A stretch of 64,000 nt of DNA, taken from positions 5,890,001 through 5,954,000 of the forward strand of contig NZ_CP107834.1 in assembly GCF_036346595.1 (NCBI RefSeq), read 5' to 3'. Each line of letters opens with the position of its first letter. The stretch's first letter is position 1. This stretch comes from Streptomyces sp. NBC_00525. GTDB lineage: Bacteria; Actinomycetota; Actinomycetes; Streptomycetales; Streptomycetaceae. The translations under genes were made by a program, and so were the position numbers. Below are positions 1 to 64,000 of this stretch, piece by piece. Below the pieces are notes generated by a model. That model searched no databases, was not told the DNA's origin, and saw nothing but the letters and a program-made list of their open reading frames with translations.

Positions 1-105
1 TCTCATATCTGCGCCGAGCGCTGTGACGGCGAGAGGGCCGGCGGTTCCCTTCCTCTCCCGCATCGATCCGGTACGAGCGCCCCTTCTTACGTGAGAGAAG
101 ACTCC

Positions 106-1617
106 ATGAAGCGAATCTGGAGAGCCACGGTTGTCGCGGTCGCCGCGATGGCGATGGCCGCGTGCACCAACACAACCACCTCCGGCAGCGGTACCGCGGA
201 CGAGGACATCAAAATAGGCACCCTCCTCGACGTCACCTCCTGGGACCCCGCCCAGGCCGACATCGGGTTCGACGGCCCCTACCTCTCGGCCCTCTACGAC
301 CCGCTGATCTCCCTCGACAAGGACTCCAAGCCGGTCCCCGGCCTGGCCAAGGAGTGGAAGTACTCCGCGGACTTCCTGACCCTCACCATGGACCTGCGCA
401 CCGGGGTCGAGTTCAGCGACGGCCAGGCGTTCGACGCCGACGCCGCCGTACAGAACCTCGAACACCTCAAGGCGGGCGTCCGCTCCGGCTCCACCTACGA
501 CAACGTCACCGACATCAAGAAGGTGGACGCGGACACCATCGCCCTCCACCTGAAGAAGAAGGACGACGCCCTCCTCTACTACATGGGCATCGGCCGCAGC
601 TGGATGGCCTCGCCCGCCGCGATCAAGGCGGACACCCTCGCCAACCAGCCGGTCGGCTCCGGCCCCTACACCTACGAGAAGGGCAAGTCGACCCCCGGCT
701 CGGACTACGTCTTCGCCAAGAAGTCCGGACACTGGGACGACAAGACCTACCCCTTCTCCACCGTGCACATCCAGCCCATCGCCGACCCGACCGCCAGCTT
801 CAACGCCATGCTCTCCGGCCAGCTGGACATCGCCTACGCCAACGCCGCGGACATCCCGCGCGCCAAGGACAACGGCTGGAACGTCGCCTCCGACGTCGCC
901 ACCTGGGTCGGCCTCCAGTACACCGACCGGACCGGCAAGCAGCTCAAGCCGCTGGGCGACGTCCGGGTGCGCCGCGCCATCAGCCACGCCTTCGACGGCG
1001 CCGCCATGCTCAAGTCCGTCGGCCAGAACGCCGGCGTCGCCACCAACCAGGTCTTCCCGGCCGGCCGCCCCGTCTACGACGAGACGCTGAACTCCCGGTA
1101 CGCCTTCGACCTGGACAAGGCCAAGAAGCTCATGGCCGAAGCCGGCTACCCCGACGGCTTCAAGGTCACCATGCCGATGTCGTCGATCTTCCAGCCGTGG
1201 CAGCCCTCGGTCCAGCAGACCCTGGGCAAGATCGGGATCAAGGTGACCTGGAAGAACCTGTCACCCGCCGACTACCAGAAGAACGCCGCCACCTTCCCCA
1301 TGTTCGTGGCGGTCCTGGCCCTGGACTCCAACCCGGCGGCCTCGGTCGACGGCCGGATCACCTCCCAGCAGTGGTTCAACCCGAACCCCTCCACCGATGA
1401 CTTCCCCAAGGTCAAGGAGCTGGTCGGCAAGATCGAGGCGGCCACCGGCGACGCCCAGGTGCCCCTCATCCAGCAGCTCAACAAGGAAATCACCGAACAG
1501 GCCTGGCAGGACGTCTGGTACCAGGCGAACAACACCTACTTCAGCGTCAAGGGCATCACCGTCACCCCGATCACCGGAATGATGTTCCCGACCCTGCGGT
1601 TCGTCCAGCGCGGCTAG
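106..1617 (+). CDS. ABC transporter substrate-binding lipoprotein, family 5
   Basis: Extracytoplasmic solute receptor of a peptide/nickel-type (SBP_bac_5) importer, 503 aa. The N-terminus has a basic start, a short hydrophobic stretch and a lipobox ending MAMAAC, so Cys20 is the predicted lipidated residue. The body shows family landmarks: an early LYDPLI stretch, DVRVRRAISHAFD (the region that follows the first lobe) and a C-terminal ITPITGMMFP strand. An in-frame GTG at 91 exists, but ATG 106 is chosen because GAGAGAAG (92-99) is placed as its ribosome site and because it starts directly with the MKR signal. It heads a transporter operon with the permease and ATPase genes downstream. The ligand cannot be read from sequence; downstream amine-catabolic genes make an amine or gamma-glutamyl compound or small peptide plausible (inference). 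Confidence 0.93.
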   Translation: MKRIWRATVVAVAAMAMAACTNTTTSGSGTADEDIKIGTLLDVTSWDPAQADIGFDGPYLSALYDPLISLDKDSKPVPGLAKEWKYSADFLTLTMDLRTGVEFSDGQAFDADAAVQNLEHLKAGVRSGSTYDNVTDIKKVDADTIALHLKKKDDALLYYMGIGRSWMASPAAIKADTLANQPVGSGPYTYEKGKSTPGSDYVFAKKSGHWDDKTYPFSTVHIQPIADPTASFNAMLSGQLDIAYANAADIPRAKDNGWNVASDVATWVGLQYTDRTGKQLKPLGDVRVRRAISHAFDGAAMLKSVGQNAGVATNQVFPAGRPVYDETLNSRYAFDLDKAKKLMAEAGYPDGFKVTMPMSSIFQPWQPSVQQTLGKIGIKVTWKNLSPADYQKNAATFPMFVAVLALDSNPAASVDGRITSQQWFNPNPSTDDFPKVKELVGKIEAATGDAQVPLIQQLNKEITEQAWQDVWYQANNTYFSVKGITVTPITGMMFPTLRFVQRG

Positions 1618-1627
1618 TACCCGTACA

Positions 1628-1660
1628 GGCGGGGCCGCCCGGTCGCCGGGCGGCCCCGCC
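1628..1660 (+). terminator. Strong GC hairpin between receptor and permease genes
   Basis: A perfect 15-bp inverted repeat (1628-1642 and 1646-1660) with a 3-nt loop lies 10 nt after the receptor stop and 16 nt before the permease start. There is no T-tract. Such hairpins after the binding-protein gene commonly protect the receptor mRNA or attenuate readthrough, giving more receptor than membrane components. That role is inferred here. Confidence 0.65.
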
Positions 1661-1676
1661 GTCAGAGGGGCCCAAC

Positions 1677-2618
1677 ATGATCAGATTCACGATACGGCGA
1701 CTGCTCTCGGGACTCGTCCTCCTGCTCGTCGTCACCTCCGCCACCTTCTTCCTGGCACACCTGGCCATCGGCGACCCCACCGCCGGCCTGCTCGGAAACA
1801 ACGCCACACCGGTACAGCGGGCGGCACTGCACGAGAAGCTCGGCCTGGACCGCCCGATCATCACCCAGTACTGGGACTGGTTCTCGCACGCCATCCGCGG
1901 CGACTTCGGCACGTCCTGGCGCAACTTCCAGCCCGTCTCGGACCAGATCGCCCTGCGCGTACCGGTCACCCTCTCGGTCGTGCTGGCCGCCACCCTCCTC
2001 GCCGCCGTGCTGGGACTGGTCGTCGGCGTCGCGACCGGGCTGCGCCCCGGCGGCCTCCTCGCCCGCGTCCTCAAGGTCGCCTCCGTCGTCCTCTTCGCCC
2101 TGCCCGGCTTCTGGGTCAGCCTCGTCCTCGTCATGACGTTCGCCGTGCGGCTCAAATGGTTCCCGGCGGTGGGCTACGTACCCTTCGGCCAGTCCCCGTC
2201 GGCCTGGCTCAGCTCCATCACCCTGCCGTCCGTCGCCCTGGCACTCGCCGCGATCGTCATGATCGCCGAACAGCTCAGCAACGGCTTCCTCGAAGTCAAC
2301 AAGCAGGACTTCGTCCGCACCCTCAAGGCCCGCGGCCTGTCCTCCCGCCGCGTCACCCTGCACGTCCTGCGCAACGCCTCGCCCGCCGCGCTCACCGTCC
2401 TCGCGGTGATGTTCGTCGGACTGCTCGGCGGCGCCATCGTCGTCGAGATCATCTTCAACCTGCCGGGCATCGGAAGCCTCACCCAGTCCGCCTCCCAGAT
2501 CGGCGACATCCCCATCCTCCTCGGCCTCACCGCCGTCACCGTCGTCTTCGTCGTCCTCATCAACTTCCTGCTCGACCTCGTGCTCGGGTGGATCAACCCG
2601 AAGGTGCGCGAGATATGA
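1677..2618 (+). CDS. ABC transporter permease, DppB type
   Basis: Inner-membrane permease of 313 aa. It has about six hydrophobic segments, beginning with an N-terminal span (residues ~9-30), and a large extracytoplasmic loop containing the LGLDRPIITQYWDW stretch typical of DppB/OppB. The cytoplasmic EAA-type loop that contacts the ATPase is visible as DFVRTLKARGLSSRRV. The last codons overlap the next gene (ATGA at 2615-2618), indicating translational coupling. It pairs with the DppC-like half of the following fusion protein to form the pore. Confidence 0.93.
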   Translation: MIRFTIRRLLSGLVLLLVVTSATFFLAHLAIGDPTAGLLGNNATPVQRAALHEKLGLDRPIITQYWDWFSHAIRGDFGTSWRNFQPVSDQIALRVPVTLSVVLAATLLAAVLGLVVGVATGLRPGGLLARVLKVASVVLFALPGFWVSLVLVMTFAVRLKWFPAVGYVPFGQSPSAWLSSITLPSVALALAAIVMIAEQLSNGFLEVNKQDFVRTLKARGLSSRRVTLHVLRNASPAALTVLAVMFVGLLGGAIVVEIIFNLPGIGSLTQSASQIGDIPILLGLTAVTVVFVVLINFLLDLVLGWINPKVREI

Positions 2619-4410
2619 CCGAAGCCGCACTGCCCGCAACGGACGCGGCGGCCGTCCGGGCCGACCAGCGACTGTGGGCGCGCTATCTGCGCCGCCCGCT
2701 CGGCGTCACCGCCCTGGCGGTGTTCCTCCTCGTCGTCCTCGTCGGACTCCTCGCCCCGCTGCTCGCCCCGCACGATCCCAACCTCGTCGACTACAACCTC
2801 ACCCAGGCATCGCCCGGCGCCGACCACTGGATGGGCGGCGACTCGGCCGGCCGCGACATCTTCAGCCGGCTGCTGTACGGCGCCCGGACCACCGTCTACG
2901 GCGCGGCCGTCGCCTGCCTCGTGGGCGTCGGACTCGGCGTCCCCACCGGCGTCGCGGCCGGATACTTCGGCGGCCTCACCGATCGGATCAGCTCCTGGAT
3001 CAGCGACGGCCTTCAGTCCGTCCCCGGCATGATCGTCCTGCTCATCGTCGCCGCCGGCACCGGCGCCGACTTCACGGTGCTGATGGTCACCGTGGGCGCC
3101 TTCATGGCCCCCGGCTACTACCGCATCTCCCGCTCCAAGGCGCTCGCCGTCCGCCGGGAGCCCTACGTCGACGCCGCCCGCGTCGCCGGACTCACCCACG
3201 GCCGGATTCTCCGGGCCCACATGCTCCGCGCCGTCCGCGCCCCCGTCATCATCCAGTCGGCGCTCACCGCCGGCGTCGCCATGGGCATGCAGACCGGCCT
3301 CCAGTTCCTCGGCGTCGGCACCGCGTCCACGCCCGACTGGGGCCAGATGATGAACGACGGTTTCCGCACCATGGGAACCCACCCGCTCATCCTGCTGTGG
3401 CCCTCCGTCGCCCTCGGCGTGACCATCGCGGCCCTCGCGTTCATGGGCTCCACCCTCGCCGACCTGGTCAGCGTGCGCACCACCCCCGCGCCCCGCAGCC
3501 GCCGGGACAAAGCGGCCGACCGGCGCACCGAGGCCACCACCCCCGCCAGCGGCGAGCTGACCCACCCCGTGGAGGTGAGCGCGCTGCGCATCGAGAACCT
3601 CCGCGTCGGCTACCGCACCCCGCAGGGCGACAAGCAGGTCGTCCGGGGCGTCAGCCTGGACGTCGCCCCCGGCGAGGTCCTCGGCATCGTCGGCGAGTCC
3701 GGCTCCGGCAAGTCCCAGACCATGTTCTCCGCGCTCGACCTGCTGCCCGACGAAGGCAGCGCCGCCGCGGACGGCATCTGGATCGGCGGCGAATCCGTGG
3801 CCGGCCTGCCGCGCGCCCGGCGCCACGCCCTGCTGGGCACCCGCATCGGCTACGTCCCCCAGGAGCCGATGAGCAACCTGGACCCCTGCTACACCATCGG
3901 CCACCAGCTCACCGAGCCGCTGCGCGCGGTGCACGGACTGACCAAGGCCAAGGCCCGCGAACGCGCGCGCGAGGTACTGGTACGCGTCGGCATCACCGAC
4001 CCCGAGCGCGTCATGGCCTCCTACCCGCACCAGGTCTCCGGCGGCATGGCGCAGCGCGTCCTGATCGCCGGCGCCGTCGCCGGCAAACCGGACCTGCTGG
4101 TCGCCGACGAGCCGACCACCGCGCTGGACGTCACGGTCCAGGCCGAAGTCCTCGAACTGCTGCGGGAACTCCAGCAGGAGTACGGGATGGCACTCGTCAT
4201 CGTCACCCACAACTTCGGCGTGGTCGCCGACATCTGCGACCGGGTCGCGGTCATGAAGGACGGCCGGATCATCGAGTCCGGCACCGTCGAACGGATCTTC
4301 GCCGAACCCGGCGACCCCTACACCGCGGAACTCATCCGCGCCTCGCAGGACGACACCGAGAGCCGCGACGACCTCGACGTGGCCTGGCACGGGGCCCGGA
4401 AGGTGACCGC

Positions 4411-4414
<4 letters not shown>
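2615..4414 (+). CDS. Fused DppC-type permease and DppD-type ATPase
   Basis: Single polypeptide of 599 aa joining an inner-membrane permease (residues ~1-300) to an ATP-binding domain (~315-599). The permease half has the N-terminal span, the [16 protein letters not shown] motif of DppC proteins and an EAA loop ([12 protein letters not shown]). The ATPase half has Walker A GESGSGKS near residue 360, the signature VSGGMAQR, Walker [13 protein letters not shown] and a switch His. A Pro/Arg-rich linker (~290-315) joins them. It starts at ATG 2615, overlapping the upstream stop, and itself overlaps the next ATPase gene by ATGA. Such fusions are known in actinobacterial Dpp/Opp systems; they force 1:1 stoichiometry of pore subunit and motor. 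Confidence 0.92.
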
Positions 4415-5313
<899 letters not shown>

Positions 5314-5321
5314 GGAAGACC

Positions 5322-5912
5322 ATGCCTAAAATCATTGACCACGATCAGCGCCGCCGGGAGATTGTCGCGGTCGCGAAGAAGCTCATCATCCAGGGCGGTT
5401 TCGAGGCCGCGACCATGCGCAGCATCGTCGCCGAGGCCGGCTTCGCCAACGGTGCGCTGAAGCGCTACTTCCCCAGCAAGGACAGCATAGTGGCCGCCAC
5501 GTTCCAGAGCGTGCTGGCGGAGATGAGCGAGCAGATCGGCCCCAGCGAGCCGGCCCCCGACCCGCGCGAGGCGCTGCGCCACGACGTCGAGGCGACGCTG
5601 CCGCTGGACCAGTACCGCATCGACTCCGCCCGCGTGCTGCTCGCGCTGTGGGAGCACTCGGTGGCCAACGAGGAACTGGCGTCGCTCTACCGCGAACACC
5701 TCCACGTCTGGCGCCGCCGGCTCGCCGAGCGCATCGCCGCCGCGCGCGGCCGGGGCGAGACCCCGGACACGCCCGCGGTCTCCGAGCTGGCGGGGGAGGT
5801 GATCGGCGTCTCCATCGGCGCCAACGTCACCTCGCTGATGTTCCCCGACGGCGCGCTGATCCCCGAATACCGCGCCTACGTCGACCGGTTGATGCGCAAC
5901 CTCGACAACTGA
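5322..5912 (+). CDS. TetR/AcrR family transcriptional regulator
   Basis: DNA-binding repressor of 196 aa. The N-terminal helix-turn-helix is clear (RREIVAVAKKLIIQGGFEAATMRSIVAEAGFANGALKRYF shows the usual spacing, residues ~10-50). The C-terminal ligand domain is diverse, as usual. It begins 8 nt after the ATPase stop, with AGGGAAG as ribosome site, so it is probably cotranscribed with the importer. The likely targets are the importer operon and the aldehyde dehydrogenase downstream (inference from position). Confidence 0.88.
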   Translation: MPKIIDHDQRRREIVAVAKKLIIQGGFEAATMRSIVAEAGFANGALKRYFPSKDSIVAATFQSVLAEMSEQIGPSEPAPDPREALRHDVEATLPLDQYRIDSARVLLALWEHSVANEELASLYREHLHVWRRRLAERIAAARGRGETPDTPAVSELAGEVIGVSIGANVTSLMFPDGALIPEYRAYVDRLMRNLDN

Positions 5913-5976
5913 TCCGCCTCCGGCGGACCACCGGGCCCGCTCCGGGCCCCCGACGAAGACCTGACGAAGGACCGCC

Positions 5977-7425
5977 ATGCATGTGCGAGGCAGGCTGTTC
6001 ATCGGTGGCGAGTGGACCGCCGCCGGTGACGGAACGGAGTTCACCACCCGCGACCCCGCCACCGGGGAGGTCCTGGGCACCTGCGCCCAGGCCGGACCGG
6101 CCGAGACCGACGCCGCCGTCGACGCGGCCCGGCGGGCCCTGGCCGACCAGGCCTGGGCCGCGCTGTCCGCCGCCGAGCGGGCCCGGCTGCTGTGGCGGGT
6201 CGCCGATCTGATCGAACGGGACGCGGACCGGCTCGCCGAACTGGAGACCCGCGACCAGGGCCAGCCCCTGGACGTGGCCCGGTCGGTGAGTGTCGCCGGG
6301 GCCGCGGAGCACTTCCGCTACTACGCGGGGTGGGTGACGAAGATCGAGGGCGCGGTCAGCCCGGTCTCCTTCCCCGACACCCTGCACTTCACCCGCCGCG
6401 AACCGGTCGGTGTGTGCGCGCTCATCACCCCCTGGAACTTCCCGCTGATGATCGCGGCCTGGAAGCTGGCGCCCGCGCTGGCCTGCGGCAACACCGTGAT
6501 CGTCAAACCGGCCGAGCAGACCCCGCTCACCACTGTGCACCTGGTGCGGCTGTGTGAGGAGGCCGGCTTCCCGCCGGGCGTCGTCAACCTCCTCACCGGC
6601 GGCCCGGCGACCGGCCGGGCGCTGGTCGAGCACCCCGGCGTGGACAAGGTCTCGTTCACCGGCTCCACCGAAGTGGGCCAGGAGATCGTCCGGGCCTCCG
6701 CGAACGACCTCAAGCGGGTCACCCTGGAACTCGGCGGCAAGGCACCCAGCATCGTCGCCCGCGACGCCGACATCGACGCCGCCGTCCGGGGCAATGTGCA
6801 GGGCGCCCTCCTCAACAGCGGCCAGGTCTGCGCCGCGTACTCCCGTTTCTACGTGGACGCGCGCCGGGCCGACGAGTTCACCGAGAAGCTGGCGGCGGCC
6901 GTCGCCGCCCTGCGCCTCGGCCCCGGCCTGTCCCCGGACACCCAGCTCGGCCCCCTGGTCAGCGACGAGCACCTGAACCGGGTGGACGGCCTGGTCTGCG
7001 AGGGCGTCGCCGAGGGAGCCGAAGTCGTCACCGGGGGAGCGCGGGCCGACGGACCGCTGTCGGCCGGGAACTTCTACCGGCCCACCGTGTTCACCGGGGT
7101 GCGCGACGAGATGGCGATCGCCCGGCAGGAGGTCTTCGGCCCCGTGCTGCCGGTGCTCACCTACGAGGACGAGGACGACCTCGCCGCGCGGGCCAACGAC
7201 ACCCGCTACGGTCTGGCCGCCGCCGTCTGGACGCGCGACCTGAAGACCGCGCACCGGCTGGCGGCCGGGGTCCGGGCCGGCGCGGTGTTCGTGAACATGC
7301 CGGCGATCCCCGACCCCGCGGCGCCCTGGGGCGGGTTCGGGGCGAGCGGCTGGGGCCGCGAGATGGGCGCGCACGCCCTGGACGTGTTCACCGAGACCAA
7401 GGGGGTGTGGATTCACCATGGCTGA
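5977..7425 (+). CDS. NAD(P)-dependent aldehyde dehydrogenase
   Basis: Oxidizes an aldehyde to its acid with NAD(P)+, cytoplasmic, 482 aa, full family length. Visible motifs are ITPWNFPL (cofactor-domain strand), FTGSTEVGQ, the general-base region LELGGKAP, the nucleophile Cys in GQVCAAYSR, and EVFGPVLPV near the C-terminus. The catalytic-site neighbourhood CAAY differs from the CxA/T context of many family members, so substrate cannot be assigned. It lies 64 nt after the TetR gene and overlaps the reading frame start region of the next small gene. Given the gamma-glutamyl-amine ligase nearby, oxidation of an amine-derived aldehyde is a reasonable guess. Confidence 0.9.
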   Translation: MHVRGRLFIGGEWTAAGDGTEFTTRDPATGEVLGTCAQAGPAETDAAVDAARRALADQAWAALSAAERARLLWRVADLIERDADRLAELETRDQGQPLDVARSVSVAGAAEHFRYYAGWVTKIEGAVSPVSFPDTLHFTRREPVGVCALITPWNFPLMIAAWKLAPALACGNTVIVKPAEQTPLTTVHLVRLCEEAGFPPGVVNLLTGGPATGRALVEHPGVDKVSFTGSTEVGQEIVRASANDLKRVTLELGGKAPSIVARDADIDAAVRGNVQGALLNSGQVCAAYSRFYVDARRADEFTEKLAAAVAALRLGPGLSPDTQLGPLVSDEHLNRVDGLVCEGVAEGAEVVTGGARADGPLSAGNFYRPTVFTGVRDEMAIARQEVFGPVLPVLTYEDEDDLAARANDTRYGLAAAVWTRDLKTAHRLAAGVRAGAVFVNMPAIPDPAAPWGGFGASGWGREMGAHALDVFTETKGVWIHHG

Positions 7426-7444
7426 CCCGCGCGAGGAGACCGCG

Positions 7445-7828
7445 ATGACCGACCGTACCGAGGCGCACGACGCCGTCGAGGCCGCCGTGGAGGCGTACGT
7501 GGCCGCGGTGAGCGCCGCCGACCCGGCGGCCGTCCGGGATGCCTTCCGGCCGGACGCGTACATGTGGGGCCATCTGGGCCCGGATCTGGTGTCGGCCCCG
7601 ATCGAGGCGTTCTGCGAGGTGGTCGCCGCCGACACCGACCCCGCCGCGTGGACGTCCGGCTACACGTACACCGTCCGCTCCGTCGAGGTGAGCGGCGAGG
7701 TGGCCGTGGCCGTGCTGGAGGAGTACGGCTACCAGGGCCACGACTTCACCAACCACTTCTCGCTCGTGCGCGAGGACGGGCGGTGGCGGATCGCCGGCAA
7801 GACCTTCTTCCGCCACGACCCGAGCTGA
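7445..7828 (+). CDS. NTF2-like / SnoaL-fold protein
   Basis: Small protein of 127 aa with an NTF2-like cone-fold pattern: an N-terminal helix (VEAAVEAYVAAVSAADPAAVRDAF), then an aromatic strand (AYMWGHLG) and C-terminal paired strands ending WRIAGKTFFRH. An in-frame ATG at 7418 overlaps the previous gene, but ATG 7445 has GAGGAG eight bases upstream and removes a non-conserved leader, so it is preferred. Family members act as small enzymes, isomerases or ligand-binding subunits; no catalytic set is recognised. It is the last gene before a strong terminator. Confidence 0.75.
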   Translation: MTDRTEAHDAVEAAVEAYVAAVSAADPAAVRDAFRPDAYMWGHLGPDLVSAPIEAFCEVVAADTDPAAWTSGYTYTVRSVEVSGEVAVAVLEEYGYQGHDFTNHFSLVREDGRWRIAGKTFFRHDPS

Positions 7829-7840
7829 CCCGATCCGCGT

Positions 7841-7881
7841 ACGAAGGCGCCCCACCGGCCGGTCCGGTGGGGCGCCTTCGT
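7841..7881. terminator. Bidirectional terminator between convergent genes
   Basis: Perfect 18-bp inverted repeat (7841-7858 and 7864-7881) with a 5-nt loop, placed between the convergent NTF2-like gene and the glutamine-synthetase-like gene. Its symmetry and position fit termination in both directions. There is no long T-tract, as is usual in this G+C range. Confidence 0.85.
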
Positions 7882-7903
7882 GGGTTGCACGGCCGGTCAC
7901 GGC

Positions 7904-9322
7904 TCAGAGGTGGTAGCCGTACTCCGTGAACTCCCAGTCCGTGACGTGCCGCTGGAAGCGCGCCACCTCGTCCCGCTTGTACGTGAGGTAGGCGGCGGTG
8001 AAGTCCTTGCCGAGCAGCCCGGTCAGCTCGGTGTCCGCCTCCAGCGCGTCCAGCGCGGCGGGCAGGGACATCGGCAGCACGGCGGACCTGCTGGTGTCGT
8101 AGCCGTAGCCCTCCAGCGGGGCCGGCGGCTCCTGGCCGGCCCGGATGCCCAGCAGCGCCGCCGCGAGCGTCCCGGCGATCAGCAGGTACGGGTTGGCGCC
8201 CGCGTCGCCGAGCCGCAGCTCGAAGCGGGCCCCGGAGCCGCGCTCGGGCGGGACGCGGACCATGGCGCTGCGGTTGTCCAGCCCCCAGTCGACCAGCCAG
8301 GGCGCGATGGTGTCGGGCCCGAAGCGTTTGTAGGAGTTGACGGTCGGGTTGGCCAGCGCCGCGAGCGCGGGCGCGTGGGCGAGGACCCCGGCGATCGCGT
8401 GGCGCGCGGTGGCGGACAGGCCGTACGGGGCGGCGGGGTCGTCGAAGGCGTTGGCCTCCCGGCCGTTCCGGCCGCGCTGGTCGTCCCGTACGCCCTCGTC
8501 GTCCTGACCACCCTCGTCGTCCCGGTCGTCGAGCGCGGAGAGGTGCAGGTGGAAGCCCGAACCGCCGGCGTCGTTGAAGGGCTTGGCCATGAAGGTCGCC
8601 AACCGGCCCTCGGCGCGGGCCAGTTCCTTGACCGCGGCCTTGAAGCGGAAGGCCCGGTCGGCGGCCTTGAGCGCCTCGCCGTGGGTCAGGTTGATCTCGA
8701 ACTGGCCCCCGTCGTACTCGTGGTTGCCGCTGGTCACACCGATGTTCAGGTCGCGCAGCAGGCGCAGGGTGCGCAGCAGGTGGTTGTCCGGGTCGGCGCG
8801 CAGCCCGGCGGTGTAGACGACGCCCTGTGCGTCGCTGGTGCGGCGCCAGCCCCCGGACCGGTCGGGCGCCGGTTCGCACAGGAAGTACTCCAGCTCCGGG
8901 CCGACCACCGGCCGCAGCCCCTGCGCGGCCCAGTGGCCGAGCACGGCGCGCAGCAGGTCGCGGGGCGACTCCGGCGCGGGCCGGCCGGTGGCCGGGTCGG
9001 TGACGTCGCCGAGACAGGTGGCGACCCCGGGCTCCCACGGCAGCACCGTGAGGGTGTCCAGATCGGGGGTCACGCTGATGTCGGGCAGCCCGGCGTCCAG
9101 GCCCCCGGCGACGGCGACCGTGTCGCCCTGGGGGCTGGTGTGGTACACGGCGCGGCAGAACGCCAGCCCGTGCGCACAGGCGGCCGGGAGGTGGTCCAGC
9201 AGGACGTCCCTGGCCCGCTCGGTGCCGATGAGGTCGGGGTAGGTCACCCGGACCACATCGACTCCCTCGGCGGCGAGCCGCTCCATGTGGTGGCGGACGG
9301 GATCGGTGTCGGATGCGCTCAC
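7904..9322 (-). CDS. Glutamine synthetase family gamma-glutamyl-amine ligase
   Basis: ATP-dependent ligase of the glutamine synthetase fold, 472 aa. Family motifs are GPELEYFL (metal-binding Glu pair), NHEYDGGQFEIN, the ammonia/amine-site GSGFHLHLS, FGPDTIAPW and the C-terminal RLGDAGANPYLLIAG. The sequence is closer in style to gamma-glutamylputrescine or gamma-glutamylpolyamine synthetases (PuuA/GlnA3-like) than to housekeeping GlnA. GTG 9322 is chosen because AGGAG lies just upstream; a longer frame to 9382 adds only a Pro-rich leader. With the PuuC-like and PuuD-like genes at 14.6-16.9 kb it would supply the first step of a gamma-glutamylated amine route. The loop at ~residues 270-290 carries an Asp/Gly-rich insertion (DDRDDEGGQDDEG) not typical of the family. 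Confidence 0.85.
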   Translation of the reverse strand: MSASDTDPVRHHMERLAAEGVDVVRVTYPDLIGTERARDVLLDHLPAACAHGLAFCRAVYHTSPQGDTVAVAGGLDAGLPDISVTPDLDTLTVLPWEPGVATCLGDVTDPATGRPAPESPRDLLRAVLGHWAAQGLRPVVGPELEYFLCEPAPDRSGGWRRTSDAQGVVYTAGLRADPDNHLLRTLRLLRDLNIGVTSGNHEYDGGQFEINLTHGEALKAADRAFRFKAAVKELARAEGRLATFMAKPFNDAGGSGFHLHLSALDDRDDEGGQDDEGVRDDQRGRNGREANAFDDPAAPYGLSATARHAIAGVLAHAPALAALANPTVNSYKRFGPDTIAPWLVDWGLDNRSAMVRVPPERGSGARFELRLGDAGANPYLLIAGTLAAALLGIRAGQEPPAPLEGYGYDTSRSAVLPMSLPAALDALEADTELTGLLGKDFTAAYLTYKRDEVARFQRHVTDWEFTEYGYHL

Positions 9323-9539
9323 CGGTGACTCCTCTGGGGAAGGGGGGCGCCTCCCAGGCACGGCGCACGGGGTGCGGGGCACTGGGGGAGAAGGGGGAGA
9401 GAAGGGGAGGGCCAGGGCCTGTCCGGCGGATCAGGGCCCGGCGGCCGCCTCGCACCGCTGAACAGCGGGAGGCCGCGCCTTTGTTCGCAGCCACACCCTA
9501 GGGACGCCCGGTGCGCTCCCGCAAGGGTTCGGCCCCAGG

Positions 9540-9590
9540 GAATTATCCATCCGGATAGGTATTGCAAAACCGTATACGACTTCCTATCTT
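9540..9590. promoter_or_regulatory. Back-to-back divergent promoters with operator-like dyad
   Basis: In the 393-bp gap between the ligase gene and the decarboxylase-like gene, TTGCAA (9562-9567) is its own reverse complement and can serve as -35 both ways. Rightward it is followed after 17 nt by TATCTT (9585-9590). Leftward it is followed after 16 nt by TAATTC (read 9545 to 9540). The palindrome CGTATACG (9571-9578) lies inside the rightward spacer and resembles GTATAC-type cores bound by FCD-class GntR regulators. An outer dyad GATAGG (9554-9559)/CCTATC (9583-9588) encloses it. The rest of the gap shows no gene. Confidence 0.55.
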
Positions 9591-9715
9591 GTTTGGCATC
9601 GAGCGAGTCGCGGAACCGCCTCCCCCGTCCGGACCGCCGGACCGGACCCCGCCCCGGCACGCCTCCGGTGCCGCCCCGTCCGGCCCGGCCGCCCTCACCG
9701 CAGAAGGAAGCCGAA

Positions 9716-10522
9716 GTGACCCGAGTCCGTGGATACTTCCACCCCAAGACGGCGACCGGTGCGTCGTCGCTGATCCCCTCGCCGCCCTGGCACTACTCCG
9801 GCGACCTGCTCACCGTGGAGTACCGCACCGACCCCGCCCGCGTACGCGAACTGCTGCCCGCTCCCCTGGAACTCGCCGACGAGGACCCCGGCGCGGTGGC
9901 CCTGATCTGGGCCGACTGGCAGTCCTGCGCCGCCGAGGGGGCCGAACTGCTCGACCCGGTGCTCGCCCAGTACAAGGAGGCGTTCGCGGTCGTGCGCTGC
10001 GCGTACCGCGGCCGGACCTACAGCCGCTGCGTCCACATCTGGGTCGACAAGGACTTCGCCATCGCCCGCGGACTGCACCAGGGCTATCCGAAGAAGCTCG
10101 GCTCCATCCACCAGACCCGCCCCCACCCCTACGGGCCGGCCCCGCGCATCGAGGCGGGCGCCCGCTTCGGCGCCACCCTCGCCGCCGCCGACCGCCGCCT
10201 GGCCCAGGCCGTCGTCACCCTGCGCGAGCCGTCCGAGACCAACGGCTTCGTCAACTCCCACCCGATGGCCCACCACCGCTGGCTGCCCTCCATCGAGAAG
10301 GGCGGCGGCCTCGCCCTGGACGAGCTGGTCGTGTCCGGCGCCGCCGCCTTCGAGGCCGGGCCGGCCTGGACCGGCGACGCCGAACTCGAACTCTTCGAGG
10401 CACCCACCGAGGAACTCGCCCGCCTCGAAGTCCGCGAACCCATCGCCGCCTACTACCGGCAGGTCGGTGTGGTGTGGGACGGCGGCCGACTCCTCGAATC
10501 CGGCACCTCCGGCGCCGAGTGA
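9716..10522 (+). CDS. Acetoacetate decarboxylase family protein
   Basis: Probable Schiff-base decarboxylase of the ADC fold, 268 aa. The Lys pair of the family is present in GYPKKLGS (Lys126/Lys127), and upstream strands SRCVHIWVDKDFAIARG fit the conserved core. GTG 9716 follows AGAAGGAAG and is preferred to the in-frame start at 9593, which would add a Pro-rich leader. As first gene of the rightward operon with HpaE-, HpaD- and HpaG-like genes, it may decarboxylate a ring-cleavage product, for example the tricarboxylate step done by HpaG in enteric bacteria. That assignment is inference; ADC-fold proteins catalyse varied reactions. Confidence 0.82.
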   Translation: MTRVRGYFHPKTATGASSLIPSPPWHYSGDLLTVEYRTDPARVRELLPAPLELADEDPGAVALIWADWQSCAAEGAELLDPVLAQYKEAFAVVRCAYRGRTYSRCVHIWVDKDFAIARGLHQGYPKKLGSIHQTRPHPYGPAPRIEAGARFGATLAAADRRLAQAVVTLREPSETNGFVNSHPMAHHRWLPSIEKGGGLALDELVVSGAAAFEAGPAWTGDAELELFEAPTEELARLEVREPIAAYYRQVGVVWDGGRLLESGTSGAE

Positions 10523-10551
10523 CCCCCGAACGACAGGCCAGGAGAGCGGAC

Positions 10552-12171
10552 ATGCCCCACGACCACCCCACGGACGACCGCACGGTCCACGACGATCCCG
10601 TGGTCCACGACGACTCCGTGGTCCACGACGACGCCACGATCCACGACGACGCCACGGTCCACCACGACCCGGCCGGCCGTTCCGCGCCGGCCGACCGCCC
10701 CGAGCCCGCGCCCCCGCACCGCGTCACCGTCGCCGGGGTCGCCGTCGACACCCGCCACTACATCGGCGGCCGCCGCGTCGCCTCCGCCCACACCTTCACC
10801 GACCACTCGCCCATCGACGGCGCCTCCCTCGGCGAGATCGCGCGCGGCACCCCCGCCGAGGCGGAGGCCGCCGTCGCCGCCGCCAAGGCAGCCTTCCCCG
10901 GCTGGGCCGCCACCCCGAGGGCCGAACGCGCCCGCCTCCTGCACGCCGTCGCCGACGGCGTCGAACGGCGCCTCGAAGAACTGGCCGCCGTGGAGACCGC
11001 GGACAACGGCGCCCTGCTCCGCTCCCACCTGCGCGGCGTCATGCCCCGCGTCGCCCACAACTTCCGCTTCTTCGCCGACTGGCTGCTCTCCCTGGGCCAC
11101 GAGGACTTCACCACCCGCGACCACACCAACCACGTCAGCTGGGACCCGGCCGGACCCTGCGTCCTGATCACCCCATGGAACGCCCCGCTGATGCTCGCCA
11201 CCTGGAAGGTCGCCCCCGCCCTCGCGGCCGGCAACACCGTCGTCCTCAAGCCCGCCGAGTGGTCCCCGCTCACCGCCTCGCTGCTCGCCGACATCGCCGC
11301 CGAAGCGGGCCTGCCCGCCGGTGTCCTCAACGTGGTCCAGGGCTACGGCGCCGAAGTCGGCGACGCCCTCACCGCCCACCCCGACGTGCGCCGCATCAGC
11401 TTCACCGGCTCGGTGCCCACCGCACGGCACATCGCCGCCTCCGCGGCCGCCCACCTCACCCCGCTCAGCCTCGAACTGGGCGGCAAGTCCCCGCTGCTGG
11501 TCTTCGCCGACGCCGATCTCGACCTCGCCGCCGGCCTCGCCGCCGAGCAGTACGACAACGCGGGCCAGGTGTGCCTGGCCGCCACCCGCATCCTCGTCGA
11601 GGAGTCCGTCGCCGAGGAGTTCACCCAGCGCCTGGTCGCCCGCGCCTCCCGGCTCCGCCAGGGCGACCCGCGCGACGAGGCCACCGACATCGGCCCCACC
11701 ATCCACCCCCGCCAGCTGGACAAGATCGACGGATTCGTACGCCGGGCGCTCGACGCCGGGGCCCGGACCCTCCTCGGCGGCCGGCGCGGCACCGGGCAGT
11801 ACTACCTCCCCACCCTCCTCACGGACGTGCGCCAGGACTCCGAGATCGTCCAGGAGGAGGTCTTCGGACCGGTCCTGACCCTGCAGACCTTCACCGGCGA
11901 GGACGAGGCCGTACGCCTCGCCAACGACACCCGCTTCGGACTGGCCGCCACCCTCGCCACCGGCGACCCGGAGCGCGCCGACCGGGTCACCGCCCGGCTC
12001 GTCGCCGGCACCGTCTGGGTGAACTGCTTCTTCGTACGCGACCTCAAGGCCCCCTTCGGCGGCGCCCGCCAGTCCGGCGTCGGCCGCGAGGGCGGCACCT
12101 GGAGCTTCGACTTCTACTGCGACGTCAAGAACACCGTCACCGCCCCGAAGGGATGGCAGCCCCATGGGTGA
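10552..12171 (+). CDS. Aldehyde dehydrogenase, HpaE-like, with repeat N-terminus
   Basis: NAD-dependent aldehyde dehydrogenase, 539 aa. The core starts near residue 60 (HYIGGRRVASA) and has ITPWNAPL, FTGSVPTARH, the base region LELGGKSPLLVF and the nucleophile Cys in GQVCLAATR. Context with an extradiol dioxygenase and FAH-family gene suggests 5-carboxymethyl-2-hydroxymuconate semialdehyde as substrate (HpaE role). Residues ~12-42 are an added tail of five six-residue units of the form VHDDxx, encoded by an 18-bp tandem repeat. The His/Asp spacing could bind metal, or it may be a neutral repeat expansion. ATG 10552 follows AGGAGAG; it overlaps the next gene by eight bases. Confidence 0.88.
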   Translation: MPHDHPTDDRTVHDDPVVHDDSVVHDDATIHDDATVHHDPAGRSAPADRPEPAPPHRVTVAGVAVDTRHYIGGRRVASAHTFTDHSPIDGASLGEIARGTPAEAEAAVAAAKAAFPGWAATPRAERARLLHAVADGVERRLEELAAVETADNGALLRSHLRGVMPRVAHNFRFFADWLLSLGHEDFTTRDHTNHVSWDPAGPCVLITPWNAPLMLATWKVAPALAAGNTVVLKPAEWSPLTASLLADIAAEAGLPAGVLNVVQGYGAEVGDALTAHPDVRRISFTGSVPTARHIAASAAAHLTPLSLELGGKSPLLVFADADLDLAAGLAAEQYDNAGQVCLAATRILVEESVAEEFTQRLVARASRLRQGDPRDEATDIGPTIHPRQLDKIDGFVRRALDAGARTLLGGRRGTGQYYLPTLLTDVRQDSEIVQEEVFGPVLTLQTFTGEDEAVRLANDTRFGLAATLATGDPERADRVTARLVAGTVWVNCFFVRDLKAPFGGARQSGVGREGGTWSFDFYCDVKNTVTAPKGWQPHG

Positions 12172-13111
12172 GATCACGGGAGCGGGGCTGCTCGCCCACG
12201 TACCCACCATCGTGCTCCCCGAGAGCACCCGCCGGGAGCTGAACGAGGGCAAGGAGATCAGCCTCGTCACCGGCCTGCGGCAACTGCGCCGCGACGTGTT
12301 CGAACGCGACGACTACGACACCGTCGTCGTCCTGGACTCCCACTGGGCCACCACCGTCGAGTTCGTCGTCACCGCCCAGGAACGCCGCTCCGGCCTCTAC
12401 ACGTCCGAGGAACTGCCGCGCTGCATGTGCCGGATGCCCTACGACTACCGCGGCGACCCCGAACTCGCCCGCAACATCGCCTCGTTCGCCGACCGGCACG
12501 AGACCTGGATCACCCCGATCGACGACGCGTACCTGCCCGTGTACTACGCCACGACCAACCTGTGGAAGTACCTCGGCGAGGGCCTGCCGGACAAGCGCTG
12601 GGTCTCCATCGGGGTCTGCCAGACCGGCGACATGGAGGACCATCTGCGCCTGGGCCGCGCCCTGGCCGACGGCATCGCCGCCACTCCGGGCCGCCGCGTC
12701 CTGCTCATCGCCTCCGGAGCGCTCTCGCACACCTTCTGGCCGCTGCGCCAACTGCGCGACCACGAGGCCAGCGACCCGGTCCACATCTTCTCGCCCGAGG
12801 CACGGGCCGCCGACGAGGAGCGCATCGCCTGGTTCAGGGAGGGCCGCCACGACCGGGTCCTGGACACCATGGACGACTTCTGGGCCTTCCGGCCGGAGGC
12901 GAAATTCTTCCACTACCTGATGATGGCCGGCGCGCTCGGCGAACGGGCCTGCACCGCACCGGGCCGCCAGTACGGGGAGTACGAGAACTCCGTCGGCACC
13001 GGCCAGGTCCTGCTCTGGTTCGACCGCCCCGACACCGGCTGGACCGGTACCGCCCCCGGACAGCCGGCCCCCCGCACCGCCCCCGGACAGCCGGCCCCCG
13101 CCTCCGCCTGA
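12164..13111 (+). CDS. hpaD: Class III extradiol dioxygenase, HpaD-like
   Basis: Fe(II) ring-cleavage dioxygenase of the LigB superfamily, 315 aa. Landmarks shared with 3,4-dihydroxyphenylacetate 2,3-dioxygenase are LAHVPTIVLPE (first metal His), VVVLDSHW (second His region), SGLYTSEELP and SGALSHTF, plus a C-terminal SVGTGQVLLWF. It would open homoprotocatechuate to 5-carboxymethyl-2-hydroxymuconate semialdehyde, the substrate of the upstream dehydrogenase. It starts inside the upstream gene (8-nt overlap). The last ~20 residues are a Pro/Ala tail made of a duplicated TAPGQPAP unit, absent from the usual family length. Confidence 0.87.
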   Translation: MGEITGAGLLAHVPTIVLPESTRRELNEGKEISLVTGLRQLRRDVFERDDYDTVVVLDSHWATTVEFVVTAQERRSGLYTSEELPRCMCRMPYDYRGDPELARNIASFADRHETWITPIDDAYLPVYYATTNLWKYLGEGLPDKRWVSIGVCQTGDMEDHLRLGRALADGIAATPGRRVLLIASGALSHTFWPLRQLRDHEASDPVHIFSPEARAADEERIAWFREGRHDRVLDTMDDFWAFRPEAKFFHYLMMAGALGERACTAPGRQYGEYENSVGTGQVLLWFDRPDTGWTGTAPGQPAPRTAPGQPAPASA

Positions 13112-13131
13112 ACCGCCAGAAAGGCTCCACC

Positions 13132-13977
13132 ATGCCCGAGTACCGCCGCGTCCTGCTCGACGGCGCGATCGTCGAGACGGTCCGCGACGGCGACGAACTC
13201 GTCGCCGGAGACGGCCGCCGCGTGCGCGTCGAGGACGCCCACCACCTGCCGCCCGTCGTCCCGTCCAAGGTGATCGCGGTCCACCTCAACCACCGCAGCC
13301 GCGTCGACGAGTTCCGGATCGGCCTGCCCGACACCCCCACGTACTTCCACAAGCCGACCTCGGCCCTCAACGCCCACCGGGGCGCCGTGGTCCGCCCCGA
13401 GGGCTGCCGCTGGCTCAACTACGAGGGCGAGGTCGCCATCGTCATCGGCCGCACCGCCCGCAACATCTCCCCGGCCGACGCGGGCCACTACATCGCCGGC
13501 TACACCGTGGCCAACGACTACGGCCTGCACGACTTCCGGGACACCGACGCCGGGTCCATGCTCCGGGTCAAGGGCTCCGACACCCTGTGCCCGCTCGGCC
13601 CCGGCCTCGTCACCGACTGGGACTTCCGGGGCAAGCGGCTGCGGACCTACGTCAACGGTGAGGTCGTCCAGGACGGCTCCACCGACGAGATGACCTGGGA
13701 CATGCACTACCTGGTCGCCGACATCGCCCGCACCATCACCCTGTACCCCGGCGACGTCCTGCTCTCCGGCACCCCGGCCAACTCCCGGCCGGTCGCCCCC
13801 GGCGACGTCGTCGAGGTCGAGGTCGAGGGCCTCGGCCGGCTCACCAACCACATCGTCACCGGACCCACCGCGATCCGCACCGACGTGGGCGCCCAGCCCA
13901 CCGAGTCCGAGGAGGTGCTGTCCACCGCGCTCGGCGGCGACTGGGAGTTCCGCGGCATCCGGCCGCCCGGGCGCTGA
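13132..13977 (+). CDS. Fumarylacetoacetate hydrolase family protein, HpaG-like
   Basis: Single FAH-domain enzyme of 281 aa acting on a ring-fission dicarboxylate or tricarboxylate (isomerase/decarboxylase role in the homoprotocatechuate route). The metal ligands are visible as YEGEVAIVIG (two Glu) and VANDYGLHDFRD (Asp). KGSDTLCPLGP and LSGTPANSRPV are typical C-terminal family motifs. ATG 13132 is preceded by AGAAAGG; the longer in-frame ORF upstream lies in another gene. HpaG of enteric bacteria is a tandem two-domain protein; here only one FAH domain is present, and the ADC-like protein may take over one activity (inference). Confidence 0.88.
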   Translation: MPEYRRVLLDGAIVETVRDGDELVAGDGRRVRVEDAHHLPPVVPSKVIAVHLNHRSRVDEFRIGLPDTPTYFHKPTSALNAHRGAVVRPEGCRWLNYEGEVAIVIGRTARNISPADAGHYIAGYTVANDYGLHDFRDTDAGSMLRVKGSDTLCPLGPGLVTDWDFRGKRLRTYVNGEVVQDGSTDEMTWDMHYLVADIARTITLYPGDVLLSGTPANSRPVAPGDVVEVEVEGLGRLTNHIVTGPTAIRTDVGAQPTESEEVLSTALGGDWEFRGIRPPGR

Positions 13978-14005
13978 CGATCACGCCGCCGGTAGCCTCC
14001 ACGCC

Positions 14006-14638
14006 ATGAGCGAAGACGCCCGCCCCACCGGCACCCGCAAGCCCGTCACCAACTACGGATCGGGGCGCGGCGCCCTGCTGGACGCCGCCGTGCGCGTGGT
14101 CGCACGGGGCGGGCTGCGCGGCCTGACCTACCGGGCCGTCGCCGAGGAGGCCGGAGTCACCCACGGACTCGTCGTCCACCACTTCGGCTCCCGCGACGCC
14201 CTCATCGAGGAGGCCGTGGACCACGCCTTCCGTTCCTCGCTCGACGTCAGCTCCCTGGACACCGGCGCCGAACGGGCCGGGGAGTTCGCCGAGGGCCTGG
14301 GCAGCATGGTGGAGACGGGCCCCGACCTCCAGGCGTTCCAGTACGAACTGCTCCTGGAGGCCCGGCGCAGGCCGGACCTGATGCCCAGGCTGCGCGCCCT
14401 GTACGACGAATACTTCGAGACCGCGCGCCGCGATCTGGCCCGCATCCTGTCCCGGCCCGTGGACCGGGGGCTGTCCCGGCTGGTCTTCGCGGCGCTGGAG
14501 GGCCTGGTCCTGCACCAGCTGGTCTTCGGGGAGCGCGAGGTGACGGAGGAGGCCCTGGCGGAACTGCGCACCCTGCTCGAACGCCTGGCCGACACCGACG
14601 CACGAACCACCCCCGACACCACTTTCGACCCCACCTGA
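14006..14638 (+). CDS. TetR family transcriptional regulator
   Basis: Repressor of 210 aa with an N-terminal helix-turn-helix (LLDAAVRVVARGGLRGL then YRAVAEEAGVTHGLVVHHF, residues ~24-63). The C-terminal domain contains the LLLEARRRPDLMPRL pattern seen in regulators of catabolic genes. A candidate -10 TAGCCT (13993-13998) ends seven bases before the ATG and there is no ribosome site, so the transcript may be leaderless. It sits between the meta-cleavage operon and the PuuC-like/PuuD-like pair and could control either. Confidence 0.87.
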   Translation: MSEDARPTGTRKPVTNYGSGRGALLDAAVRVVARGGLRGLTYRAVAEEAGVTHGLVVHHFGSRDALIEEAVDHAFRSSLDVSSLDTGAERAGEFAEGLGSMVETGPDLQAFQYELLLEARRRPDLMPRLRALYDEYFETARRDLARILSRPVDRGLSRLVFAALEGLVLHQLVFGEREVTEEALAELRTLLERLADTDARTTPDTTFDPT

Positions 14639-14656
14639 CCGAAACGAGGACGCACG

Positions 14657-16141
14657 GTGGACGCCACCCACGACGACTGGATACGCCGGGCCGCCGCGCT
14701 CCGCCCCTCCGGCGCGCACTTCATCGACGGCCGCGCCCACGAGGGCGCCCGCACGTTCACCGTCGTCTCGCCCCGCGACGGCAAGGCGCTGGCCGAGGTC
14801 GCGGACGGCGGTGCGGCCGAGGTGGACCTCGCCGTCGCCGCCGCCCGCCGCGCCTTCGACGAAGGGCCCTGGCCCCGGCTCGCCCCCGCCGAACGCGGCC
14901 GCGTCCTCCTGCGCGTCGCCGACCTGATCGAGGAGCACCGCGCCGACCTCGCCCTCACCGTCAGCCTGGAGATGGGCAAGCCCGTCACCGACGCGTACAC
15001 CATCGAACTGCGCGCCCTGATCACCACCTTCCGCTGGTACGGGCAGCTCGCCGACAAACTCACCGACGAGTCCCCGCACACCGAGCCCGACTCCCTCGCC
15101 CTGGTCACCCGCGAACCGACGGGCGTCGTGGGCGCGGTCGTGCCCTGGAACTTCCCGCTCACCCTGGCCGGCTGGAAGATCGCACCCGCGCTCGCCGCAG
15201 GCTGCACGGTCGTCCTCAAGCCCTCGGAGAAGTCCCCGCTGTCCGCGCTGCTGCTCGCCAGGATCGCGGCCGCGGCCGGACTGCCCCCCGGAGTCCTCAA
15301 CGTCGTGGCCGGCGACGGACCGGTCACCGGACGCGCCCTCGGCCTCCACCCCGGCGTCGACGTCCTCGCCTTCACCGGCTCCACCGCCGTGGGCCGCCAC
15401 TACCTGCGCTACGCCGCCGACTCCAACCTCAAGCGCGTCTGGCTCGAACTGGGCGGCAAGTCCCCCAACATCATCCTCCCCGACGCGCCCGACCTGGCCG
15501 CGGCCGCCGCCACCGCGGCCTGGGGCATCTTCTTCAACCAGGGCGAGATGTGCACCGCGCCCTCCCGGCTCCTCGTGCACTCCTCCGTCGCCGAGCAGGT
15601 CACCGAGGCGATCGTCGAACGGGCCCGCACCCTGCGCGTCGGCGACCCCCTCGACCCGGAGACCGAGATGGGCGCCCTGGCCGGACAGGACCACCTCGAC
15701 CGGGTCCTCGGCCACATCCAAACCGCCGTCGACGCCGGGGCCCGGCTGCGCACCGGCGGTGAACGGACCCTGCTGGAGACCGGCGGGACGTATCTGCGGC
15801 CCACCGTCTTCGACCGGGTCGACCCCGGCTCGGCGCTCGCCCGCGAAGAGGTCTTCGGGCCCGTCCTCTCCGTCCTCCCCTTCGACGACATCGACGAGGC
15901 GGTGGCCCTCGCCAACGCCACCGAGTACGGCCTGGCGGCCGGGCTGTGGACGTCGGACCTGTCCACCGCGCACCGGGTCTCCCGCGCCCTGCGCGCCGGC
16001 ACCGTCTGGGTCAACTGCTACGAGGAGGGCGACCTGACCGTCCCCTTCGGCGGCATGAAGCAGTCCGGCAACGGCCGCGACAAGTCCGCCCACGCCCTGG
16101 AGAAGTACACCGAACTCAAGACCACCTGGATACGGCTGTGA
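14657..16141 (+). CDS. Aldehyde dehydrogenase, PuuC-like
   Basis: NAD(P)-dependent aldehyde dehydrogenase of 494 aa. Motifs are VVPWNFPLTLAGWK, FTGSTAVGRHYL, LELGGKSPNII, the nucleophile Cys in NQGEMCTAPSR and EVFGPVLSVLPF. The GEMC context and NLKRVWLELGGKSP are typical of the gamma-glutamyl-aminobutyraldehyde and betaine aldehyde dehydrogenase branch. The 16-nt gap after TetR and the GTGA overlap with a gamma-glutamyl hydrolase gene support a role in oxidizing a gamma-glutamylated aldehyde. GTG 14657 has ACGAGGA upstream. Confidence 0.9.
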   Translation: MDATHDDWIRRAAALRPSGAHFIDGRAHEGARTFTVVSPRDGKALAEVADGGAAEVDLAVAAARRAFDEGPWPRLAPAERGRVLLRVADLIEEHRADLALTVSLEMGKPVTDAYTIELRALITTFRWYGQLADKLTDESPHTEPDSLALVTREPTGVVGAVVPWNFPLTLAGWKIAPALAAGCTVVLKPSEKSPLSALLLARIAAAAGLPPGVLNVVAGDGPVTGRALGLHPGVDVLAFTGSTAVGRHYLRYAADSNLKRVWLELGGKSPNIILPDAPDLAAAAATAAWGIFFNQGEMCTAPSRLLVHSSVAEQVTEAIVERARTLRVGDPLDPETEMGALAGQDHLDRVLGHIQTAVDAGARLRTGGERTLLETGGTYLRPTVFDRVDPGSALAREEVFGPVLSVLPFDDIDEAVALANATEYGLAAGLWTSDLSTAHRVSRALRAGTVWVNCYEEGDLTVPFGGMKQSGNGRDKSAHALEKYTELKTTWIRL

Positions 16142-16875
16142 CCGGCCCCGCCCGCCCCCTCATCGCGATACCCGCCCGCTTCTCCACCGGCGCCACGGCA
16201 CTGCGCCACGCCGCCGAGGTCAACGCCCGCGCCCTGGTCGAGGCCGTCTGGCGGGCGGGCGGCGAACCCGCCACCATCCACCCGTACGCCCCCGGCGGCC
16301 GGGCCGACCCGGCGGACACCGCCGCCCGGCTCGCCCGCTTCGACGGCCTGCTGCTGCCCGGCGGCGGAGACCTCGCCCCGCACCGCTACGGAGCCGGGCA
16401 CGCCCACGCGAGCGTCTACGACGTGGACGACGAACAGGACGCCTTCGACCTGGAGGCCGCCCGGCAGGCCTCCGCGCTGGGGCTGCCGCTGCTGGCGATC
16501 TGCCGCGGCCTCCAGGTGGTCAACACCGCCCTGAACGGCACCCTGCACCAGGACATGGGCGGCCCCGGCCGCGACCACCGCCACGTCCGGCACCCCGTCC
16601 ACCTCACCCCCGGCTCCACCACCGCCCGCGTCACCGGCACCGACCGGATCGAGGCGTCCTGCTACCACCACCAGCACATCGACCGCCTCGGCACCGGCCT
16701 GACCGTCACCGCCCGCGCCACCGACGGCACAGTCGAAGCCATCGAGGCCCCGGACACCCCCGGCTGGTTCCTGGCCGTCCAGTGGCACCCCGAGGACACC
16801 GCAGCCACCGACCCCACCCAACAGGCAATCTTCAACGCCCTGATCACAGCCGCCCGAGCCCACCGATTCGTATGA
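16138..16875 (+). CDS. Class I glutamine amidotransferase-like gamma-glutamyl hydrolase
   Basis: Peptidase C26 family, 245 aa, PuuD-like: hydrolyses the gamma-glutamyl amide and frees glutamate and the acid product. The catalytic triad is visible: Cys in AICRGLQVVN, His and Glu in VQWHPEDT. LLLPGGGDLAPHRYG is the oxyanion-hole region. GTG 16138 overlaps the preceding stop codon (GTGA), showing coupling to the aldehyde dehydrogenase. Together with the glutamine-synthetase-like ligase this gives three of the four PuuA-B-C-D activities; no PuuB-type oxidase is seen in the window. Confidence 0.9.
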   Translation: MTGPARPLIAIPARFSTGATALRHAAEVNARALVEAVWRAGGEPATIHPYAPGGRADPADTAARLARFDGLLLPGGGDLAPHRYGAGHAHASVYDVDDEQDAFDLEAARQASALGLPLLAICRGLQVVNTALNGTLHQDMGGPGRDHRHVRHPVHLTPGSTTARVTGTDRIEASCYHHQHIDRLGTGLTVTARATDGTVEAIEAPDTPGWFLAVQWHPEDTAATDPTQQAIFNALITAARAHRFV

Positions 16876-16950
16876 CCACGCGGCCCGGGCACCGACGAGG
16901 TGGAGTGCTCCAGGGAGTCGTCCTGACGAGTAATAGTCAATAGTTGTGGA

Positions 16951-17322
16951 TCAGCTCGATTCTCTTGATCCCCTGTGGTTGCCGCCCGCCTCCAGCTCTC
17001 TGCGCAGACGTCTGATCTCTGCGACGAGGCGGGGGACGGCTTCGCGGGCGGTGGCGATGAACTGCGCGTTCTCGTCCCACCGTTCGTCAGCGGCATCCAC
17101 GTAGCGGGGCTGCTGGACCAGGGTCGCGGCTACGATCTCGCGGTGGTCGAAGTTCGGCCAGCGCCTGCCCGGGCCGGTGTCCGGCGTGGTGCTCACGGCG
17201 ACGAGGTGCATCGCGTGCTCGTCGTCGAGGCCGCGAACGAACCAGGGTCCGGGCGTGGCAGCCTGCGCGAGTTCGTCGAGCTCGTCGAGTTCGCCGTCGC
17301 TGAGCGGTTCCGGGATGGTCAT
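16951..17322 (-). CDS. Phage-type hypothetical protein
   Basis: Small acidic protein of 123 aa. The ATPGPW motif near the N-terminus and the C-terminal pattern NAQFIATAREAVPRLVAEIRRL are recurrent in uncharacterised phage and prophage proteins (Ead/Ea22-like). Its ATG shares a base with the stop of the upstream fusion ORF (TGATG). Start and frame are supported by amino-acid patterns only. It marks the left side of the accessory island. Confidence 0.6.
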   Translation of the reverse strand: MTIPEPLSDGELDELDELAQAATPGPWFVRGLDDEHAMHLVAVSTTPDTGPGRRWPNFDHREIVAATLVQQPRYVDAADERWDENAQFIATAREAVPRLVAEIRRLRRELEAGGNHRGSRESS

Positions 17323-17723
17323 CAGGCCGCGCTCTCCTCTCTCTCCATGAGGTGGCCGTTCTCGAACGTCGCGCCCGCACGGATCAGCGCGACCAGGTCG
17401 GCGCCTGTGATCGCGCGGCGGTCGCGGGCGGACTCGACAGGGTTCGTGGTCCGCGAGTGGATCCAGTGTGCGGCAGGGAAATCGTAGAACGTCAGCAGTT
17501 CCCCGCGGCCGTCGGTGATCTCGGCAAAGCCTTTGGGCCACTTCGGCCCGTAGGGCTTCGGGAACGCCTCGACCGCCTTCCCGGCGTACGCGCGATCCCC
17601 GTTCCGGGCACCGCCGCGGCCTCCAGCTCGGACCCGGTCGAGCCCAGCAGGACACCCTCCTCCAGGCCCGTCGTTGGATCGCCGAGGGCGCCGACAGCGG
17701 GCCCCGCTCCGAGCCCTCGGCAC
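17322..17723 (-). pseudogene. IS256-family transposase fragment fused to unknown tail
   Basis: Open frame whose middle (FYDFPAAHWIHSRTTNPVES, preceded by KPYGPKWPKGFAEITD) is the C-terminal signature of IS256/Mutator transposases, where the catalytic Glu lies in NPxES. The frame before it is random in character and the usual FATVR continuation is replaced by a different segment (ITGADLVALIRAGATFENG) that couples to the phage-type gene. So only ~50 codons of transposase remain, joined to a foreign tail. A transposition or deletion scar is the likely origin. Confidence 0.65.
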
Positions 17724-17799
17724 AGCTGGAATGGTCGATTACCTGGCGATGCTCGTCCGGGCCCGCGCGGACCAGGTCCTCACCTTTGCCGCCGAGACC

Positions 17800-18065
17800 G
17801 TCGCCGCGCACCTTGAGGCCCACCCTGCATGACGTCCCCCATCAGCGCCCGCCGCAGCTCGACGAGATCCTCGAAGACGCCGCGCAGGCAGGGTTGGCCA
17901 TGTCCTGCGAAGACCGCACCGGAAGCCTCCCGGCCACCCTCGCCGCATCCAAGCCGGACGGCCGCTTCCTGGAGCACGTGGCCGAAAGACCACCAGCCCC
18001 GGGTCGACGCCTTCCTCGAACGACTGCCCGAGGTGCTCAACAGCTCTCCGCGCGAGCGGAGGTGA
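17800..18065 (+). pseudogene. Class I SAM methyltransferase remnant
   Basis: Two pieces of an O-methyltransferase-like protein can be read in different frames. The first (about 17830-17980) contains GLAMSCEDRTGSLPATLAASKP then DGRFLE, the stretch just before the SAM-binding GxGxG. The second (about 17985-18060) contains KDHQPRVDAFLERLPEVL, which in such proteins lies near the C-terminus. The SAM-binding core between them is missing. The end of the second piece runs into an orphan CRISPR repeat at 18041. Family assignment is by eye. Confidence 0.5.
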
Positions 18066-18069
18066 GGGG
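18041..18069 (+). repeat. Orphan CRISPR repeat, inverted relative to array 1
   Basis: Bases 18044-18066 match the array repeat in reverse-complement orientation over 23 consecutive positions; three bases at each end differ. It lies ~87 nt beyond the leader-distal end of array 1 and points the opposite way. Confidence 0.75.
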
Positions 18070-18155
18070 GCGGCGGCTTCCATTTCACAGGGGTCGCATG
18101 AGTTCTCCCCTCGCGCGGACAGAGTTCCCCCGGCGTCAAGTCGTCCGATGCGAGA

Positions 18156-18977
18156 CGGCTCACCTCCGCTCGCGCGGAGAGGACCAACCGGGCCCGCTCG
18201 AACGGGTCGCGCATCGCGGCTCACCTCCGCTCGCGCGGAGAGGACTGCACGTACGGCGACGGCGGCGAGGCGGTCGGCGGCTCACCTCCGCTCGCGCGGA
18301 GAGGACCGCTCCGGCTCGACGGCGGCGGCGAACTGGGCCGGCTCACCTCCGCTCGCGCGGAGAGGACCCGCCCCTGTCCAGTCCGCCGTGTTCGCGATGC
18401 GGCTCACCTCCGCTCGCGCGGAGAGGACGCCGCTGGACTGGTCCCGCATCGAAGTCCATGCGGCTCACCTCCGCTCGCGCGGAGAGGACGGCGGGACGGC
18501 GTTGCCGATCTGCTCAAACTGCGGCTCACCTCCGCTCGCGCGGAGAGGACGGAGTAGATCTCGGCGATCGGGAAGACGCCGCCGGCTCACCTCCGCTCGC
18601 GCGGAGAGGACTTGCCGGTTCTGTCTCGCCCAAATCGGCTGTACGGCTCACCTCCGCTCGCGCCGAGAGGACAAGGCGCGCACCAAGGCCAGCTACCGGG
18701 GCCTCGGCTCACCTCCGCTCGCGCGGAGAGGACAGGCCGACACTGCGTCGGTGCGCGTGTGTCTCCGGCTCACCTCCGCTCGCGCGGAGAGGACATTCCG
18801 AACCGGGGTGGCCTGCTGCCGGCGTACGGCTCACCTCCGCTCGCGCGGAGAGGACCCCAACCGGGGGGCGTAGCGGCCCCGGAGCTTCGGCTCACCTCCG
18901 CTCGCGCGGAGAGGACGATCCGCTTGTACCGGTCTTTCCGGATGAGCGCGGCTCACCTCCGCTCGCGCGGAGAGGAC
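18156..18977 (-). CRISPR. Type I-E CRISPR array 1: 14 repeats, 13 spacers
   Basis: Repeats of 29 nt start at 18156 and recur every 61 nt exactly (18156, 18217, 18278 ... 18949), so every spacer is 32 nt. On the + strand each repeat begins CGGCTCACC and ends GCGGAGAGGAC; the central CTCCGC/GCGGAG stem with a TCGC loop is the Cas6e hairpin. The crRNA sense strand is minus, by comparison with other I-E repeats and because cas2 lies on the high-coordinate side. One repeat (18644) has a G-to-C change in the stem. A decayed repeat at 18097-18125 (about 16 of 29 positions) marks the old, leader-distal end. Protein-like ORFs across the array are artefacts. Confidence 0.98.
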
Positions 18978-19020
18978 CCTCTTTGACCTGGCCCGCTAGA
19001 GGCGCTTTGCCATTTCTTGA
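18978..19020 (-). promoter_or_regulatory. CRISPR array 1 leader, overlapping cas2 3' end
   Basis: Only 18 nt separate the cas2 stop (18996) from the first repeat. The same block, with few changes, precedes array 2 at 34689-34731. The conserved stretch therefore includes the end of cas2 and is the likely leader with integration signals. The array promoter must lie within cas2 or the array is read through from the cas operon. Confidence 0.6.
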
Positions 19021-19307
19021 CTTTCGCGTTTGAAGGCGATCAGGGTGAGGCCGTCGAAGTCGAGGGGTTCGCGGCGTCGAGTTCCTGCTGTTCGTAGTTG
19101 GAAGCCTTGCTCGTTGTCGGCGGGGTGGGCGAGTACGGCGAGGCCGTCGTGGGTGCAGGCGGTGACGGCTGCCCAGAGTTCGTCGCGGACGCGGGCTGAG
19201 ACGGTGCCGACGTAGAGCTCGGGGGTGACTTCGAGGAGCCAGCGGGTGAGGGCGCCGCGTAGGTGGTCGGGTACGGCCGTCGCGGAGATGACGATCATCG
19301 AGGACAT
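18996..19307 (-). CDS. cas2e: CRISPR-associated endoribonuclease Cas2, type I-E
   Basis: Adaptation subunit that bridges Cas1 dimers during spacer integration, 103 aa. The core MIVISATAVPDHLRGALTRWL starts the ferredoxin-like fold, GTVSARVRDELW is the conserved I-E motif, and the protein ends LIAFKRESQEMAKRL. ATG 19307 is chosen since AAGGG lies eight bases upstream; ATG 19298 three codons later is an alternative. It follows cas1 after 28 nt and is the last cas gene before array 1. Confidence 0.93.
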   Translation of the reverse strand: MSSMIVISATAVPDHLRGALTRWLLEVTPELYVGTVSARVRDELWAAVTACTHDGLAVLAHPADNEQGFQLRTAGTRRREPLDFDGLTLIAFKRESQEMAKRL

Positions 19308-19335
19308 GTATGCCGCCCTTCTGGCGGGCGGTGGG

Positions 19336-20328
19336 TCATGGCTGTGTCCCATGGTTGATGCCGGCGGGTACGGAACCGGATACCGGGTCCCAGAGGTCGA
19401 CCATCTGTTCTTCGGGGTCGGGTCCTTCATAGGTGCGGCTCGGGTCGAGGAGCTGCTGGATGTCAGTGACGATGCGCGGGAGGAGTTGGAAGAGGCGGAG
19501 TTCGTGGCGAAAGGAGCGGCGTGCTTCGGCTTCGGGGTTGGGTGATGCGTGGAGGGAGAAGGCGAGGGGGATGGTGAGTTCGGCCTTGTAGAGGTCGGCG
19601 ATGTCGTAGACGAATGCCTGTTGGTTGCCGTTGTGGACGAAGCCGAGGGCGGGGGAGCAGCCGAGGGCGGTGATGGCGGCGTGGACGATGCCGTAGAGGC
19701 AGGTATTGGCGGAGGAGAGGGCGAGGTTGACAGGGTCTTGTGTGTCCCAGGAGGCGGGGTCGTAGGCGCGTCGGAAGCGGCCGATTTTGTATTGGCGGGC
19801 AAGTAGTTGGTAGTGGGCTTTGACGCGTTGGCCTTCCATGCCGCGGAGTTTGTCGAGGGTGGTTCCGTCGGTGGCTGTGCCGTTGCCGAAGCGGAGTTCG
19901 TACATGGCTTGGGCGATGGCGAGGCGGTGAGTGTCCTTGGTCCAGGCGCGGGCCTGACGTTCGAGCCAGGTGGTGGTGAGGGATTCGGGGACGGCTGCGG
20001 AGTAGCAGCGGACGCCGCCTGAGCCTGTGGTGAGGACAGTGGTGCCGTTGCGGGCGAAGGTGGTGAGGGCGCGGGCGGTGATGGAGGTGCCGGGGCCGAG
20101 CAGGGCGCAGCTGAGGGCGGCGGTGGGGAGGTAGACGGTTTCTGTGCCGCGTTGTTCAGTGGTGACTTCTGCGCAGACGCCGGTGTCGTCCTGGTGGATG
20201 CGGACGATGTCGAGGTAGAGGAAGGAGAGGGAGTCGGCGATGCGGGGGAGCATGGCGACGGTGGGTGCGGCGAGTTTGCGCCGGGCGTTGCTGGTGCTGA
20301 GTGGCTTGGCGGTGGGGCGTGGGGTCAT
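19336..20328 (-). CDS. cas1e: CRISPR-associated integrase Cas1, type I-E
   Basis: Spacer integrase, 330 aa. The three metal-binding residues are visible: Glu in GMEGQRVKAHY, His in LGFVHNGNQ and Asp in FVYDIADLYK. The preceding ALSSANTCLYGIVHAAI helix is conserved in the family. The start overlaps the cas6e stop by ATGA (20325-20328). The C-terminus contains QQLLDPSRTYEGPDPEE, the piece that also survives as a stub in locus B. Confidence 0.95.
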   Translation of the reverse strand: MTPRPTAKPLSTSNARRKLAAPTVAMLPRIADSLSFLYLDIVRIHQDDTGVCAEVTTEQRGTETVYLPTAALSCALLGPGTSITARALTTFARNGTTVLTTGSGGVRCYSAAVPESLTTTWLERQARAWTKDTHRLAIAQAMYELRFGNGTATDGTTLDKLRGMEGQRVKAHYQLLARQYKIGRFRRAYDPASWDTQDPVNLALSSANTCLYGIVHAAITALGCSPALGFVHNGNQQAFVYDIADLYKAELTIPLAFSLHASPNPEAEARRSFRHELRLFQLLPRIVTDIQQLLDPSRTYEGPDPEEQMVDLWDPVSGSVPAGINHGTQP

Positions 20329-20987
20329 TGGGGCTGCCTCGCGGGGGCGATGCTGAGGAGGCCGCAGCCGTATGCCTTGCCGCGTCCGATGCCGTTGAGG
20401 ACGGCTTTGCGGAGCAGGTCGGTGTCGATGATGGCGGCGGTGCCGTCGAACTGGGTGCGGGCGTGGCGGATGCGTTGGGGTGGGGCGCCGTCAGGTTGGC
20501 GGCTTCCTTGGATGGTGTCGAGGGGCTGGGAGTGGTGGGTGAGGGGTTTGATTCCGCTGTTGTCGGCTTGGCGGAGCCACCACTCGTCTGCGGCGGTGCC
20601 GGTGAGGGGGACGACGGGCGGGAGGTTGTAGAGGGCGCGGGTGGTGGCGCCGGGTTTGCGGACGGGGCTGGCGACGCAGCGGTAGCGGACGGTGAGTCCG
20701 GGGCGGATGGCGTCGATGAGTGCGTCGAGAGGGCGGGCGAGGGCGGTGCCGTAGCCGTCGGGGAGGCGGCTGGTGTCGGATTCGTGGGTGGACTGGATGA
20801 GCAGGTGGGGGCCTGCGGGGGTGTCTTCGGTGCGGAAGAGGACGCCGAAGCGGGCGCGGGGGTCGGGGCCGGCGTCGGAGGGGAACAGGCTCATGACGCG
20901 GCGGTGCATGCCGATGGCTCCGGCGAGGTCACGGCGGGCTTCGCGGGAGCGGGTGTCGGGGACGATGCGGGTGAGCCAGAGAGTCAT
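20325..20987 (-). CDS. cas6e: Cas6e crRNA endoribonuclease
   Basis: RAMP-fold nuclease that cuts the repeat hairpin and stays in Cascade, 220 aa. It begins MTLWLTRIVPD, carries an early HRRVMSLFP segment with the catalytic-His region, and ends with the glycine-rich GIGRGKAYGCGLLSIAP loop typical of Cas6e. ATG 20987 overlaps the cas5e stop (ATGA); a longer frame to 21428 lies inside cas5e and is not used. Confidence 0.94.
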   Translation of the reverse strand: MTLWLTRIVPDTRSREARRDLAGAIGMHRRVMSLFPSDAGPDPRARFGVLFRTEDTPAGPHLLIQSTHESDTSRLPDGYGTALARPLDALIDAIRPGLTVRYRCVASPVRKPGATTRALYNLPPVVPLTGTAADEWWLRQADNSGIKPLTHHSQPLDTIQGSRQPDGAPPQRIRHARTQFDGTAAIIDTDLLRKAVLNGIGRGKAYGCGLLSIAPARQPQ

Positions 20988-21853
20988 TGCCGGTTCCCTT
21001 CCGGGGTGTTCAGTTCGTGCTCGAGGTAGTGGCTCAGGGCGGTGAGCTGGTCGGTGCCGAATCCTGCGAACTGGGAGTGGGGCAGGAGCAGGGAGCGCCG
21101 GTAGAGGGGACGGGCGCGGTAGGTGCGTTTGGTGGGGTGGTAGGTGAGGGGTTGATCGTTGAGTTCGCTGGAGGGGTGGGAGCCGTCCTCGCTGATGGTG
21201 CTGACCATGCGCTCGTGTACCGGCAGGTTGGTCAGCGGTCGGTCGGCGAGGAACTCCACGGGCCGGTCTTCGTCGGCCTGTCCCCGGGCGGGGTGGGCGG
21301 CGAGCGGCAGGTGAATGAGGTGATGCAGCGCGTCGTTGCTCTGCCCGAGGAGGAGGGGGCCCTCTGGTGGGCAGGAGCGGCGGCCCAGATGCAGCGGCCA
21401 CCGGGGGGCGCGCAGGGCGCCGGCGCACAGGTCGAGGAAGGCGGCGTTTTCGGCGTTGTGCTGGGGGAGTGTGAGGGCGGCGGTGAAGGCGGCGTCGGCG
21501 AGGTAGTAGCGGTGGGTGAGGAGAGTGCCGGTGTCTCCGGGGCGTTTTTTGCCTTCGGCGGTGGTGACGGTGGCTTTGGCGGGGAGGCCGCCGCCGACGG
21601 TGTGGAGGTCGCGCAGCATGACGCCGGGGCGGTCGGCGCGCACGGTGAGGTTCAGTCGGGTGAGGTCGTCGATGGGCTGGCCGCGGTGGCGGCCGAGGGC
21701 GGAGGCGAGCATGCCGATGATGCCGGAGCGGGTGGGGAAGGCGGCGGTGTCGCGTTCGTTGAAGTGGCTGTGCAGGCCCCAGGACTGGAGGGGGCCGGTC
21801 AGCCGGAGCAGGAGCCCGGCCTCCGGGGCAGGGACGGTGGTCCGTGTGGTCAT
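20984..21853 (-). CDS. cas5e: Cas5e Cascade subunit
   Basis: RAMP protein that caps the 5' handle of the crRNA, 289 aa. The N-terminal LLLRLTGPLQSWG and the FPTRSGIIGMLASALGR motif are diagnostic of Cas5e (CasD). It overlaps cas7e by ATGA at its start and cas6e by ATGA at its end. The segment with tract LPLAAHPARGQ is longer than in enteric CasD, as is common in actinobacterial members. Confidence 0.95.
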   Translation of the reverse strand: MTTRTTVPAPEAGLLLRLTGPLQSWGLHSHFNERDTAAFPTRSGIIGMLASALGRHRGQPIDDLTRLNLTVRADRPGVMLRDLHTVGGGLPAKATVTTAEGKKRPGDTGTLLTHRYYLADAAFTAALTLPQHNAENAAFLDLCAGALRAPRWPLHLGRRSCPPEGPLLLGQSNDALHHLIHLPLAAHPARGQADEDRPVEFLADRPLTNLPVHERMVSTISEDGSHPSSELNDQPLTYHPTKRTYRARPLYRRSLLLPHSQFAGFGTDQLTALSHYLEHELNTPEGNRQ

Positions 21854-23034
21854 GCCGCGTCTCCGGCAGACTGCCCGGCCAGTGCGGTGTCGAGGGCGGC
21901 CTTGATCAGGGAGTCGAAGCCGGCCTGCCGGGTGCCGAGGGCATCGAGGCCCTTCACGTCGATGCCTGCCCAGCCCGACTGGAGGATGGCGTCGGTGCCC
22001 AGGAGGCCGTTCGCGGTTTCCGCGTATTGGGCGAGGACGGTGCGTGAGGGGTCGGAGAACCCGCCATGGCCAGCGGCGAGGACGGGGCGTTCGAACGCGG
22101 CGGCGTAGGAGAGGGGGCGGTCGGCGCGTACGGAGATGTGGGCGAGGTCGGGGATGGTGTGGGGTGCGGTGGAGTTCTTCTTCGCCTGCGGCAGGGACAG
22201 AACGAACGCACTGAGGAAGGCGGCGGTCAGTTCGCGCAGTTCGTCGGGGTCATGACCGATGTTGGCGGCGAGGTCGCGCAGGTCGATGGTGGCGTAGCGG
22301 TAGAAGGTTCCGGCGCTGAACTCGGCGTGCCCCATGTGGCCGCTGCCGCTCTGGTCGCCCCAGTGGGCGGTGATGTCGTCGACGGCGGAGAAGTAGTCGA
22401 GTTCGACGTCGGTTTCGTGGGTGGTCAGGGCGTGGGCGACCTGGACGGCTCCGTCGACGCCGGCGTTGTCGACTTCGGCGAGCATGCGGCCGAAGACGTT
22501 GATGACGCCGTTGCGGGAACGCAGCACCGCCTCTACCCGGTCGGCGGGCAGGATGCTCTTGTCGGCCGGCTTCTTGATGTCCTTGGCGCCCTCCAGCACC
22601 GTGCGGTGCCTTTCGGCGAGGGCTGCGAGTTCGGTCACGGCGGACTCGGGGACGTAGACCATCGCGTTGGTGAGGACCTTGTTCGGCACGCTCTGCTTGG
22701 CGTCCTTGGGGTCCTTGGCGAGTTCGAACTTGATGGGGCTGGCAGCCGCGATGTGGGCGCCGGCCCGCTCCGCGAGGTCCTGCGGCCAGCCGTGTTCCTC
22801 GGCCAGGACCCGGGTGACCCGCTCCCCGATGCGGCGGGTGCGCAGGGCCGCCTGGCCGATGCGGTCCTCGAAAACTGTGCGGACGGCGCGCTTCCAGGAC
22901 TGGCTGCTGACCCGGGTCCGCATCACGTTGCCGTACTGGACGGTTTTGACCGAGTTCGTGTCATCCCGGTTCAGGTTGGCAAAGGGAATGCTCTGGATGA
23001 TGTGGATGTCGATGAAACGCGCGGGCATAGCCAT
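21850..23034 (-). CDS. cas7e: Cas7e Cascade backbone subunit
   Basis: Backbone protein that coats the crRNA spacer, 394 aa. FIDIHIIQSIPFANLNRDD at the N-terminus and RTRVSSQSWKRAVR are the Cas7e (CasC) signatures. ATG 23034 has AGGAGTCACC upstream. A 90-nt gap separates it from cse2, the only sizable gap in the operon. Confidence 0.95.
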   Translation of the reverse strand: MAMPARFIDIHIIQSIPFANLNRDDTNSVKTVQYGNVMRTRVSSQSWKRAVRTVFEDRIGQAALRTRRIGERVTRVLAEEHGWPQDLAERAGAHIAAASPIKFELAKDPKDAKQSVPNKVLTNAMVYVPESAVTELAALAERHRTVLEGAKDIKKPADKSILPADRVEAVLRSRNGVINVFGRMLAEVDNAGVDGAVQVAHALTTHETDVELDYFSAVDDITAHWGDQSGSGHMGHAEFSAGTFYRYATIDLRDLAANIGHDPDELRELTAAFLSAFVLSLPQAKKNSTAPHTIPDLAHISVRADRPLSYAAAFERPVLAAGHGGFSDPSRTVLAQYAETANGLLGTDAILQSGWAGIDVKGLDALGTRQAGFDSLIKAALDTALAGQSAGDAA

Positions 23035-23124
23035 GGTGGGGTGACTCCTTCGTGCGGGATTGCGTGAGGTCTTTGTCAGAGCTGGTCGGTGGGACGACGG
23101 GGGCGAGACGGAGGGCTTGGAAGG

Positions 23125-23871
23125 TCAGGGCCCTTCAGGGGGCTGAGGTGCGTCGGTGGTCAGTTCCTGCTCGTCGGCCTGGTCCGCCTGCCGCGTCAGA
23201 TCCCTGTTCCGCTGGCGGTAGAAGTCCTGGAGCCAGGCGCGGGAGATACGCCCGGAGTGCCGGCGCCAGTTGCTGAGATCGTGGATGAGCTGGGCCCAGT
23301 CGATGTCCACCCCCACCGAGCACAGGTATCCGACGGTGGCGGGGAGGTGCCGGTGGAGTCCGTTGACGCTCTGCCGGGTGAGCAGGTTCAGACGGCTCTC
23401 CGCCGTGCCCACCCGCATCTCCTTTTCGCGGCCGGGCCCCTCGGTCACGGCGGTGGCGAGCGCGGCCCCAAGGCTGGTGCCCCGCCAGGCTCGTCCGCCA
23501 GGGGCCTGCTCGGCATCCTGCTGCTGTTGGATGTCAGGAGCCTTGCCGGGCGAGTTCAGGGCGCTGCGGGGCTGCGCGGCGATCATCGCAGCGACTGCGT
23601 AATAGGCCCGCTCCACATCCGCGGAGCGTGAATCCGGGAGCCAGGGCGCAACCAAGCGGTGCATGCGCCGGACCGAGTCGAGGTCTTTGCGCAGCCCGCT
23701 GCGCAGCGCGCTACGGGCACCCGGGTCTTCCTTGCAGAGTTGGACGACCCAGTTGGCGAACGCGCGTGAACGCCCCGCATTGGCCCCCGTGCTCTGTCGC
23801 GGAATCGGCAGGGCCGCAGGGCCGGCCGATTCCGTGGCCTCTGTAGTGGCTGGCGGGGGAGTGATGGTCAT
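23125..23871 (-). CDS. cse2: Cse2 (CasB) Cascade small subunit
   Basis: Helical small subunit that stabilises the displaced DNA strand, 248 aa, somewhat long for the family. Family-like helices are AFANWVVQLCKEDPGARSALR near residue 35 and WAQLIHDLSNWRRHSGRI near the C-terminus. A linker with PDIQQQQDAEQ is a low-complexity insertion. ATG 23871 overlaps the cse1 stop. Confidence 0.9.
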   Translation of the reverse strand: MTITPPPATTEATESAGPAALPIPRQSTGANAGRSRAFANWVVQLCKEDPGARSALRSGLRKDLDSVRRMHRLVAPWLPDSRSADVERAYYAVAAMIAAQPRSALNSPGKAPDIQQQQDAEQAPGGRAWRGTSLGAALATAVTEGPGREKEMRVGTAESRLNLLTRQSVNGLHRHLPATVGYLCSVGVDIDWAQLIHDLSNWRRHSGRISRAWLQDFYRQRNRDLTRQADQADEQELTTDAPQPPEGP

Positions 23872-25481
23872 GCGGTGGGCTCCTTGGTCATGTCACGGGG
23901 GGCGGGCATGGCACTTCGGTTTTTCGGTGGTCCGCCGTAGAGCTCGGCCCGGGCCTGCGAGACGGCTTTCGCACCGCGCAGCGTCCGGGTGACCGGCGCG
24001 GTGACCGTGTCGTACGCCTGCTCGGCCAGACGAACGAACGCCCGCCGGGTGGCCACCCGGTCGAAGCCGCCGTCCGGGATGCCGCCGGTGCGGTCCAGGA
24101 GACGGAAGCGTGCCCAGAACTCCGCTTCGGCGCGTGGCCAGTAGCGCGCGCCGGCCTGTGCTGTCCAGGCAGCACCGTCGGCCTTGGCATCGTTCACATA
24201 CGTGGCCCAGGCCCGCTTCACTGCCCGCTCCAGGCGCCGACCGTACAGTTCTCCGAGCTGGCGCAGCCGGGCGACGGCGGGGACGGTGCGGGCGTCGTTG
24301 GCTTCGGCGAATCCGAGCACAGCCGGCGTGCTCGCGTCGATGAACTGGGTGTCCTTGGCCTGGCCTTCCTGGTCGAAGCCCAGCGCCCGTACCCGCAGGT
24401 CCTCGGAAACCTCCGCAGCGCTGTGGAAGACGCGCGGCTGCTGCGGGTGCGCGTTGCCAGCGGGCGGGTTCCGGAGCAGGAGCGCGTCCAGGTCCCGCCA
24501 CAAGGCCCGGCCGGCGTCGGCGGGCCGCGGGTAGCGGTTGCCCTGCTGACTGGTCTGCCAGATGAGGTAGTCGTCCTCGCGCGGCATCCGCTCCCCGCGG
24601 TAGGCCCAGGTGATGTACGCGTCGCGTACATGGGTGCCGTCCTCGTCCGGGACGAGGAGTAGTGCGTGCTGGGATCGGCAGGTGTGCCGGGAACGCGGCC
24701 CCGCCGACGCGCGCGGCGGCCGGTCGGGGTCGGGCAGCTCTTCCTGCTCCCACGGACACAGGTCCTCCCCGCCACGGACACTGGCCTCCGGTGGTACGAG
24801 CCCGGCGAGCAGCGTTTCGAACAGGGAGGAGCCCTCGGGGTGGTAGGACAGGGCCGTCCGCAGCGGCCCAGCGGTGGCGCTGGCGCTCTTGACCCCGCTC
24901 ACCTCTCGGGCCGAACAGCGCCCGGAGGGGCCGTAGTAGTGCCAGACCAGGAGGTTGAGGAAGGCTTCGGACGAGGTGGGCGGCTCGGCCGCGGTGTCCC
25001 TGTCGTGCCGGAACCAGGAGTGGTTGTTACCCGAGGGGCGGGTAACAACAAGCTTGTTGACCCCCGCGGTCTTCGAGGCATCACACTGCTCCACGAGGCG
25101 GGGATCCTGCATCCACGGCCGGCCGCCTGGGGCGAACAAGAAGAAGCGGTCCTCGAACTGGGCGAAGTAGGCGTCGACCTTCGTCGCCTGAAGCCCGCCC
25201 TCGTCCAGGACATCCAGCCGGCGCTCGTCCCAGTCGCTCGCCGGACCTTGTTCGGTCAGGTCGGCGACCCGCGCGGTGATCGCGTACAGGACCCGCAACA
25301 GGGCCGCGTGCGCGGGGGCGTCGGCGATGGCCAGGGTCTCGATGTCGTGGCTGCGCAGCAGGAGTTCGCGGAATCCGACCCGGTCGGGGAGCCGGGCGGC
25401 CGAACTGGCCGGTGGGGTGTCGGGTTTCCAACGTACGGGGATGCACGGTTGGTCGATCAGGTTGTAGGTGCCCGTCGGCAT
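23868..25481 (-). CDS. cse1: Cse1 (Cas8e) Cascade large subunit
   Basis: Large subunit that recognises the PAM and recruits Cas3, 537 aa. It starts with the family signature YNLIDQPCIPVRW and has ETLAIADAPAHAALLRVLYAIT, then GGRPWMQDP and a central LLVWHYYGPSGRCS. The start at ATG 25481 fits the usual N-terminus exactly. It is the first intact gene of the operon; a cas3 remnant lies upstream where cas3 normally stands. Confidence 0.95.
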   Translation of the reverse strand: MPTGTYNLIDQPCIPVRWKPDTPPASSAARLPDRVGFRELLLRSHDIETLAIADAPAHAALLRVLYAITARVADLTEQGPASDWDERRLDVLDEGGLQATKVDAYFAQFEDRFFLFAPGGRPWMQDPRLVEQCDASKTAGVNKLVVTRPSGNNHSWFRHDRDTAAEPPTSSEAFLNLLVWHYYGPSGRCSAREVSGVKSASATAGPLRTALSYHPEGSSLFETLLAGLVPPEASVRGGEDLCPWEQEELPDPDRPPRASAGPRSRHTCRSQHALLLVPDEDGTHVRDAYITWAYRGERMPREDDYLIWQTSQQGNRYPRPADAGRALWRDLDALLLRNPPAGNAHPQQPRVFHSAAEVSEDLRVRALGFDQEGQAKDTQFIDASTPAVLGFAEANDARTVPAVARLRQLGELYGRRLERAVKRAWATYVNDAKADGAAWTAQAGARYWPRAEAEFWARFRLLDRTGGIPDGGFDRVATRRAFVRLAEQAYDTVTAPVTRTLRGAKAVSQARAELYGGPPKNRSAMPAPRDMTKEPTA

Positions 25482-25641
25482 GGATATGTCCTGTCGTCGT
25501 TCAGACAGTGCGGGGAGGAGCAGAGAGGTCGGCGTGACCGTTCATGGCACAGCTGTCCGAGCCGGCCCAAGCAGCCTTCGCGCCCGCCTGCACGGGGTGC
25601 GGAGCGCCGCATTCGGAATGTAGCCGAAGCACGTACAAGAG

Positions 25642-25663
25642 GTGATCAAAACGTGAAGATCAC
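25642..25663 (-). promoter_or_regulatory. Conserved dyad upstream of cse1
   Basis: A perfect inverted repeat GTGATC (25642-25647) N10 GATCAC (25658-25663) overlaps the stop of the cas3 remnant. The same dyad with one mismatch is at 35450-35471 in locus B, at the stop of intact cas3. It is a candidate operator or part of the Cascade-operon promoter. The remaining ~160 nt to cse1 shows no gene. Confidence 0.5.
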
Positions 25664-25997
25664 TTGAGTTCAAGTTCGAACCAGTGACTGCTCGACCACC
25701 TGCGTCGCCGCCGGCGCGGATGCCGGACGAACCGCTGCCGGCGCGTCGGCCGGGTGCGGCGTACCGAGATCCCCTGCGCAGTCGGCTGTCGTGGCCCCCT
25801 GGACACTCGCCGGTGCCGGGAACGAAGCGGCCTCACCCCGCGAGGGCGCGCGCGGCAAGACCGGGTAAGGCCGCCCAGATGCCCATGAGATGACAGGTCA
25901 ACGAGTACGTCCGTGTCGGCCCGTGCTCCTTCCCCCGCATCCGCGCATCCAGAACACAACGGTCTAAGGCTTCTGCGCCGCTCTTCTTCACGATCAC
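25660..25997 (-). pseudogene. cas3: cas3 remnant with two internal deletions
   Basis: Aligning by eye with intact Cas3 at 35468-38344: the first ~45 codons survive (GTG start, then ARMRGKEHG and LTCHLMGIW versus ARMWGKERG and VICHLLDTG). They join directly to AALPGLAAR, matching AAFPELAAR of helicase domain 2. After a frameshift comes ATQVVEQSL, identical to the intact protein, then a second jump to the last codons (FELELK versus VGLETE). HD residues beyond the first His, Walker A and the DEAH box are all gone, so it cannot act as a nuclease-helicase. Confidence 0.85.
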
Positions 25998-26058
25998 AGA
26001 GATAGCAGCCCCCACTGACAGCAGCGCCAAATCCGGCAAACAGAGGGAGCAGCCTGGC

Positions 26059-26084
26059 ATGGCCCGTACACTCGCTGCGCGATG
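26059..26084 (-). promoter_or_regulatory. Conserved block upstream of cas3 remnant
   Basis: A 26-bp block that agrees at 25 positions with 38406-38431, in the same place upstream of the intact cas3. Conservation in both copies outside coding sequence suggests the cas3 promoter or an operator. No clear -35/-10 pair is evident. Confidence 0.5.
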
Positions 26085-26161
26085 ATGACTGCACAGGACG
26101 CGAAGCGCGACGGAATGGCAAAGGAAATATAAAGGGGCTGGGTAAGGGCAGGTGGCGAAAG

Positions 26162-26190
26162 GTGCTTACTGCGCGCGCGGAGGTGAGCCG
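26162..26190 (+). repeat. Orphan CRISPR repeat upstream of cas3 remnant
   Basis: Matches the array repeat (crRNA sense on the + strand, pointing away from the cas genes) at 24 of 29 positions. It continues into a 10-bp inverted repeat (26183-26192/26194-26203), whose second arm restarts a repeat in the other orientation. The position relative to the conserved cas3 upstream block equals that of the orphan repeat at 38501. Confidence 0.75.
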
Positions 26191-26231
26191 CCCGGCGGCT
26201 CACTCTGGAACGGGTAGCGCCGTGCTTAGAA

Positions 26232-27193
26232 CGTCCGCCAGTAGGCGTGGTGGGCGGCGGCAGTAGGGCAGGCACGGCTCGCCCGATCATGTAGTTCTCT
26301 ACGCTTCATGATCACCGGGGGATCCGTCCCTGCCGTCCCGTCATGCATTCTCGACCCGATCCGCGACCAGTTCCTCGCCCTGCTGCCAGTTCGCGAGGAC
26401 CGCCACCCGCTGGGCTGCCACGATCCGCGGATTAGCGACGCCGTGGTCTTCGACCGCCTGGTGCAGGTCCTGGTCTCCGGCTGCGGATACGAACGCGTCG
26501 CCGATGAGCACTGTTCGGCCACCATGCTGCGTCGCCGCCGTGACGAGTGGATCGCCGCCCGCGTGATGGAGACCCTGCGTGTGCTCGTAGTCGCCAGCTA
26601 CGACCGGATGATCGGCCTTGAACTCGACCAGCTGTCCGCGGACGGCTGTATCTCCAAGGCGCCGTCCGGCGGCGAGTGTGCTGGCAGGAGTCCCGTCGAT
26701 CTGGCCAAACTAGGCATGAAACGCTCGCAGTTGACGGACGGGTACGGCATACCGCTGGTCACCGACCCGGCACCGGCGAACACGCGCGACCACACCTTGC
26801 TGCCTGCGACCCTCGACCGCTTCGCTGCCCTGGACGTCACTCTGGGGCCGCTACCCGAGCACCCGCGCCTGAGCCTGGACGCCGGCTACGACTACAGCAT
26901 GGTCCACCAGCATCTCGACACCCGGCAAATTATCGGCAAGGTCGCCCCGCGCGGCGCGAAGACCCCGATCCAGGCCGGCGGGCGCTGGGTGGTCGAGCGC
27001 ACGAACTCCTGGATGAACAACTTCGGCAAGCTCCGCCGTTGCACCGAGCGACGAAGAATAACAGTCGAGTTCTTCATCGCCCTGGCCAGCGTCATCATCA
27101 CTGTCCGCTGCCTTGTCCGACGAGCCTGGACACTCTACGGCTGGGACACCCGCTTACGAAGCCGCCGCATCCGATGACCGCACTCGGCGGACG
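26232..27193 (+). mobile_element. IS5-type insertion sequence
   Basis: About 960 bp containing one intact transposase. Short inverted ends CGTCCGCC (26232-26239) and GGCGGACG (27186-27193) flank the gene. No target duplication could be confirmed, so the exact ends are tentative. Confidence 0.6.
26308..27177 (+). CDS. IS5 family transposase
   Basis: DDE transposase of 289 aa in a single frame. The N-terminal domain has the VVFDRLVQVLVSGCGYERVAD stretch of IS5-group enzymes. The catalytic acids are Asp in LSADGCISKAPSGGE, Asp in LSLDAGYDYS and Glu in VVERTNSWMNNFGKL, the last followed by the usual RRCTERR. ATG 26308 is the first start in frame. It looks complete and may be active, unlike the other transposases in this island. 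Confidence 0.88.
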   Translation: MITGGSVPAVPSCILDPIRDQFLALLPVREDRHPLGCHDPRISDAVVFDRLVQVLVSGCGYERVADEHCSATMLRRRRDEWIAARVMETLRVLVVASYDRMIGLELDQLSADGCISKAPSGGECAGRSPVDLAKLGMKRSQLTDGYGIPLVTDPAPANTRDHTLLPATLDRFAALDVTLGPLPEHPRLSLDAGYDYSMVHQHLDTRQIIGKVAPRGAKTPIQAGGRWVVERTNSWMNNFGKLRRCTERRRITVEFFIALASVIITVRCLVRRAWTLYGWDTRLRSRRIR

Positions 27194-27256
27194 CAGACGG
27201 TGCCAGGTGGTTGTTCGGCACGGTGAGCGAGGAGCCTGGTCGTGTGGAGGCCACCT

Positions 27257-28315
27257 TCACGTGGTTACCACAGGTACGCCGTCCGGACGGTTGGCAAGCA
27301 GGGCCGCGATGTGGTCCGCGCAGCGCAGGGCCGCCGTGGCCATGGCGTTCCTGGTCATCCCGGCGACATGTGGGGTGAGCAGGGCGTTCGGCAGGCCGAA
27401 GAGCGGCGAGGCGAAGGCTGCATGCTCGTGCTCGAAGGTGTCGATGGCGGCTGCCATGAGCGAGTGTGCGGGGTCGCGCAGCGCATCGGCCAGCGCCTGC
27501 TCGTCAACGATCCCACCCCGGGCTGTGTTCAGCAGGATCGACCCCGGACGCATCAGCGCAAGCTCCGCCCGACCGATCAGTCCTCGGGTCTGCGGAGTGA
27601 GCGGCAGGTGCAGGGAAACCACGTCACTGGTCGCCAGCAGCTCGGTGAGGGAACGGGGCCGAGGCACCGACGACTCGGGTGGTCGCCGCGAAAGGCCCTG
27701 GACCTCCATGCCCAGGGCGGTCGCCCGCGCGGCCAGTGCCAGGCCGACCCGCCCGAGTCCGACGATGCCCAGGGTCAACTCCGACAGCTCTACCACCGGT
27801 GCGGCCGGTGCACACCAACTGCCACGGTGCGCGGCCTCGTTGTGTGCCGGGAGATCCCGGGTCAGGGCGAGGAGCTGGGCGAGAGCGAACTCGGCGACCG
27901 CATTCGCGTTGGACCCCGGGGTATGGGTGACAGCAACCCCGTGACGGGCCGCGGCCGCCAACTCGACGTGATCGGTACCCGCCCCGGCCCGGCCGATCAC
28001 GCGAAGCCTGTTCGCCAGCTTCGCGTTCGTCGCCGCCGCGAGGAACGCCGCGCGCAGTGGCACACCGGCACGAGACTTGACCGCATGGTAACCGATTCCG
28101 TCCCGGACAGTCTCTGCGAGTAGCGCGGACTCGTCGAAAGCATCGAAATCAGTGAAGTCCACCCGGCCCGCCCATGCGGCCCGCGCCCCGGCGCGATCGG
28201 CTACCCGCCGAAGGTTCAGCGTGACGGCCAGCCCGTGGCCAAGCAGACACTCCAGTTCCCGACCAAGCAACTCGCCAGGAGCCGCATCCAGCAACAGGAC
28301 TCGTGCCCGCTCCAT
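27257..28315 (-). CDS. D-2-hydroxyacid dehydrogenase (NAD-dependent)
   Basis: Oxidoreductase of the D-isomer-specific family, 352 aa, acting on a 2-hydroxy acid / 2-keto acid pair. The Rossmann motif is GIVGLGRVGLALAAR. The catalytic Arg is in NTARGGIVDE, Glu in AIDTFEHE and His in TPHVAGMT. The N-terminal ~90 residues (with DFTDFDAFDESALLAETVRDGIGY) are unlike phosphoglycerate dehydrogenase, so substrate is open. It is a lone metabolic gene between the IS element and an orphan repeat, possibly carried in with the island. Confidence 0.88.
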   Translation of the reverse strand: MERARVLLLDAAPGELLGRELECLLGHGLAVTLNLRRVADRAGARAAWAGRVDFTDFDAFDESALLAETVRDGIGYHAVKSRAGVPLRAAFLAAATNAKLANRLRVIGRAGAGTDHVELAAAARHGVAVTHTPGSNANAVAEFALAQLLALTRDLPAHNEAAHRGSWCAPAAPVVELSELTLGIVGLGRVGLALAARATALGMEVQGLSRRPPESSVPRPRSLTELLATSDVVSLHLPLTPQTRGLIGRAELALMRPGSILLNTARGGIVDEQALADALRDPAHSLMAAAIDTFEHEHAAFASPLFGLPNALLTPHVAGMTRNAMATAALRCADHIAALLANRPDGVPVVTT

Positions 28316-28411
28316 GTGGCCCCCCTTTCCCCTGCGTGGACCTTACTGCGGTCGAGGGAACGGTCACCGAGAGACCCCATACCCAGCCCGATCCCGCCCT
28401 TACTGGCGGAA

Positions 28412-28440
28412 GCTCTTACTGCGCGGGCGGAGGTGAGTCG
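28412..28440 (+). repeat. Third orphan CRISPR-like repeat
   Basis: Matches the array repeat at 22 of 29 positions and shares the same variant run CTTACTGCGCG with the orphan at 26162, indicating common descent of these two. It lies ~100 nt upstream of the 2-hydroxyacid dehydrogenase start. The flanking left sequence (GGCGGAAG) also resembles that of the other orphan copies. Confidence 0.55.
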
Positions 28441-28647
28441 ACGGAGCCGATCGTGTTGCCCTTGCACCCTTCGGTGGCGGTGCAGCCTTTGCAATCGGCG
28501 CAATGGTCCTGAGTCAGGTCGACCAGTAAGGTCACACCGGCGTCGGTGAGGCAGTTGAACCAAATCGCCGTGCTGGCTGGCCACGACCAGTTTGACGCTG
28601 ACCGAGCCCATTGCTGTTCGAATGGTGAATGGCAAGGCGGCCACCAC
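28416..28647 (-). pseudogene. Frameshifted small cysteine-rich protein
   Basis: One frame gives an N-terminal half (FTIRTAMGSVSVKLVVASQHGDLVQ) and the next frame a C-terminal half with CADCKGCTATEGCKGN. Joined, they would form a ~75-residue protein with four closely spaced Cys, which could bind zinc or an iron-sulfur cluster. The last codons are encoded by the orphan repeat. I do not recognise the family. Nothing else is seen between 28316 and 28785. Confidence 0.35.
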
Positions 28648-28785
28648 CCGCTCATCGAGGCGGGCACATCCGGTCGAGGATGAACTCCGTAGTCACCAGT
28701 TGCCAGCATGGGGCAGAGACCTTGTTGAACCGCCAGACTGGCTTTATCGAGCAGTAGTGGCTCTGGTCCACTTCGTGTGGCGCGG

Positions 28786-29205
28786 TTACTGTTCGTGATC
28801 AATCGGTCCCAGGGCTTCCGCGATCTGTTGGACTTCGTGGCGCCACTGAGCGGCGTCGGCACTGTCCACCCAGCCGGTCAGCAGTTCCGATCCGTCTTGG
28901 AGTACACGTTGCAGAGCGAGCACGGCTGACGAGCGGAGAGCCGGCGGAAGCTGCGGCAGAGGTTCTCTGGGTCCGTCATCAGGGTCGATCACAATCCTGC
29001 TGCCCGGGATGGTGCTGGCAACGAGAGCCGCGGCGGCGACCGCTTCGGTGCCGTCGCCGCCATCCACGCGTGCTCCGGAATCCGTGACTCGCTGGAATGC
29101 TCGCTCGAGCACTTCGATGACCTTCTGAGAAGTCAGTCCCTCGAGTTCATCGACGAAGTCGGCAGCGAGATCGCTGTCGAATGGGCCTGTTCCCCACGTC
29201 CCCAT
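28786..29205 (-). CDS. DUF4259 family protein
   Basis: Protein of 139 aa starting MGTWGTGPFDSDLAADFVDEL, the signature of DUF4259. The middle (DGTEAVAAAALVAST) and the DGSELLTGWVDSADAAQW C-terminal region also fit. The function of the family is unknown. It is complete, and lies between the dehydrogenase region and a broken ISL3 element. Confidence 0.85.
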   Translation of the reverse strand: MGTWGTGPFDSDLAADFVDELEGLTSQKVIEVLERAFQRVTDSGARVDGGDGTEAVAAAALVASTIPGSRIVIDPDDGPREPLPQLPPALRSSAVLALQRVLQDGSELLTGWVDSADAAQWRHEVQQIAEALGPIDHEQ

Positions 29206-29267
29206 GTACGGCTCCTGGTATCGCTCTCGCGGACGGAACCAGCATTCCAGCAGACACTGACACGCGC

Positions 29268-30180
29268 TCAGGTGGCCAGGAGGACTCGTTTACGAAGCAA
29301 GGCGAATCCCGCGCGGCCGAACATCTGTCGCTTGAGCATTTTGATCCGGTTGACATGGCCCTCCACCACGCCGGAGTTCCAGGGCAGGGTGAGACCGGCG
29401 GTGACAGCTTCGAGATCGCGCAGGAGGTGCTGAGCGAAGTGGCGGAGGCTGGGCAGTTCGGTGGTGGCGCTGGCTGCTTCGATCCATTCGGGGAGCTGGT
29501 CGCCGTCCAGGTGCTTGAGCATGTGGGCGAAAGAGCACACGTGTTCGGCAAGTGCCGTCAGCTCGGGGCAGTTGGCCAGGACGGCTTTGAGCTGAAGTCT
29601 GTCACCTTCGGGTAGCGCCTCGGGGTGCGTGAGGATCCAGCGGGTGACGACGCGGGCGGATGGCGGCCGTGGGCCGACCTGTTGGGGCTTGCCGCGAAGG
29701 GTCCTGCTGACGTAGTCGCGGACGCTTGCGTATCCGCGTGGATAGCCCTGTTCCTTGACTCCTCCCAGAGTTTCCAGGCGTTGGTGCAGCCTTCCTGCCA
29801 GCGCTGATCGAGGTAAGGCTTGTAGTCGTCGAGTCTGGTCGCACGGCTTTGCCACTGCCCGGTGAACATCTCCTCCGGAGTCGTGGCGCGGGAGAAGCGC
29901 AAGATCGTGTTGAGGGTCATGCCGAGCTGCCGGGCGACGGACCGCTTGCTGTGACCGGCGGCGAGGAGAGCGTGGATGGTGGCGTGCTTCGCGGACAGGC
30001 CGCCCGTCCCGCAGTCGTACGGGCCTCAACCCGGACGACCGCCTCGGACACCTCGACCGATTCCACCAACACGCCCTCGACCGACGAGAACAGCAGCTCA
30101 TCCAGCTGCGACAGCACTTCGTTCACGGCGAAGGACTGTCGACCACACCACCATCCAGCCCAGCGATTTTCGGGCGAACT
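29268..30180 (-). pseudogene. ISL3 family transposase, frameshifted and deleted
   Basis: Pieces of one ISL3 transposase lie in three frames. The N-terminus (EGVLVESVEVSEAVVRVEAR, ~30090-30150) jumps over the zinc-finger region to TPEEMFTGQWQSRATRLDDYKPYL (~29800-29880). After a shift the C-terminal half continues (VRDYVSRTLRG, then LPWNSGVVEGHVNRIKMLKRQMFGRAGFALLRKRV) to 29268. The C-terminal VEGHVNRIK motif is diagnostic. The element is inactive. Confidence 0.85.
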
Positions 30181-30372
30181 CAACCGCCATGACACAAAGA
30201 TCGACAGTCACCCCCTGCGTACGCGCCCACAGAAAGTGGACCAGAGCCGCAGTAGTGACGTCGCTTGTCGATGGGTTTGGGAGGCGCCATGTTCCACGGA
30301 TGGGTGATGTGGACGAGTTTGGGAGGCACCGGGGTTCTTGCCAGGGCAGCATCGGGATGCTCCTGGTGAAAG

Positions 30373-32020
30373 GTGCTGGTCATGCCGCGGCTGTCGAAGG
30401 TCGAGCTGTACGCGGCGATCCGGCGTGACCACCGTGGCGGCATATCGATGCGGGAGCTTGAGCGTAAGCACGGCGTGACGTGGCGGACGGTGCGGAAGTC
30501 GTTGGACTCGTCCTGGCCGGAGCCGCGTAAGAAGCTGCCGCCGCGGCCGACCGGAGTGGACCGCCACAAGCCGGTGATCGACGAGATCCTGCGGGCGGAC
30601 CTGGACGCGCCGCGCAAGCAGCGGCACACGGTCACCCGCATCTTCCACCGGCTGGTCGAGGAACACGGCGCCGACGTCTCCTATGGGATGGTCCGCTACT
30701 ACGTCGCGGCCCGGAAGCCCGAGGTCCTGGTCGAGTCGGGCAAGGCCCCGCTGGAGGCGTTCGTCCCGCAGACCCACCAGCCCGGTCACGAGGCGGAGGT
30801 CGACTTCGGCGACGTCACGATTCGCCTCGCCGGCGAGCTGGTGACCTGCTATCTCTTCTCCTTCCGCCTGTCGTATTCGGGCAAGGCCGTCCACCGCGTG
30901 TTCGCCTCCTGCGGCCAGGAGGCGTTCTTCGAAGGCCACGTCTACGCGCTGCGGACGCTGGGCGGGGTCCCGCGGACCAAGGTCCGCTACGACAACCTCA
31001 AGGCCGCTGTCGCCCGCGTGCTCGGGCTGAGCCGGGCGAGGGTGGAGGCGGACCGGTGGATCGCTTTCAAGTCGCACTACGGCATCGAGAGCTTCTACTG
31101 CCGCCCGGGCATCGAGGGCGCCCACGAGAAGGGCGGCGTCGAGGGCCAGATCGGATACTTCCGGCGCAACCACTTCGTCCCGGTCCCCGAGGTGTCCTCG
31201 CTCGCCGAGCTGAACGAGATGGCGAGCAGTGGGACCGGCAGGACGACGCCCGCCGGATCGGCTCCAGGTCCCGGACCATCGCCGAGGACTTCGCGCTCGA
31301 ACGACCGCTGCTGATGCCGTTGCCGGAGGAACCGTTCGAGACCGGGCGGCTGTTAACCCCTCGGGTCGACCGCTACGGCCAGATTCCGGTCCGCACGAAC
31401 CGCTACTCGGTCCCCATCCGGCTGATCGGCAAGCGCGTGCGGGTCATCCTTCACGCCTCTCACCTGGTGGTTTACGACCAGAACGTGGAAGTGGCCCGGC
31501 ACGAGCGGTTGATCGCCAAAGGCGCCGTCCGCCTGGACCTGGACCACTACCTGGAGGTCGTGGTCCGCAAGCCCGGCGCCTTCCCCGGCTCGACTGTTTT
31601 TCGAACAGGCCCGTTCGGCCAGCAAGTTCACCCCGGTGCACGACGCCTGGTGGACCCAGGCCGTGAAGATCCACGACGAGTGGGACGGCACCCGCGCGCT
31701 CATCGAGGTGCTGCTGCTCGGACGCCACATGCCGCACGAACATGTCGTCGCCGGCCTGGCCGCAGCCCTGCGGGCTGGGGCCCTGACCGCGGACGCGGTC
31801 GCGCTGGAGGCCCGCAAGGCCGCCCAGGCGGAGACCGAGCCCGCACCGGATGCCCCGGGCCCTCGGCCAGCCGTCTGGGACAGTGACGTCGCTGCACGAG
31901 TGGCGCCTGGCGCATCTTCCGCCGGACACCAGGCCGCTGCCCTCGGTGTCTCACTACGACCAGTTGCTCCGACGCCGCCGCACCAGCGGCAGCGGCCACC
32001 GTGAGGGAGAAGCGAAGTGA
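30373..32020 (+). pseudogene. istA: IS21 family transposase istA with three frameshifts
   Basis: The first 310 codons (HTH segment GISMRELERKHGVTWRTVRKSL; DDE part EAEVDFGDVTIRL, then KVRYDNLKAAVARVL and EGAHEKGGVEGQIGYFRRN with the catalytic acids) run to about 31225. The frame shifts near 31225, near 31600 (to MHDAWWTQAVKIHDEWDGTRALIEVLLLGRH) and near 31865 (to SLHEWRLAHLPPDTRPL, ending at 32020). Each continuation is recognisable istA, so the gene is a decayed but nearly full-length copy. Confidence 0.88.
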
Positions 32021-32814
32021 CCATGCCCCGACAGCGAGGGTTGACCGAGCAGGCCGCCGACGCCGCGATCGACTCCGCCTGCCGCTCGCTGCGGCTGCGG
32101 TCGATCCGCAACGAGTTCTCCGACATCGCCGACCGGGCGATGAAGGACCAGACGACCTACCGCGGCTTCCTCGCCGAGCTGCTGATGGCCGAGTGCGACG
32201 ACCGGGCCCGCCGCAGGTCGGAGAGGCGGATCAAAGCAGCTGGCTTCCCGCGGGAGAAGTCCCTGCGTTCCTTCGACTTCGACGCCAACCCGAACATCGA
32301 CGCTGCCACCATCCACACGCTCGCCAGCTGCGAGTGGATCAAGAAGAGTCAACCGCTCTGCCTGATCGGCGACTCCGGCACCGGCAAGTCCCACATGCTC
32401 ATCGCTCTGGGCACCGAGGCCGCGATGAAGGGCTACCAAGTGCGCTACACGCTCGCGACGAAGCTGGTCAATGAGCTGGTCGAGGCCGCGGACGAGAAGC
32501 AGCTGAACAAGACGATCGCCCGCTACGGCCGTGTCGATCTGCTCTGCATCGACGAACTCGGATACATGGAACTCGACCGGCATGGCGCCGAGCTCCTCTT
32601 CCAAGTACTGACCGAACGCGAGGAGAAGAACAGCGTCGCGATCGCTTCCAACGAGTCCTTCGGAGGCTGGACCAAGACCTTCACCGACTCCCGCCTCTGC
32701 GCGGCCATCGTCGACCGACTGACCTTCAACGGCACCATCATCGAGACCGGAACCGACTCCTACCACCTCGCCAGCACCCGAGCACGGACCGAACAACCCG
32801 CCCAGGCTGGCTGA
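32017..32814 (+). CDS. istB: IS21 family ATPase IstB
   Basis: Transposition helper ATPase (AAA+, DnaC-like) of 265 aa, intact. Walker A is GDSGTGKSH and Walker B LLCIDELGYME; RLTFNGTIIETGTDSYHL is the usual C-terminus. GTG 32017 overlaps the istA stop; ATG 32023 is an alternative start. With istA broken, it can serve only elements elsewhere, if any. Confidence 0.92.
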   Translation: MTMPRQRGLTEQAADAAIDSACRSLRLRSIRNEFSDIADRAMKDQTTYRGFLAELLMAECDDRARRRSERRIKAAGFPREKSLRSFDFDANPNIDAATIHTLASCEWIKKSQPLCLIGDSGTGKSHMLIALGTEAAMKGYQVRYTLATKLVNELVEAADEKQLNKTIARYGRVDLLCIDELGYMELDRHGAELLFQVLTEREEKNSVAIASNESFGGWTKTFTDSRLCAAIVDRLTFNGTIIETGTDSYHLASTRARTEQPAQAG

Positions 32815-32911
32815 GGCCAACTGTTGCCGATCTTGACGTGGCTGACGAGCGTGAAGTCAGATGCGGTGAGAAGTCGGCATCGAGAAGCGGCCCAGCCGCA
32901 GGGGGTTTGGC

Positions 32912-33364
32912 GTGTTCATCATGGAAGAGGACGTTTTCGATCCTGATGAGATGCTGAGCCTCTACGACTCGGTCGGCTGGGAAGGCTACACCGCCGACGT
33001 CGACAAGCTCTCCCGCGGCCTGCGGAACTCTCACCTGGTCATCACCGCACGAGACGGTTCAGGAACGCTCCTCGGACTGGCCCGGACCGTCTCCGACGAC
33101 GAACACATCTGCTATGTCCAGGACGTCGTGGTCAGCCCAGCGCATCACCGGCAGGGCGTCGGCCGGGCCCTGGTCGAGCACCTCATGCAGCGCTACTCGC
33201 ACTGCCGTTTCTTCCTCCTCTCCACAGACCACGAGTCGTCACCGGAAGGCCAGCGCAATCACGCGTTTTACCGGAGCCTTGGCTTCCTGTCCTATGAGGA
33301 GAAGCAGATGGCGGGCTTCGGGCTGCCCCGGAACCGCCCTGACCTGCGTGACATGACGCCATAA
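32912..33364 (+). CDS. GNAT family N-acetyltransferase
   Basis: Acetyl-CoA-dependent acetyltransferase of 150 aa. Acetyl-CoA binding motif A is VQDVVVSPAHHRQGVGRALVEHL, followed by NHAFYRSLGF of motif B. The N-terminal SVGWEGYTADVDKL pattern occurs in single-domain GNATs of this subgroup. GTG 32912 lies 6-7 nt after GGGGG; ATG 32921 is possible. Substrate is unknown. It lies just before the leader-distal end of array 2. Confidence 0.9.
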   Translation: MFIMEEDVFDPDEMLSLYDSVGWEGYTADVDKLSRGLRNSHLVITARDGSGTLLGLARTVSDDEHICYVQDVVVSPAHHRQGVGRALVEHLMQRYSHCRFFLLSTDHESSPEGQRNHAFYRSLGFLSYEEKQMAGFGLPRNRPDLRDMTP

Positions 33365-33501
33365 AGATTCGCCCTTCCCTGCCACAGCGCAGACACGTCC
33401 ACCCTCACTGAGCACCCCATCCCGGTGATGAGTGCCGGCCGTGACACGTCCCAGACGGGACCAAAGGACCGCCAGGACGACCGCGCCGAGGATCTGCTCG
33501 A

Positions 33502-34688
33502 CGGCTCACCTCCGCTCGCACGGAGAGGACCAGTCCCGGCCCGAGCAAAAACGGACGCGGGCGGCTCACCTCCGCTCGCGCGGAGAGGACCTCATCGCGG
33601 GCGCCGCCGCCCTGTACGCGTCCGGCTCACCTCCGCTCGCGCGGAGAGGACTACTCGACCTGTCGTTCGGTGGCCAGCGGGCCCGGCTCACCTCCGCTCG
33701 CGCGGAGAGAACCTCGGCGTGTCCGTCGGCCGATTGCGCTCCAGCGGCTCACCTCCGCTCGCGCGGAGAGGACCGGCAGTAGCAGGCGTGGACGGAGCAC
33801 CCGCCCGGCTCACCTCCGCTCGCGCGGAGAGGACGACGGAGGAGGCGGCCCGTGCTTGAGCAACTCCGGCTCACCTCCGCTCGCGCGGAGAGGACGCGAA
33901 GGCCGGCGCGCTGTGGCAGATGGAGACCGGCTCACCTCCGCTCGCGCGGAGAGGACCACAAGGTCTTCTCGACGAAGGAGAGCTACCACGGCTCACCTCC
34001 GCTCGCGCGGAGAGGACAGCTGCTCGTTGTCCGCTCGCAGCTCCGCGATCGGCTCACCTCCGCTCGCGCGGAGAGGACCGCGGCGCCGCTGCCGGTGGAG
34101 TCGATGGCGTCGGCTCACCTCCGCTCGCGCGGAGAGGACCGGTCCTGTGCCCAGTCCCGGACGACGGAGAACGGCTCACCTCCGCTCGCGCGGAGAGGAC
34201 TCCTTGACCTCCGCCAGGACGGACCCGCTGTGCGGCTCACCTCCGCTCGCGCGGAGAGGACTCGAGGACCGACTGCAGGCCGGTCGACGCCGACGGCTCA
34301 CCTCCGCTCGCGTGGAGAGGACAGCCATCGCAGCTACCGGGCGACGACCACGACCGGCTCACCTCCGCTCGCGCGGAGAGGACGGCGGGAGGATCAGAGT
34401 GCGGTAGGAGCTGTACGGCTCACCTCCGCTCGCGCGGAGAGGACGCCAGCGACACCATCAGGGCCGACGCCGGGTCCGGCTCACCTCCGCTCGCGCGGAG
34501 AGGACCGGGCCGGAGGTGATGCGGACGGCCTCGGTGACGGCTCACCTCCGCTCGCGCGGAGAGGACGTGCCTAACCGGCGCGGTCCCGGCGCGCGGGTCG
34601 GCTCACCTCCGCTCGCGCGGAGAGGACAGCGGATGTACCGTCATGCATGGGTCGTGCTCCGGCTCACCTCCGCTCGCGCGGAGAGGAC
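33502..34688 (-). CRISPR. Type I-E CRISPR array 2: 20 repeats, 19 spacers
   Basis: Same 29-nt repeat as array 1, starting at 33502, 33562 and then every 61 nt to 34660. The first spacer is 31 nt and the rest are 32. Variant repeats are the leader-distal one (33502, G to A in the loop), 33684 (GAGAGAAC end) and 34294 (C to T in the stem). crRNA sense is the minus strand, with the leader on the high-coordinate side next to the cas2 stub. I saw no spacer shared with array 1. Confidence 0.98.
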
Positions 34689-34731
34689 CCTCTTTGACCT
34701 GGCCTGTTAGAGGGGCTTTGCCGTTTCTTGG
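34689..34731 (-). promoter_or_regulatory. CRISPR array 2 leader
   Basis: Nearly identical to the block beside array 1 (18978-19020), including the last codons of cas2 (now part of a pseudogene). It gives array 2 the same integration context, so the single Cas1-Cas2 pair encoded in locus A could serve both arrays. Confidence 0.6.
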
Positions 34732-35297
34732 CTTTTGCGTTTGAAGGTGATCAGGGTGAGGCCGTTGAAGTCGAGGGGTTCGCGGCGTCGGGTTCCTGCT
34801 GTGTAGCTGGAAGCCCTGTTCGTTGTCGGCGGGGTGGGCGAGGCCGTCGTGGGTGCAGGCGGTGACGGCTGCCCATAGTTTGTCGCGGACTCGTGTGGAG
34901 ACGGTGCTGACGTAAAGCCCGAGGGGGACTTGGAGGGGGCCGGCGGGTGAGGGTGTCTCGTAGGTGCGGCTCGGGTTGAGGAGTTGCTGGGTTGGACGGC
35001 CCTGAAGCCGGCCTTCGCCCAGCACGTTGTCGCCGGTGCTCCTCTCAGTCGCCTGCCGGACTTTGTTCGGTCAGGTCGGCGGTCTGCGGTGATTGCGTAC
35101 AGGACCCGGAACGGAGCCGCGTGCGCGGGGGTGTCGGCGACGGCGAAGGGCTCGATGTCGTACTTGCGCAGCGGGAGTTCGCGGGATCTGGCCCGGTAGG
35201 GGAGCCCGGCTACCGTGCCGGCCGGTGGGGTGTCGGGTTTCCAGCGTACGGGGATGCACGGTTCGTCGATCAGGTTGTAGGCGCCCGTCGGCATGAA
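34707..35297 (-). pseudogene. Fused stubs of cse1, cas1 and cas2
   Basis: Read on the minus strand from 35297: the first ~85 codons of cse1 (GAYNLIDEPCIPVRWKPDTP, AVADTPAHAAPFRVLYAIT), with a frameshift after DRRPD, join at LGEGRLQ (cse1 has LDEGGLQ) to a cas1 tail (QLLNPSRTYETPS; cas1 has QLLDPSRTYEGPD). This joins to a cas2 tail (LYVSTVSTRVRDKLWAAVTACTHDGL) with a small deletion and a frameshift. All of cse2, cas7e, cas5e, cas6e and most of cas1 are missing. It is a deletion derivative of the locus A layout. Confidence 0.88.
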
Positions 35298-35449
35298 TGT
35301 GTCCTGTCGTCGTTCAGGCGTGGGGAGGAGCGGAGCGGTCGGCCGGCCGTGCCGGGCACAGCAGGCCGAACCAGCCACAGGCAGTCTTGGTGCCGCTTGC
35401 CTGGAGCGCGAACGCCTCACCTGAAACGTAGTCCAAGCATGCAAGGCAA

Positions 35450-35471
35450 GTGATCAGGATGTGAAGATTAC
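35450..35471 (-). promoter_or_regulatory. Dyad at the end of cas3, counterpart of 25642-25663
   Basis: GTGATC (35450-35455) N10 GATTAC (35466-35471): the locus A dyad with one mismatch, overlapping the cas3 stop codon. It precedes the cse1 stub. Confidence 0.45.
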
Positions 35472-38344
35472 TCGGTCTCGAGGCCGACCTCGGAAATCGA
35501 GAGCGTCGAACGCCCGTGCCGACAGCTCCATCTGCCATCGGTGGGAGTCATCCGCAGCAAGACGAGCCCGCGCAGCGAAGGATGCGTTCCCCAACTCTTG
35601 GGAACTGCACTGTCGGCCACCTCGTCACGCAGCCAGCGCCCCGGCACGGGAGCGACGCGTCGTGCGACGTCGGCCAACTGGATCGCCGTCAGCCCGTCGC
35701 GGCCCCCGGTCGGCGCCGGGAGGCTGCCTTCGGGGTCGAGGGTGAATGCGCCGCCGGGCTGTTCGTAGAGGCAGAGCACCTGACCGGTATCAGCACCGAG
35801 CCGGGTCGTGAGCAGCTCTTCGCTCACTCCGGCCTCCCGAAGTGACAGCTTGCTCAGATCCCCGCGGACGTCAGCCGGTGCGCAGATCCCCGTCCAGGCA
35901 GCCATGTGCCGTTCGGCCGCCTCACGGGCCAGACGCTCCTCGTCGAGCCGGGCCAGTTCCGCACGAACCGCCTCGTCCGCTTTGTCGACGAAGTCCTCGT
36001 CGTACACCGCATCCACCAGCCGCTGCACATCATCCGGCACCGCGATCCCCTGCCCGGCGAGTTCCTCAAGCAGCCGCGAGGTGCGACGAAGCAGCGACGC
36101 GTCGTAGACGGTGCCCCACGAACGAGGCACCGAGGCGCCCTGCTCTTCCGGCAGGGGATCGAGCACCACAAGCACCGGCTCGTCCTCGGTGGCAGCCCAC
36201 GCTGGGCGCCCCAACCCACCTCTGGCGTGACGGCGTGCACGGCCCGCACGTTGCAACAGCTGCGCCAGCGGCGCCAGGTCCGACACCACCAGATCGAAAT
36301 CCAGGTCCAGTGACTGCTCGACCACCTGTGTCGCCACCAGCACGGACGCCGGACGCACCGCGACCGGCTCGTCGGACGGGACCGGCTTGCCGTAGGCCCG
36401 CTCACAATCGGCTGTGATCGATGCCCGTACGTCTGCCGGGTACCGGGAATGAAGCAGCCGCAGCCCACCCGGGCGCGCGGCAAGCTCGGGGAAAGCCGCC
36501 CGGAGGTCTTTATACGTCTGCTGGGCCTCGGCCACGGTCGTACAGCACACCAGTGCCGTACCACCCACCTCGGCGACCGGGGCCAGCACCTCGCGAAGTG
36601 CCGCTCTACGCCCGCCCTCGCGGACCCGCGAGCCAACCGGCTCCGTCGTGTCCCACGACACCAGCCTGCGGGACACCATCAGCGTCCTGGCCCTATTGCT
36701 CAGCGTGCCCCGGACAGCCGAGACCTCACCCGAGCCTCCGCTCGCGAACAACCAGCCCGGATAGCGCGGAGCCACAGCAGACGGCTCGTAGAACCCGGCA
36801 CCGCGCCGGTAGGCGTCCACCAGGGAACCGGCCGAACGCCCCGTCAGCGTGGCCGACAACAGCACGACCGGCGCGCGCATCGCTCCCAGCCATTCCAGCA
36901 ACCGAAGGAGCAGCTGGTGCATCCATGGCCCGTAGGCGTGGGCTTCATCCACGACGAACACCTTGTCCGACAGGCCGAACAGCCGCAGAAAGTTGTAGCG
37001 CAGGGGCAGCACCGCGCTCAGCGCCTGGTCGATGGTGCCGACACCCAGCGGAGCGAGCAGGCCGCGCTTCGGACCGCGCAACCACGCATCCGCCTCCACA
37101 ACCGTCGACGCGCCCGCACTCACAACATCAGCCTGCCCAACAACATCACTGGACACGCCCCCCTCCCCACTGCCCGGCGAACTCAGCCAGGCCATGGAGT
37201 GCAGCAGCATCAACGCCCGCTCCCCGGACAACGCCTGGGAAGCGAAAGCCTCCACACGGGGCAGCATCGCATCCGCCGTACCCATCGTCGGCAGCGCGAA
37301 ATACAGTCCCCGGCACCCTGCCGCGCGCCCCAATACCGAGGCGGCGAACAAGGCCCCCTCGGTTTTCCCGTCACCGGTCGGAGCCGTCACCAGCACCAGC
37401 CCAGGACCGTGCTCACGAACCAAACGGGGAAGATACTCGGCGAGATCCCGCTGCAGACTGTTCGGCTCAAAGGGGAACATGGCCGCAAAATCCTGCGAAG
37501 AAAACCGCGCCCTCCCCAGCCGCGCCGAACCCACGAGCTTCGGCGCAGCCCGCAACGCACCTTGCCAGTGCGCATCCACCTGCGCCGGCGTGCCTGACCA
37601 GCCGGAGGCCGGCAGGCGAGCCTTGATGGCCGAAGTCTGGCTCGCCAGCCAGTCGGCGACCACCACCAACCCGGCCACGATCACGGCCAGTCCGGCCGTA
37701 AGCCCCCCGGCAGGAACCGCAAAGGCTCCCATCACCCGCTGTACTTCCGCAAAGTGCGCCTGCCGCTGATCCGCCCATCCAGCCCCGCCCAGACCGGCGT
37801 TGTACGCACTGGCCTGCGCCACCTCCTTGGACTTCAGTACCGCTCCGAACGAACCATGGTGACCGCCCAGGAGCTGTGCGACCTGCTGGCTCACTGCACG
37901 GTGCATCCGACGCCGGTCACCCGGATAGCCAGCCTCTTCGAGCAACTGGAACAGGGACCAATGGGAGGCGATCTCGTGACGGAACTGCTTCTCCTGCTCC
38001 GCACCAGGCGCGCTCGCGTAAGCGGCGTCCGCGCGCAACAGTTCGTAGCAACTGGGCACCTGCGCCTGGAACGGAGGAGTGATCTTGCCGATGTCGTGCA
38101 ACGCGGCCCAGAAGGAAACCACCACGCGTGCCTCCGACACACTCAGACCAAGCGCGCTTGCCACCGCCTCCCGGGTCTCCCGGCTCAGGACGACATCCCA
38201 GAGCTCTCCGAACACGGCACCCGTATCCAGCAGATGACAGATCACCGGGTACGGCCGAGGCAGCCCGCGTTCCTTCCCCCACATCCGCGCTTCCAAAGGA
38301 CAGCCCCCCAGGGCACCTGCCATATCGCTCATATCCACGAACAC
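35468..38344 (-). CDS. cas3: CRISPR-associated nuclease-helicase Cas3
   Basis: Effector recruited by Cascade to nick and degrade target DNA, 958 aa. The N-terminal HD nuclease domain has ICHLLDT (His37), ALHDIGKITPPFQ (His83-Asp84) and LGGHHGSFG. The helicase has Walker A in TAPTGDGKTEGAL, FALPTMGTADAM, DEAH box in VVDEAHAYGPW, LLSATLTG, and domain-2 motif VATQVVEQSLDLDFDL. GTG 38344 is chosen because GGGGGG lies ~10 nt upstream and because the same codon position is kept in the locus A remnant; ATG 38332 is an alternative. The much longer in-frame extension to 39178 is noncoding. It is the only complete cas3 in the window. Confidence 0.94.
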   Translation of the reverse strand: MFVDMSDMAGALGGCPLEARMWGKERGLPRPYPVICHLLDTGAVFGELWDVVLSRETREAVASALGLSVSEARVVVSFWAALHDIGKITPPFQAQVPSCYELLRADAAYASAPGAEQEKQFRHEIASHWSLFQLLEEAGYPGDRRRMHRAVSQQVAQLLGGHHGSFGAVLKSKEVAQASAYNAGLGGAGWADQRQAHFAEVQRVMGAFAVPAGGLTAGLAVIVAGLVVVADWLASQTSAIKARLPASGWSGTPAQVDAHWQGALRAAPKLVGSARLGRARFSSQDFAAMFPFEPNSLQRDLAEYLPRLVREHGPGLVLVTAPTGDGKTEGALFAASVLGRAAGCRGLYFALPTMGTADAMLPRVEAFASQALSGERALMLLHSMAWLSSPGSGEGGVSSDVVGQADVVSAGASTVVEADAWLRGPKRGLLAPLGVGTIDQALSAVLPLRYNFLRLFGLSDKVFVVDEAHAYGPWMHQLLLRLLEWLGAMRAPVVLLSATLTGRSAGSLVDAYRRGAGFYEPSAVAPRYPGWLFASGGSGEVSAVRGTLSNRARTLMVSRRLVSWDTTEPVGSRVREGGRRAALREVLAPVAEVGGTALVCCTTVAEAQQTYKDLRAAFPELAARPGGLRLLHSRYPADVRASITADCERAYGKPVPSDEPVAVRPASVLVATQVVEQSLDLDFDLVVSDLAPLAQLLQRAGRARRHARGGLGRPAWAATEDEPVLVVLDPLPEEQGASVPRSWGTVYDASLLRRTSRLLEELAGQGIAVPDDVQRLVDAVYDEDFVDKADEAVRAELARLDEERLAREAAERHMAAWTGICAPADVRGDLSKLSLREAGVSEELLTTRLGADTGQVLCLYEQPGGAFTLDPEGSLPAPTGGRDGLTAIQLADVARRVAPVPGRWLRDEVADSAVPKSWGTHPSLRGLVLLRMTPTDGRWSCRHGRSTLSISEVGLETE

Positions 38345-38405
38345 TGAGATAGCACCCCCCAGTGACAGCGGGCCCAAATCCACACAACAGCGGGTGGCGC
38401 AAGGG

Positions 38406-38431
38406 ATGGGCCGTACACTCGCTGCGCGATG
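38406..38431 (-). promoter_or_regulatory. Conserved block upstream of intact cas3
   Basis: Counterpart of 26059-26084 with one mismatch, 62 nt upstream of the cas3 start. The flanks differ between copies, so the block itself is under some constraint or is recently shared. Candidate cas3 promoter or operator. Confidence 0.5.
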
Positions 38432-38500
38432 TCTGCGAGAGAGAGCATGATGCGCCGTCATTCCAGGCAAACGGCTTTTCGTACGGGCAGGGGGCGAAGG

Positions 38501-38529
38501 GTCCACTCCGCGCGAGCGGAGGTGAGCCG
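38501..38529 (+). repeat. Orphan CRISPR repeat upstream of intact cas3
   Basis: Matches the consensus repeat at 28 of 29 positions (T5 to A), in the orientation opposite to the arrays, i.e. reading away from cas3. No second repeat follows at ~61 nt. It stands about 70 nt beyond the conserved cas3 upstream block, as in locus A, with a similar preceding run (GGGCAGG then GGCGAAGG). Confidence 0.85.
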
Positions 38530-39162
38530 ATTCGGGAGTTGCGCAGCAAGCGCACCAAGCTGGGCCGTCCGCGCGGGCAGAGCGGTGCTGCCCGCTGTGG
38601 CCAGACGGACGCGGCCGTCCAGTGCTCCGGGCACGTGGGGAGAAGGTGTTGAGTTCGGGGCACGCTCTGCAAGGGCCTCGGTCTTCAGGTCTCGGAGAGT
38701 GGCGATCCGCACGCACTCCTCGCGGTAGCGGATGTCGTGCCGGCCCACAAGGGTAGGTACTGGCCTTGACGTGCCCGCAGGCGTATTGCCCTGTGAGGTC
38801 GCCGGCCGGTGCGATGTTCAGACGCCTGGCCACGCGGCCTTCAGGTGGAGTATCGCGGCGTGCATTCCGGTCGCGAAGCACAGCGCGGTCTTTTGGGTAG
38901 TGCACGGATGGCATCGGGGAAGGATTTTTTCCTGGCGCATGCTGACCGAGGACGACTTCCCGGCTTCGGCCGGAACGTGGAGGTGATCCCTGTGCCGTGG
39001 TCGCCGATGAGGCGGCTGAGCCGGTCCGCGAATGCAGCATCGTCGATACCGGAACCGATGATCTTGATGGTGGCCACGCTCCACATCGAGTCCAAGCCCG
39101 TGTCCCCGATACCTCCGGTCCTGGAGGCAGGACTGGAGGTGAGACGTGAGAGGGTGCAGGGC
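38530..39162. other. Island edge without a recognisable gene
   Basis: No convincing gene. On the minus strand a stretch near 38990-39100 reads ATIKIIGSGIDDAAFADRLSRL, which has protein-like character but neither a clear start nor a long conserved frame. It may be a remnant. This is where accessory sequence meets the core-like pcaL gene. Confidence 0.4.
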
Positions 39163-40437
39163 GTGAGTGAGACACCACCGAACACCCTGCAATACCGCTT
39201 CGACGGCCCCGAAGACGCCCCCGTCCTGGTCATCGGGCCCTCGCTCGGTACCACCTGGCACATGTGGGATCGGCAGATACCCGAGCTCACCCGGCACTGG
39301 AGAGTCTTCCGCTACGACCTCCCCGGTCACGGTGGCGCGCCCGCCCGGCCCGCTGCCGCCGTGTCGGAACTGGGCGACCGGCTGCTGGCCACGCTCGACG
39401 GTGTCGGGGTGCAGCGGTTCGGGTACGTGGGGTGCTCGATCGGCGGCGCGATCGGAGCCGACCTCGCGCTGCGGCAGCCGCACCGGGTCGCCGCGCTCGC
39501 CCTGGTGGCGTCCTCGGCCCGGTTCGGCAGCGCCGACGAGTTCCGGCAGCGCGGGGTCATCGTCCGCACCAACGGCCTGGAGCCCATGGCCCGCACCGCG
39601 CCCGAGCGCTGGTTCACGCCCGCGTACGCCGCCGCGCAGCCCGCCATCGTCGAGTGGGCCGTACAGATGGTGCGCACCACCGATCCGGGGTGCTACATCG
39701 CCGCCTGCGAGGCCCTGGCCGCCTTCGACATCCGTACGGAACTGAGCCGCATCCCGGTCCCCACCCTCGTCCTGGTCGGGGCGGAGGACCAGGTCACCGG
39801 TCCCGGCGACGCGCGGACCCTGGTCGCGGGCATCCCGGACGCCCGGCTCGCCCTGGTGCCCGGCGCCTCCCACCTCGCCCCCGTCGAGCAGCCCGGCGCG
39901 GTCACCGACCTCCTCCTCACCCACTTCTCCACCGCCTGGCAGGACACCCAGGCGGCCATCCCCATGCCCGACTCCGTGCCCCGGCTCACCGCCCCCGTGC
40001 AGCCCGTCGCGGAGATCGCCGCCGTGCAGGCCCCCGACGCCCCGCCCGGCGGGCGGCCCGACCCGTACGAGCCCGGCATGCGGCTGCGCCGCGAGGTCCT
40101 CGGCGACGCCCAGGTGGACGCGGCACTGGCCGATGCCGACGACTTCGCCGGCGACTTCCAGGAACTCGTCACCCGGTACGCCTGGGGCGAGGTGTGGAGC
40201 CGTGACGGGTTGGACCGGCGCACCCGCAGCACCGTCACGCTCACCGCGCTGGTGGCCTCCGGCCGGCTGGAGAGCCTGGCCGCGCACACCAGGGCCGCCC
40301 TGCGCAACGGCCTCACCCCGGCCGAGATCCGGGAGGTGCTGATGCAGACGGCCGTCTACTGCGGGATTCCGGCCGCGAGCGCCGCCTTCACGATCGCGCA
40401 GTCGGTGATTCGGGCGGAAACGACGCCGCCCGCGTAG
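39163..40437 (+). CDS. pcaL: Fused 3-oxoadipate enol-lactonase / 4-carboxymuconolactone decarboxylase
   Basis: Bifunctional beta-ketoadipate pathway protein, 424 aa. Residues ~1-260 are an alpha/beta hydrolase (PcaD) with the nucleophile elbow GCSIGGAIG, late Asp in LVGAEDQVT and His in GASHLAPVE. Residues ~305-420 are a CMD domain (PcaC) with the RTRSTVTLTALVASGR and LRNGLTPAEIREVLMQTAVYCG motifs. GTG 39163 is used; GTG 39154 is possible. PcaD-PcaC fusions (PcaL) are known in actinobacteria, usually at the end of a pca operon. Here the rest of the pca genes is absent and the upstream side is the accessory island. Confidence 0.85.
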   Translation: MSETPPNTLQYRFDGPEDAPVLVIGPSLGTTWHMWDRQIPELTRHWRVFRYDLPGHGGAPARPAAAVSELGDRLLATLDGVGVQRFGYVGCSIGGAIGADLALRQPHRVAALALVASSARFGSADEFRQRGVIVRTNGLEPMARTAPERWFTPAYAAAQPAIVEWAVQMVRTTDPGCYIAACEALAAFDIRTELSRIPVPTLVLVGAEDQVTGPGDARTLVAGIPDARLALVPGASHLAPVEQPGAVTDLLLTHFSTAWQDTQAAIPMPDSVPRLTAPVQPVAEIAAVQAPDAPPGGRPDPYEPGMRLRREVLGDAQVDAALADADDFAGDFQELVTRYAWGEVWSRDGLDRRTRSTVTLTALVASGRLESLAAHTRAALRNGLTPAEIREVLMQTAVYCGIPAASAAFTIAQSVIRAETTPPA

Positions 40438-40449
40438 CAGGATGGACGC

Positions 40450-41130
40450 ATGAGCATCCAGCACGCCGAGAACACGGAGCGCCCGGGGCCGTCCGCGCTC
40501 ACGCTGACCAAGCAGTCGCACTCCTGCATCCGCCTGGAGAAGGACGGGCGCGCGCTCGTCATCGATCCGGGCGGCTTCTCGGAGCGGGACGCCGCCATCG
40601 GCGCCCGGGTGATCCTCGTGACGCACGAGCACCCCGACCACTTCGACGAGGGACGGCTGCGGGCCGGGATGGAGGCCGACCCGGCCGCCGAGATCTGGAC
40701 CCTGCGCAGCGTCGCCGACCGGCTGAGCGCGGCCTTTCCCGGGCGCGTGCACACCGTGGGCGACGGCGACACGATCACGGCCGCAGGGTTCGACATCGAG
40801 GTGCACGGCGAACTCCACGCCGTCATCCACCCCGACATCCCGCGCGTCACCAACATCGGCTTCCTCGTCGACGGCCAGGTCTTCCACCCCGGCGACGCCC
40901 TCACCGTGCCCGGCCGGGCCGTGGACACGCTGATGCTGCCCGTGATGGCCCCGTGGAACAAGATCTCCGAGGTCATCGACTACGTCCGCGAGGTGAAGCC
41001 GCGGCGCGCGATCGACATCCACGACGCGCTGCTCACCGACCTGGCACGGCCGATCTACGACCGGCAGATCGGCGAACTGGGCGGCGCCGACCACGGCAGG
41101 ATGACGCCGGGCGACTCGACGGCCCTCTGA
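40450..41130 (+). CDS. MBL-fold metal-dependent hydrolase
   Basis: Metallo-beta-lactamase fold, 226 aa. The metal site is visible: THEHPDHFD (HxHxDH), His in ELHAVIHPD, Asp in FHPGDALTV. The early TLTKQSHSCIRL and VIDPGG fit UlaG/YtnP-like members. Substrate not assignable. It lies 12 nt after pcaL and 47 nt before exonuclease III. Confidence 0.88.
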   Translation: MSIQHAENTERPGPSALTLTKQSHSCIRLEKDGRALVIDPGGFSERDAAIGARVILVTHEHPDHFDEGRLRAGMEADPAAEIWTLRSVADRLSAAFPGRVHTVGDGDTITAAGFDIEVHGELHAVIHPDIPRVTNIGFLVDGQVFHPGDALTVPGRAVDTLMLPVMAPWNKISEVIDYVREVKPRRAIDIHDALLTDLARPIYDRQIGELGGADHGRMTPGDSTAL

Positions 41131-41177
41131 CACCGCCGCCCCGGCGGCTGTCAGTGGCAGGCGTTAGGTTTACGTAC

Positions 41178-41957
41178 ATGCGCATCGCGACCTGGAACGT
41201 CAACTCGATCACCGCCCGTCTGCCGAGGCTGCTGGCCTGGCTGGAGAGCAGCGGCACGGACGTGCTGTGCGTCCAGGAGACCAAGTGCACCGCCGAGCAG
41301 TTCCCGGCGGACGCGCTCCGCGAGGCCGGCTACGAGTCCGCGGTCAACGCCACCGGCCGGTGGAACGGCGTGGCGCTGCTCTCCCGCGTCGGCCTGTCCG
41401 ACATCGTCCTCGGACTGCCGGACGGACCGGCGTACGAGACCGCGCAGGAGCCCCGCGCGATCAGCGCGACCTGCGGCCCGGTGCGGCTCTGGTCGGTGTA
41501 CGTGCCCAACGGCCGCGAGGTCGCCCACGAGCACTACGCGTACAAGCTGCGCTGGCTGGAGGCGCTGCGCAAGGCGGTCGCCGCCGACGCCGCGGGCCCG
41601 GCCCCCTTCGCCGTGCTCGGCGACTTCAACGTCGCCCCGACCGACGAGGACGTCTGGGACCCGGCCCTGTTCGAGGGGGCCACGCATGTCACGCCCGCCG
41701 AGCGCGAGGCGCTGGCCGCGCTGCGCGCCGAGGGCCTGTCCGATGTGATGCCCCGCCCCCTGAAGTACGACCGCCCCTACACCTTCTGGGACTACCGCGA
41801 GCTGCGCTTCCCCAAGAACAAGGGCATGCGCATCGACCTCGTCTACGGCAACGCCCCCTTCACCGCCGCCGTGGGCGACAGCTATGTGGACCGCGAGGAA
41901 CGCAAGGGCAAGGGGGCCTCCGACCACGCCCCCGTGGTGGTCGACCTCGATCTCTGA
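41178..41957 (+). CDS. xthA: Exodeoxyribonuclease III
   Basis: DNA-repair AP endonuclease / 3' exonuclease, 259 aa. Motifs are MRIATWNVNSI, LCVQETKC (metal Glu), SVYVPNGR, VLGDFNVAP, RIDLVYGN and the C-terminal SDHAPVVVDL (catalytic Asp-His). ATG 41178 is the conserved start. TAGGTT (41165-41170) ends seven bases before it and no ribosome site is present, so the mRNA may be leaderless. Confidence 0.94.
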   Translation: MRIATWNVNSITARLPRLLAWLESSGTDVLCVQETKCTAEQFPADALREAGYESAVNATGRWNGVALLSRVGLSDIVLGLPDGPAYETAQEPRAISATCGPVRLWSVYVPNGREVAHEHYAYKLRWLEALRKAVAADAAGPAPFAVLGDFNVAPTDEDVWDPALFEGATHVTPAEREALAALRAEGLSDVMPRPLKYDRPYTFWDYRELRFPKNKGMRIDLVYGNAPFTAAVGDSYVDREERKGKGASDHAPVVVDLDL

Positions 41958-42018
41958 GCCGCCCGCGGCCCGCGCGCCCTGTGGTGCGCGGGCGGACCGG
42001 GATGCGATTCTGAGCGGT

Positions 42019-42459
42019 ATGAACATCCCTTTCCTGGACAACTGGCGTAAGCGTCACGGCGCGGCGCGGCGGACGGGGCTCGCGGGCGTCGCCGACGCCG
42101 ATCCGGAGGGCGTGGCCGCGCTGCTCGCCGAGTGCGAGCTGCTCCGGGTCCGGGTGGGGGAGCGCGGCATCGAACTGGACGACAGTCCCGCCTCGTTGGA
42201 GGAGCTGGACCAGCTGCCGCCGCGCTGGCGCGACGACCCCGAGGAGCTGCCCTGGCTGGGCAACGACGCGGGCCTCTACCTCGGCACGGTGCTGGTGCGC
42301 AATGTCGCCGGGGCGCACTGGCACATCTGGCCGAGCGGCCAGCCCGTCGTCCGGCTCGCCTCCGGCCGCGAGATCGACGTCGTGGAAGCGGGGCTGGACT
42401 GGGCGATCTCCGGCAGCCCCGAGCTGTCCCAGGTGTACGCGGAGTCCGCCGAGGGCTGA
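42019..42459 (+). CDS. DUF6278 family protein
   Basis: Small actinobacterial protein of 146 aa, starting MNIPFLDNWRKRHG and containing DDPEELPWLGNDAGLYLGTVLV and HWHIWPSGQPVVRL. These fit DUF6278, a family of unknown function. A candidate -10 GATTCT (42006-42011) lies seven bases before the ATG without a ribosome site. Confidence 0.8.
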   Translation: MNIPFLDNWRKRHGAARRTGLAGVADADPEGVAALLAECELLRVRVGERGIELDDSPASLEELDQLPPRWRDDPEELPWLGNDAGLYLGTVLVRNVAGAHWHIWPSGQPVVRLASGREIDVVEAGLDWAISGSPELSQVYAESAEG

Positions 42460-42513
42460 CCCGTACACCTGACGGACCACCGGCCGGCCATCCGAAGAGA
42501 TAAAACGCCTTAT

Positions 42514-42526
42514 GCACCATTGGTGC
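42514..42526. promoter_or_regulatory. Dyad upstream of the glutamate transport operon
   Basis: GCACC-ATT-GGTGC, a perfect 5-bp inverted repeat, lies 78 nt before gluA in a relatively A/T-richer stretch. It could be an operator; no regulator gene is adjacent. Confidence 0.3.
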
Positions 42527-42604
42527 GTGTCGGTCGGGAAGTCCCTTGCCGGGCTGGTTAGTTTGCGCTGACCTCGACCGAGCGACAAGTGGGTAGGGCA
42601 GCGC

Positions 42605-43348
42605 ATGGCCGTCGATCCGTTGATCGAGCTGCGAGACGTCAACAAGTACTACGGGAAGTTGCACGTCCTGCAGAACATCAATCTCACCGTCGGCCGCGGG
42701 GAGGTGGTGGTGGTCATCGGCCCGTCCGGCTCCGGCAAGTCGACGCTCTGCCGGACGATCAACCGGCTGGAGACGATCGAGTCGGGCCACATCACCATCG
42801 ACGGGCAGCCCCTCCCCGAGGAGGGGCGGGGACTGGCCCAGCTGAGGGCCGAAGTCGGCATGGTCTTCCAGTCGTTCAACCTCTTCGCCCACAAGAGCGT
42901 GCTCGCCAACGTCTCGCTGGCCCAGATCAAGGTCCGCAAGCGCAAGAAGGACGAGGCGGACCAGCGCTCCCGCGAGCTGCTGGACCGGGTCGGGCTCGGC
43001 GCCCACGCCGACAAGTTCCCCGCCCAGCTCTCCGGCGGCCAGCAGCAGCGCGTCGCCATCGCCCGCGCCCTCGCCATGGACCCCAAGGCGCTCCTGTTCG
43101 ACGAGCCGACCTCGGCACTCGACCCGGAAATGATCAACGAGGTCCTGGAAGTGATGCGGCAGCTCGCCCGCGAGGGCATGACGATGGTCGTCGTCACCCA
43201 TGAGATGGGCTTCGCCCGCTCCGCCGCCAACCGCGTGGTGTTCATGGCCGACGGCTGCGTCGTCGAGGACCGCACTCCGGAGGACTTCTTCACCGCCCCG
43301 GAGAGCGACCGGGCCAAGGACTTCCTGTCCAAGATCCTCAAGCACTGA
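42605..43348 (+). CDS. gluA: Glutamate ABC transporter ATP-binding protein
   Basis: Polar amino-acid importer ATPase, 247 aa. Walker A is [10 protein letters not shown]-loop [12 protein letters not shown], signature LSGGQQQRV, Walker [15 protein letters not shown] and switch [10 protein letters not shown]. Order ATPase, receptor, two permeases is that of gluABCD in corynebacteria and streptomycetes. GGTAGGG precedes ATG 42605. Confidence 0.93.
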
Positions 43349-43362
43349 CGGGAGGCCCGGAG

Positions 43363-44274
43363 TTGCGTACGACAAAAGCACTGGCCGCCTGCGCCGGTCT
43401 GCTGCTCGCCGTCCTCGCCGCCGGATGCGGCAAGGAGGGCAGCCCGCCGGTCAAGGGCCCCAAGGCCGACCAACTGCCCGTCTACCAGGTGGACACGGAC
43501 TTCCGGCTGCCGGACTCCCGAACCTGGCGGAACGCCGAGAAGCGCGGCTATCTGCGGGTGGGCGCCAAGGAGGACCAGCCCTACCTGGGCGAGAAGGACC
43601 CCGCGACCGGCGTCTACTCGGGCTTCGACATCGAGATCGCCCGCATGCTGTCGGCCTCCCTCGGCTTCGCCCCCGACACGATCCGCTTCCGCACGATCGC
43701 CTCCGCCAACCGCGAGACGGCCCTGCAGAACGGGCAGATCGACTACTACGTCGGCACCTACACCATCAACGACATGCGCAAGAAGCTCGTCGGCTTCGCC
43801 GGCCCGTACTACATGGCCGGCCAGGGACTCCTCGTGCGCACCGACGAGAACGACATCCACGGCCCCCAGGACCTGGCCGGCAAGACCGTCTGCTCGGCCG
43901 CGGGCTCCACCCCGTACCAGCGGATCGCCGCCGACTACCCGAAGGCGGAGCTCGTCGCGTACGACACCTACTCCATCTGCGTCGACAACCTGCTGACGTA
44001 CCAGGTGGACGTCGTCACCACCGACGACGCGATCCTGCTCGGCTTCGCCGCCAAGGCACCCGACGAGATGAAGGTCGTCGGCAAACCGTTCTCCGAGGAG
44101 CCGTACGGCATCGGCGTGCCGCGCGTCGACAACGCGCTGCGCCTCGCACTCGACGACGCGCTGGAGGCCAACGAGAAGAACGGCAACTGGAAGAAGGCGT
44201 TCGAGGCGACGCTCGGCCTGTCCGGCGCGCCCGCGCCCGAGCCGCCGCCCATCGACCGCTACCCGGCGAACTGA
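43363..44274 (+). CDS. gluB: Glutamate-binding lipoprotein
   Basis: Extracytoplasmic receptor of the amino-acid importer, 303 aa. Signal peptide with lipobox LAAGC (Cys22). Family 3 receptor landmarks are GFDIEIARMLSASLG, LQNGQIDYYVGTYTIND and VDVVTTDDAILLGFA. The start codon is TTG 43363, with GGGAGG upstream. Length and motifs are typical of GluB. Confidence 0.92.
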   Translation: MRTTKALAACAGLLLAVLAAGCGKEGSPPVKGPKADQLPVYQVDTDFRLPDSRTWRNAEKRGYLRVGAKEDQPYLGEKDPATGVYSGFDIEIARMLSASLGFAPDTIRFRTIASANRETALQNGQIDYYVGTYTINDMRKKLVGFAGPYYMAGQGLLVRTDENDIHGPQDLAGKTVCSAAGSTPYQRIAADYPKAELVAYDTYSICVDNLLTYQVDVVTTDDAILLGFAAKAPDEMKVVGKPFSEEPYGIGVPRVDNALRLALDDALEANEKNGNWKKAFEATLGLSGAPAPEPPPIDRYPAN

Positions 44275-44290
44275 GAGGACGGCCCGCCCC

Positions 44291-44935
44291 ATGGACGTAC
44301 TCACCGACAATTTCTCGCTCTACGGCAAGGGTTTCCTCGGGACCGTCGAACTCACCGTCTACGCCTCGATCCTGGCGATGGTCCTCGGCTTCGTGATGGC
44401 CTCGTTCCGGGTGGCGCCGGTCGGCTCGCTCCGCGTCTTCGGCACGGTGTGGGTGACGATCCTGCGCAACACCCCGCTCACCCTGCTGTTCTTCGCCGTG
44501 CTCCTCGGCCTGCCGCGCTTCGGCCTGGTGCTGCCGTTCGAGGTCTTCGCCGTCCTCGCGCTGGGCTGCTACACCTCCGCGTTCATCTGCGAGGTGCTGC
44601 GCTCCGGCATCAACACCGTGCCCACCGGGCAGGGCGAGGCGGCCCGCAGCCTCGGGATGACCTTCGGGCAGACCCTCGGCAACATCGTGCTGCCGCAGGC
44701 GTTCCGCTCGGTGATCCCGCCCATCGGCTCGACGCTCATCGCGCTCGCCAAGAACTCGGCGATCGCCGGAGCGTTCAGCGTCACCGAACTCCTCGGCACC
44801 TACAAGACGCTCAACGAACTGGGCTTCAGCATCATCTGGACCTTCGTCTGGATCGCCGTGGGGTACCTCATCATCACCCTCACCATCAGCGCGCTCTTCC
44901 ATGTGATGGAGAAGCGCTGGGGAGTCGCCCGATGA
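44291..44935 (+). CDS. gluC: Glutamate ABC transporter permease
   Basis: Inner-membrane permease, 214 aa, HisM/GlnP type with about five spans. TVELTVYASILAMVLG starts the domain, and the EAA loop is QGEAARSLGMTFGQTLGNIVLPQAFR. ATGA overlap with gluD at 44932. Confidence 0.93.
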   Translation: MDVLTDNFSLYGKGFLGTVELTVYASILAMVLGFVMASFRVAPVGSLRVFGTVWVTILRNTPLTLLFFAVLLGLPRFGLVLPFEVFAVLALGCYTSAFICEVLRSGINTVPTGQGEAARSLGMTFGQTLGNIVLPQAFRSVIPPIGSTLIALAKNSAIAGAFSVTELLGTYKTLNELGFSIIWTFVWIAVGYLIITLTISALFHVMEKRWGVAR

Positions 44936-45804
44936 CCGCCCACACCGCGCCCGCCGCGAACGCCCTCTACGACATCCCGGGCCCGCACACCCGTAAACGC
45001 CACCGCCTCTACGGGCTCGTCTCGACCCTCCTCATCCTCGCCCTCATCGGCTGGGTCGTCTATCTCCTGTTCGACACCGACCAGTTCACCGCCGCCAAGT
45101 GGACACCCTTCGAGTACAAGGGCATCCAGGAACTCCTGCTGCGCGGCCTCGGCAACACCCTCAAGGCATTCGCGTACGCGGCCGTCCTGTCGCTGGTGCT
45201 GGGCGCCGTGCTCGCGGTGGGGCGGCTCTCCGACCACCGGCCGGTGCGCTGGATCGCCACGATCCTCGTCGAGTTCTTCCGCGCGATGCCCGTGCTGGTG
45301 ATGATCTTCTTCGTCTTCGTGGCGCTGAAGGTGCAGCCGCTCCCCGCGCTGGTCACCGGACTCACCCTCTACAACGGCTCGGTGCTCGCCGAGGTGTTCC
45401 GCACCGGCATCAACTCCGTCGAACGCGGCCAGCGCGAGGCCGCGTACGCGCTCGGCATGCGCAAGACGCAGGTCACCACGTTCGTCCTCGCCCCGCAGGC
45501 GGTGCGCGCCATGCTGCCCACCATCATCAGCCAACTGGTGGTCGCCCTGAAGGACACCTCGCTGGGCTACCTGATCACCTACGAGGAATTCCTCCACGCC
45601 GGGAAGCTCATCGCGTCCAACCTGGACTACGATCTGCCTTTCATCCCCGTGGTGATGGTGATCTCACCGATCTACATCGGGATGTGCATGCTGCTCTCCT
45701 GGTTCGCCACCTGGGTGGCGAAGCGGCAGCGACGCAATCCGAAGACGGAGGCGGTGGGCGTCGGACCGGCACAGCCCGGCACGCTGATGCCGGGAGGGCG
45801 GTAA
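44932..45804 (+). CDS. gluD: Glutamate ABC transporter permease
   Basis: Second permease, 290 aa. A cytoplasmic N-terminal extension (~40 aa) precedes the first span. Core: LGNTLKAFAYAAVLSLVLGAVL, EFFRAMPVLVMIFF and EAA loop REAAYALGMRKTQVTTFVLAPQAVR. It ends the operon; 88 nt lie before the convergent L,D-transpeptidase gene, where only weak hairpins are seen. Confidence 0.93.
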   Translation: MTAHTAPAANALYDIPGPHTRKRHRLYGLVSTLLILALIGWVVYLLFDTDQFTAAKWTPFEYKGIQELLLRGLGNTLKAFAYAAVLSLVLGAVLAVGRLSDHRPVRWIATILVEFFRAMPVLVMIFFVFVALKVQPLPALVTGLTLYNGSVLAEVFRTGINSVERGQREAAYALGMRKTQVTTFVLAPQAVRAMLPTIISQLVVALKDTSLGYLITYEEFLHAGKLIASNLDYDLPFIPVVMVISPIYIGMCMLLSWFATWVAKRQRRNPKTEAVGVGPAQPGTLMPGGR

Positions 45805-45892
45805 AAAGACGGGAGCGGGGTCCGACCGGCAGCAGTCGGTGATCACTTCACGCCACGGCGGGAAGAAGGTCAGCTGCGCGCCGGCGGACCGG

Positions 45893-47140
45893 TCAGCCGA
45901 GCGCGCTCCGCGTCCGCCAGTCGGCCCAGGAGACGTTCCACGCCCCGTAGCCGTTGCCCTCCGCGACCGTGCCCTTGGTGTCCTTGCCGGTGATCTCGAA
46001 CGGGTCGCCGACGCGCACCTGCCGGTAGAGGGCCGCGGCGTCCGCGTCGCTCATCCCCACACACCCCGAACTGTGGTTGGCCCGCCCGAAGTACGCCGCG
46101 TTCCACGGGGCCGCGTGGGCGTACATGCCCGACCAGGTCAGCCGCATCGAGTAGTCGACCATCTTGTCGTAGGCGTCGCCCAGGCCCACCGTCTCGGAGC
46201 GCATGTTGATCGTGCCCTCCTTCGACATCAGCACCGCCGTCCCGCGCCACGACCGCTTGTCCCCGCCCGGCGTACCGCCCGACACCGGCACGTCCATGAC
46301 CGTACGGCCGTCGCGCCGCAGCGTCAGCCGGTGCCGGTCCAGGTCCACCTCGACCACCTGGCTCGCGCCCACCGTGAACGCCGTCGCGTAGTCCCGTACG
46401 AAGAAGCCGCCCGCCGGGCCGGAGTCGACGCCGTTCAGCTCGGCGTCCAGGGTGATGCGGGTGCCCGGCTTCCAGTACTTCTCGGGGCGCCAGTCGACGC
46501 GGTCGCGGCCCGAGTGGTCGCGCACCCAGCCCCACGCGCCCTCGGTGTCATTCGACGTGGACACCTTGAGGGCCTTCTCCACGGCGGCCTTGTCCTTCAC
46601 CGGGTTGTCGAACACGATCGACAGCGGCTGCGCGATCCCGACCGTGGTGTTCTTGCCGGGGGCCAGGGTCAGCTTGTTCACCTTGCCCGCCGCCCGCGTC
46701 GTGAACGACGCCGTGTCGCCGCTGCCCGAGGTGTCCCGCGCCTTCACGCGGTACGTGGTGCCGGGCGCCGCCATCCGGTCCGACGTCCAGGTCCGGCCGT
46801 CGGCGGATATCCGGCCGGTGAGCGCCCCGCCCCCGTCGGCCGACACCGTCACCTCGCGCAGCTTCCCGGCCGCCAGCGTCACCGTCACCGGCCGGCCCGC
46901 CACCGCCGAGGTGCCGTGCGGGCTCACCGAGATGGCGGCCGGGGCCGCCGCCTCGGACGGAGCGGCCCCGCCCCCGCCGCCGGCCCCCCGGTCCGTCGCG
47001 GCGGCGCCACCGGAGCAGGCCGTGAGGGCGAGGCCGAGCACCGCGGCCCCGGTGACCAGCGCCAACCGGGCGGGGCGCGGCGGACGCGCCGGAACCAGGA
47101 ATGCGCGCATCGCAGGAGAGACGGGAGACATGGGAATCAA
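45893..47140 (-). CDS. L,D-transpeptidase lipoprotein
   Basis: Peptidoglycan 3-3 cross-linking enzyme, 415 aa. Signal with lipobox LALTAC, a Gly/Ala-rich linker, two Ig-like domains (ISVSPHGTSAVAGRPVTV; KVNKLTLAPGKNTTVG) and a C-terminal YkuD domain with MYAHAAPWNA and catalytic Cys in HSSGCVGMSDADAAALY. This layout is that of LdtMt2-type proteins. TTG 47140 is proposed since GGAGG (minus strand, 47152-47148) is seven bases upstream; ATG 47131 is the alternative. Divergent from the FemAB gene. Confidence 0.9.
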   Translation of the reverse strand: MIPMSPVSPAMRAFLVPARPPRPARLALVTGAAVLGLALTACSGGAAATDRGAGGGGGAAPSEAAAPAAISVSPHGTSAVAGRPVTVTLAAGKLREVTVSADGGGALTGRISADGRTWTSDRMAAPGTTYRVKARDTSGSGDTASFTTRAAGKVNKLTLAPGKNTTVGIAQPLSIVFDNPVKDKAAVEKALKVSTSNDTEGAWGWVRDHSGRDRVDWRPEKYWKPGTRITLDAELNGVDSGPAGGFFVRDYATAFTVGASQVVEVDLDRHRLTLRRDGRTVMDVPVSGGTPGGDKRSWRGTAVLMSKEGTINMRSETVGLGDAYDKMVDYSMRLTWSGMYAHAAPWNAAYFGRANHSSGCVGMSDADAAALYRQVRVGDPFEITGKDTKGTVAEGNGYGAWNVSWADWRTRSALG

Positions 47141-47360
47141 GGGGAAACCTCCAGGTTTCTGCCGGATCGCAGGCGGCGACGCATCGGAGCCTAGGTTCCG
47201 TACATCCGCGCAGAAACCGGATCGCGCTGTGTGACGGCAAGCGGAGCGCAACGGTCATCGTCCGGTCACATTCGGCGCGCGGAGCCGTCACAGACCGCTG
47301 TGAGCATCCTGTGCAGCCCGCGGAGCAGACCGCGGGGACGTACGAGGGAGGGCCACCGAC

Positions 47361-48524
47361 ATGTCAGCGCTGCTCGCCACGGGAGACCGCAGCCGCGAAC
47401 GGGACCTGCGCGTACACGGCCTCACGGCCGCCGAGCACCGCGCCCACCTCGTTACCCACCCCGACGCCGGCTTCCTCCAGCACCCCTCCTGGGCCGGTGT
47501 GAAGGAGGGCTGGAGGTCCGAGAGCCTCGGCTGGCACGACGAGTGCGGCACACCGCGCGGCAGCGCCCTCGTCCTCTACCGGCAGTTCCCCGGCACCCGG
47601 AAGTACTTCGCCTACCTCCCCGAGGGGCCCGTCACCGACTGGGCCGATCCCGCGATGGACCGGTGGCTGCGCCCGCTGCTCGCGCATCTGCGCGCGGCCG
47701 GAGCCTTCGCCGTGCGCATCGGTCCTTCCCCCGCCTACCGGCGCTGGGACGGCGCCCGGCTCAAGGCCGCCACCGGCCCCGGACGTACCGTCGGCGACGT
47801 GCTGGCCAGTGAGGTCGATCCGGTCGGCGCCGCCGTCGCCGACCGGCTGCGGGCTCGCGGCTGGCGGCGCTGCGGCGGGGACGGCGACGACGCCGACGCC
47901 CAGCCCCGGTACGTCTTCCGGGTCCCGCTCGCCGGCCGCACCACCGAGGACCTGTGGTCCGGGCTCAACCAGGAATGGCGCCGCAACGTGCGCCGCGCCC
48001 GCACCGCCGGGGTACGCGTCGTCACCGGCGGCGCGGCCGAACTCCCCGAGTTCCACCGGCTGCTGAGGATCACCGAGGAACGCGACGGCTTCCGGCTCGG
48101 CCGCTCGCTCGCCTACTACCAGCGCCAGTACGCGGCGCTCAACGCCGAACACCCCGGCCGCATGAAACTCCGCCTGGCCGTGCACGACGGCGAGATCCTG
48201 GCCGCCCACACCATGATCAGCACCGGCCGGCGGGTCTGGTACCAGACCGGCGCGTCCGCCGACCACCGCCGCGAGGTGCGTCCCAGCAACGCCCTCCAGT
48301 GGCAGATGCTGTGCGACGCACGGGACGGCGGCGCCGAGGTGTACGACATGCGCGGGGTATCCTCCACCCTCGATCCCGACGACCGCCCCTTCGGGCTGCT
48401 GCGCTGGAAGCTCGGCACCGGCGGGCAGGTCGTGGAGACCCTCGGAGAGTGGGAGACATCGGTGGGCGGAGCCGCCAACAACACGTTGTACCGGGCGTTC
48501 CAGGCGTACCTGGCCCGCCGATGA
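47361..48524 (+). CDS. FemAB-like peptidoglycan aminoacyltransferase
   Basis: GNAT-related FemABX enzyme, 387 aa, which adds an amino acid from aminoacyl-tRNA to the cell-wall stem peptide. Family features are HPDAGFLQHPSWAGVKEGW, LNQEWRRNVRRARTAGVRV (substrate/tRNA-contact helix), the second GNAT fold with ILAAHTMISTGRRVWYQTGAS and YDMRGVSSTLDPDD. ATG 47361 is preceded by GAGGGAGG. It overlaps murJ by ATGA. Confidence 0.88.
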   Translation: MSALLATGDRSRERDLRVHGLTAAEHRAHLVTHPDAGFLQHPSWAGVKEGWRSESLGWHDECGTPRGSALVLYRQFPGTRKYFAYLPEGPVTDWADPAMDRWLRPLLAHLRAAGAFAVRIGPSPAYRRWDGARLKAATGPGRTVGDVLASEVDPVGAAVADRLRARGWRRCGGDGDDADAQPRYVFRVPLAGRTTEDLWSGLNQEWRRNVRRARTAGVRVVTGGAAELPEFHRLLRITEERDGFRLGRSLAYYQRQYAALNAEHPGRMKLRLAVHDGEILAAHTMISTGRRVWYQTGASADHRREVRPSNALQWQMLCDARDGGAEVYDMRGVSSTLDPDDRPFGLLRWKLGTGGQVVETLGEWETSVGGAANNTLYRAFQAYLARR

Positions 48525-50272
48525 CCGCCGCAGGCACCGCCCCAGGGGCGGCCGCTCCCGAACAGCCCGGCGCCCAGCAGCCCGGCCCGCAGCAGCCCGA
48601 CGCCGAACAGTCCGGCTCCGGGCAGCCCGGCGCCCGCGGCTCCGGCTCGGTGCTGCGCAGCGGCGCGGTGATGGCCGCGGGCTCGATCGTCTCAAGGGCC
48701 ACCGGGTTCATACGCTCGGCGATCGTCGTCGCCGCGCTCGGCACCGGGCTGCGCGCGGACGGCTACACGGTCGCCAACACCCTGCCCAACATCCTCTACA
48801 TGCTCCTCATCGGCGGCGCCCTCAACGCCGTCTTCGTCCCCGAACTCGTACGCGCCGCCAAGGAGCACGCCGACGGCGGCGCCGCCTACACCGACCGCCT
48901 GCTCACCCTGTGCACCACCGGACTCCTCGTCCTCACCGGGCTCGCCGTCCTCGCCGCACCCCTGATCGTCTCGGTGTACGCCCCCACCTACGAGGGCGAC
49001 CAGGCCGAACTCACCATCGCCCTGGCCCGCTACTGCCTGCCGCAGATCTTCTTCTACGGCCTGTTCACGCTCCTGGGCCAAGTGCTCAACTCCCGCGACC
49101 GGTTCGGTGCGATGATGTGGACACCCGTCCTCAACAACCTCGTGATCATCGCCGTGTTCGGGCTCTACCTCTGGACGGCCGTCGGCTCCGACGGCACCCT
49201 CACCGCGGACCAGGCGCGGTGGCTGGGCTGGGGCACCACGGCGGGCATCGCCGTACAGAGCCTCGCCCTGCTGCCCTCGCTGCGCGGCGCGAAGTTCCGC
49301 TGGCGGCCCCGCTTCGACTGGCGCGGCAGCGGACTGACCCGGCCGCTGCGCGCCGCCGGCTGGCTCGTCATGCTCGTCCTCACCAACCAGGCCGCCTACT
49401 GGGTCGTCACCCGGCTCGCCACCGCCAGCGGCCAGCACGCGGCGGACCAGAACGTCGCGGGCGGCGCCGGCTACACCGCGTACAGCTACGCCTATCAGCT
49501 GTGGGTCGTACCGCAGGGCATCGTGACCGTCAGCCTCGTCACCGCGCTGATGCCCCGCATGAGCCGGGCGGCGGCCGCCGGCGACCTCGCCGGAGTGCGC
49601 CGGGACCTCTCGTACGCCCTGCGCACCTCGGCCGCCGTCGTCGTTCCGGCCGCCGCGCTGCTCCTCGCGCTCGCGCCCTGGGTGATGGGCTCGGTCTTCG
49701 GCTACGGGCGCACCGACCACGCCGACATCACGGTGATGGCGGGCATGATGGCCGCGTTCGCGCCCGGCCTCGTCGCCTTCTCCGGGCAGTACGTGCTCTC
49801 CCGCGGCTTCTACGCGATGAGCGACACCCGCACCCCGTTCCTGCTGAACCTCGTGATCGCGGCCCTCAACGCCGGACTCACCGTCGTCGCCTACCTCACC
49901 CTGCCCGCGCGCTGGGCGGTGACCGGCATGGCGGGCGCCTACTCCGCCGCCCTGCTCGCCGGCTTCGCCGTCACCGCGTACGTACTGCACCGCCGAGTCT
50001 CCCCGCCCGGCACGGCCCGCCCGTCGCTCGCCCGCTCGCCCGGCGTATGGGCGCATGTGCGGCTGGGCGTCGCCTGCGTACCGGCCGGACTGCTGGCGTA
50101 CGGGGTGGCCCGCGCGGTCGACACGGAGGGCTCCGGCCTCGGCGACCTGGCCGCGCTCGGCGCCGGCACGGCCGTCTTGGCGCTGGTCGTGGCGGCGCTC
50201 GCCCGGCCGCTGCGGCTCGACGAGGTGACCACCGCGCTGAGCGCCGTCCGGGGCAGGCTGCGACGCGGCTGA
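48521..50272 (+). CDS. murJ: Lipid II flippase MurJ
   Basis: Membrane protein of 583 aa with ~14 predicted spans. Typical MviN/MurJ features are SIVSRATGFIRSAIVVAALG at the first span, YMLLIGGALNAVFVPELVR and FLVNLVIAAL-like later repeats (FLLNLVIAALNAGLTV). It moves lipid II across the membrane. It is translationally coupled to the FemAB gene. The N-terminus has a Pro/Gln-rich cytoplasmic tail (~45 aa) with repeated QQPG-like units. A longer actinobacterial MurJ with a pseudokinase domain exists elsewhere; this one lacks it, so it may be a paralogue. Confidence 0.88.
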   Translation: MTAAGTAPGAAAPEQPGAQQPGPQQPDAEQSGSGQPGARGSGSVLRSGAVMAAGSIVSRATGFIRSAIVVAALGTGLRADGYTVANTLPNILYMLLIGGALNAVFVPELVRAAKEHADGGAAYTDRLLTLCTTGLLVLTGLAVLAAPLIVSVYAPTYEGDQAELTIALARYCLPQIFFYGLFTLLGQVLNSRDRFGAMMWTPVLNNLVIIAVFGLYLWTAVGSDGTLTADQARWLGWGTTAGIAVQSLALLPSLRGAKFRWRPRFDWRGSGLTRPLRAAGWLVMLVLTNQAAYWVVTRLATASGQHAADQNVAGGAGYTAYSYAYQLWVVPQGIVTVSLVTALMPRMSRAAAAGDLAGVRRDLSYALRTSAAVVVPAAALLLALAPWVMGSVFGYGRTDHADITVMAGMMAAFAPGLVAFSGQYVLSRGFYAMSDTRTPFLLNLVIAALNAGLTVVAYLTLPARWAVTGMAGAYSAALLAGFAVTAYVLHRRVSPPGTARPSLARSPGVWAHVRLGVACVPAGLLAYGVARAVDTEGSGLGDLAALGAGTAVLALVVAALARPLRLDEVTTALSAVRGRLRRG

Positions 50273-50331
50273 CCCCGCCTCGTTCGCCCGCCCGTTCGAA
50301 ACCGTTCCCCGACCGCTGGGATACTGACGCC

Positions 50332-51054
50332 ATGCCGCGCGTGCTCCTGATCGAAGACGACCCCTCCGTGCGCGAAGGGGTCGAGCTGGGCCTGCGCAGA
50401 CGCGGCCACGACCTGCGGGCCGTCGCCACGGGCGAGGCCGGGCTCGCCGCGCTGGGCGAGTTCCGGCCCGACCTCGTCCTCCTCGACCTGATGCTGCCCG
50501 GCATGAACGGCGTCCAGGTCTGCCGCCGCATCCGCGAGACCAGCCAGCTGCCCGTGATCATGCTCACCGCGCGCGGCGACGACTTCGACGTCGTCGTGGG
50601 CCTGGAGGCCGGCGCCGACGACTACATCGTCAAACCCGCCCGCACCGAGGTCATCGAGGCCCGCATCCGCGCCGTCCTGCGCCGCCTCACCGCCCCCGCC
50701 GGGCGCGGCGGCACCGAGGCGCACGGCGAACTGACCGTGGACCGCGCGGGCCTCACCGTCGCCAAGTCCGGCGAACGCCTGCTCCTCGCCCCCTCCGAAC
50801 TCAAGCTGCTGCTCCACCTCTCGGCCTCGCCCGAACAGGTCTTCAGCCGCCAGCAACTCCTGGAGTACGTGTGGGAGCACAGCTACCACGGGGACGCCCG
50901 GCTGGTCGACGCCTGCGTACGCCGGCTCCGCCAGAAGATCGAGGACGTCCCCGGCACCCCCCGCTACATCCAGACGGTCCGCGGCTTCGGCTACCGCTTC
51001 GGCCCCGTGACTGGCGCCGGGCCGGGCAGAGCCGACAAGGCCCCCCTCGCGTGA
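50332..51054 (+). CDS. OmpR-family response regulator
   Basis: DNA-binding regulator, 240 aa. Receiver domain with acidic pocket LLIEDD, phospho-acceptor Asp52 in LLDLMLPG, switch Thr in IMLTARGDD and Lys in YIVKPA. The C-terminal winged helix has VFSRQQLLEYVWEH and RRLRQKIEDVPGTPRYIQTVRGFGYRF spread over the end. GATACT (50320-50325) just before the ATG and no ribosome site suggest a leaderless mRNA. GTGA overlap with the kinase. Confidence 0.93.
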   Translation: MPRVLLIEDDPSVREGVELGLRRRGHDLRAVATGEAGLAALGEFRPDLVLLDLMLPGMNGVQVCRRIRETSQLPVIMLTARGDDFDVVVGLEAGADDYIVKPARTEVIEARIRAVLRRLTAPAGRGGTEAHGELTVDRAGLTVAKSGERLLLAPSELKLLLHLSASPEQVFSRQQLLEYVWEHSYHGDARLVDACVRRLRQKIEDVPGTPRYIQTVRGFGYRFGPVTGAGPGRADKAPLA

Positions 51055-52487
51055 AACCGTTCGCCGCCCGCTTCGGCCTGCGCACCCGGCTCGTCGCGGC
51101 GTTCCTGTTCGTCGCCGCCGTCAGCGCCGCCACCACCGCCGCGCTCACCTACCGCGAGGCCCGCTCGGCGATCCTCCAGCAGGCCCAGGACACCGCCGTC
51201 GCCCAGTTCCGCGACCGGCTCGGCACCCAGTCCGTCACCCTGCCGCTGGACGCGGAGCAGCTGCGCCGGGTGTGCCTCGGGCTCGCCCGCGCGGGCAGCG
51301 CGCACAGCTGGACCGTGTTCGCCGAGTACGGGGACCTGAAGGTCTCCTCATCGGACCGGCCCACCTCCGAGGTGATCACCGACGAACTGCGGGAGGACAC
51401 CCGCACCGCCACCCACGGCTCCTTCCAGCGCGTTGTCAGGAACGGCGAACCCTGGCTGACCGTCGGCATGCCCGCCCTCTTCGACCAGGGCGACGGCAGC
51501 CAGCCCACCGGCCTGGTCCTCTACGCCGTGATGCCGCTCTCCGCCGAGGAGGCGAACATCGCCGCCATGCTCACCGCCGCCCGCGACGGCGCCCTGCCCG
51601 CCCTGCTCATCGCCCTCGTACCCGCCCTGCTCGCCGCCCGTAGCGTCCTGCGCCCCGTCCGCGACCTGCGCCGGGCCGCCGCGGGCATCGGCCGGGGCGA
51701 ACTGGACACCCGGATCACCGTCCGGGGCTCCGACGAACTCGCCGACCTCGCCTGGACGTTCAACGAGTCCTCGACCAAGCTCCAGGAGTCCGTGGACGAG
51801 CTGCGCCGGGCCGAGCAGCGGGCCAGGCGCTTCGCCTCCGACGTCTCCCACGAACTGCGCACCCCGCTCGCCGGCATGCTCGCCGTGACCGAGGTGCTGG
51901 ACGAGGACGCCGCTGAACTGCGCTCCGACACCGCCGCCGCCGTCCGCCTGATCAGCGCGGAGACCGGCAAACTCGCCACCCTCGTCGAGGACCTGATGGA
52001 GATGTCCCGGTTCGACGCCCGCGCGGCCGACCTCCACCTGGACGAGGTCGATGTCGCCGAGACCGTGCGCAAGACGCTCCAGAGCCGCCGCTGGGACGAC
52101 CGGGTCGGCACCGAACTCGCCGCCGGCGTAAGGGCGGCGCTCGACCCGCGCCGCTTCGACGTGATCGTCGCCAACCTGGTCGGCAACGCCCTGCGGCACG
52201 GCGCCGAGCCCGTGACCGTACGGGCGCGCTCCGGGCGGACCGAGGACGGCGACCGGCTCGTCGTCGAGGTCGAGGACAGCGGGCCCGGCATCGACGCGGC
52301 GGTGCTGCCGCACATCTTCGACCGGTTCTACAAGGCGGACGCGGCCCGCACCAGGTCGGCCGGCAGCGGGCTCGGCCTGGCCATCGCCCAGGAGAACGTC
52401 CGGCTGCACGGGGGCACGGTGCGCGCGGCGAACCGCCCCGAGGGCGGTGCGGTGTTCACCGTGGACCTGCCGCTGGGGGAGCGGTGA
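51051..52487 (+). CDS. Sensor histidine kinase
   Basis: Membrane kinase, 478 aa. Span 1 near residues 12-35, extracytoplasmic sensor (~36-180), span 2 (~185-205), HAMP (RSVLRPVRDLRRAAAGIG), phospho-acceptor His267 in SDVSHELRTPL, N-box GNALRHGAE, G1 DSGPGI and G2 GSGLGLAIA. GTG 51051 overlaps the regulator stop. The partner lipoprotein gene follows with a further overlap. Confidence 0.93.
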   Translation: MKPFAARFGLRTRLVAAFLFVAAVSAATTAALTYREARSAILQQAQDTAVAQFRDRLGTQSVTLPLDAEQLRRVCLGLARAGSAHSWTVFAEYGDLKVSSSDRPTSEVITDELREDTRTATHGSFQRVVRNGEPWLTVGMPALFDQGDGSQPTGLVLYAVMPLSAEEANIAAMLTAARDGALPALLIALVPALLAARSVLRPVRDLRRAAAGIGRGELDTRITVRGSDELADLAWTFNESSTKLQESVDELRRAEQRARRFASDVSHELRTPLAGMLAVTEVLDEDAAELRSDTAAAVRLISAETGKLATLVEDLMEMSRFDARAADLHLDEVDVAETVRKTLQSRRWDDRVGTELAAGVRAALDPRRFDVIVANLVGNALRHGAEPVTVRARSGRTEDGDRLVVEVEDSGPGIDAAVLPHIFDRFYKADAARTRSAGSGLGLAIAQENVRLHGGTVRAANRPEGGAVFTVDLPLGER

Positions 52488-53026
52488 GGGCCGGACGCGC
52501 GCTCGGCGCGCTGCTGCCGGTGCTGCTGCTCGCCACGGGGTGCGGCATCCGCGCCACGGACGTGGTGGCGGCCGGTGAACCGGCGCGCGTCGAGGTCGCC
52601 CCGGTCGGCCGGCTGGGCACCCTGCTGTACTTCGTCTCCTCCTCCACGTCCACCCGGCTGCTCCCGGTGATCCGCCAGATCGATCCGGCGGGCGCGAAGG
52701 GGGACCCGCTGGGCAGGGACCCGCTGGGCAGGGACCCGCTGGTGGGCGCGCCCGCGACGCTCGCGCTGCTCTTCCGGGGCCCGACGGGCCAGGAACGGGC
52801 GGCGGGCCTGCGCTCGGAACTCCCGGCGCTGCGGGTGAACGCGGGCGTGGAACTCAGCGCGCAGGGCGTACGGGTCACCTTGGACGTCCCCGTCATCGGC
52901 TTCTCCGAGGCGGCCCGCCAGCAGCTCATCTGCACGGCGGCCCGCGCCCGCACCGCGGACCGCACCGAGGCGGTCACCATCACCGGCACGGACGGCACCA
53001 TCGGCCCGGCCCGCTGCTCGGTGTGA
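52484..53026 (+). CDS. Two-component-associated lipoprotein
   Basis: Secreted lipoprotein of 180 aa. Signal with lipobox LLATGC; no named domain recognised, though C-terminal VRVTLDVPVIGFSEAARQQLICTAARA has the look of a GerMN-related domain. A tandem 15-bp repeat gives DPLGRDPLGRDPLVG near residue 68. GTG 52484 overlaps the kinase stop, so it probably senses or tunes the kinase at the membrane face (inference). Confidence 0.78.
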   Translation: MRAGRALGALLPVLLLATGCGIRATDVVAAGEPARVEVAPVGRLGTLLYFVSSSTSTRLLPVIRQIDPAGAKGDPLGRDPLGRDPLVGAPATLALLFRGPTGQERAAGLRSELPALRVNAGVELSAQGVRVTLDVPVIGFSEAARQQLICTAARARTADRTEAVTITGTDGTIGPARCSV

Positions 53027-53061
53027 CCGCGCCGCCCCCGGGCGCGCTGTCGGCGGGGTGC

Positions 53062-53856
53062 TCAGCCGGCCTTGCGGGCGACCGCTCCGTAGCCACCGGC
53101 CGGTGTCCGGGCCGCGTACGGCGCGTCCGGCCGCCAGGACGATACGGGCACGAGGCCGGGCTCCAGGAGTTCGAAGCCGTCGAGGAACTCCGCGATCTCG
53201 TGGCGGGAGCGCGGGGTGAGCGGTGTGGTGGCGGTGGCGTAGACGGCTTGGGCCGCGCTGCAGTCGGCGAAGTCGTCGGTGGCGTGCGAGAGCACCAGAC
53301 AGCTGCCGGCCACCAGCGCGTCGCGCAGGGCGGCGACGGCCTGTTCGGGCCGCTCCGCGCGCGAGAGGAAGTGGAGCACGGAGACCAGGAGCAGCGCGAC
53401 GGGCCGGCCGAAGTCGATGACGTCGCGGACGCGCGGATGCTCCACGATGCCGTGCGGGTCGCGGAGGTCGGCGAGCGCGACGCCGACCCGGCCGGACCCG
53501 CTGAGCAGGGCGTCCGCGTGCGCGATGACGATCGGGTCGTTGTCGACGTACGCCACGCCCACTCCGGGCGCCGTCGCGCGGGCGACCTCGTGCACATTGG
53601 GGTGGTGCGGCAGCCCGGCGCCTATGTCGATGATCTGCCGTACGCCCGCGGCGACGACGTGGCGGACCGCGCGTTCCAGGAAGGCGCGGTTGGCGCGGGC
53701 GCCGGCCCGCTCCTGGGAGGCGGCCGCGACCAGCGCGTCACCGGCCCGCTCGTCCACCCGGTAGTTGTCCTTGCCGCCGAGTAGGTAGTCGTAGATCCTT
53801 GCGGAGTGGGGCCGGCCGGTGTCGATCACCGGGGCGGGTAAGCCGTGCTGCCTCAC
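53062..53856 (-). CDS. SAM-dependent methyltransferase (DUF574 type)
   Basis: Protein of 264 aa of a family abundant in streptomycetes. HSARIYDYLLGGKDNYRVDE at the N-terminus is diagnostic; DIGAGLP is the SAM-binding motif and VAYVDNDPIVIAHA the second. LLLVSVLHFLSRAERPEQAV follows. GTG 53856 has GAGGAG upstream. Function of this family is largely unknown. Divergent to the HTH regulator. Confidence 0.88.
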   Translation of the reverse strand: MRQHGLPAPVIDTGRPHSARIYDYLLGGKDNYRVDERAGDALVAAASQERAGARANRAFLERAVRHVVAAGVRQIIDIGAGLPHHPNVHEVARATAPGVGVAYVDNDPIVIAHADALLSGSGRVGVALADLRDPHGIVEHPRVRDVIDFGRPVALLLVSVLHFLSRAERPEQAVAALRDALVAGSCLVLSHATDDFADCSAAQAVYATATTPLTPRSRHEIAEFLDGFELLEPGLVPVSSWRPDAPYAARTPAGGYGAVARKAG

Positions 53857-53892
53857 GTGGCGCTCCTCTCGGCGGTCGCTGCGATCCTGCCT

Positions 53893-53920
53893 TTGCGTCC
53901 GACAACGTGTCAACTAAAGT
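53893..53920 (+). promoter_or_regulatory. Candidate promoter of the HTH regulator gene
   Basis: TTGCGT (53893-53898), 16 nt, TAAAGT (53915-53920), in an A/T-richer stretch 40-70 nt upstream of GTG 53962. Spacing is acceptable for a housekeeping promoter. Confidence 0.4.
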
Positions 53921-53961
53921 ACACAAGAGCAAGATCAATGAGGGCGAGAGAGAATCACCAC

Positions 53962-54573
53962 GTGAGTGCGAGCTGTGACGAGGGAGAGCCCCGGCCGGGC
54001 GCGGCCACCGAGGGCCGGCACCCGGAAGCGCGGTCCCTCGCGCACAAGCTGAAGGCGCTCATGGCCGACCGCAGGGACGCGCGGGGCAGACCCTATGTCT
54101 CCCGCACCCTGTCGCGGGCCGTCGACGATCTGCCCGACCCGCCCGCGTCCGCGTCGTTCGCGCTCATCGCGAAACTCGCCGGCGGCCAGCAGGACAACCC
54201 GACGGTCAAGACCGTCCTCGCCCTGTGCCGGGCCCTCGGTGACGTACCGCCGGCCCATCTGCTGCCGCACCCCGGCTACGACGACCTCGCGGCGCTCGAA
54301 GCCTTCGAGGACCCGCTCGCCCGCCGCGTGCTCGTCCTGCTGGACGAACTGCCGGAGAGCGAGGTCCGCGCGCTGGTCGCCCAGCTGGAACACCGGCGCG
54401 ACGTCCTCGGTCTTCCTCCCGTACCGGACGGCGGGCCGGACGGCGGGCCGGGCCGCGTACCGGAGGACCGGCCCGACGACCGGCCGACGGGCGGGAAGCC
54501 GAAGCGGGCCCGGCGACGACGGACCGAAACCGAAGCCGCCCAATACGCGGCCGACGCACTGGAAGGTCTCTGA
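53962..54573 (+). CDS. Helix-turn-helix regulator
   Basis: Probable regulator of 203 aa. The segment SLAHKLKALMADRRDARGRPYVSRTLSRAVDD, then ASASFALIAKLAGGQQDNPTVKTVLALCRAL, matches the helix pattern of actinobacterial XRE-like regulators that partner with MAB_1171c-like membrane proteins. The C-terminus is Pro/Asp/Arg-rich and repeated (PDGGPDGGPG). GTG 53962 follows GAGAGAG; ATG 53938 is possible. Its stop overlaps the next start (TGATG). Confidence 0.75.
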   Translation: MSASCDEGEPRPGAATEGRHPEARSLAHKLKALMADRRDARGRPYVSRTLSRAVDDLPDPPASASFALIAKLAGGQQDNPTVKTVLALCRALGDVPPAHLLPHPGYDDLAALEAFEDPLARRVLVLLDELPESEVRALVAQLEHRRDVLGLPPVPDGGPDGGPGRVPEDRPDDRPTGGKPKRARRRRTETEAAQYAADALEGL

Positions 54574-55343
54574 TGGACGGCATCATATTCGGCGCCTGCG
54601 CGGTGGCAGGTGTGCTCGTCACCGTGCTCTGCGCCCGGAGAGCCATGCACCACCCGCGCGTGTTCACCTGGTTAATCGCCGTCGCCTTCGGTGTGTGCAC
54701 CGTGGGGGTCTTCTTCGCGATCCCCGCGGTCGCCGAGACCGCCGAGGACGTCACCGGACTGGACAACGCCGGGAAGCTGGTGGCCCACGTCTGCGCCATC
54801 CTGTGGTGCGCGGCCCTGCAGATGACGATGGTGGACCTGGCCTACCGCCCGGAGTACCTGCGTACCGCCATGTATCAGCGCGGATTCGCGGCCGTCGTCG
54901 AACTGGCCGTCATGGTCCCGCTCTTCCTTGCCGTGAACGGCCGGGACGTCGAGTTCACCACGGCGTACGCGGACGAGCCCTCCGTGGCCGCCTATCTGCT
55001 CGTCTACCTCTCCTACGTCCTGGTCACCTGCGGAGAGCTCGCCTTCATGTGCGGCCGCACGGCCCGCCGGTGCCGGACGACCCGCCCCTGGACCGGTGCC
55101 GGCTTCACCCTGTGCGCCGTCGCGGCCGTCCTGGGTGTCGCCTACACCATGTCCAAGGGGTCGTACCTCGTCTTCCACGCGCTCGGCAGCCCGTGGTCCC
55201 TCGGCGTCGAGGAGAAGCTGAGCCCGGCCCTGAGCGGCCTCGCCGTCCTCTTCCTGTTCGTCGGGCTGACCATGCCGATGCTCGGCGGCCTGCTCCGGCG
55301 CATGCGCGGCCGCGCACGGACCGCTGAGGGCCTGGACCACTGA
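54573..55343 (+). CDS. Membrane protein, MAB_1171c-like
   Basis: Integral membrane protein of 256 aa with about seven spans (for example residues ~3-20, 31-50, 65-85, 103-122, 137-157). The pattern of a short N-terminus, central AYRPEYLR loop and terminal LFLFVGLTMPMLGGLLRR matches actinobacterial MAB_1171c-type proteins annotated as putative transporters. No catalytic motif is visible. Coupled to the regulator upstream; the annotation is by resemblance only. Confidence 0.72.
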   Translation: MDGIIFGACAVAGVLVTVLCARRAMHHPRVFTWLIAVAFGVCTVGVFFAIPAVAETAEDVTGLDNAGKLVAHVCAILWCAALQMTMVDLAYRPEYLRTAMYQRGFAAVVELAVMVPLFLAVNGRDVEFTTAYADEPSVAAYLLVYLSYVLVTCGELAFMCGRTARRCRTTRPWTGAGFTLCAVAAVLGVAYTMSKGSYLVFHALGSPWSLGVEEKLSPALSGLAVLFLFVGLTMPMLGGLLRRMRGRARTAEGLDH

Positions 55344-55425
55344 ACGCCTCCCCCTCCCGGCCCGCCCGGAACCCGGTTGCATAAGGGGTGCTCGACCTGC
55401 GTGAGGCGGGCTTGGGGGATACGCG

Positions 55426-56154
55426 TCAGTCGGAGGCGAGCGGGTCCCGGTGGTCGGGCTCGTCCCGCTTCCAGTAACCCTTGGCATAGGCGCGGTGGCG
55501 GTCCAGGCCGAGTCCCTCCAGGAAGTGACGGCGAATGTCCCGGACGGCTCCGGACTCCCCGGCCACCCATGCGGCGACCCGCTGCCGCGGGACGGGCGCC
55601 TTGAGCACGGCCTCTCTCAGGGCTTCGCCCTTGACCCCGCCGGCGCGGTGCACCCACACGACGTCCAGGCCGGCCGGCAGGGCCACCTCGGTCCGGGCCT
55701 CGGGGCCCGCCACCTCCAGGTAGACGGCGCCGCGCATACCGGCGGGCAGGTTCTCGGCGATGGTGAGGACGGCGGGTTGGGCGCTCTCGTCGCCCGCCAG
55801 GAGGTAGAAGCCGGCGTCGAGGTCGGGGCGGAAGGAACCTCGCGGGCCGCCGAAGGAGACCTCCTGACCCGGGCGGGCGGCCTCGGCCCAGCGGGCGGCG
55901 GGGCCGTTGCCGTGCAGCACGACGTCGATGTCCATACGCGGCGCGGACGGATGCATGCGGCGTACGGTGTAGGCCCGGCCGATGGTCTGGCCGTCCAACG
56001 GGTCGGTGACGAACAGCTTTACCCACTGGGTCGGTTCGTCGCAGCGGAAGGCCGACATTCCGGGGCCTCCGAGGGTGATGCGCGCCAGGCGCGGGGCGAT
56101 CTCGGCGACCGCTTCCACCGTGGCGGTGTGACGGGGACGACGGGTGCGGAACAT
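55426..56154 (-). CDS. Siderophore-interacting protein (FAD-binding)
   Basis: Ferric-siderophore reductase-like protein, 242 aa. FAD-binding domain with GRAYTVRRMHPSAPRMDIDVVLHGNGPAARWA; C-terminal SIP domain with LLAGDESAQPAVLTIAENLP and VAAWVAGESGAVRDIRRHF; ends YAKGYWKRDEPDHRDP. ATG 56154 is the conserved start. It follows a TetR gene after ~10 nt. In context with a possible tropolone (metal chelator) cluster, release of iron from the chelate is an attractive but unproven role. Confidence 0.9.
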   Translation of the reverse strand: MFRTRRPRHTATVEAVAEIAPRLARITLGGPGMSAFRCDEPTQWVKLFVTDPLDGQTIGRAYTVRRMHPSAPRMDIDVVLHGNGPAARWAEAARPGQEVSFGGPRGSFRPDLDAGFYLLAGDESAQPAVLTIAENLPAGMRGAVYLEVAGPEARTEVALPAGLDVVWVHRAGGVKGEALREAVLKAPVPRQRVAAWVAGESGAVRDIRRHFLEGLGLDRHRAYAKGYWKRDEPDHRDPLASD

Positions 56155-56165
56155 GGGGCAGCCCT

Positions 56166-56906
56166 TCAGGCGGAGGAGTCGGGAGACGGAGTCCCGGGGG
56201 GAGTGACACCGTCCCGGAGGGCCAGGACGGCGGTGGTCAACTGCCGGGCGAACTGGGGGTCCAGCGGCCGTCCCGTCATGAAGGCCCGGTGGAAGGCGGG
56301 CCCGACGACCAGGTCGAGGAGTTGGTCGGCCTCCTGCCGGGTCACCGTGGAGTGCAGGGAACTCGCCAGGGCCGCCTGGACGCGTCTGCGGTCGTACTGC
56401 CGTTGTGGTCGCAGTACTTCGTCGCGGAGGGCCGCGGCGGTGGCCGTGTCGTGCTGGGCGTGTCCGATGAGTACGAACAGGACGCGACCGGTGGCGGGCT
56501 CGGTGAAGACCGCGCCCACGTGGGTCGCGTACTGCTCCAGGGTGGCCTGCGGGTCCTGCGGCAGCTCGGGCCAGAAGGCCAGGTCCCGCAGGTCCTCGTC
56601 CAGGACGTCGAGAAGGATGTCCACCTTCGACCGCCACCACCGGTAGATCGTCTGCTTGGCGACGCCCGCCCGTTCGGCGATGGCGCCGACCGTCATGGCG
56701 TGGAATCCGACGTCGACCAGGAGATCGTCGGCGGCGCGCAGTACCGCGAGGCGAGCGGCCTCGCTGCGCCGGGGCCCATTGCGGGTGCGGCCGGCGTGCC
56801 CGCCGCCCGCCCGGTCCTGAACGTGCTGGGCGTCGATGGCGTGTCCTCCTCGTCGCGTTGCGGCGTCCGTTCCGGAGCCGGTCGACGAGATCGAGACTAG
56901 ACGCAA
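56166..56906 (-). CDS. TetR family regulator, start uncertain
   Basis: Repressor with HTH at LAVLRAADDLLVDVGFHAMTVG then AIAERAGVAKQTIYRWW. The open frame reaches TTG 56906, giving 246 aa. However, a promoter (56895-56922) covers that TTG, so the mRNA should begin near 56888. The best ribosome site after that is AGGAGGA (minus strand, ~56850), seven bases before an ATC codon at 56837. No ATG, GTG or TTG lies in frame between that point and Met in HAMTVG. Translation from ATC 56837 (223 aa) would give a normal TetR N-terminus. Same strand and adjacent to the siderophore-interacting gene, so likely cotranscribed and autoregulated. Confidence 0.85.
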   Translation of the reverse strand: MRLVSISSTGSGTDAATRRGGHAIDAQHVQDRAGGGHAGRTRNGPRRSEAARLAVLRAADDLLVDVGFHAMTVGAIAERAGVAKQTIYRWWRSKVDILLDVLDEDLRDLAFWPELPQDPQATLEQYATHVGAVFTEPATGRVLFVLIGHAQHDTATAAALRDEVLRPQRQYDRRRVQAALASSLHSTVTRQEADQLLDLVVGPAFHRAFMTGRPLDPQFARQLTTAVLALRDGVTPPGTPSPDSSA

Positions 56907-56922
56907 CGGTGCGTATGGTCAA
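56895..56922 (-). promoter_or_regulatory. Promoter with embedded TetR-type operator
   Basis: On the minus strand TTGACC (56922-56917), 17 nt, TAGTCT (56900-56895). Inside the spacer is the dyad ACGCA-N4-TGCGT (56901-56914). Occupancy by the adjacent TetR protein would block the promoter. Confidence 0.65.
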
Positions 56923-57059
56923 AGGAGTGGAGGAGGGCAGGGGGAGGCCCGTCCCTCTCCGGTCGGGGGATTGGCCGGAGAGGGACGGGAGCAGGGGGAA
57001 GGGCGGACGCACCGCCTCATCGGACCTGGTGCGCTGTGTGCGCGATGTCGTACGACCCG

Positions 57060-57539
57060 TCAGCGCCGTGCGGCAGTGGCATCCCGCTCGACGGTCGCGG
57101 CCGCCGCACGGGCGAACAGTAGCCGGGTGCGCATCCGGTACACCGGGTCCCCGTGCTGGTCGACCGCCTCGACGAGGAAGCGGACCGTTCCCGTGTTCGG
57201 GCGCCTGGGGTGCGGCGCGGCCTCCTCCACGGTGGCCCGCCCGCGCAGTTCGTCGCCGGGGCGCACCGGCTTCAGGAACCGGACCTCGTCCATGCCGTAG
57301 GAGCCCTGGCAGGCGGCGTCCGCGAGCAGGGCGCGCACGAACTGCCCCATGACCACGGCGCCTGTGTGCCAGCCGCTGGCGACCAGGCCGCCGAAGGGGG
57401 AGCGGGCGGCGGCCTCGGGATCGAGGTGGAACGGCATCGGGTCGTAGACGCGTGCGTAGCCGATGATGTCATTGCTCGTGAGCCGTGTGGCGCCCAACTC
57501 GTACGTGGTGCCGACGGGAAAGTGCTCGAAGTGCCGCAC
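57060..57539 (-). CDS. MaoC family hydratase
   Basis: Hot-dog-fold hydratase of 159 aa. Family features are FPVGTTYELGATRLTSNDIIGYARVYDPMPFHLD (catalytic Asp and His in the DxMPFH region), PFGGLVASGWHTGAVVMGQ and FLKPVRPGDELRG. PaaZ of phenylacetate catabolism has a MaoC-type domain that opens oxepin-CoA; a free MaoC protein without the aldehyde dehydrogenase half would let the ring-opened aldehyde recyclise, the key branch to tropones. That role here is inference from neighbours. GTG 57539. Confidence 0.87.
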   Translation of the reverse strand: MRHFEHFPVGTTYELGATRLTSNDIIGYARVYDPMPFHLDPEAAARSPFGGLVASGWHTGAVVMGQFVRALLADAACQGSYGMDEVRFLKPVRPGDELRGRATVEEAAPHPRRPNTGTVRFLVEAVDQHGDPVYRMRTRLLFARAAAATVERDATAARR

Positions 57540-57590
57540 GGTGACTGATCCTTCGTCTTGGGGCGGTGGGGTGGGTCCCCGGCGGCCGGT

Positions 57591-59108
57591 TCAGCCGACG
57601 GGTGCCGCGGCCTGTGTGTACACGGACAGGTCTGGAGTGCGGACGGCGACGCGCTCGGCGCCGGGCCGGCCGCACCGGGGCTCCTCGGCGCTGAACCATT
57701 CCGCGACCCGGAACGCCAGGTCCATCGACTGCCTCCGGTTGAGCCGGGGGTCGCACGCCGTCTCGTAGCGCAGGTGCAGGTTGCCGGAGAGGACCTCGTC
57801 GCTGCCGCCCACGCATTCGGTGACGTCCTCGCCGGTCAGTTCCATGTGCAGCCCGCCGGGGTGTGTGCCCAGGGCGCGGTGAACCTCGAAGAACCCCTCG
57901 ATCTCGTCCAGGACGTCATCGAAGCGCCGGCTCTTGTGGCCGCTGGGCGCGGTGAAGGTGTTGCCGTGCATGGGATCACACACCCACACCACCTGCGCAC
58001 CCTCCGCGCGTACGGCCTCCACCAGGGCGGGCAGCCGGTCGCGCACCAGTCCCCGCCCCATCCGCGTGATGAAGGTGAGCCGGCCCGGGGTGCGCTGCGG
58101 GTCCAGCCGGTTCAGCAGCGTCAGTACGTCTCCGACGCCCGCGTCCGGGCCGAGTTTGACGCCGAGGGGGTTGCTGACGCCCGCGGCGAACGCCACGTGC
58201 GCCTCGTCCGGCCGGCGGGTGCGCTCGCCGATCCACAGGAGATGCCCGGACAGGGCGTACCGCCGCCCGCTGTCGGGGTCCGTGCGGGCCAGCGCGGACT
58301 CGTAGTCGAGGAGCAGGGCCTCATGGCTCGCGAACACCTCCGTGGTGCGCATGCTCGAAGGGGTCATGCCGCAGGCCCGGATGAACGCGAACGCCGCGTC
58401 GATCTCGTCCATCAGCCGCCCATAGCGGCCGCCCGCCGTGGACAGGGCCACGAAGTCGCGGTTCCTCTCGTGTACGGCGTGCGGGTCCGCGTAACCGCCG
58501 GCGGTGAAGGCACGCAGCAGGTTCAGCGTCGCGGCGCAAGCATGGTAGACGCGCTCCAGCCGGGCCGGGTCGGGGGTTCGGGCCTCGGCGGTGAACGCCC
58601 GCCCGTTGACGGCGTCGCCCCGATAGGAGGGCAGGGTTACGCCGCCCCGGGTCTCGGTGGGCCGCGAGCGGGGCTTGGCGTACTGGCCGGCGATACGGCC
58701 GACCTTGACCACCGGCAGGCCGGCCGCGTAGGTCAGAACGGAGGCCATCTGGAGGAGGACCTCCAGCTTGCCTCGCACCGACTCCGCGCTCACCGCGTCC
58801 AGGGTCTCGGCGCAGTCGCCGCCCTGGAGCAGAAACGCCTTGCCGCGGGCGACCTCGCCGAGCCTGTCCAGAAGGGTGTCGCACTCCGTGGCGAACACCA
58901 GCGGCGGGGCGCCGGCCAGGGATGACAAGGCGGTTCGCAGTGCCGCGGGGTCGGGCCAGTCGGGCTGCTGCGCGGCGGGCAGCGACCGCCACGCTTCGGG
59001 GGACGGTCCGGACGGCGAACCGCCGCACTGTCCTGGGGAGTCGGGCTGCTTCGGTGAGCGGGCCCGTGCCGGGGGGTCGGCCGGTGACGGGCGCTTCAGG
59101 GTGTCCAC
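57591..59108 (-). CDS. Class II DAHP synthase
   Basis: First enzyme of the shikimate pathway (erythrose 4-phosphate + PEP), 505 aa. Landmarks: FLLQGGDCAETL (metal Cys), VVKVGRIAGQYAKPRS, ITRMGRGLVRD, VVWVCDPMHGNTF and MELTGEDVTECVGG. Its N-terminus has a ~45-residue Pro/Ser-rich extension. A second-copy DAHP synthase inside a cluster usually feeds aromatic precursor into a natural product. GTG 59108. Divergent from the HpaB-like operon. Confidence 0.94.
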   Translation of the reverse strand: MDTLKRPSPADPPARARSPKQPDSPGQCGGSPSGPSPEAWRSLPAAQQPDWPDPAALRTALSSLAGAPPLVFATECDTLLDRLGEVARGKAFLLQGGDCAETLDAVSAESVRGKLEVLLQMASVLTYAAGLPVVKVGRIAGQYAKPRSRPTETRGGVTLPSYRGDAVNGRAFTAEARTPDPARLERVYHACAATLNLLRAFTAGGYADPHAVHERNRDFVALSTAGGRYGRLMDEIDAAFAFIRACGMTPSSMRTTEVFASHEALLLDYESALARTDPDSGRRYALSGHLLWIGERTRRPDEAHVAFAAGVSNPLGVKLGPDAGVGDVLTLLNRLDPQRTPGRLTFITRMGRGLVRDRLPALVEAVRAEGAQVVWVCDPMHGNTFTAPSGHKSRRFDDVLDEIEGFFEVHRALGTHPGGLHMELTGEDVTECVGGSDEVLSGNLHLRYETACDPRLNRRQSMDLAFRVAEWFSAEEPRCGRPGAERVAVRTPDLSVYTQAAAPVG

Positions 59109-59373
59109 GCTGAAAACCTCAACGCCTTCTGTACGGGGGCAGGGGCAGAGGGGACCGGGGTGCGCAGCCTGTCACGCGCCTGCCCGGCCCGGGCAGTGGG
59201 TCGTTGTGGCTAGAAGGGTGGATCTAATACCCGCGTACTAGCCCCAGCGGCCGACTGTCGGGGTGGTGCCCGCTCCTGGAGCATTTCGGAAGGCGCGGGC
59301 CGCCGGCGGGAACCGTCGGTTCCCGTGGTACCCGTGCCGCACCCGCTACGCCACCTTCGAAAGGCGACTCCGT

Positions 59374-60966
59374 ATGAGCAGCACCGCCGGGCCCGCCGGG
59401 TCCGTGTCCCGCCCCCAGACCGGGGACGAGTACCTCGAGAGTCTCCGGGACGGCCGGGAGGTGAGGATTTACGGCGAGAGGGTCGACGACGTCACCAGCC
59501 ACCCCGCGTTCCGCAACAACTCCCGCATGGTGGCCCGTCTGTTCGACGCGCTGCACGACCCCGAGCGCAACAGCAGGCTCATCGTCCCCACCGACACCGG
59601 CAACGGCGGCTTCACCCACCCCTACTTCAAGGCTCCCTACACTTCCGGCGACCTGCGTACATCGGCGCGGGCCATGGAGGAGTGGGCGCGGATGACGTAC
59701 GGCTGGCTGGGGCGTACCCCGGACTTCAAGGCCGCGTTCCTCTCCACGCTCGGCTCGAACAAGGAGCACTACGCTCCGTTCGAGGACAACGCGTCTTCCT
59801 GGTACCGCAAGGCGCAGGAGAATGTGCTGTTCATCGGCCACGGGATCGTCAACCCGCCGATCGACCGCAACCGCGGACTGACCGAGCTGAAGGACGTCAT
59901 GCTCACGGTGGACCGGGAGACCGATGCCGGCCTGGTCGTATCCGGCGCCAAGGTGGTCGGCACGGGAGCGGCGCTCACCCAGCACATCTTCATCGGCAGC
60001 TACGGGGTCATCCCCAAGGGCGCCAAGGAGTTCTCCGCCTACTTCATCGTGCCGACCAACAGCCCCGGCCTGAAGATCATCTCGCGGCCGTCGTACGAGT
60101 ATGCCTCCGCCACGGTCAGCAGCCCCTTCGACCAGCCGCTCAGCAGCCGTCTCGACGAGAACGACGGAATCCTCGTCTTCGACCAGGTCCTGATTCCCTG
60201 GGAGAACGTCTTCTGCTACGACGTGGACAAGGCGAACAACTTCTTCTACGGTTCCGGGTTCTTCTACCGGGCTATGTTCCACGCCTGCGTCCGCTTCGCC
60301 GTGAAGATGGACTTCCTGACGGGTCTGCTCGCCAAGTGCCTGGAAACCACCGGAACATCTGAGTTCCGCGGAGTGCAGAGCCGACTCGGTGAAGTGCTTG
60401 CCTATCGCAACATGTTCTGGGCGTTGGTGGACTCCATGGCCGAGAATCCCACCAAGTGGCCGGACGGCACCGTCACCCCCAACGGGGAAACCGCGCTGGC
60501 CTTCAGGGTGCTGTCCTCGTCCATCTTCCCCAAGGTGCGCGAGATCTTCCTCCGGGACCTCGGCAGCGCGCTGATCTACAACAACTCCCACGCCGCCGAC
60601 TGGTCCGACCCCGAGGTCAGGCCATACCTCGACAGGTACGTCCGTGGCCTGGGCGTCGAGGCGATCGACCGGGTGAAGCTGATGAAGCTGGCCTGGGACG
60701 CGGTCGGCACCGAGTTCGGTGCCCGCTGGGAACTGTACGAGATGAACTACGCCGGCAACCACGAGCAGATCCGCTTCGAGGCGCTCCACGCCCAGCAGGC
60801 CTCCGGAAAGTTCGACGACTACAAACAACTCGTCGACCAGTGCCTGTCGGAGTACGACGAGAACGGCTGGAAGGTCCCGGACCTGATCGACGCGAAGGAC
60901 ACCACCGTCATCGGCGGCGGCGTGCCCGGTACGGGACGGTCCGGCTCGGCCGAGGCCGGGCGGTGA
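59374..60966 (+). CDS. FADH2-dependent aromatic hydroxylase, HpaB-like
   Basis: Oxygenase component of a two-component flavin monooxygenase, 530 aa. Family signs: TGDEYLESLRDGREVRIYGERVDDVTSHPAF at the N-terminus; NPPIDRN, LTVDRETDAGLVVSGAKVVGTGAALTQ (FAD-binding middle domain); WENVFCYDV; ALIYNNSHAADW near the C-terminus. Related proteins hydroxylate 4-hydroxyphenylacetate and other small aromatics. In this cluster hydroxylation of a tropone ring is the leading idea. ATG 59374 has GAAAGG upstream. GTGA overlap with the reductase gene. Confidence 0.92.
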   Translation: MSSTAGPAGSVSRPQTGDEYLESLRDGREVRIYGERVDDVTSHPAFRNNSRMVARLFDALHDPERNSRLIVPTDTGNGGFTHPYFKAPYTSGDLRTSARAMEEWARMTYGWLGRTPDFKAAFLSTLGSNKEHYAPFEDNASSWYRKAQENVLFIGHGIVNPPIDRNRGLTELKDVMLTVDRETDAGLVVSGAKVVGTGAALTQHIFIGSYGVIPKGAKEFSAYFIVPTNSPGLKIISRPSYEYASATVSSPFDQPLSSRLDENDGILVFDQVLIPWENVFCYDVDKANNFFYGSGFFYRAMFHACVRFAVKMDFLTGLLAKCLETTGTSEFRGVQSRLGEVLAYRNMFWALVDSMAENPTKWPDGTVTPNGETALAFRVLSSSIFPKVREIFLRDLGSALIYNNSHAADWSDPEVRPYLDRYVRGLGVEAIDRVKLMKLAWDAVGTEFGARWELYEMNYAGNHEQIRFEALHAQQASGKFDDYKQLVDQCLSEYDENGWKVPDLIDAKDTTVIGGGVPGTGRSGSAEAGR

Positions 60967-61520
60967 ACAGCCCGGCCCGTGCCCCGGGCGGTTCCGCCGC
61001 CCCTCCCGGAACCTCCGTCCTGCCCGACGAGGCCCATCTGAGGCAGGTCTTCGGACAGTACGTGACCGGCGTGTGCGCGGTGTCGACCCGATTCGAGACC
61101 CGGACCGGAACGCGGCACGACGCCATCGCGGTGAACTCGTTCACCTCGGTCTCCCTGGACCCGCCGCTGGTGTCGATGTACTTGCGGAACGACTCCACCT
61201 TCCTGCGCCGGGTGCGGACGTCCGGCCAGTGGGCGGTGTCCTTTCTCGGCAACCGGGCGCGTTCCCTGGTCGGGGCCCTGACCGCGCCCGCGGTGCGGCG
61301 GCCTCCGGTGGAGGAGGCGGCGGATTGGGTCGTCGGCCCCCACACCGGCTGCCTGCTGCTGCCCGACGCGCCCGGCACCCTCGAATGCGATCTGCACCTC
61401 ACCCAGGCGCTCGGCGACCACGTGCTCGTCGTCGGCCGGGTGCTGGGTGCTGTCGGTCGTGACCACGACCCCCTGGTCTTCCACCGAGGCACCTTCACCG
61501 GCGTCGCACCGGCACCCTGA
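60963..61520 (+). CDS. Flavin reductase, HpaC-like
   Basis: NAD(P)H-flavin oxidoreductase, 185 aa, supplying reduced flavin to the preceding oxygenase. Family motifs: LRQVFGQYVTGVCAVST, AIAVNSFTSVSLDPPLVSMYL and FLGNRARSL, with HVLVVGRVLG in the C-terminal part. GTG 60963 overlaps the upstream stop, showing tight coupling of the two components. Confidence 0.92.
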   Translation: MNSPARAPGGSAAPPGTSVLPDEAHLRQVFGQYVTGVCAVSTRFETRTGTRHDAIAVNSFTSVSLDPPLVSMYLRNDSTFLRRVRTSGQWAVSFLGNRARSLVGALTAPAVRRPPVEEAADWVVGPHTGCLLLPDAPGTLECDLHLTQALGDHVLVVGRVLGAVGRDHDPLVFHRGTFTGVAPAP

Positions 61521-61556
61521 CCGGGCGACGGACAACCAGAATGAGGAGGAGACGCC

Positions 61557-62759
61557 ATGGCGGCAAGACGCCCGCGCGTGGCCGTGGTGGGCGGCGGCAT
61601 CGGCGGCCTGGCCGTCGCACTCGGACTGCGACGGCAGGGCATCGAGGTGGTCGTCCACGAGCAGGCCCGGGAACTGTCCCACCAGGGCGCCGGTATCGCG
61701 ATCGGCGCCAACGGGCACCGGGCCCTGCGCGATCTGGGCCTCGTCGAACGGCTCGCCGAATCGGCCGCGCGGCCCGTCCGTGCCGACTTCCGGCACTGGC
61801 ACACCGGCCGGTCCATGGTGACCCACCGCCTGACGGGCAACTACGAGAAGCTCTACGGGGCGCCCTTCTGGACGGTGGAACGCGCGGCCGTTCAGGAGGC
61901 TCTGCTCGCCGTGCTCGGCCCGGAACACGTCCGGCTCGGTGCACGCTGCACCACGGTGGAGCAGACCACCGACGGTGCCGTGCTGCGCTTCGCCGACGGC
62001 ACCGAGGCCCGGGCGGACGCGGTCGTCGGCGCGGACGGCATCCACTCCGCGGTGCGCCACCACCTGTTCGGCCCCGACGAGGCGGTGTTCTCCGGAACGA
62101 GCGGGTACCGAGCCCTGGTACCCATGGAACGCCTGCGGCACGTTCCCGAACTGGCTGAGCCGGCCCTCTGGCTGTGGCTGGGACCGGGCCGGCACTTCAT
62201 CGCCTACCCGGTGGCGGACGGCAGCGCCCTGAACTTCCTTGCCGTCGTGCCCGACCGTACCTGGACGGTCGAATCGTGGTCCACCGAGGGCGACCCCGGC
62301 GAATTGCTGGCTGCCTTCGACGGCTGGCACCCCTTCGTGACCGAGGTCCTCGGCGCCTGCGACCACCCCGGCCGCTGGGCGTTGTACGACCGTGAACCGC
62401 AGCGCACGTGGAGTGTCGGCCGGGTGACGCTGCTGGGCGACGCCGCACACGCGATGCTGCCCCACCACGGGCAGGGCGCCAACCAGGCACTGGAGGACGC
62501 CGTTGTCCTCGCCCGCCTCCTGGCGGGCACGGATGCCGAAGGAGTGGCCGGTGCGCTACGTGCCTACGAGCGGCTGCGCCGGCCCCGCACCCGGCTGATC
62601 CAAACCGGTTCACGGAAGAACGCAGGCTGCTTCCAACTGCCGGACGGGCCGGAGGCCGAGGCCCGCAACGAACGGCTGACCGGGCTGCCCGACGACCTCG
62701 CCTGGATCCATGGGCACGACGCCTTGGACTCGCTGCGGGCCGCCCCGGCGCCGGTCTGA
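61557..62759 (+). CDS. FAD-dependent aromatic monooxygenase
   Basis: Single-component flavoprotein hydroxylase (PHBH/salicylate hydroxylase group), 400 aa. GxGxxG is VVGGGIGGLAVAL, the DG motif VVGADGIHSAVRHHL, the GD motif LLGDAAHAMLPHHGQGANQALED. It lies 36 nt after the reductase with AGGAGGAG at its start. It would perform a separate hydroxylation in the same pathway as the two-component system. Confidence 0.93.
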   Translation: MAARRPRVAVVGGGIGGLAVALGLRRQGIEVVVHEQARELSHQGAGIAIGANGHRALRDLGLVERLAESAARPVRADFRHWHTGRSMVTHRLTGNYEKLYGAPFWTVERAAVQEALLAVLGPEHVRLGARCTTVEQTTDGAVLRFADGTEARADAVVGADGIHSAVRHHLFGPDEAVFSGTSGYRALVPMERLRHVPELAEPALWLWLGPGRHFIAYPVADGSALNFLAVVPDRTWTVESWSTEGDPGELLAAFDGWHPFVTEVLGACDHPGRWALYDREPQRTWSVGRVTLLGDAAHAMLPHHGQGANQALEDAVVLARLLAGTDAEGVAGALRAYERLRRPRTRLIQTGSRKNAGCFQLPDGPEAEARNERLTGLPDDLAWIHGHDALDSLRAAPAPV

Positions 62760-62805
62760 CCGGCCGGCCGTCCCCCGACCGCCCCGACGAACGGTGAATC
62801 ATCCC

Positions 62806-63417
62806 ATGGCACACATCTACTCCTTCGAAGGCACCGTTCCCGTGGTGCACCCGACGGCCTTCGTCCACCCCGACGCCGTACTGATCGGCTCGGTGGACAT
62901 CGGACCCGCCTGCTACGTCGGCCCGCTCGCGAGCCTGCGCGGCGACTTCGGACACATCGAACTCAGGACCGGCTGCAACGTGCAGGACGGTTGCGTACTG
63001 CACTGCTTCCCCGGCGCCGACACGGTCGTGGAGGAGGACGGACACGTCGGTCACGGCAGTGTGCTGCACGGCTGCAGGGTCGGCCGGGACAGTCTCATCG
63101 GAATGAAGTCCGTCCTGATGGACGGAGTGGTCGTGGGCCGGCAGGCGTTCGTCGGTGCCGGCAGCTTCGTCAAGTCCCGCTTCCACGTTCCTGAGCGGCA
63201 CCTGGTGGCGGGCAGCCCGGCCAAGGTGGTACGCGAACTCACCGCCGACGAGATCGCCTGGAAGGCCAACGGCACCCTTCAATACCAGAAACTGGCCAAG
63301 CGTTGTCTGAGTGACCTGCACCCGGCGCGGGCCGCCACCGAGCGCGTCGAGCCCCTGCCCTCCGCAGGAGCCGGTGGGCCCGAGCACGTCACCCTGCACG
63401 CCTACCGGTCCCGCTGA
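62806..63417 (+). CDS. PaaY-like hexapeptide-repeat thioesterase
   Basis: Left-handed beta-helix protein of the gamma-carbonic anhydrase/PaaY group, 203 aa. IYSFEGTVPVVHPTAFVHPDAVLIG starts the coil; His ligands lie in VLHCFPGAD and GHVGHGSVLHG; LVAGSPAKVVRELT and WKANGTLQYQ are PaaY-like. PaaY hydrolyses CoA esters of the seven-membered ring side product of phenylacetate catabolism, so its presence here points to ring-expanded acids. ATG 62806. Confidence 0.88.
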   Translation: MAHIYSFEGTVPVVHPTAFVHPDAVLIGSVDIGPACYVGPLASLRGDFGHIELRTGCNVQDGCVLHCFPGADTVVEEDGHVGHGSVLHGCRVGRDSLIGMKSVLMDGVVVGRQAFVGAGSFVKSRFHVPERHLVAGSPAKVVRELTADEIAWKANGTLQYQKLAKRCLSDLHPARAATERVEPLPSAGAGGPEHVTLHAYRSR

Positions 63418-63477
63418 ACCGGTACACACCACACGGCCCGGCCCCCGGTGCGGCTTGGGTTCCAGGGGCCGTCGCAA

Positions 63478-63499
63478 CACCACCTGGTTCTAGGTGGTG
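63478..63499. terminator. Hairpin between PaaY-like gene and IS30 remnant
   Basis: Perfect 8-bp stem CACCACCT/AGGTGGTG with a 6-nt loop (63478-63485, 63492-63499), between convergent genes. It may be a terminator or part of the IS end. Confidence 0.5.
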
Positions 63500-64000
63500 G
63501 GTAGATCACGTATACGCTCGGCTGGGGTACCCCAGCCGAGCGTCTTGCGTGGGCGGCCGTTGCGTTCCTGGGCGACGTGTTCGAGGTCTTCGGGGCTGTG
63601 GACGCTCAGGCCGGTGCCTTTCGGGAAGTACTGCCGCAGCAGCCCGTTCGTGTTCTCGTTGGAGCCGCGTTGCCAGGGGGAAGCGGGGTCGCAGAAGTAG
63701 ACGGGCAGGTCGGTGGCCGTGCTGAACTGCTTATGGCGTGCCATCTCGCTGCCCTGGTCCCAGGTGAGGGAGCCGCGCAGGTGGGCGGGCAGGGTCTGGA
63801 GGGTGGCGCCGAGTCCGTCGCGGACGGTCTCGGCGTCGTGGGCTCCGCCCCTGGGAGGTGGACCAGCATGGTGTAGTGGGTGCTGCGTTCGACCAGGGTA
63901 GCGATCGCGGAACGGCCGCCCGCGCCGATGATGAGGTCGCCTTCCCAGTGACCGGGCACGGCCCGGTCCTCGACTTCGGCGGGGCGGTCGCTGATCATCA
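63490..64000 (-). pseudogene. IS30 family transposase, frameshifted, cut by window end
   Basis: From the window edge the frame reads [38 protein letters not shown] (DDE core start, catalytic Asp). Near 63845 it shifts frame and continues as [43 protein letters not shown] (second Asp region and catalytic Glu) to 63490. A single-base loss explains the break. The N-terminus lies beyond the window. It bounds the biosynthetic cluster on the right. Confidence 0.88.

Follow-up and report, generated by a model that had tools for sequence, protein, structure and literature searches.

Analysis of a 64,000-nucleotide stretch of a 7.1-Mb genome (G000:C1:5890001-5954000, here called the window) revealed two loci, A (18.2 to 26.2 kb) and B (33.5 to 38.5 kb), which by gene content are a type I-E CRISPR-Cas system in two pieces. 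The losses are complementary: cas3 is gone from A, and cse1 to cas2 are gone from B. From the comparisons described below, we consider it likely that an old locus was duplicated, that the copies decayed in a complementary manner, and that both have been kept and work together as one system. The anatomy of the two loci, their sister relation, the early complementary losses, continued selection, and the clean repeats shared by the two arrays are established.

Gene content of loci A and B

Read on the minus strand, locus A comprises a cas3 remnant, cse1, cse2, cas7, cas5, cas6e, cas1, cas2, and an array (18156-18977), and locus B comprises an intact cas3, a fused cse1/cas1/cas2 stub, and an array (33502-34688) (Table 1). 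The type I-E signature set of cse1, cse2, cas7e, cas5e, cas6e, cas1e, and cas2e was recognized in locus A by NCBIfam, Pfam, and PADLOC matches. Within the window, a type I-E Cas3 with HD nuclease and helicase motifs is intact in locus B and present as a remnant in locus A. In agreement with the first-pass annotation, locus A kept its array and all Cascade and adaptation genes together with a dead cas3: the seven genes are intact, and cas3 carries stops and two large deletions. The gene is reduced to ~0.4 kb, with a stop in each of the three frames, and has no counterparts of B 38227-36504 and B 36307-35487, which corresponds to deletions of ~1.7 and ~0.8 kb measured on the coordinates of B. 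The spacer between cas3 and cse1 is still present in A.

TABLE 1 Features of loci A and B, of the DNA between and beside them, and of the blocks that they share (window coordinates)
Feature	Position	Strand	Remarks
CRISPR array A	18156..18977	-	14 repeats (29 nt), 13 spacers (32 nt); leader end next to cas2 (high coordinate)
cas2e, locus A	18996..19298	-	Intact, 100 aa
cas1e, locus A	19336..20328	-	Intact, 330 aa
cas6e, locus A	20325..20987	-	Intact, 220 aa
cas5e, locus A	20984..21853	-	Intact
cas7e, locus A	21850..23034	-	Intact
cse2 (cas11e), locus A	23125..23871	-	Intact
cse1 (cas8e), locus A	23868..25481	-	Intact, 537 aa
cas3 remnant, locus A	25679..26096	-	Two large deletions; 5' part and one internal piece remain
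Lone repeat, locus A	26162..26190	+	Degenerate
Interval between the loci	26308..32814	mixed	Mobile-element genes
IS4/IS5-type transposase	26308-27177	+	Between loci
2-Hydroxyacid dehydrogenase gene	27257-28315	-	Between loci
ISL3-like fragment	29268-30101	-	Between loci
Integrase-core fragment	30373-31314	+	Between loci; below Pfam cut-off
istB, IS21 type	32017-32814	+	Between loci
CRISPR array B	33502..34688	-	20 repeats, 19 spacers
cas1 3' end and cas2 stub, locus B	34691..34990	-	Internal deletion, frame-shifting indel
cse1 5'-end stub, locus B	35001..35294	-	
cas3, locus B	35468..38461	-	Intact, 997 aa counted from upstream ATG
Lone repeat, locus B	38501..38529	+	
Right flank of B	39139..45770		Also right of the single locus in G335 (synteny, 80-85% identity)
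Block, cas2 3' end	A 18980-19290 = B 34691-34986		84%
Block, cas1 3' end	A 19413-19459 = B 34944-34990		81%; B side overlaps the cas2 block, boundary uncertain
Block, cse1 5' end and cas3-cse1 spacer	A 25187-25679 = B 35001-35487		79-80%
Block, middle of cas3	A 25681-25879 = B 36307-36504		76%
Block, cas3 5' end, upstream region, lone repeat	A 25883-26190 = B 38227-38529		70%

Six Cas3 motifs (HD, HHG, GDGKT, DEAH, SAT, and QRAGR) were sought in the Cas3 of locus B, and all were present. By comparison with relatives, GTG at 38338 or ATG at 38332 is the more likely start of this gene. Its description as the only intact cas3 holds for the window; in the genome, a second complete type I-E system is located at 5.43-5.44 Mb. 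Locus B had also been described as lacking the region from the middle of cse1 to the middle of cas1. The loss was confirmed, and its bounds were revised: it extends from about codon 100 of cse1 to near the end of cas1, without a counterpart of A 25187-19459. The first part of cas2 and another small segment between cas1 and cas2 are missing as well. The list of lost genes was also too short, as the cas2 remnant of B carries a frame-shifting indel and this gene is dead too. At 34705-35294 (minus strand), a frame is open from the start of cse1 across the stub as far as the cas2 end, which is in frame, and a chimeric protein would result if it were expressed. Since the DNA has a G+C content of ~69%, a frame open across this stub needs no function.

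Undivided loci in related Streptomyces

The nearest named relatives by Cas3 are Streptomyces, and undivided loci exist among relatives, as had been predicted. Twelve relative loci were fetched with flanks. In 10 of them, cas3 was found together with cse1 to cas6, and 9 of these also contained cas1; L054 showed no cas1 match within the stretch examined, and L051 and L053 are cut by contig ends. The sister loci were L048 (G335), L049 (= L060; G100, Streptomyces sp. ADI96-02), L050 (G355), L051 (= L090; G114, S. albidochromogenes), and L061 (S. alfalfae). The Streptomyces sister loci have the same arrangement, with Cas3 73-76% identical to that of B, and Cse1 of L048, L049, L050, and L051 is 81-82% identical to that of A. 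L048, L049, and L050 differ from A and B in having the long cas3-to-cas1 matches in one locus. G335, G100, G355, and G114 gave one Cse1 match per genome (three candidates scored each).

Repeats of a divergent array were found just upstream of cas3 in all 10 relatives aligned, and a repeat with at most 8 mismatches was found within 450 bases upstream of cas3 in 30 of 40 loci. The lone repeats of A and B are read as leftovers of this divergent array, which on this sequence evidence was lost in both copies with one repeat left in each; this loss is not complementary. The lone repeats were also considered as a regulatory mini-CRISPR guide, and this reading was dropped because the aligned relatives hold several array repeats at the same place.

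For S. avermitilis, PMC4762764 describes a type I-E locus with eight cas genes, oppositely read arrays on both sides, and a cas3 outside the cse1-cas2 operon. In these features, it is among the closest known counterparts of A and B. It is one undivided locus, whereas A and B are two copies with complementary losses and upstream arrays down to one repeat. Since cas3 is its own transcription unit in S. avermitilis, according to the same paper, the loss of cas3 need not have silenced the Cascade genes of A.

Loci A and B are sister copies

Comparison by blastn, used in place of a dot plot, revealed that A and B are homologous in the same orientation outside the repeats, at five collinear blocks (47 to 497 aligned columns, 70-84% identity). 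In a tree of the shared segments (20 rows: A, B, and 18 relatives), A and B are sisters (100/99), and the next branch is formed by six relatives (99/97). This grouping and the codon-position test described below support the duplication and complementary degeneration proposed in the first-pass annotation.

The sequence comparisons make copying inside the genome the likely origin of the two loci. A possible but less probable alternative, which concerns the origin only and not the function, is separate arrival, with one locus coming from an unsampled close relative and complementary losses occurring afterwards. The divergence between A and B (79% identity over 1167 columns, path 0.30) is consistent with this alternative, as the path is not much shorter than the paths of 0.42-0.53 to the four nearest relatives. 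Further points in its favor come from the flanks. No duplicated flanking DNA was found beside A or B by blastn, so that none appears to have been doubled together with the locus. When 40 of the 1589-1953 candidates per genome were scored, the left flank of A (window 2-18 kb) matched four relatives at scattered places only, and comparison of the whole window with ~57 kb spanning the loci in G335, G355, and G100 listed no match to the left of array A for these genomes. The comparisons yielded no left edge for the duplication. Against separate arrival, A and B are closest to each other among the loci compared, and B adjoins a flank in common with G335 while A lies beside B. The block at 39139-45770 adjoins both B and the G335 locus; judged from this flank, B is therefore at a site in common with G335. 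In G100 and G355, the block is present but apart from their type I-E loci.

Early losses and continued selection on the intact partners

Changes unique to A or B were counted at columns with agreement among at least 75% of up to six relatives. Such columns favor conserved sites, equally for both copies, and the coding sequence of cas3 was taken to begin at 38333. At codon positions 1 and 2, the changes in one copy amounted to 31/180 in A and 7/180 in B for cas3, to 4/170 in A and 18/170 in B for cse1, and to 1/147 in A and 13/147 in B for cas2. Pooled, the stubs showed 62/497 changes versus 53/448 in non-coding DNA (p 0.84). Their intact partners showed 12/497 changes, five times slower than the stubs (p 7e-10). 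Third positions, which are outside the test, showed 8/63 in each copy for cas3, 1/58 in A and 6/58 in B for cse1, and 3/64 in A and 5/64 in B for cas2.

As the stubs changed at the full non-coding rate, these counts indicate that both losses are early and that the stubs have been unconstrained for the greater part of the time that has passed since separation of the copies. Slow change in the intact partners, together with stubs at the non-coding rate, indicates that selection continued past the losses: the Cascade and adaptation genes of A were selected without cas3, and the cas3 of B was selected without Cascade. The Cas3 of B showed a dN/dS of 0.17-0.21 versus four relatives, with dS near 1. 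When 10% neutral decay of cas3 was simulated with two mutation spectra, the 2000 copies contained a mean of 5.6-8 stops and were stop-free in 0 and 0.25% of cases. Joint working is the simplest cause of continued selection on both halves, and by these measures A and B are probably still one working system.

Repeats and spacers of the two arrays

Arrays A and B have one consensus repeat and no spacers in common. The 29-nt repeats (n = 34) are palindromic and clean in both arrays, and 31 of the 32 spacers are 32 nt long (one has 31 nt). Mismatches to the consensus affected 3 of 580 positions in the repeats of array B; the B-only changes in non-coding DNA amounted to 31/224. Clean repeats in array B are as expected if fresh repeats continued to be added by the Cas1-Cas2 of A or if conversion occurs between the arrays. 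Past the distal end of array A, visual inspection showed an in-register degenerate repeat at 18096-18124, and a 23-nt perfect repeat piece in inverted orientation is located farther out at 18044-18066. To check whether selection has kept a leader within the 3' end of cas2 in B, conservation near the array was determined. Four-fold sites in the last ten cas2 codons showed a conservation of 0.76 (n = 34) versus 0.33-0.78 in the rest of cas2, which is no clear excess, and B-only changes were 6/99 near the array versus 13/127 farther off. The search of Rfam gave no match at the gathering threshold.

The 32 spacers were joined and searched against phages, with 14 matching records, and against plasmids, with 45 matching records of which 30 were listed; 8 of these 59 records were examined in detail. 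In these eight records, foreign matches with at most 5 mismatches were found for 4 of the 13 spacers of array A. Spacer A5 is identical (32/32, 0 mismatches, neighbor AAC) to sequences of phages Eklok and AxeJC, which suggests uptake not long ago. Spacer A8 matches phage ZL12 (3 mismatches) and an S. anulatus plasmid (2 mismatches), with AAG as the neighbor in both; spacer A3 matches an S. cellulosae plasmid (3 mismatches, neighbor AAG), and spacer A9 matches two plasmids (3 and 5 mismatches, neighbors TGG and CGG). The occurrence of the type I-E neighbor AAG is thus mixed. None of the 19 spacers of array B gave a match with at most 5 mismatches in the eight records. Around spacer B19, a gapped 91% match to an S. 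californicus plasmid was found, without an ungapped match of at most 6 mismatches. Seven of the 32 spacers (B1, B2, B4, B5, B7, B8, and A1) were compared with viral contigs with five positions left free, and no match was obtained.

Spacer B3 (34506-34537) is identical over 32/32 positions to the organism's own chromosome at G000:C1:4085741-4085772, in an ATP-grasp ligase-like gene. The 5' flank of this site is GCG and not AAG, which may spare the site; low activity would be another reading of the self-match. Self-targeting by B3 as proof of inactivity is weakened because its 32/32 match has no AAG neighbor.

A distant type I-E system in the same genome

An intact cas3 or a second Cascade elsewhere in the genome had been named as what would make the A-B pairing irrelevant. 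Both were found ~0.47 Mb from A and B, in a second complete type I-E system (L014, G000:C1:5431-5443 kb) with cas3, cse1, cse2, cas7, cas5, cas6e, cas1, cas2, and ~56 repeats of different sequence, but this system is distant in sequence. Its identity to A and B is 32-41% for Cas3, 26% for Cse1, 34% for Cas7, 47% for Cas5, and 44-45% for Cas1. Judged by these values, the distant system makes the pairing less certain rather than irrelevant; since it is present, the organism need not depend on A and B.

It is conceivable, though unlikely, that A and B are both non-working, that the system at 5.43 Mb provides immunity, and that the intact genes of A and B are merely not broken yet. The completeness of the distant system and its array of ~56 repeats would fit such a state, as would the self-match of one B spacer and the lack of a foreign target for array B in the phage and plasmid records examined and, for six B spacers, in viral contigs. 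The codon counts speak against it, as the stubs have run at the full non-coding rate since early losses while the surviving genes changed five times more slowly at positions 1 and 2. The clean repeats of both arrays and the suggested recent uptake of A5 from a phage also argue against two dying loci.

A putative DNA-damage promoter upstream of cas3

The motif TTGTCRGTG precedes cas3 exactly in 24 of 40 relatives and with at most one mismatch in 36 of 40 (loci L060-L099); control stretches of the same loci contained it in 13/800 and 47/800 cases, respectively. TA is present eight bases past the motif in 31 of the 40 relatives, and none of these 31 has the final T of TannnT. The consensus of the mycobacterial RecA-independent DNA-damage promoter is tTGTCRgtg-8 nt-TannnT according to PMC5656591, and PafBC acts via this promoter type according to PMC6789036. 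The sequence upstream of cas3 is like the first part of this consensus and lacks the final T in the relatives. Its resemblance to part of the PafBC promoter hints at DNA-damage control of cas3. In the more distant loci L034-L047 (L046 left out, n = 13), the motif was exact in 1 and had at most one mismatch in 3. No paper that links the cas3 of Streptomyces CRISPR-Cas to DNA damage and mitomycin was found in the open-access literature searched.

Within the window, the nine-base motif has one mismatch at the dead cas3 of A (26003-26021, minus strand) and two at the live cas3 of B (38346-38368, minus strand). Upstream of the latter, ~ten bases of the neighboring conserved stretch are missing; given these departures, expression of the cas3 of B may be impaired. 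The cas3 of the distant system has the whole promoter consensus, including the final T (L014:8120).

The split could also be a stable, selected state of a locus subfunctionalized through duplication, with one Cascade and one Cas1-Cas2 pair for two arrays and a Cas3 that has departed from its ancestral, perhaps DNA-damage-controlled, promoter, but we regard this as distinctly unlikely, in part since the motif of the relatives has no final T. If it were true, target binding and target destruction would be under separate control.

Proposed joint function of loci A and B

The ancestor would have been a Streptomyces type I-E locus like those of living relatives, with a divergent array, cas3, cse1-cse2-cas7-cas5-cas6-cas1-cas2, and an array. 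In the lineage of this genome, the locus would have given rise to two copies; soon after, copy A would have lost cas3, and copy B would have lost the Cascade and adaptation genes through internal deletions. Mobile elements now lie between the copies, and the two halves would since have been kept as one system. The arrays have the same repeat, and the Cas6 of A would process the transcripts of both. The Cascade of A, loaded with guides of both arrays, would recruit Cas3 made from B, and the Cas1-Cas2 of A would insert new spacers into both arrays. Expression, recruitment of Cas3 in trans, and joint adaptation are what we infer, and trans complementation is the best inference from the pattern of selection.

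Cross-talk with the 5.43-Mb system, in which the Cascade of A would use the Cas3 of that system or the Cas3 of B would serve its Cascade, is very unlikely. Both systems are type I-E and share one cell, and the identities of Cas5 (47%) and Cas1 (44-45%) speak for it; however, a Cas3 would be expected to work with the Cse1 of its own system, and the low identities of Cse1, Cas7, and Cas3 and the different repeats argue against an exchange. Cascade without Cas3 is able to act as a repressor, but a use in which the Cascade of A just binds and represses DNA, with the cas3 of B kept for another purpose, is highly improbable, as cas1, cas2, and a clean array are kept in A and the nuclease and helicase motifs are kept in the Cas3 of B.

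Descriptions of CRISPR-Cas loci mostly concern gain, loss, or exchange of the whole locus. The sequence evidence here points to a multigene immune locus that passed through duplication and complementary loss, with selection acting on both halves during the decay of the stubs. Arrays or effector loci that stand alone can borrow Cas proteins in trans; as in these cases, a locus short of cas genes would here rely on a cognate locus elsewhere. Such dependence is usually one-way, whereas A and B each hold what the other lost. The pair would thus offer a natural test of a Cas3 that serves the Cascade of another locus and of one Cas1-Cas2 pair that serves two arrays, and annotators should discard neither locus as broken. 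A search of the open-access literature by title and start of abstract found no duplicated, complementarily decayed CRISPR locus.

Survey of the genus

The Cse1 of A was compared with 392 genomes of the genus, with three candidates scored per genome, so that a short stub could be missed. No second fragment of this Cse1 lineage was found in the 16 other genomes that matched with at least 55% identity (three candidates scored each). In G224, two Cse1 pieces adjoin and look like one gene, and in G156, the second match is 35% identical. In G300, G091, G068, and G384, Cse1 had two matches of equal or almost equal score on one contig, far apart and on opposite strands, as if each terminal inverted repeat of a linear chromosome contained its own copy of a type I-E locus.
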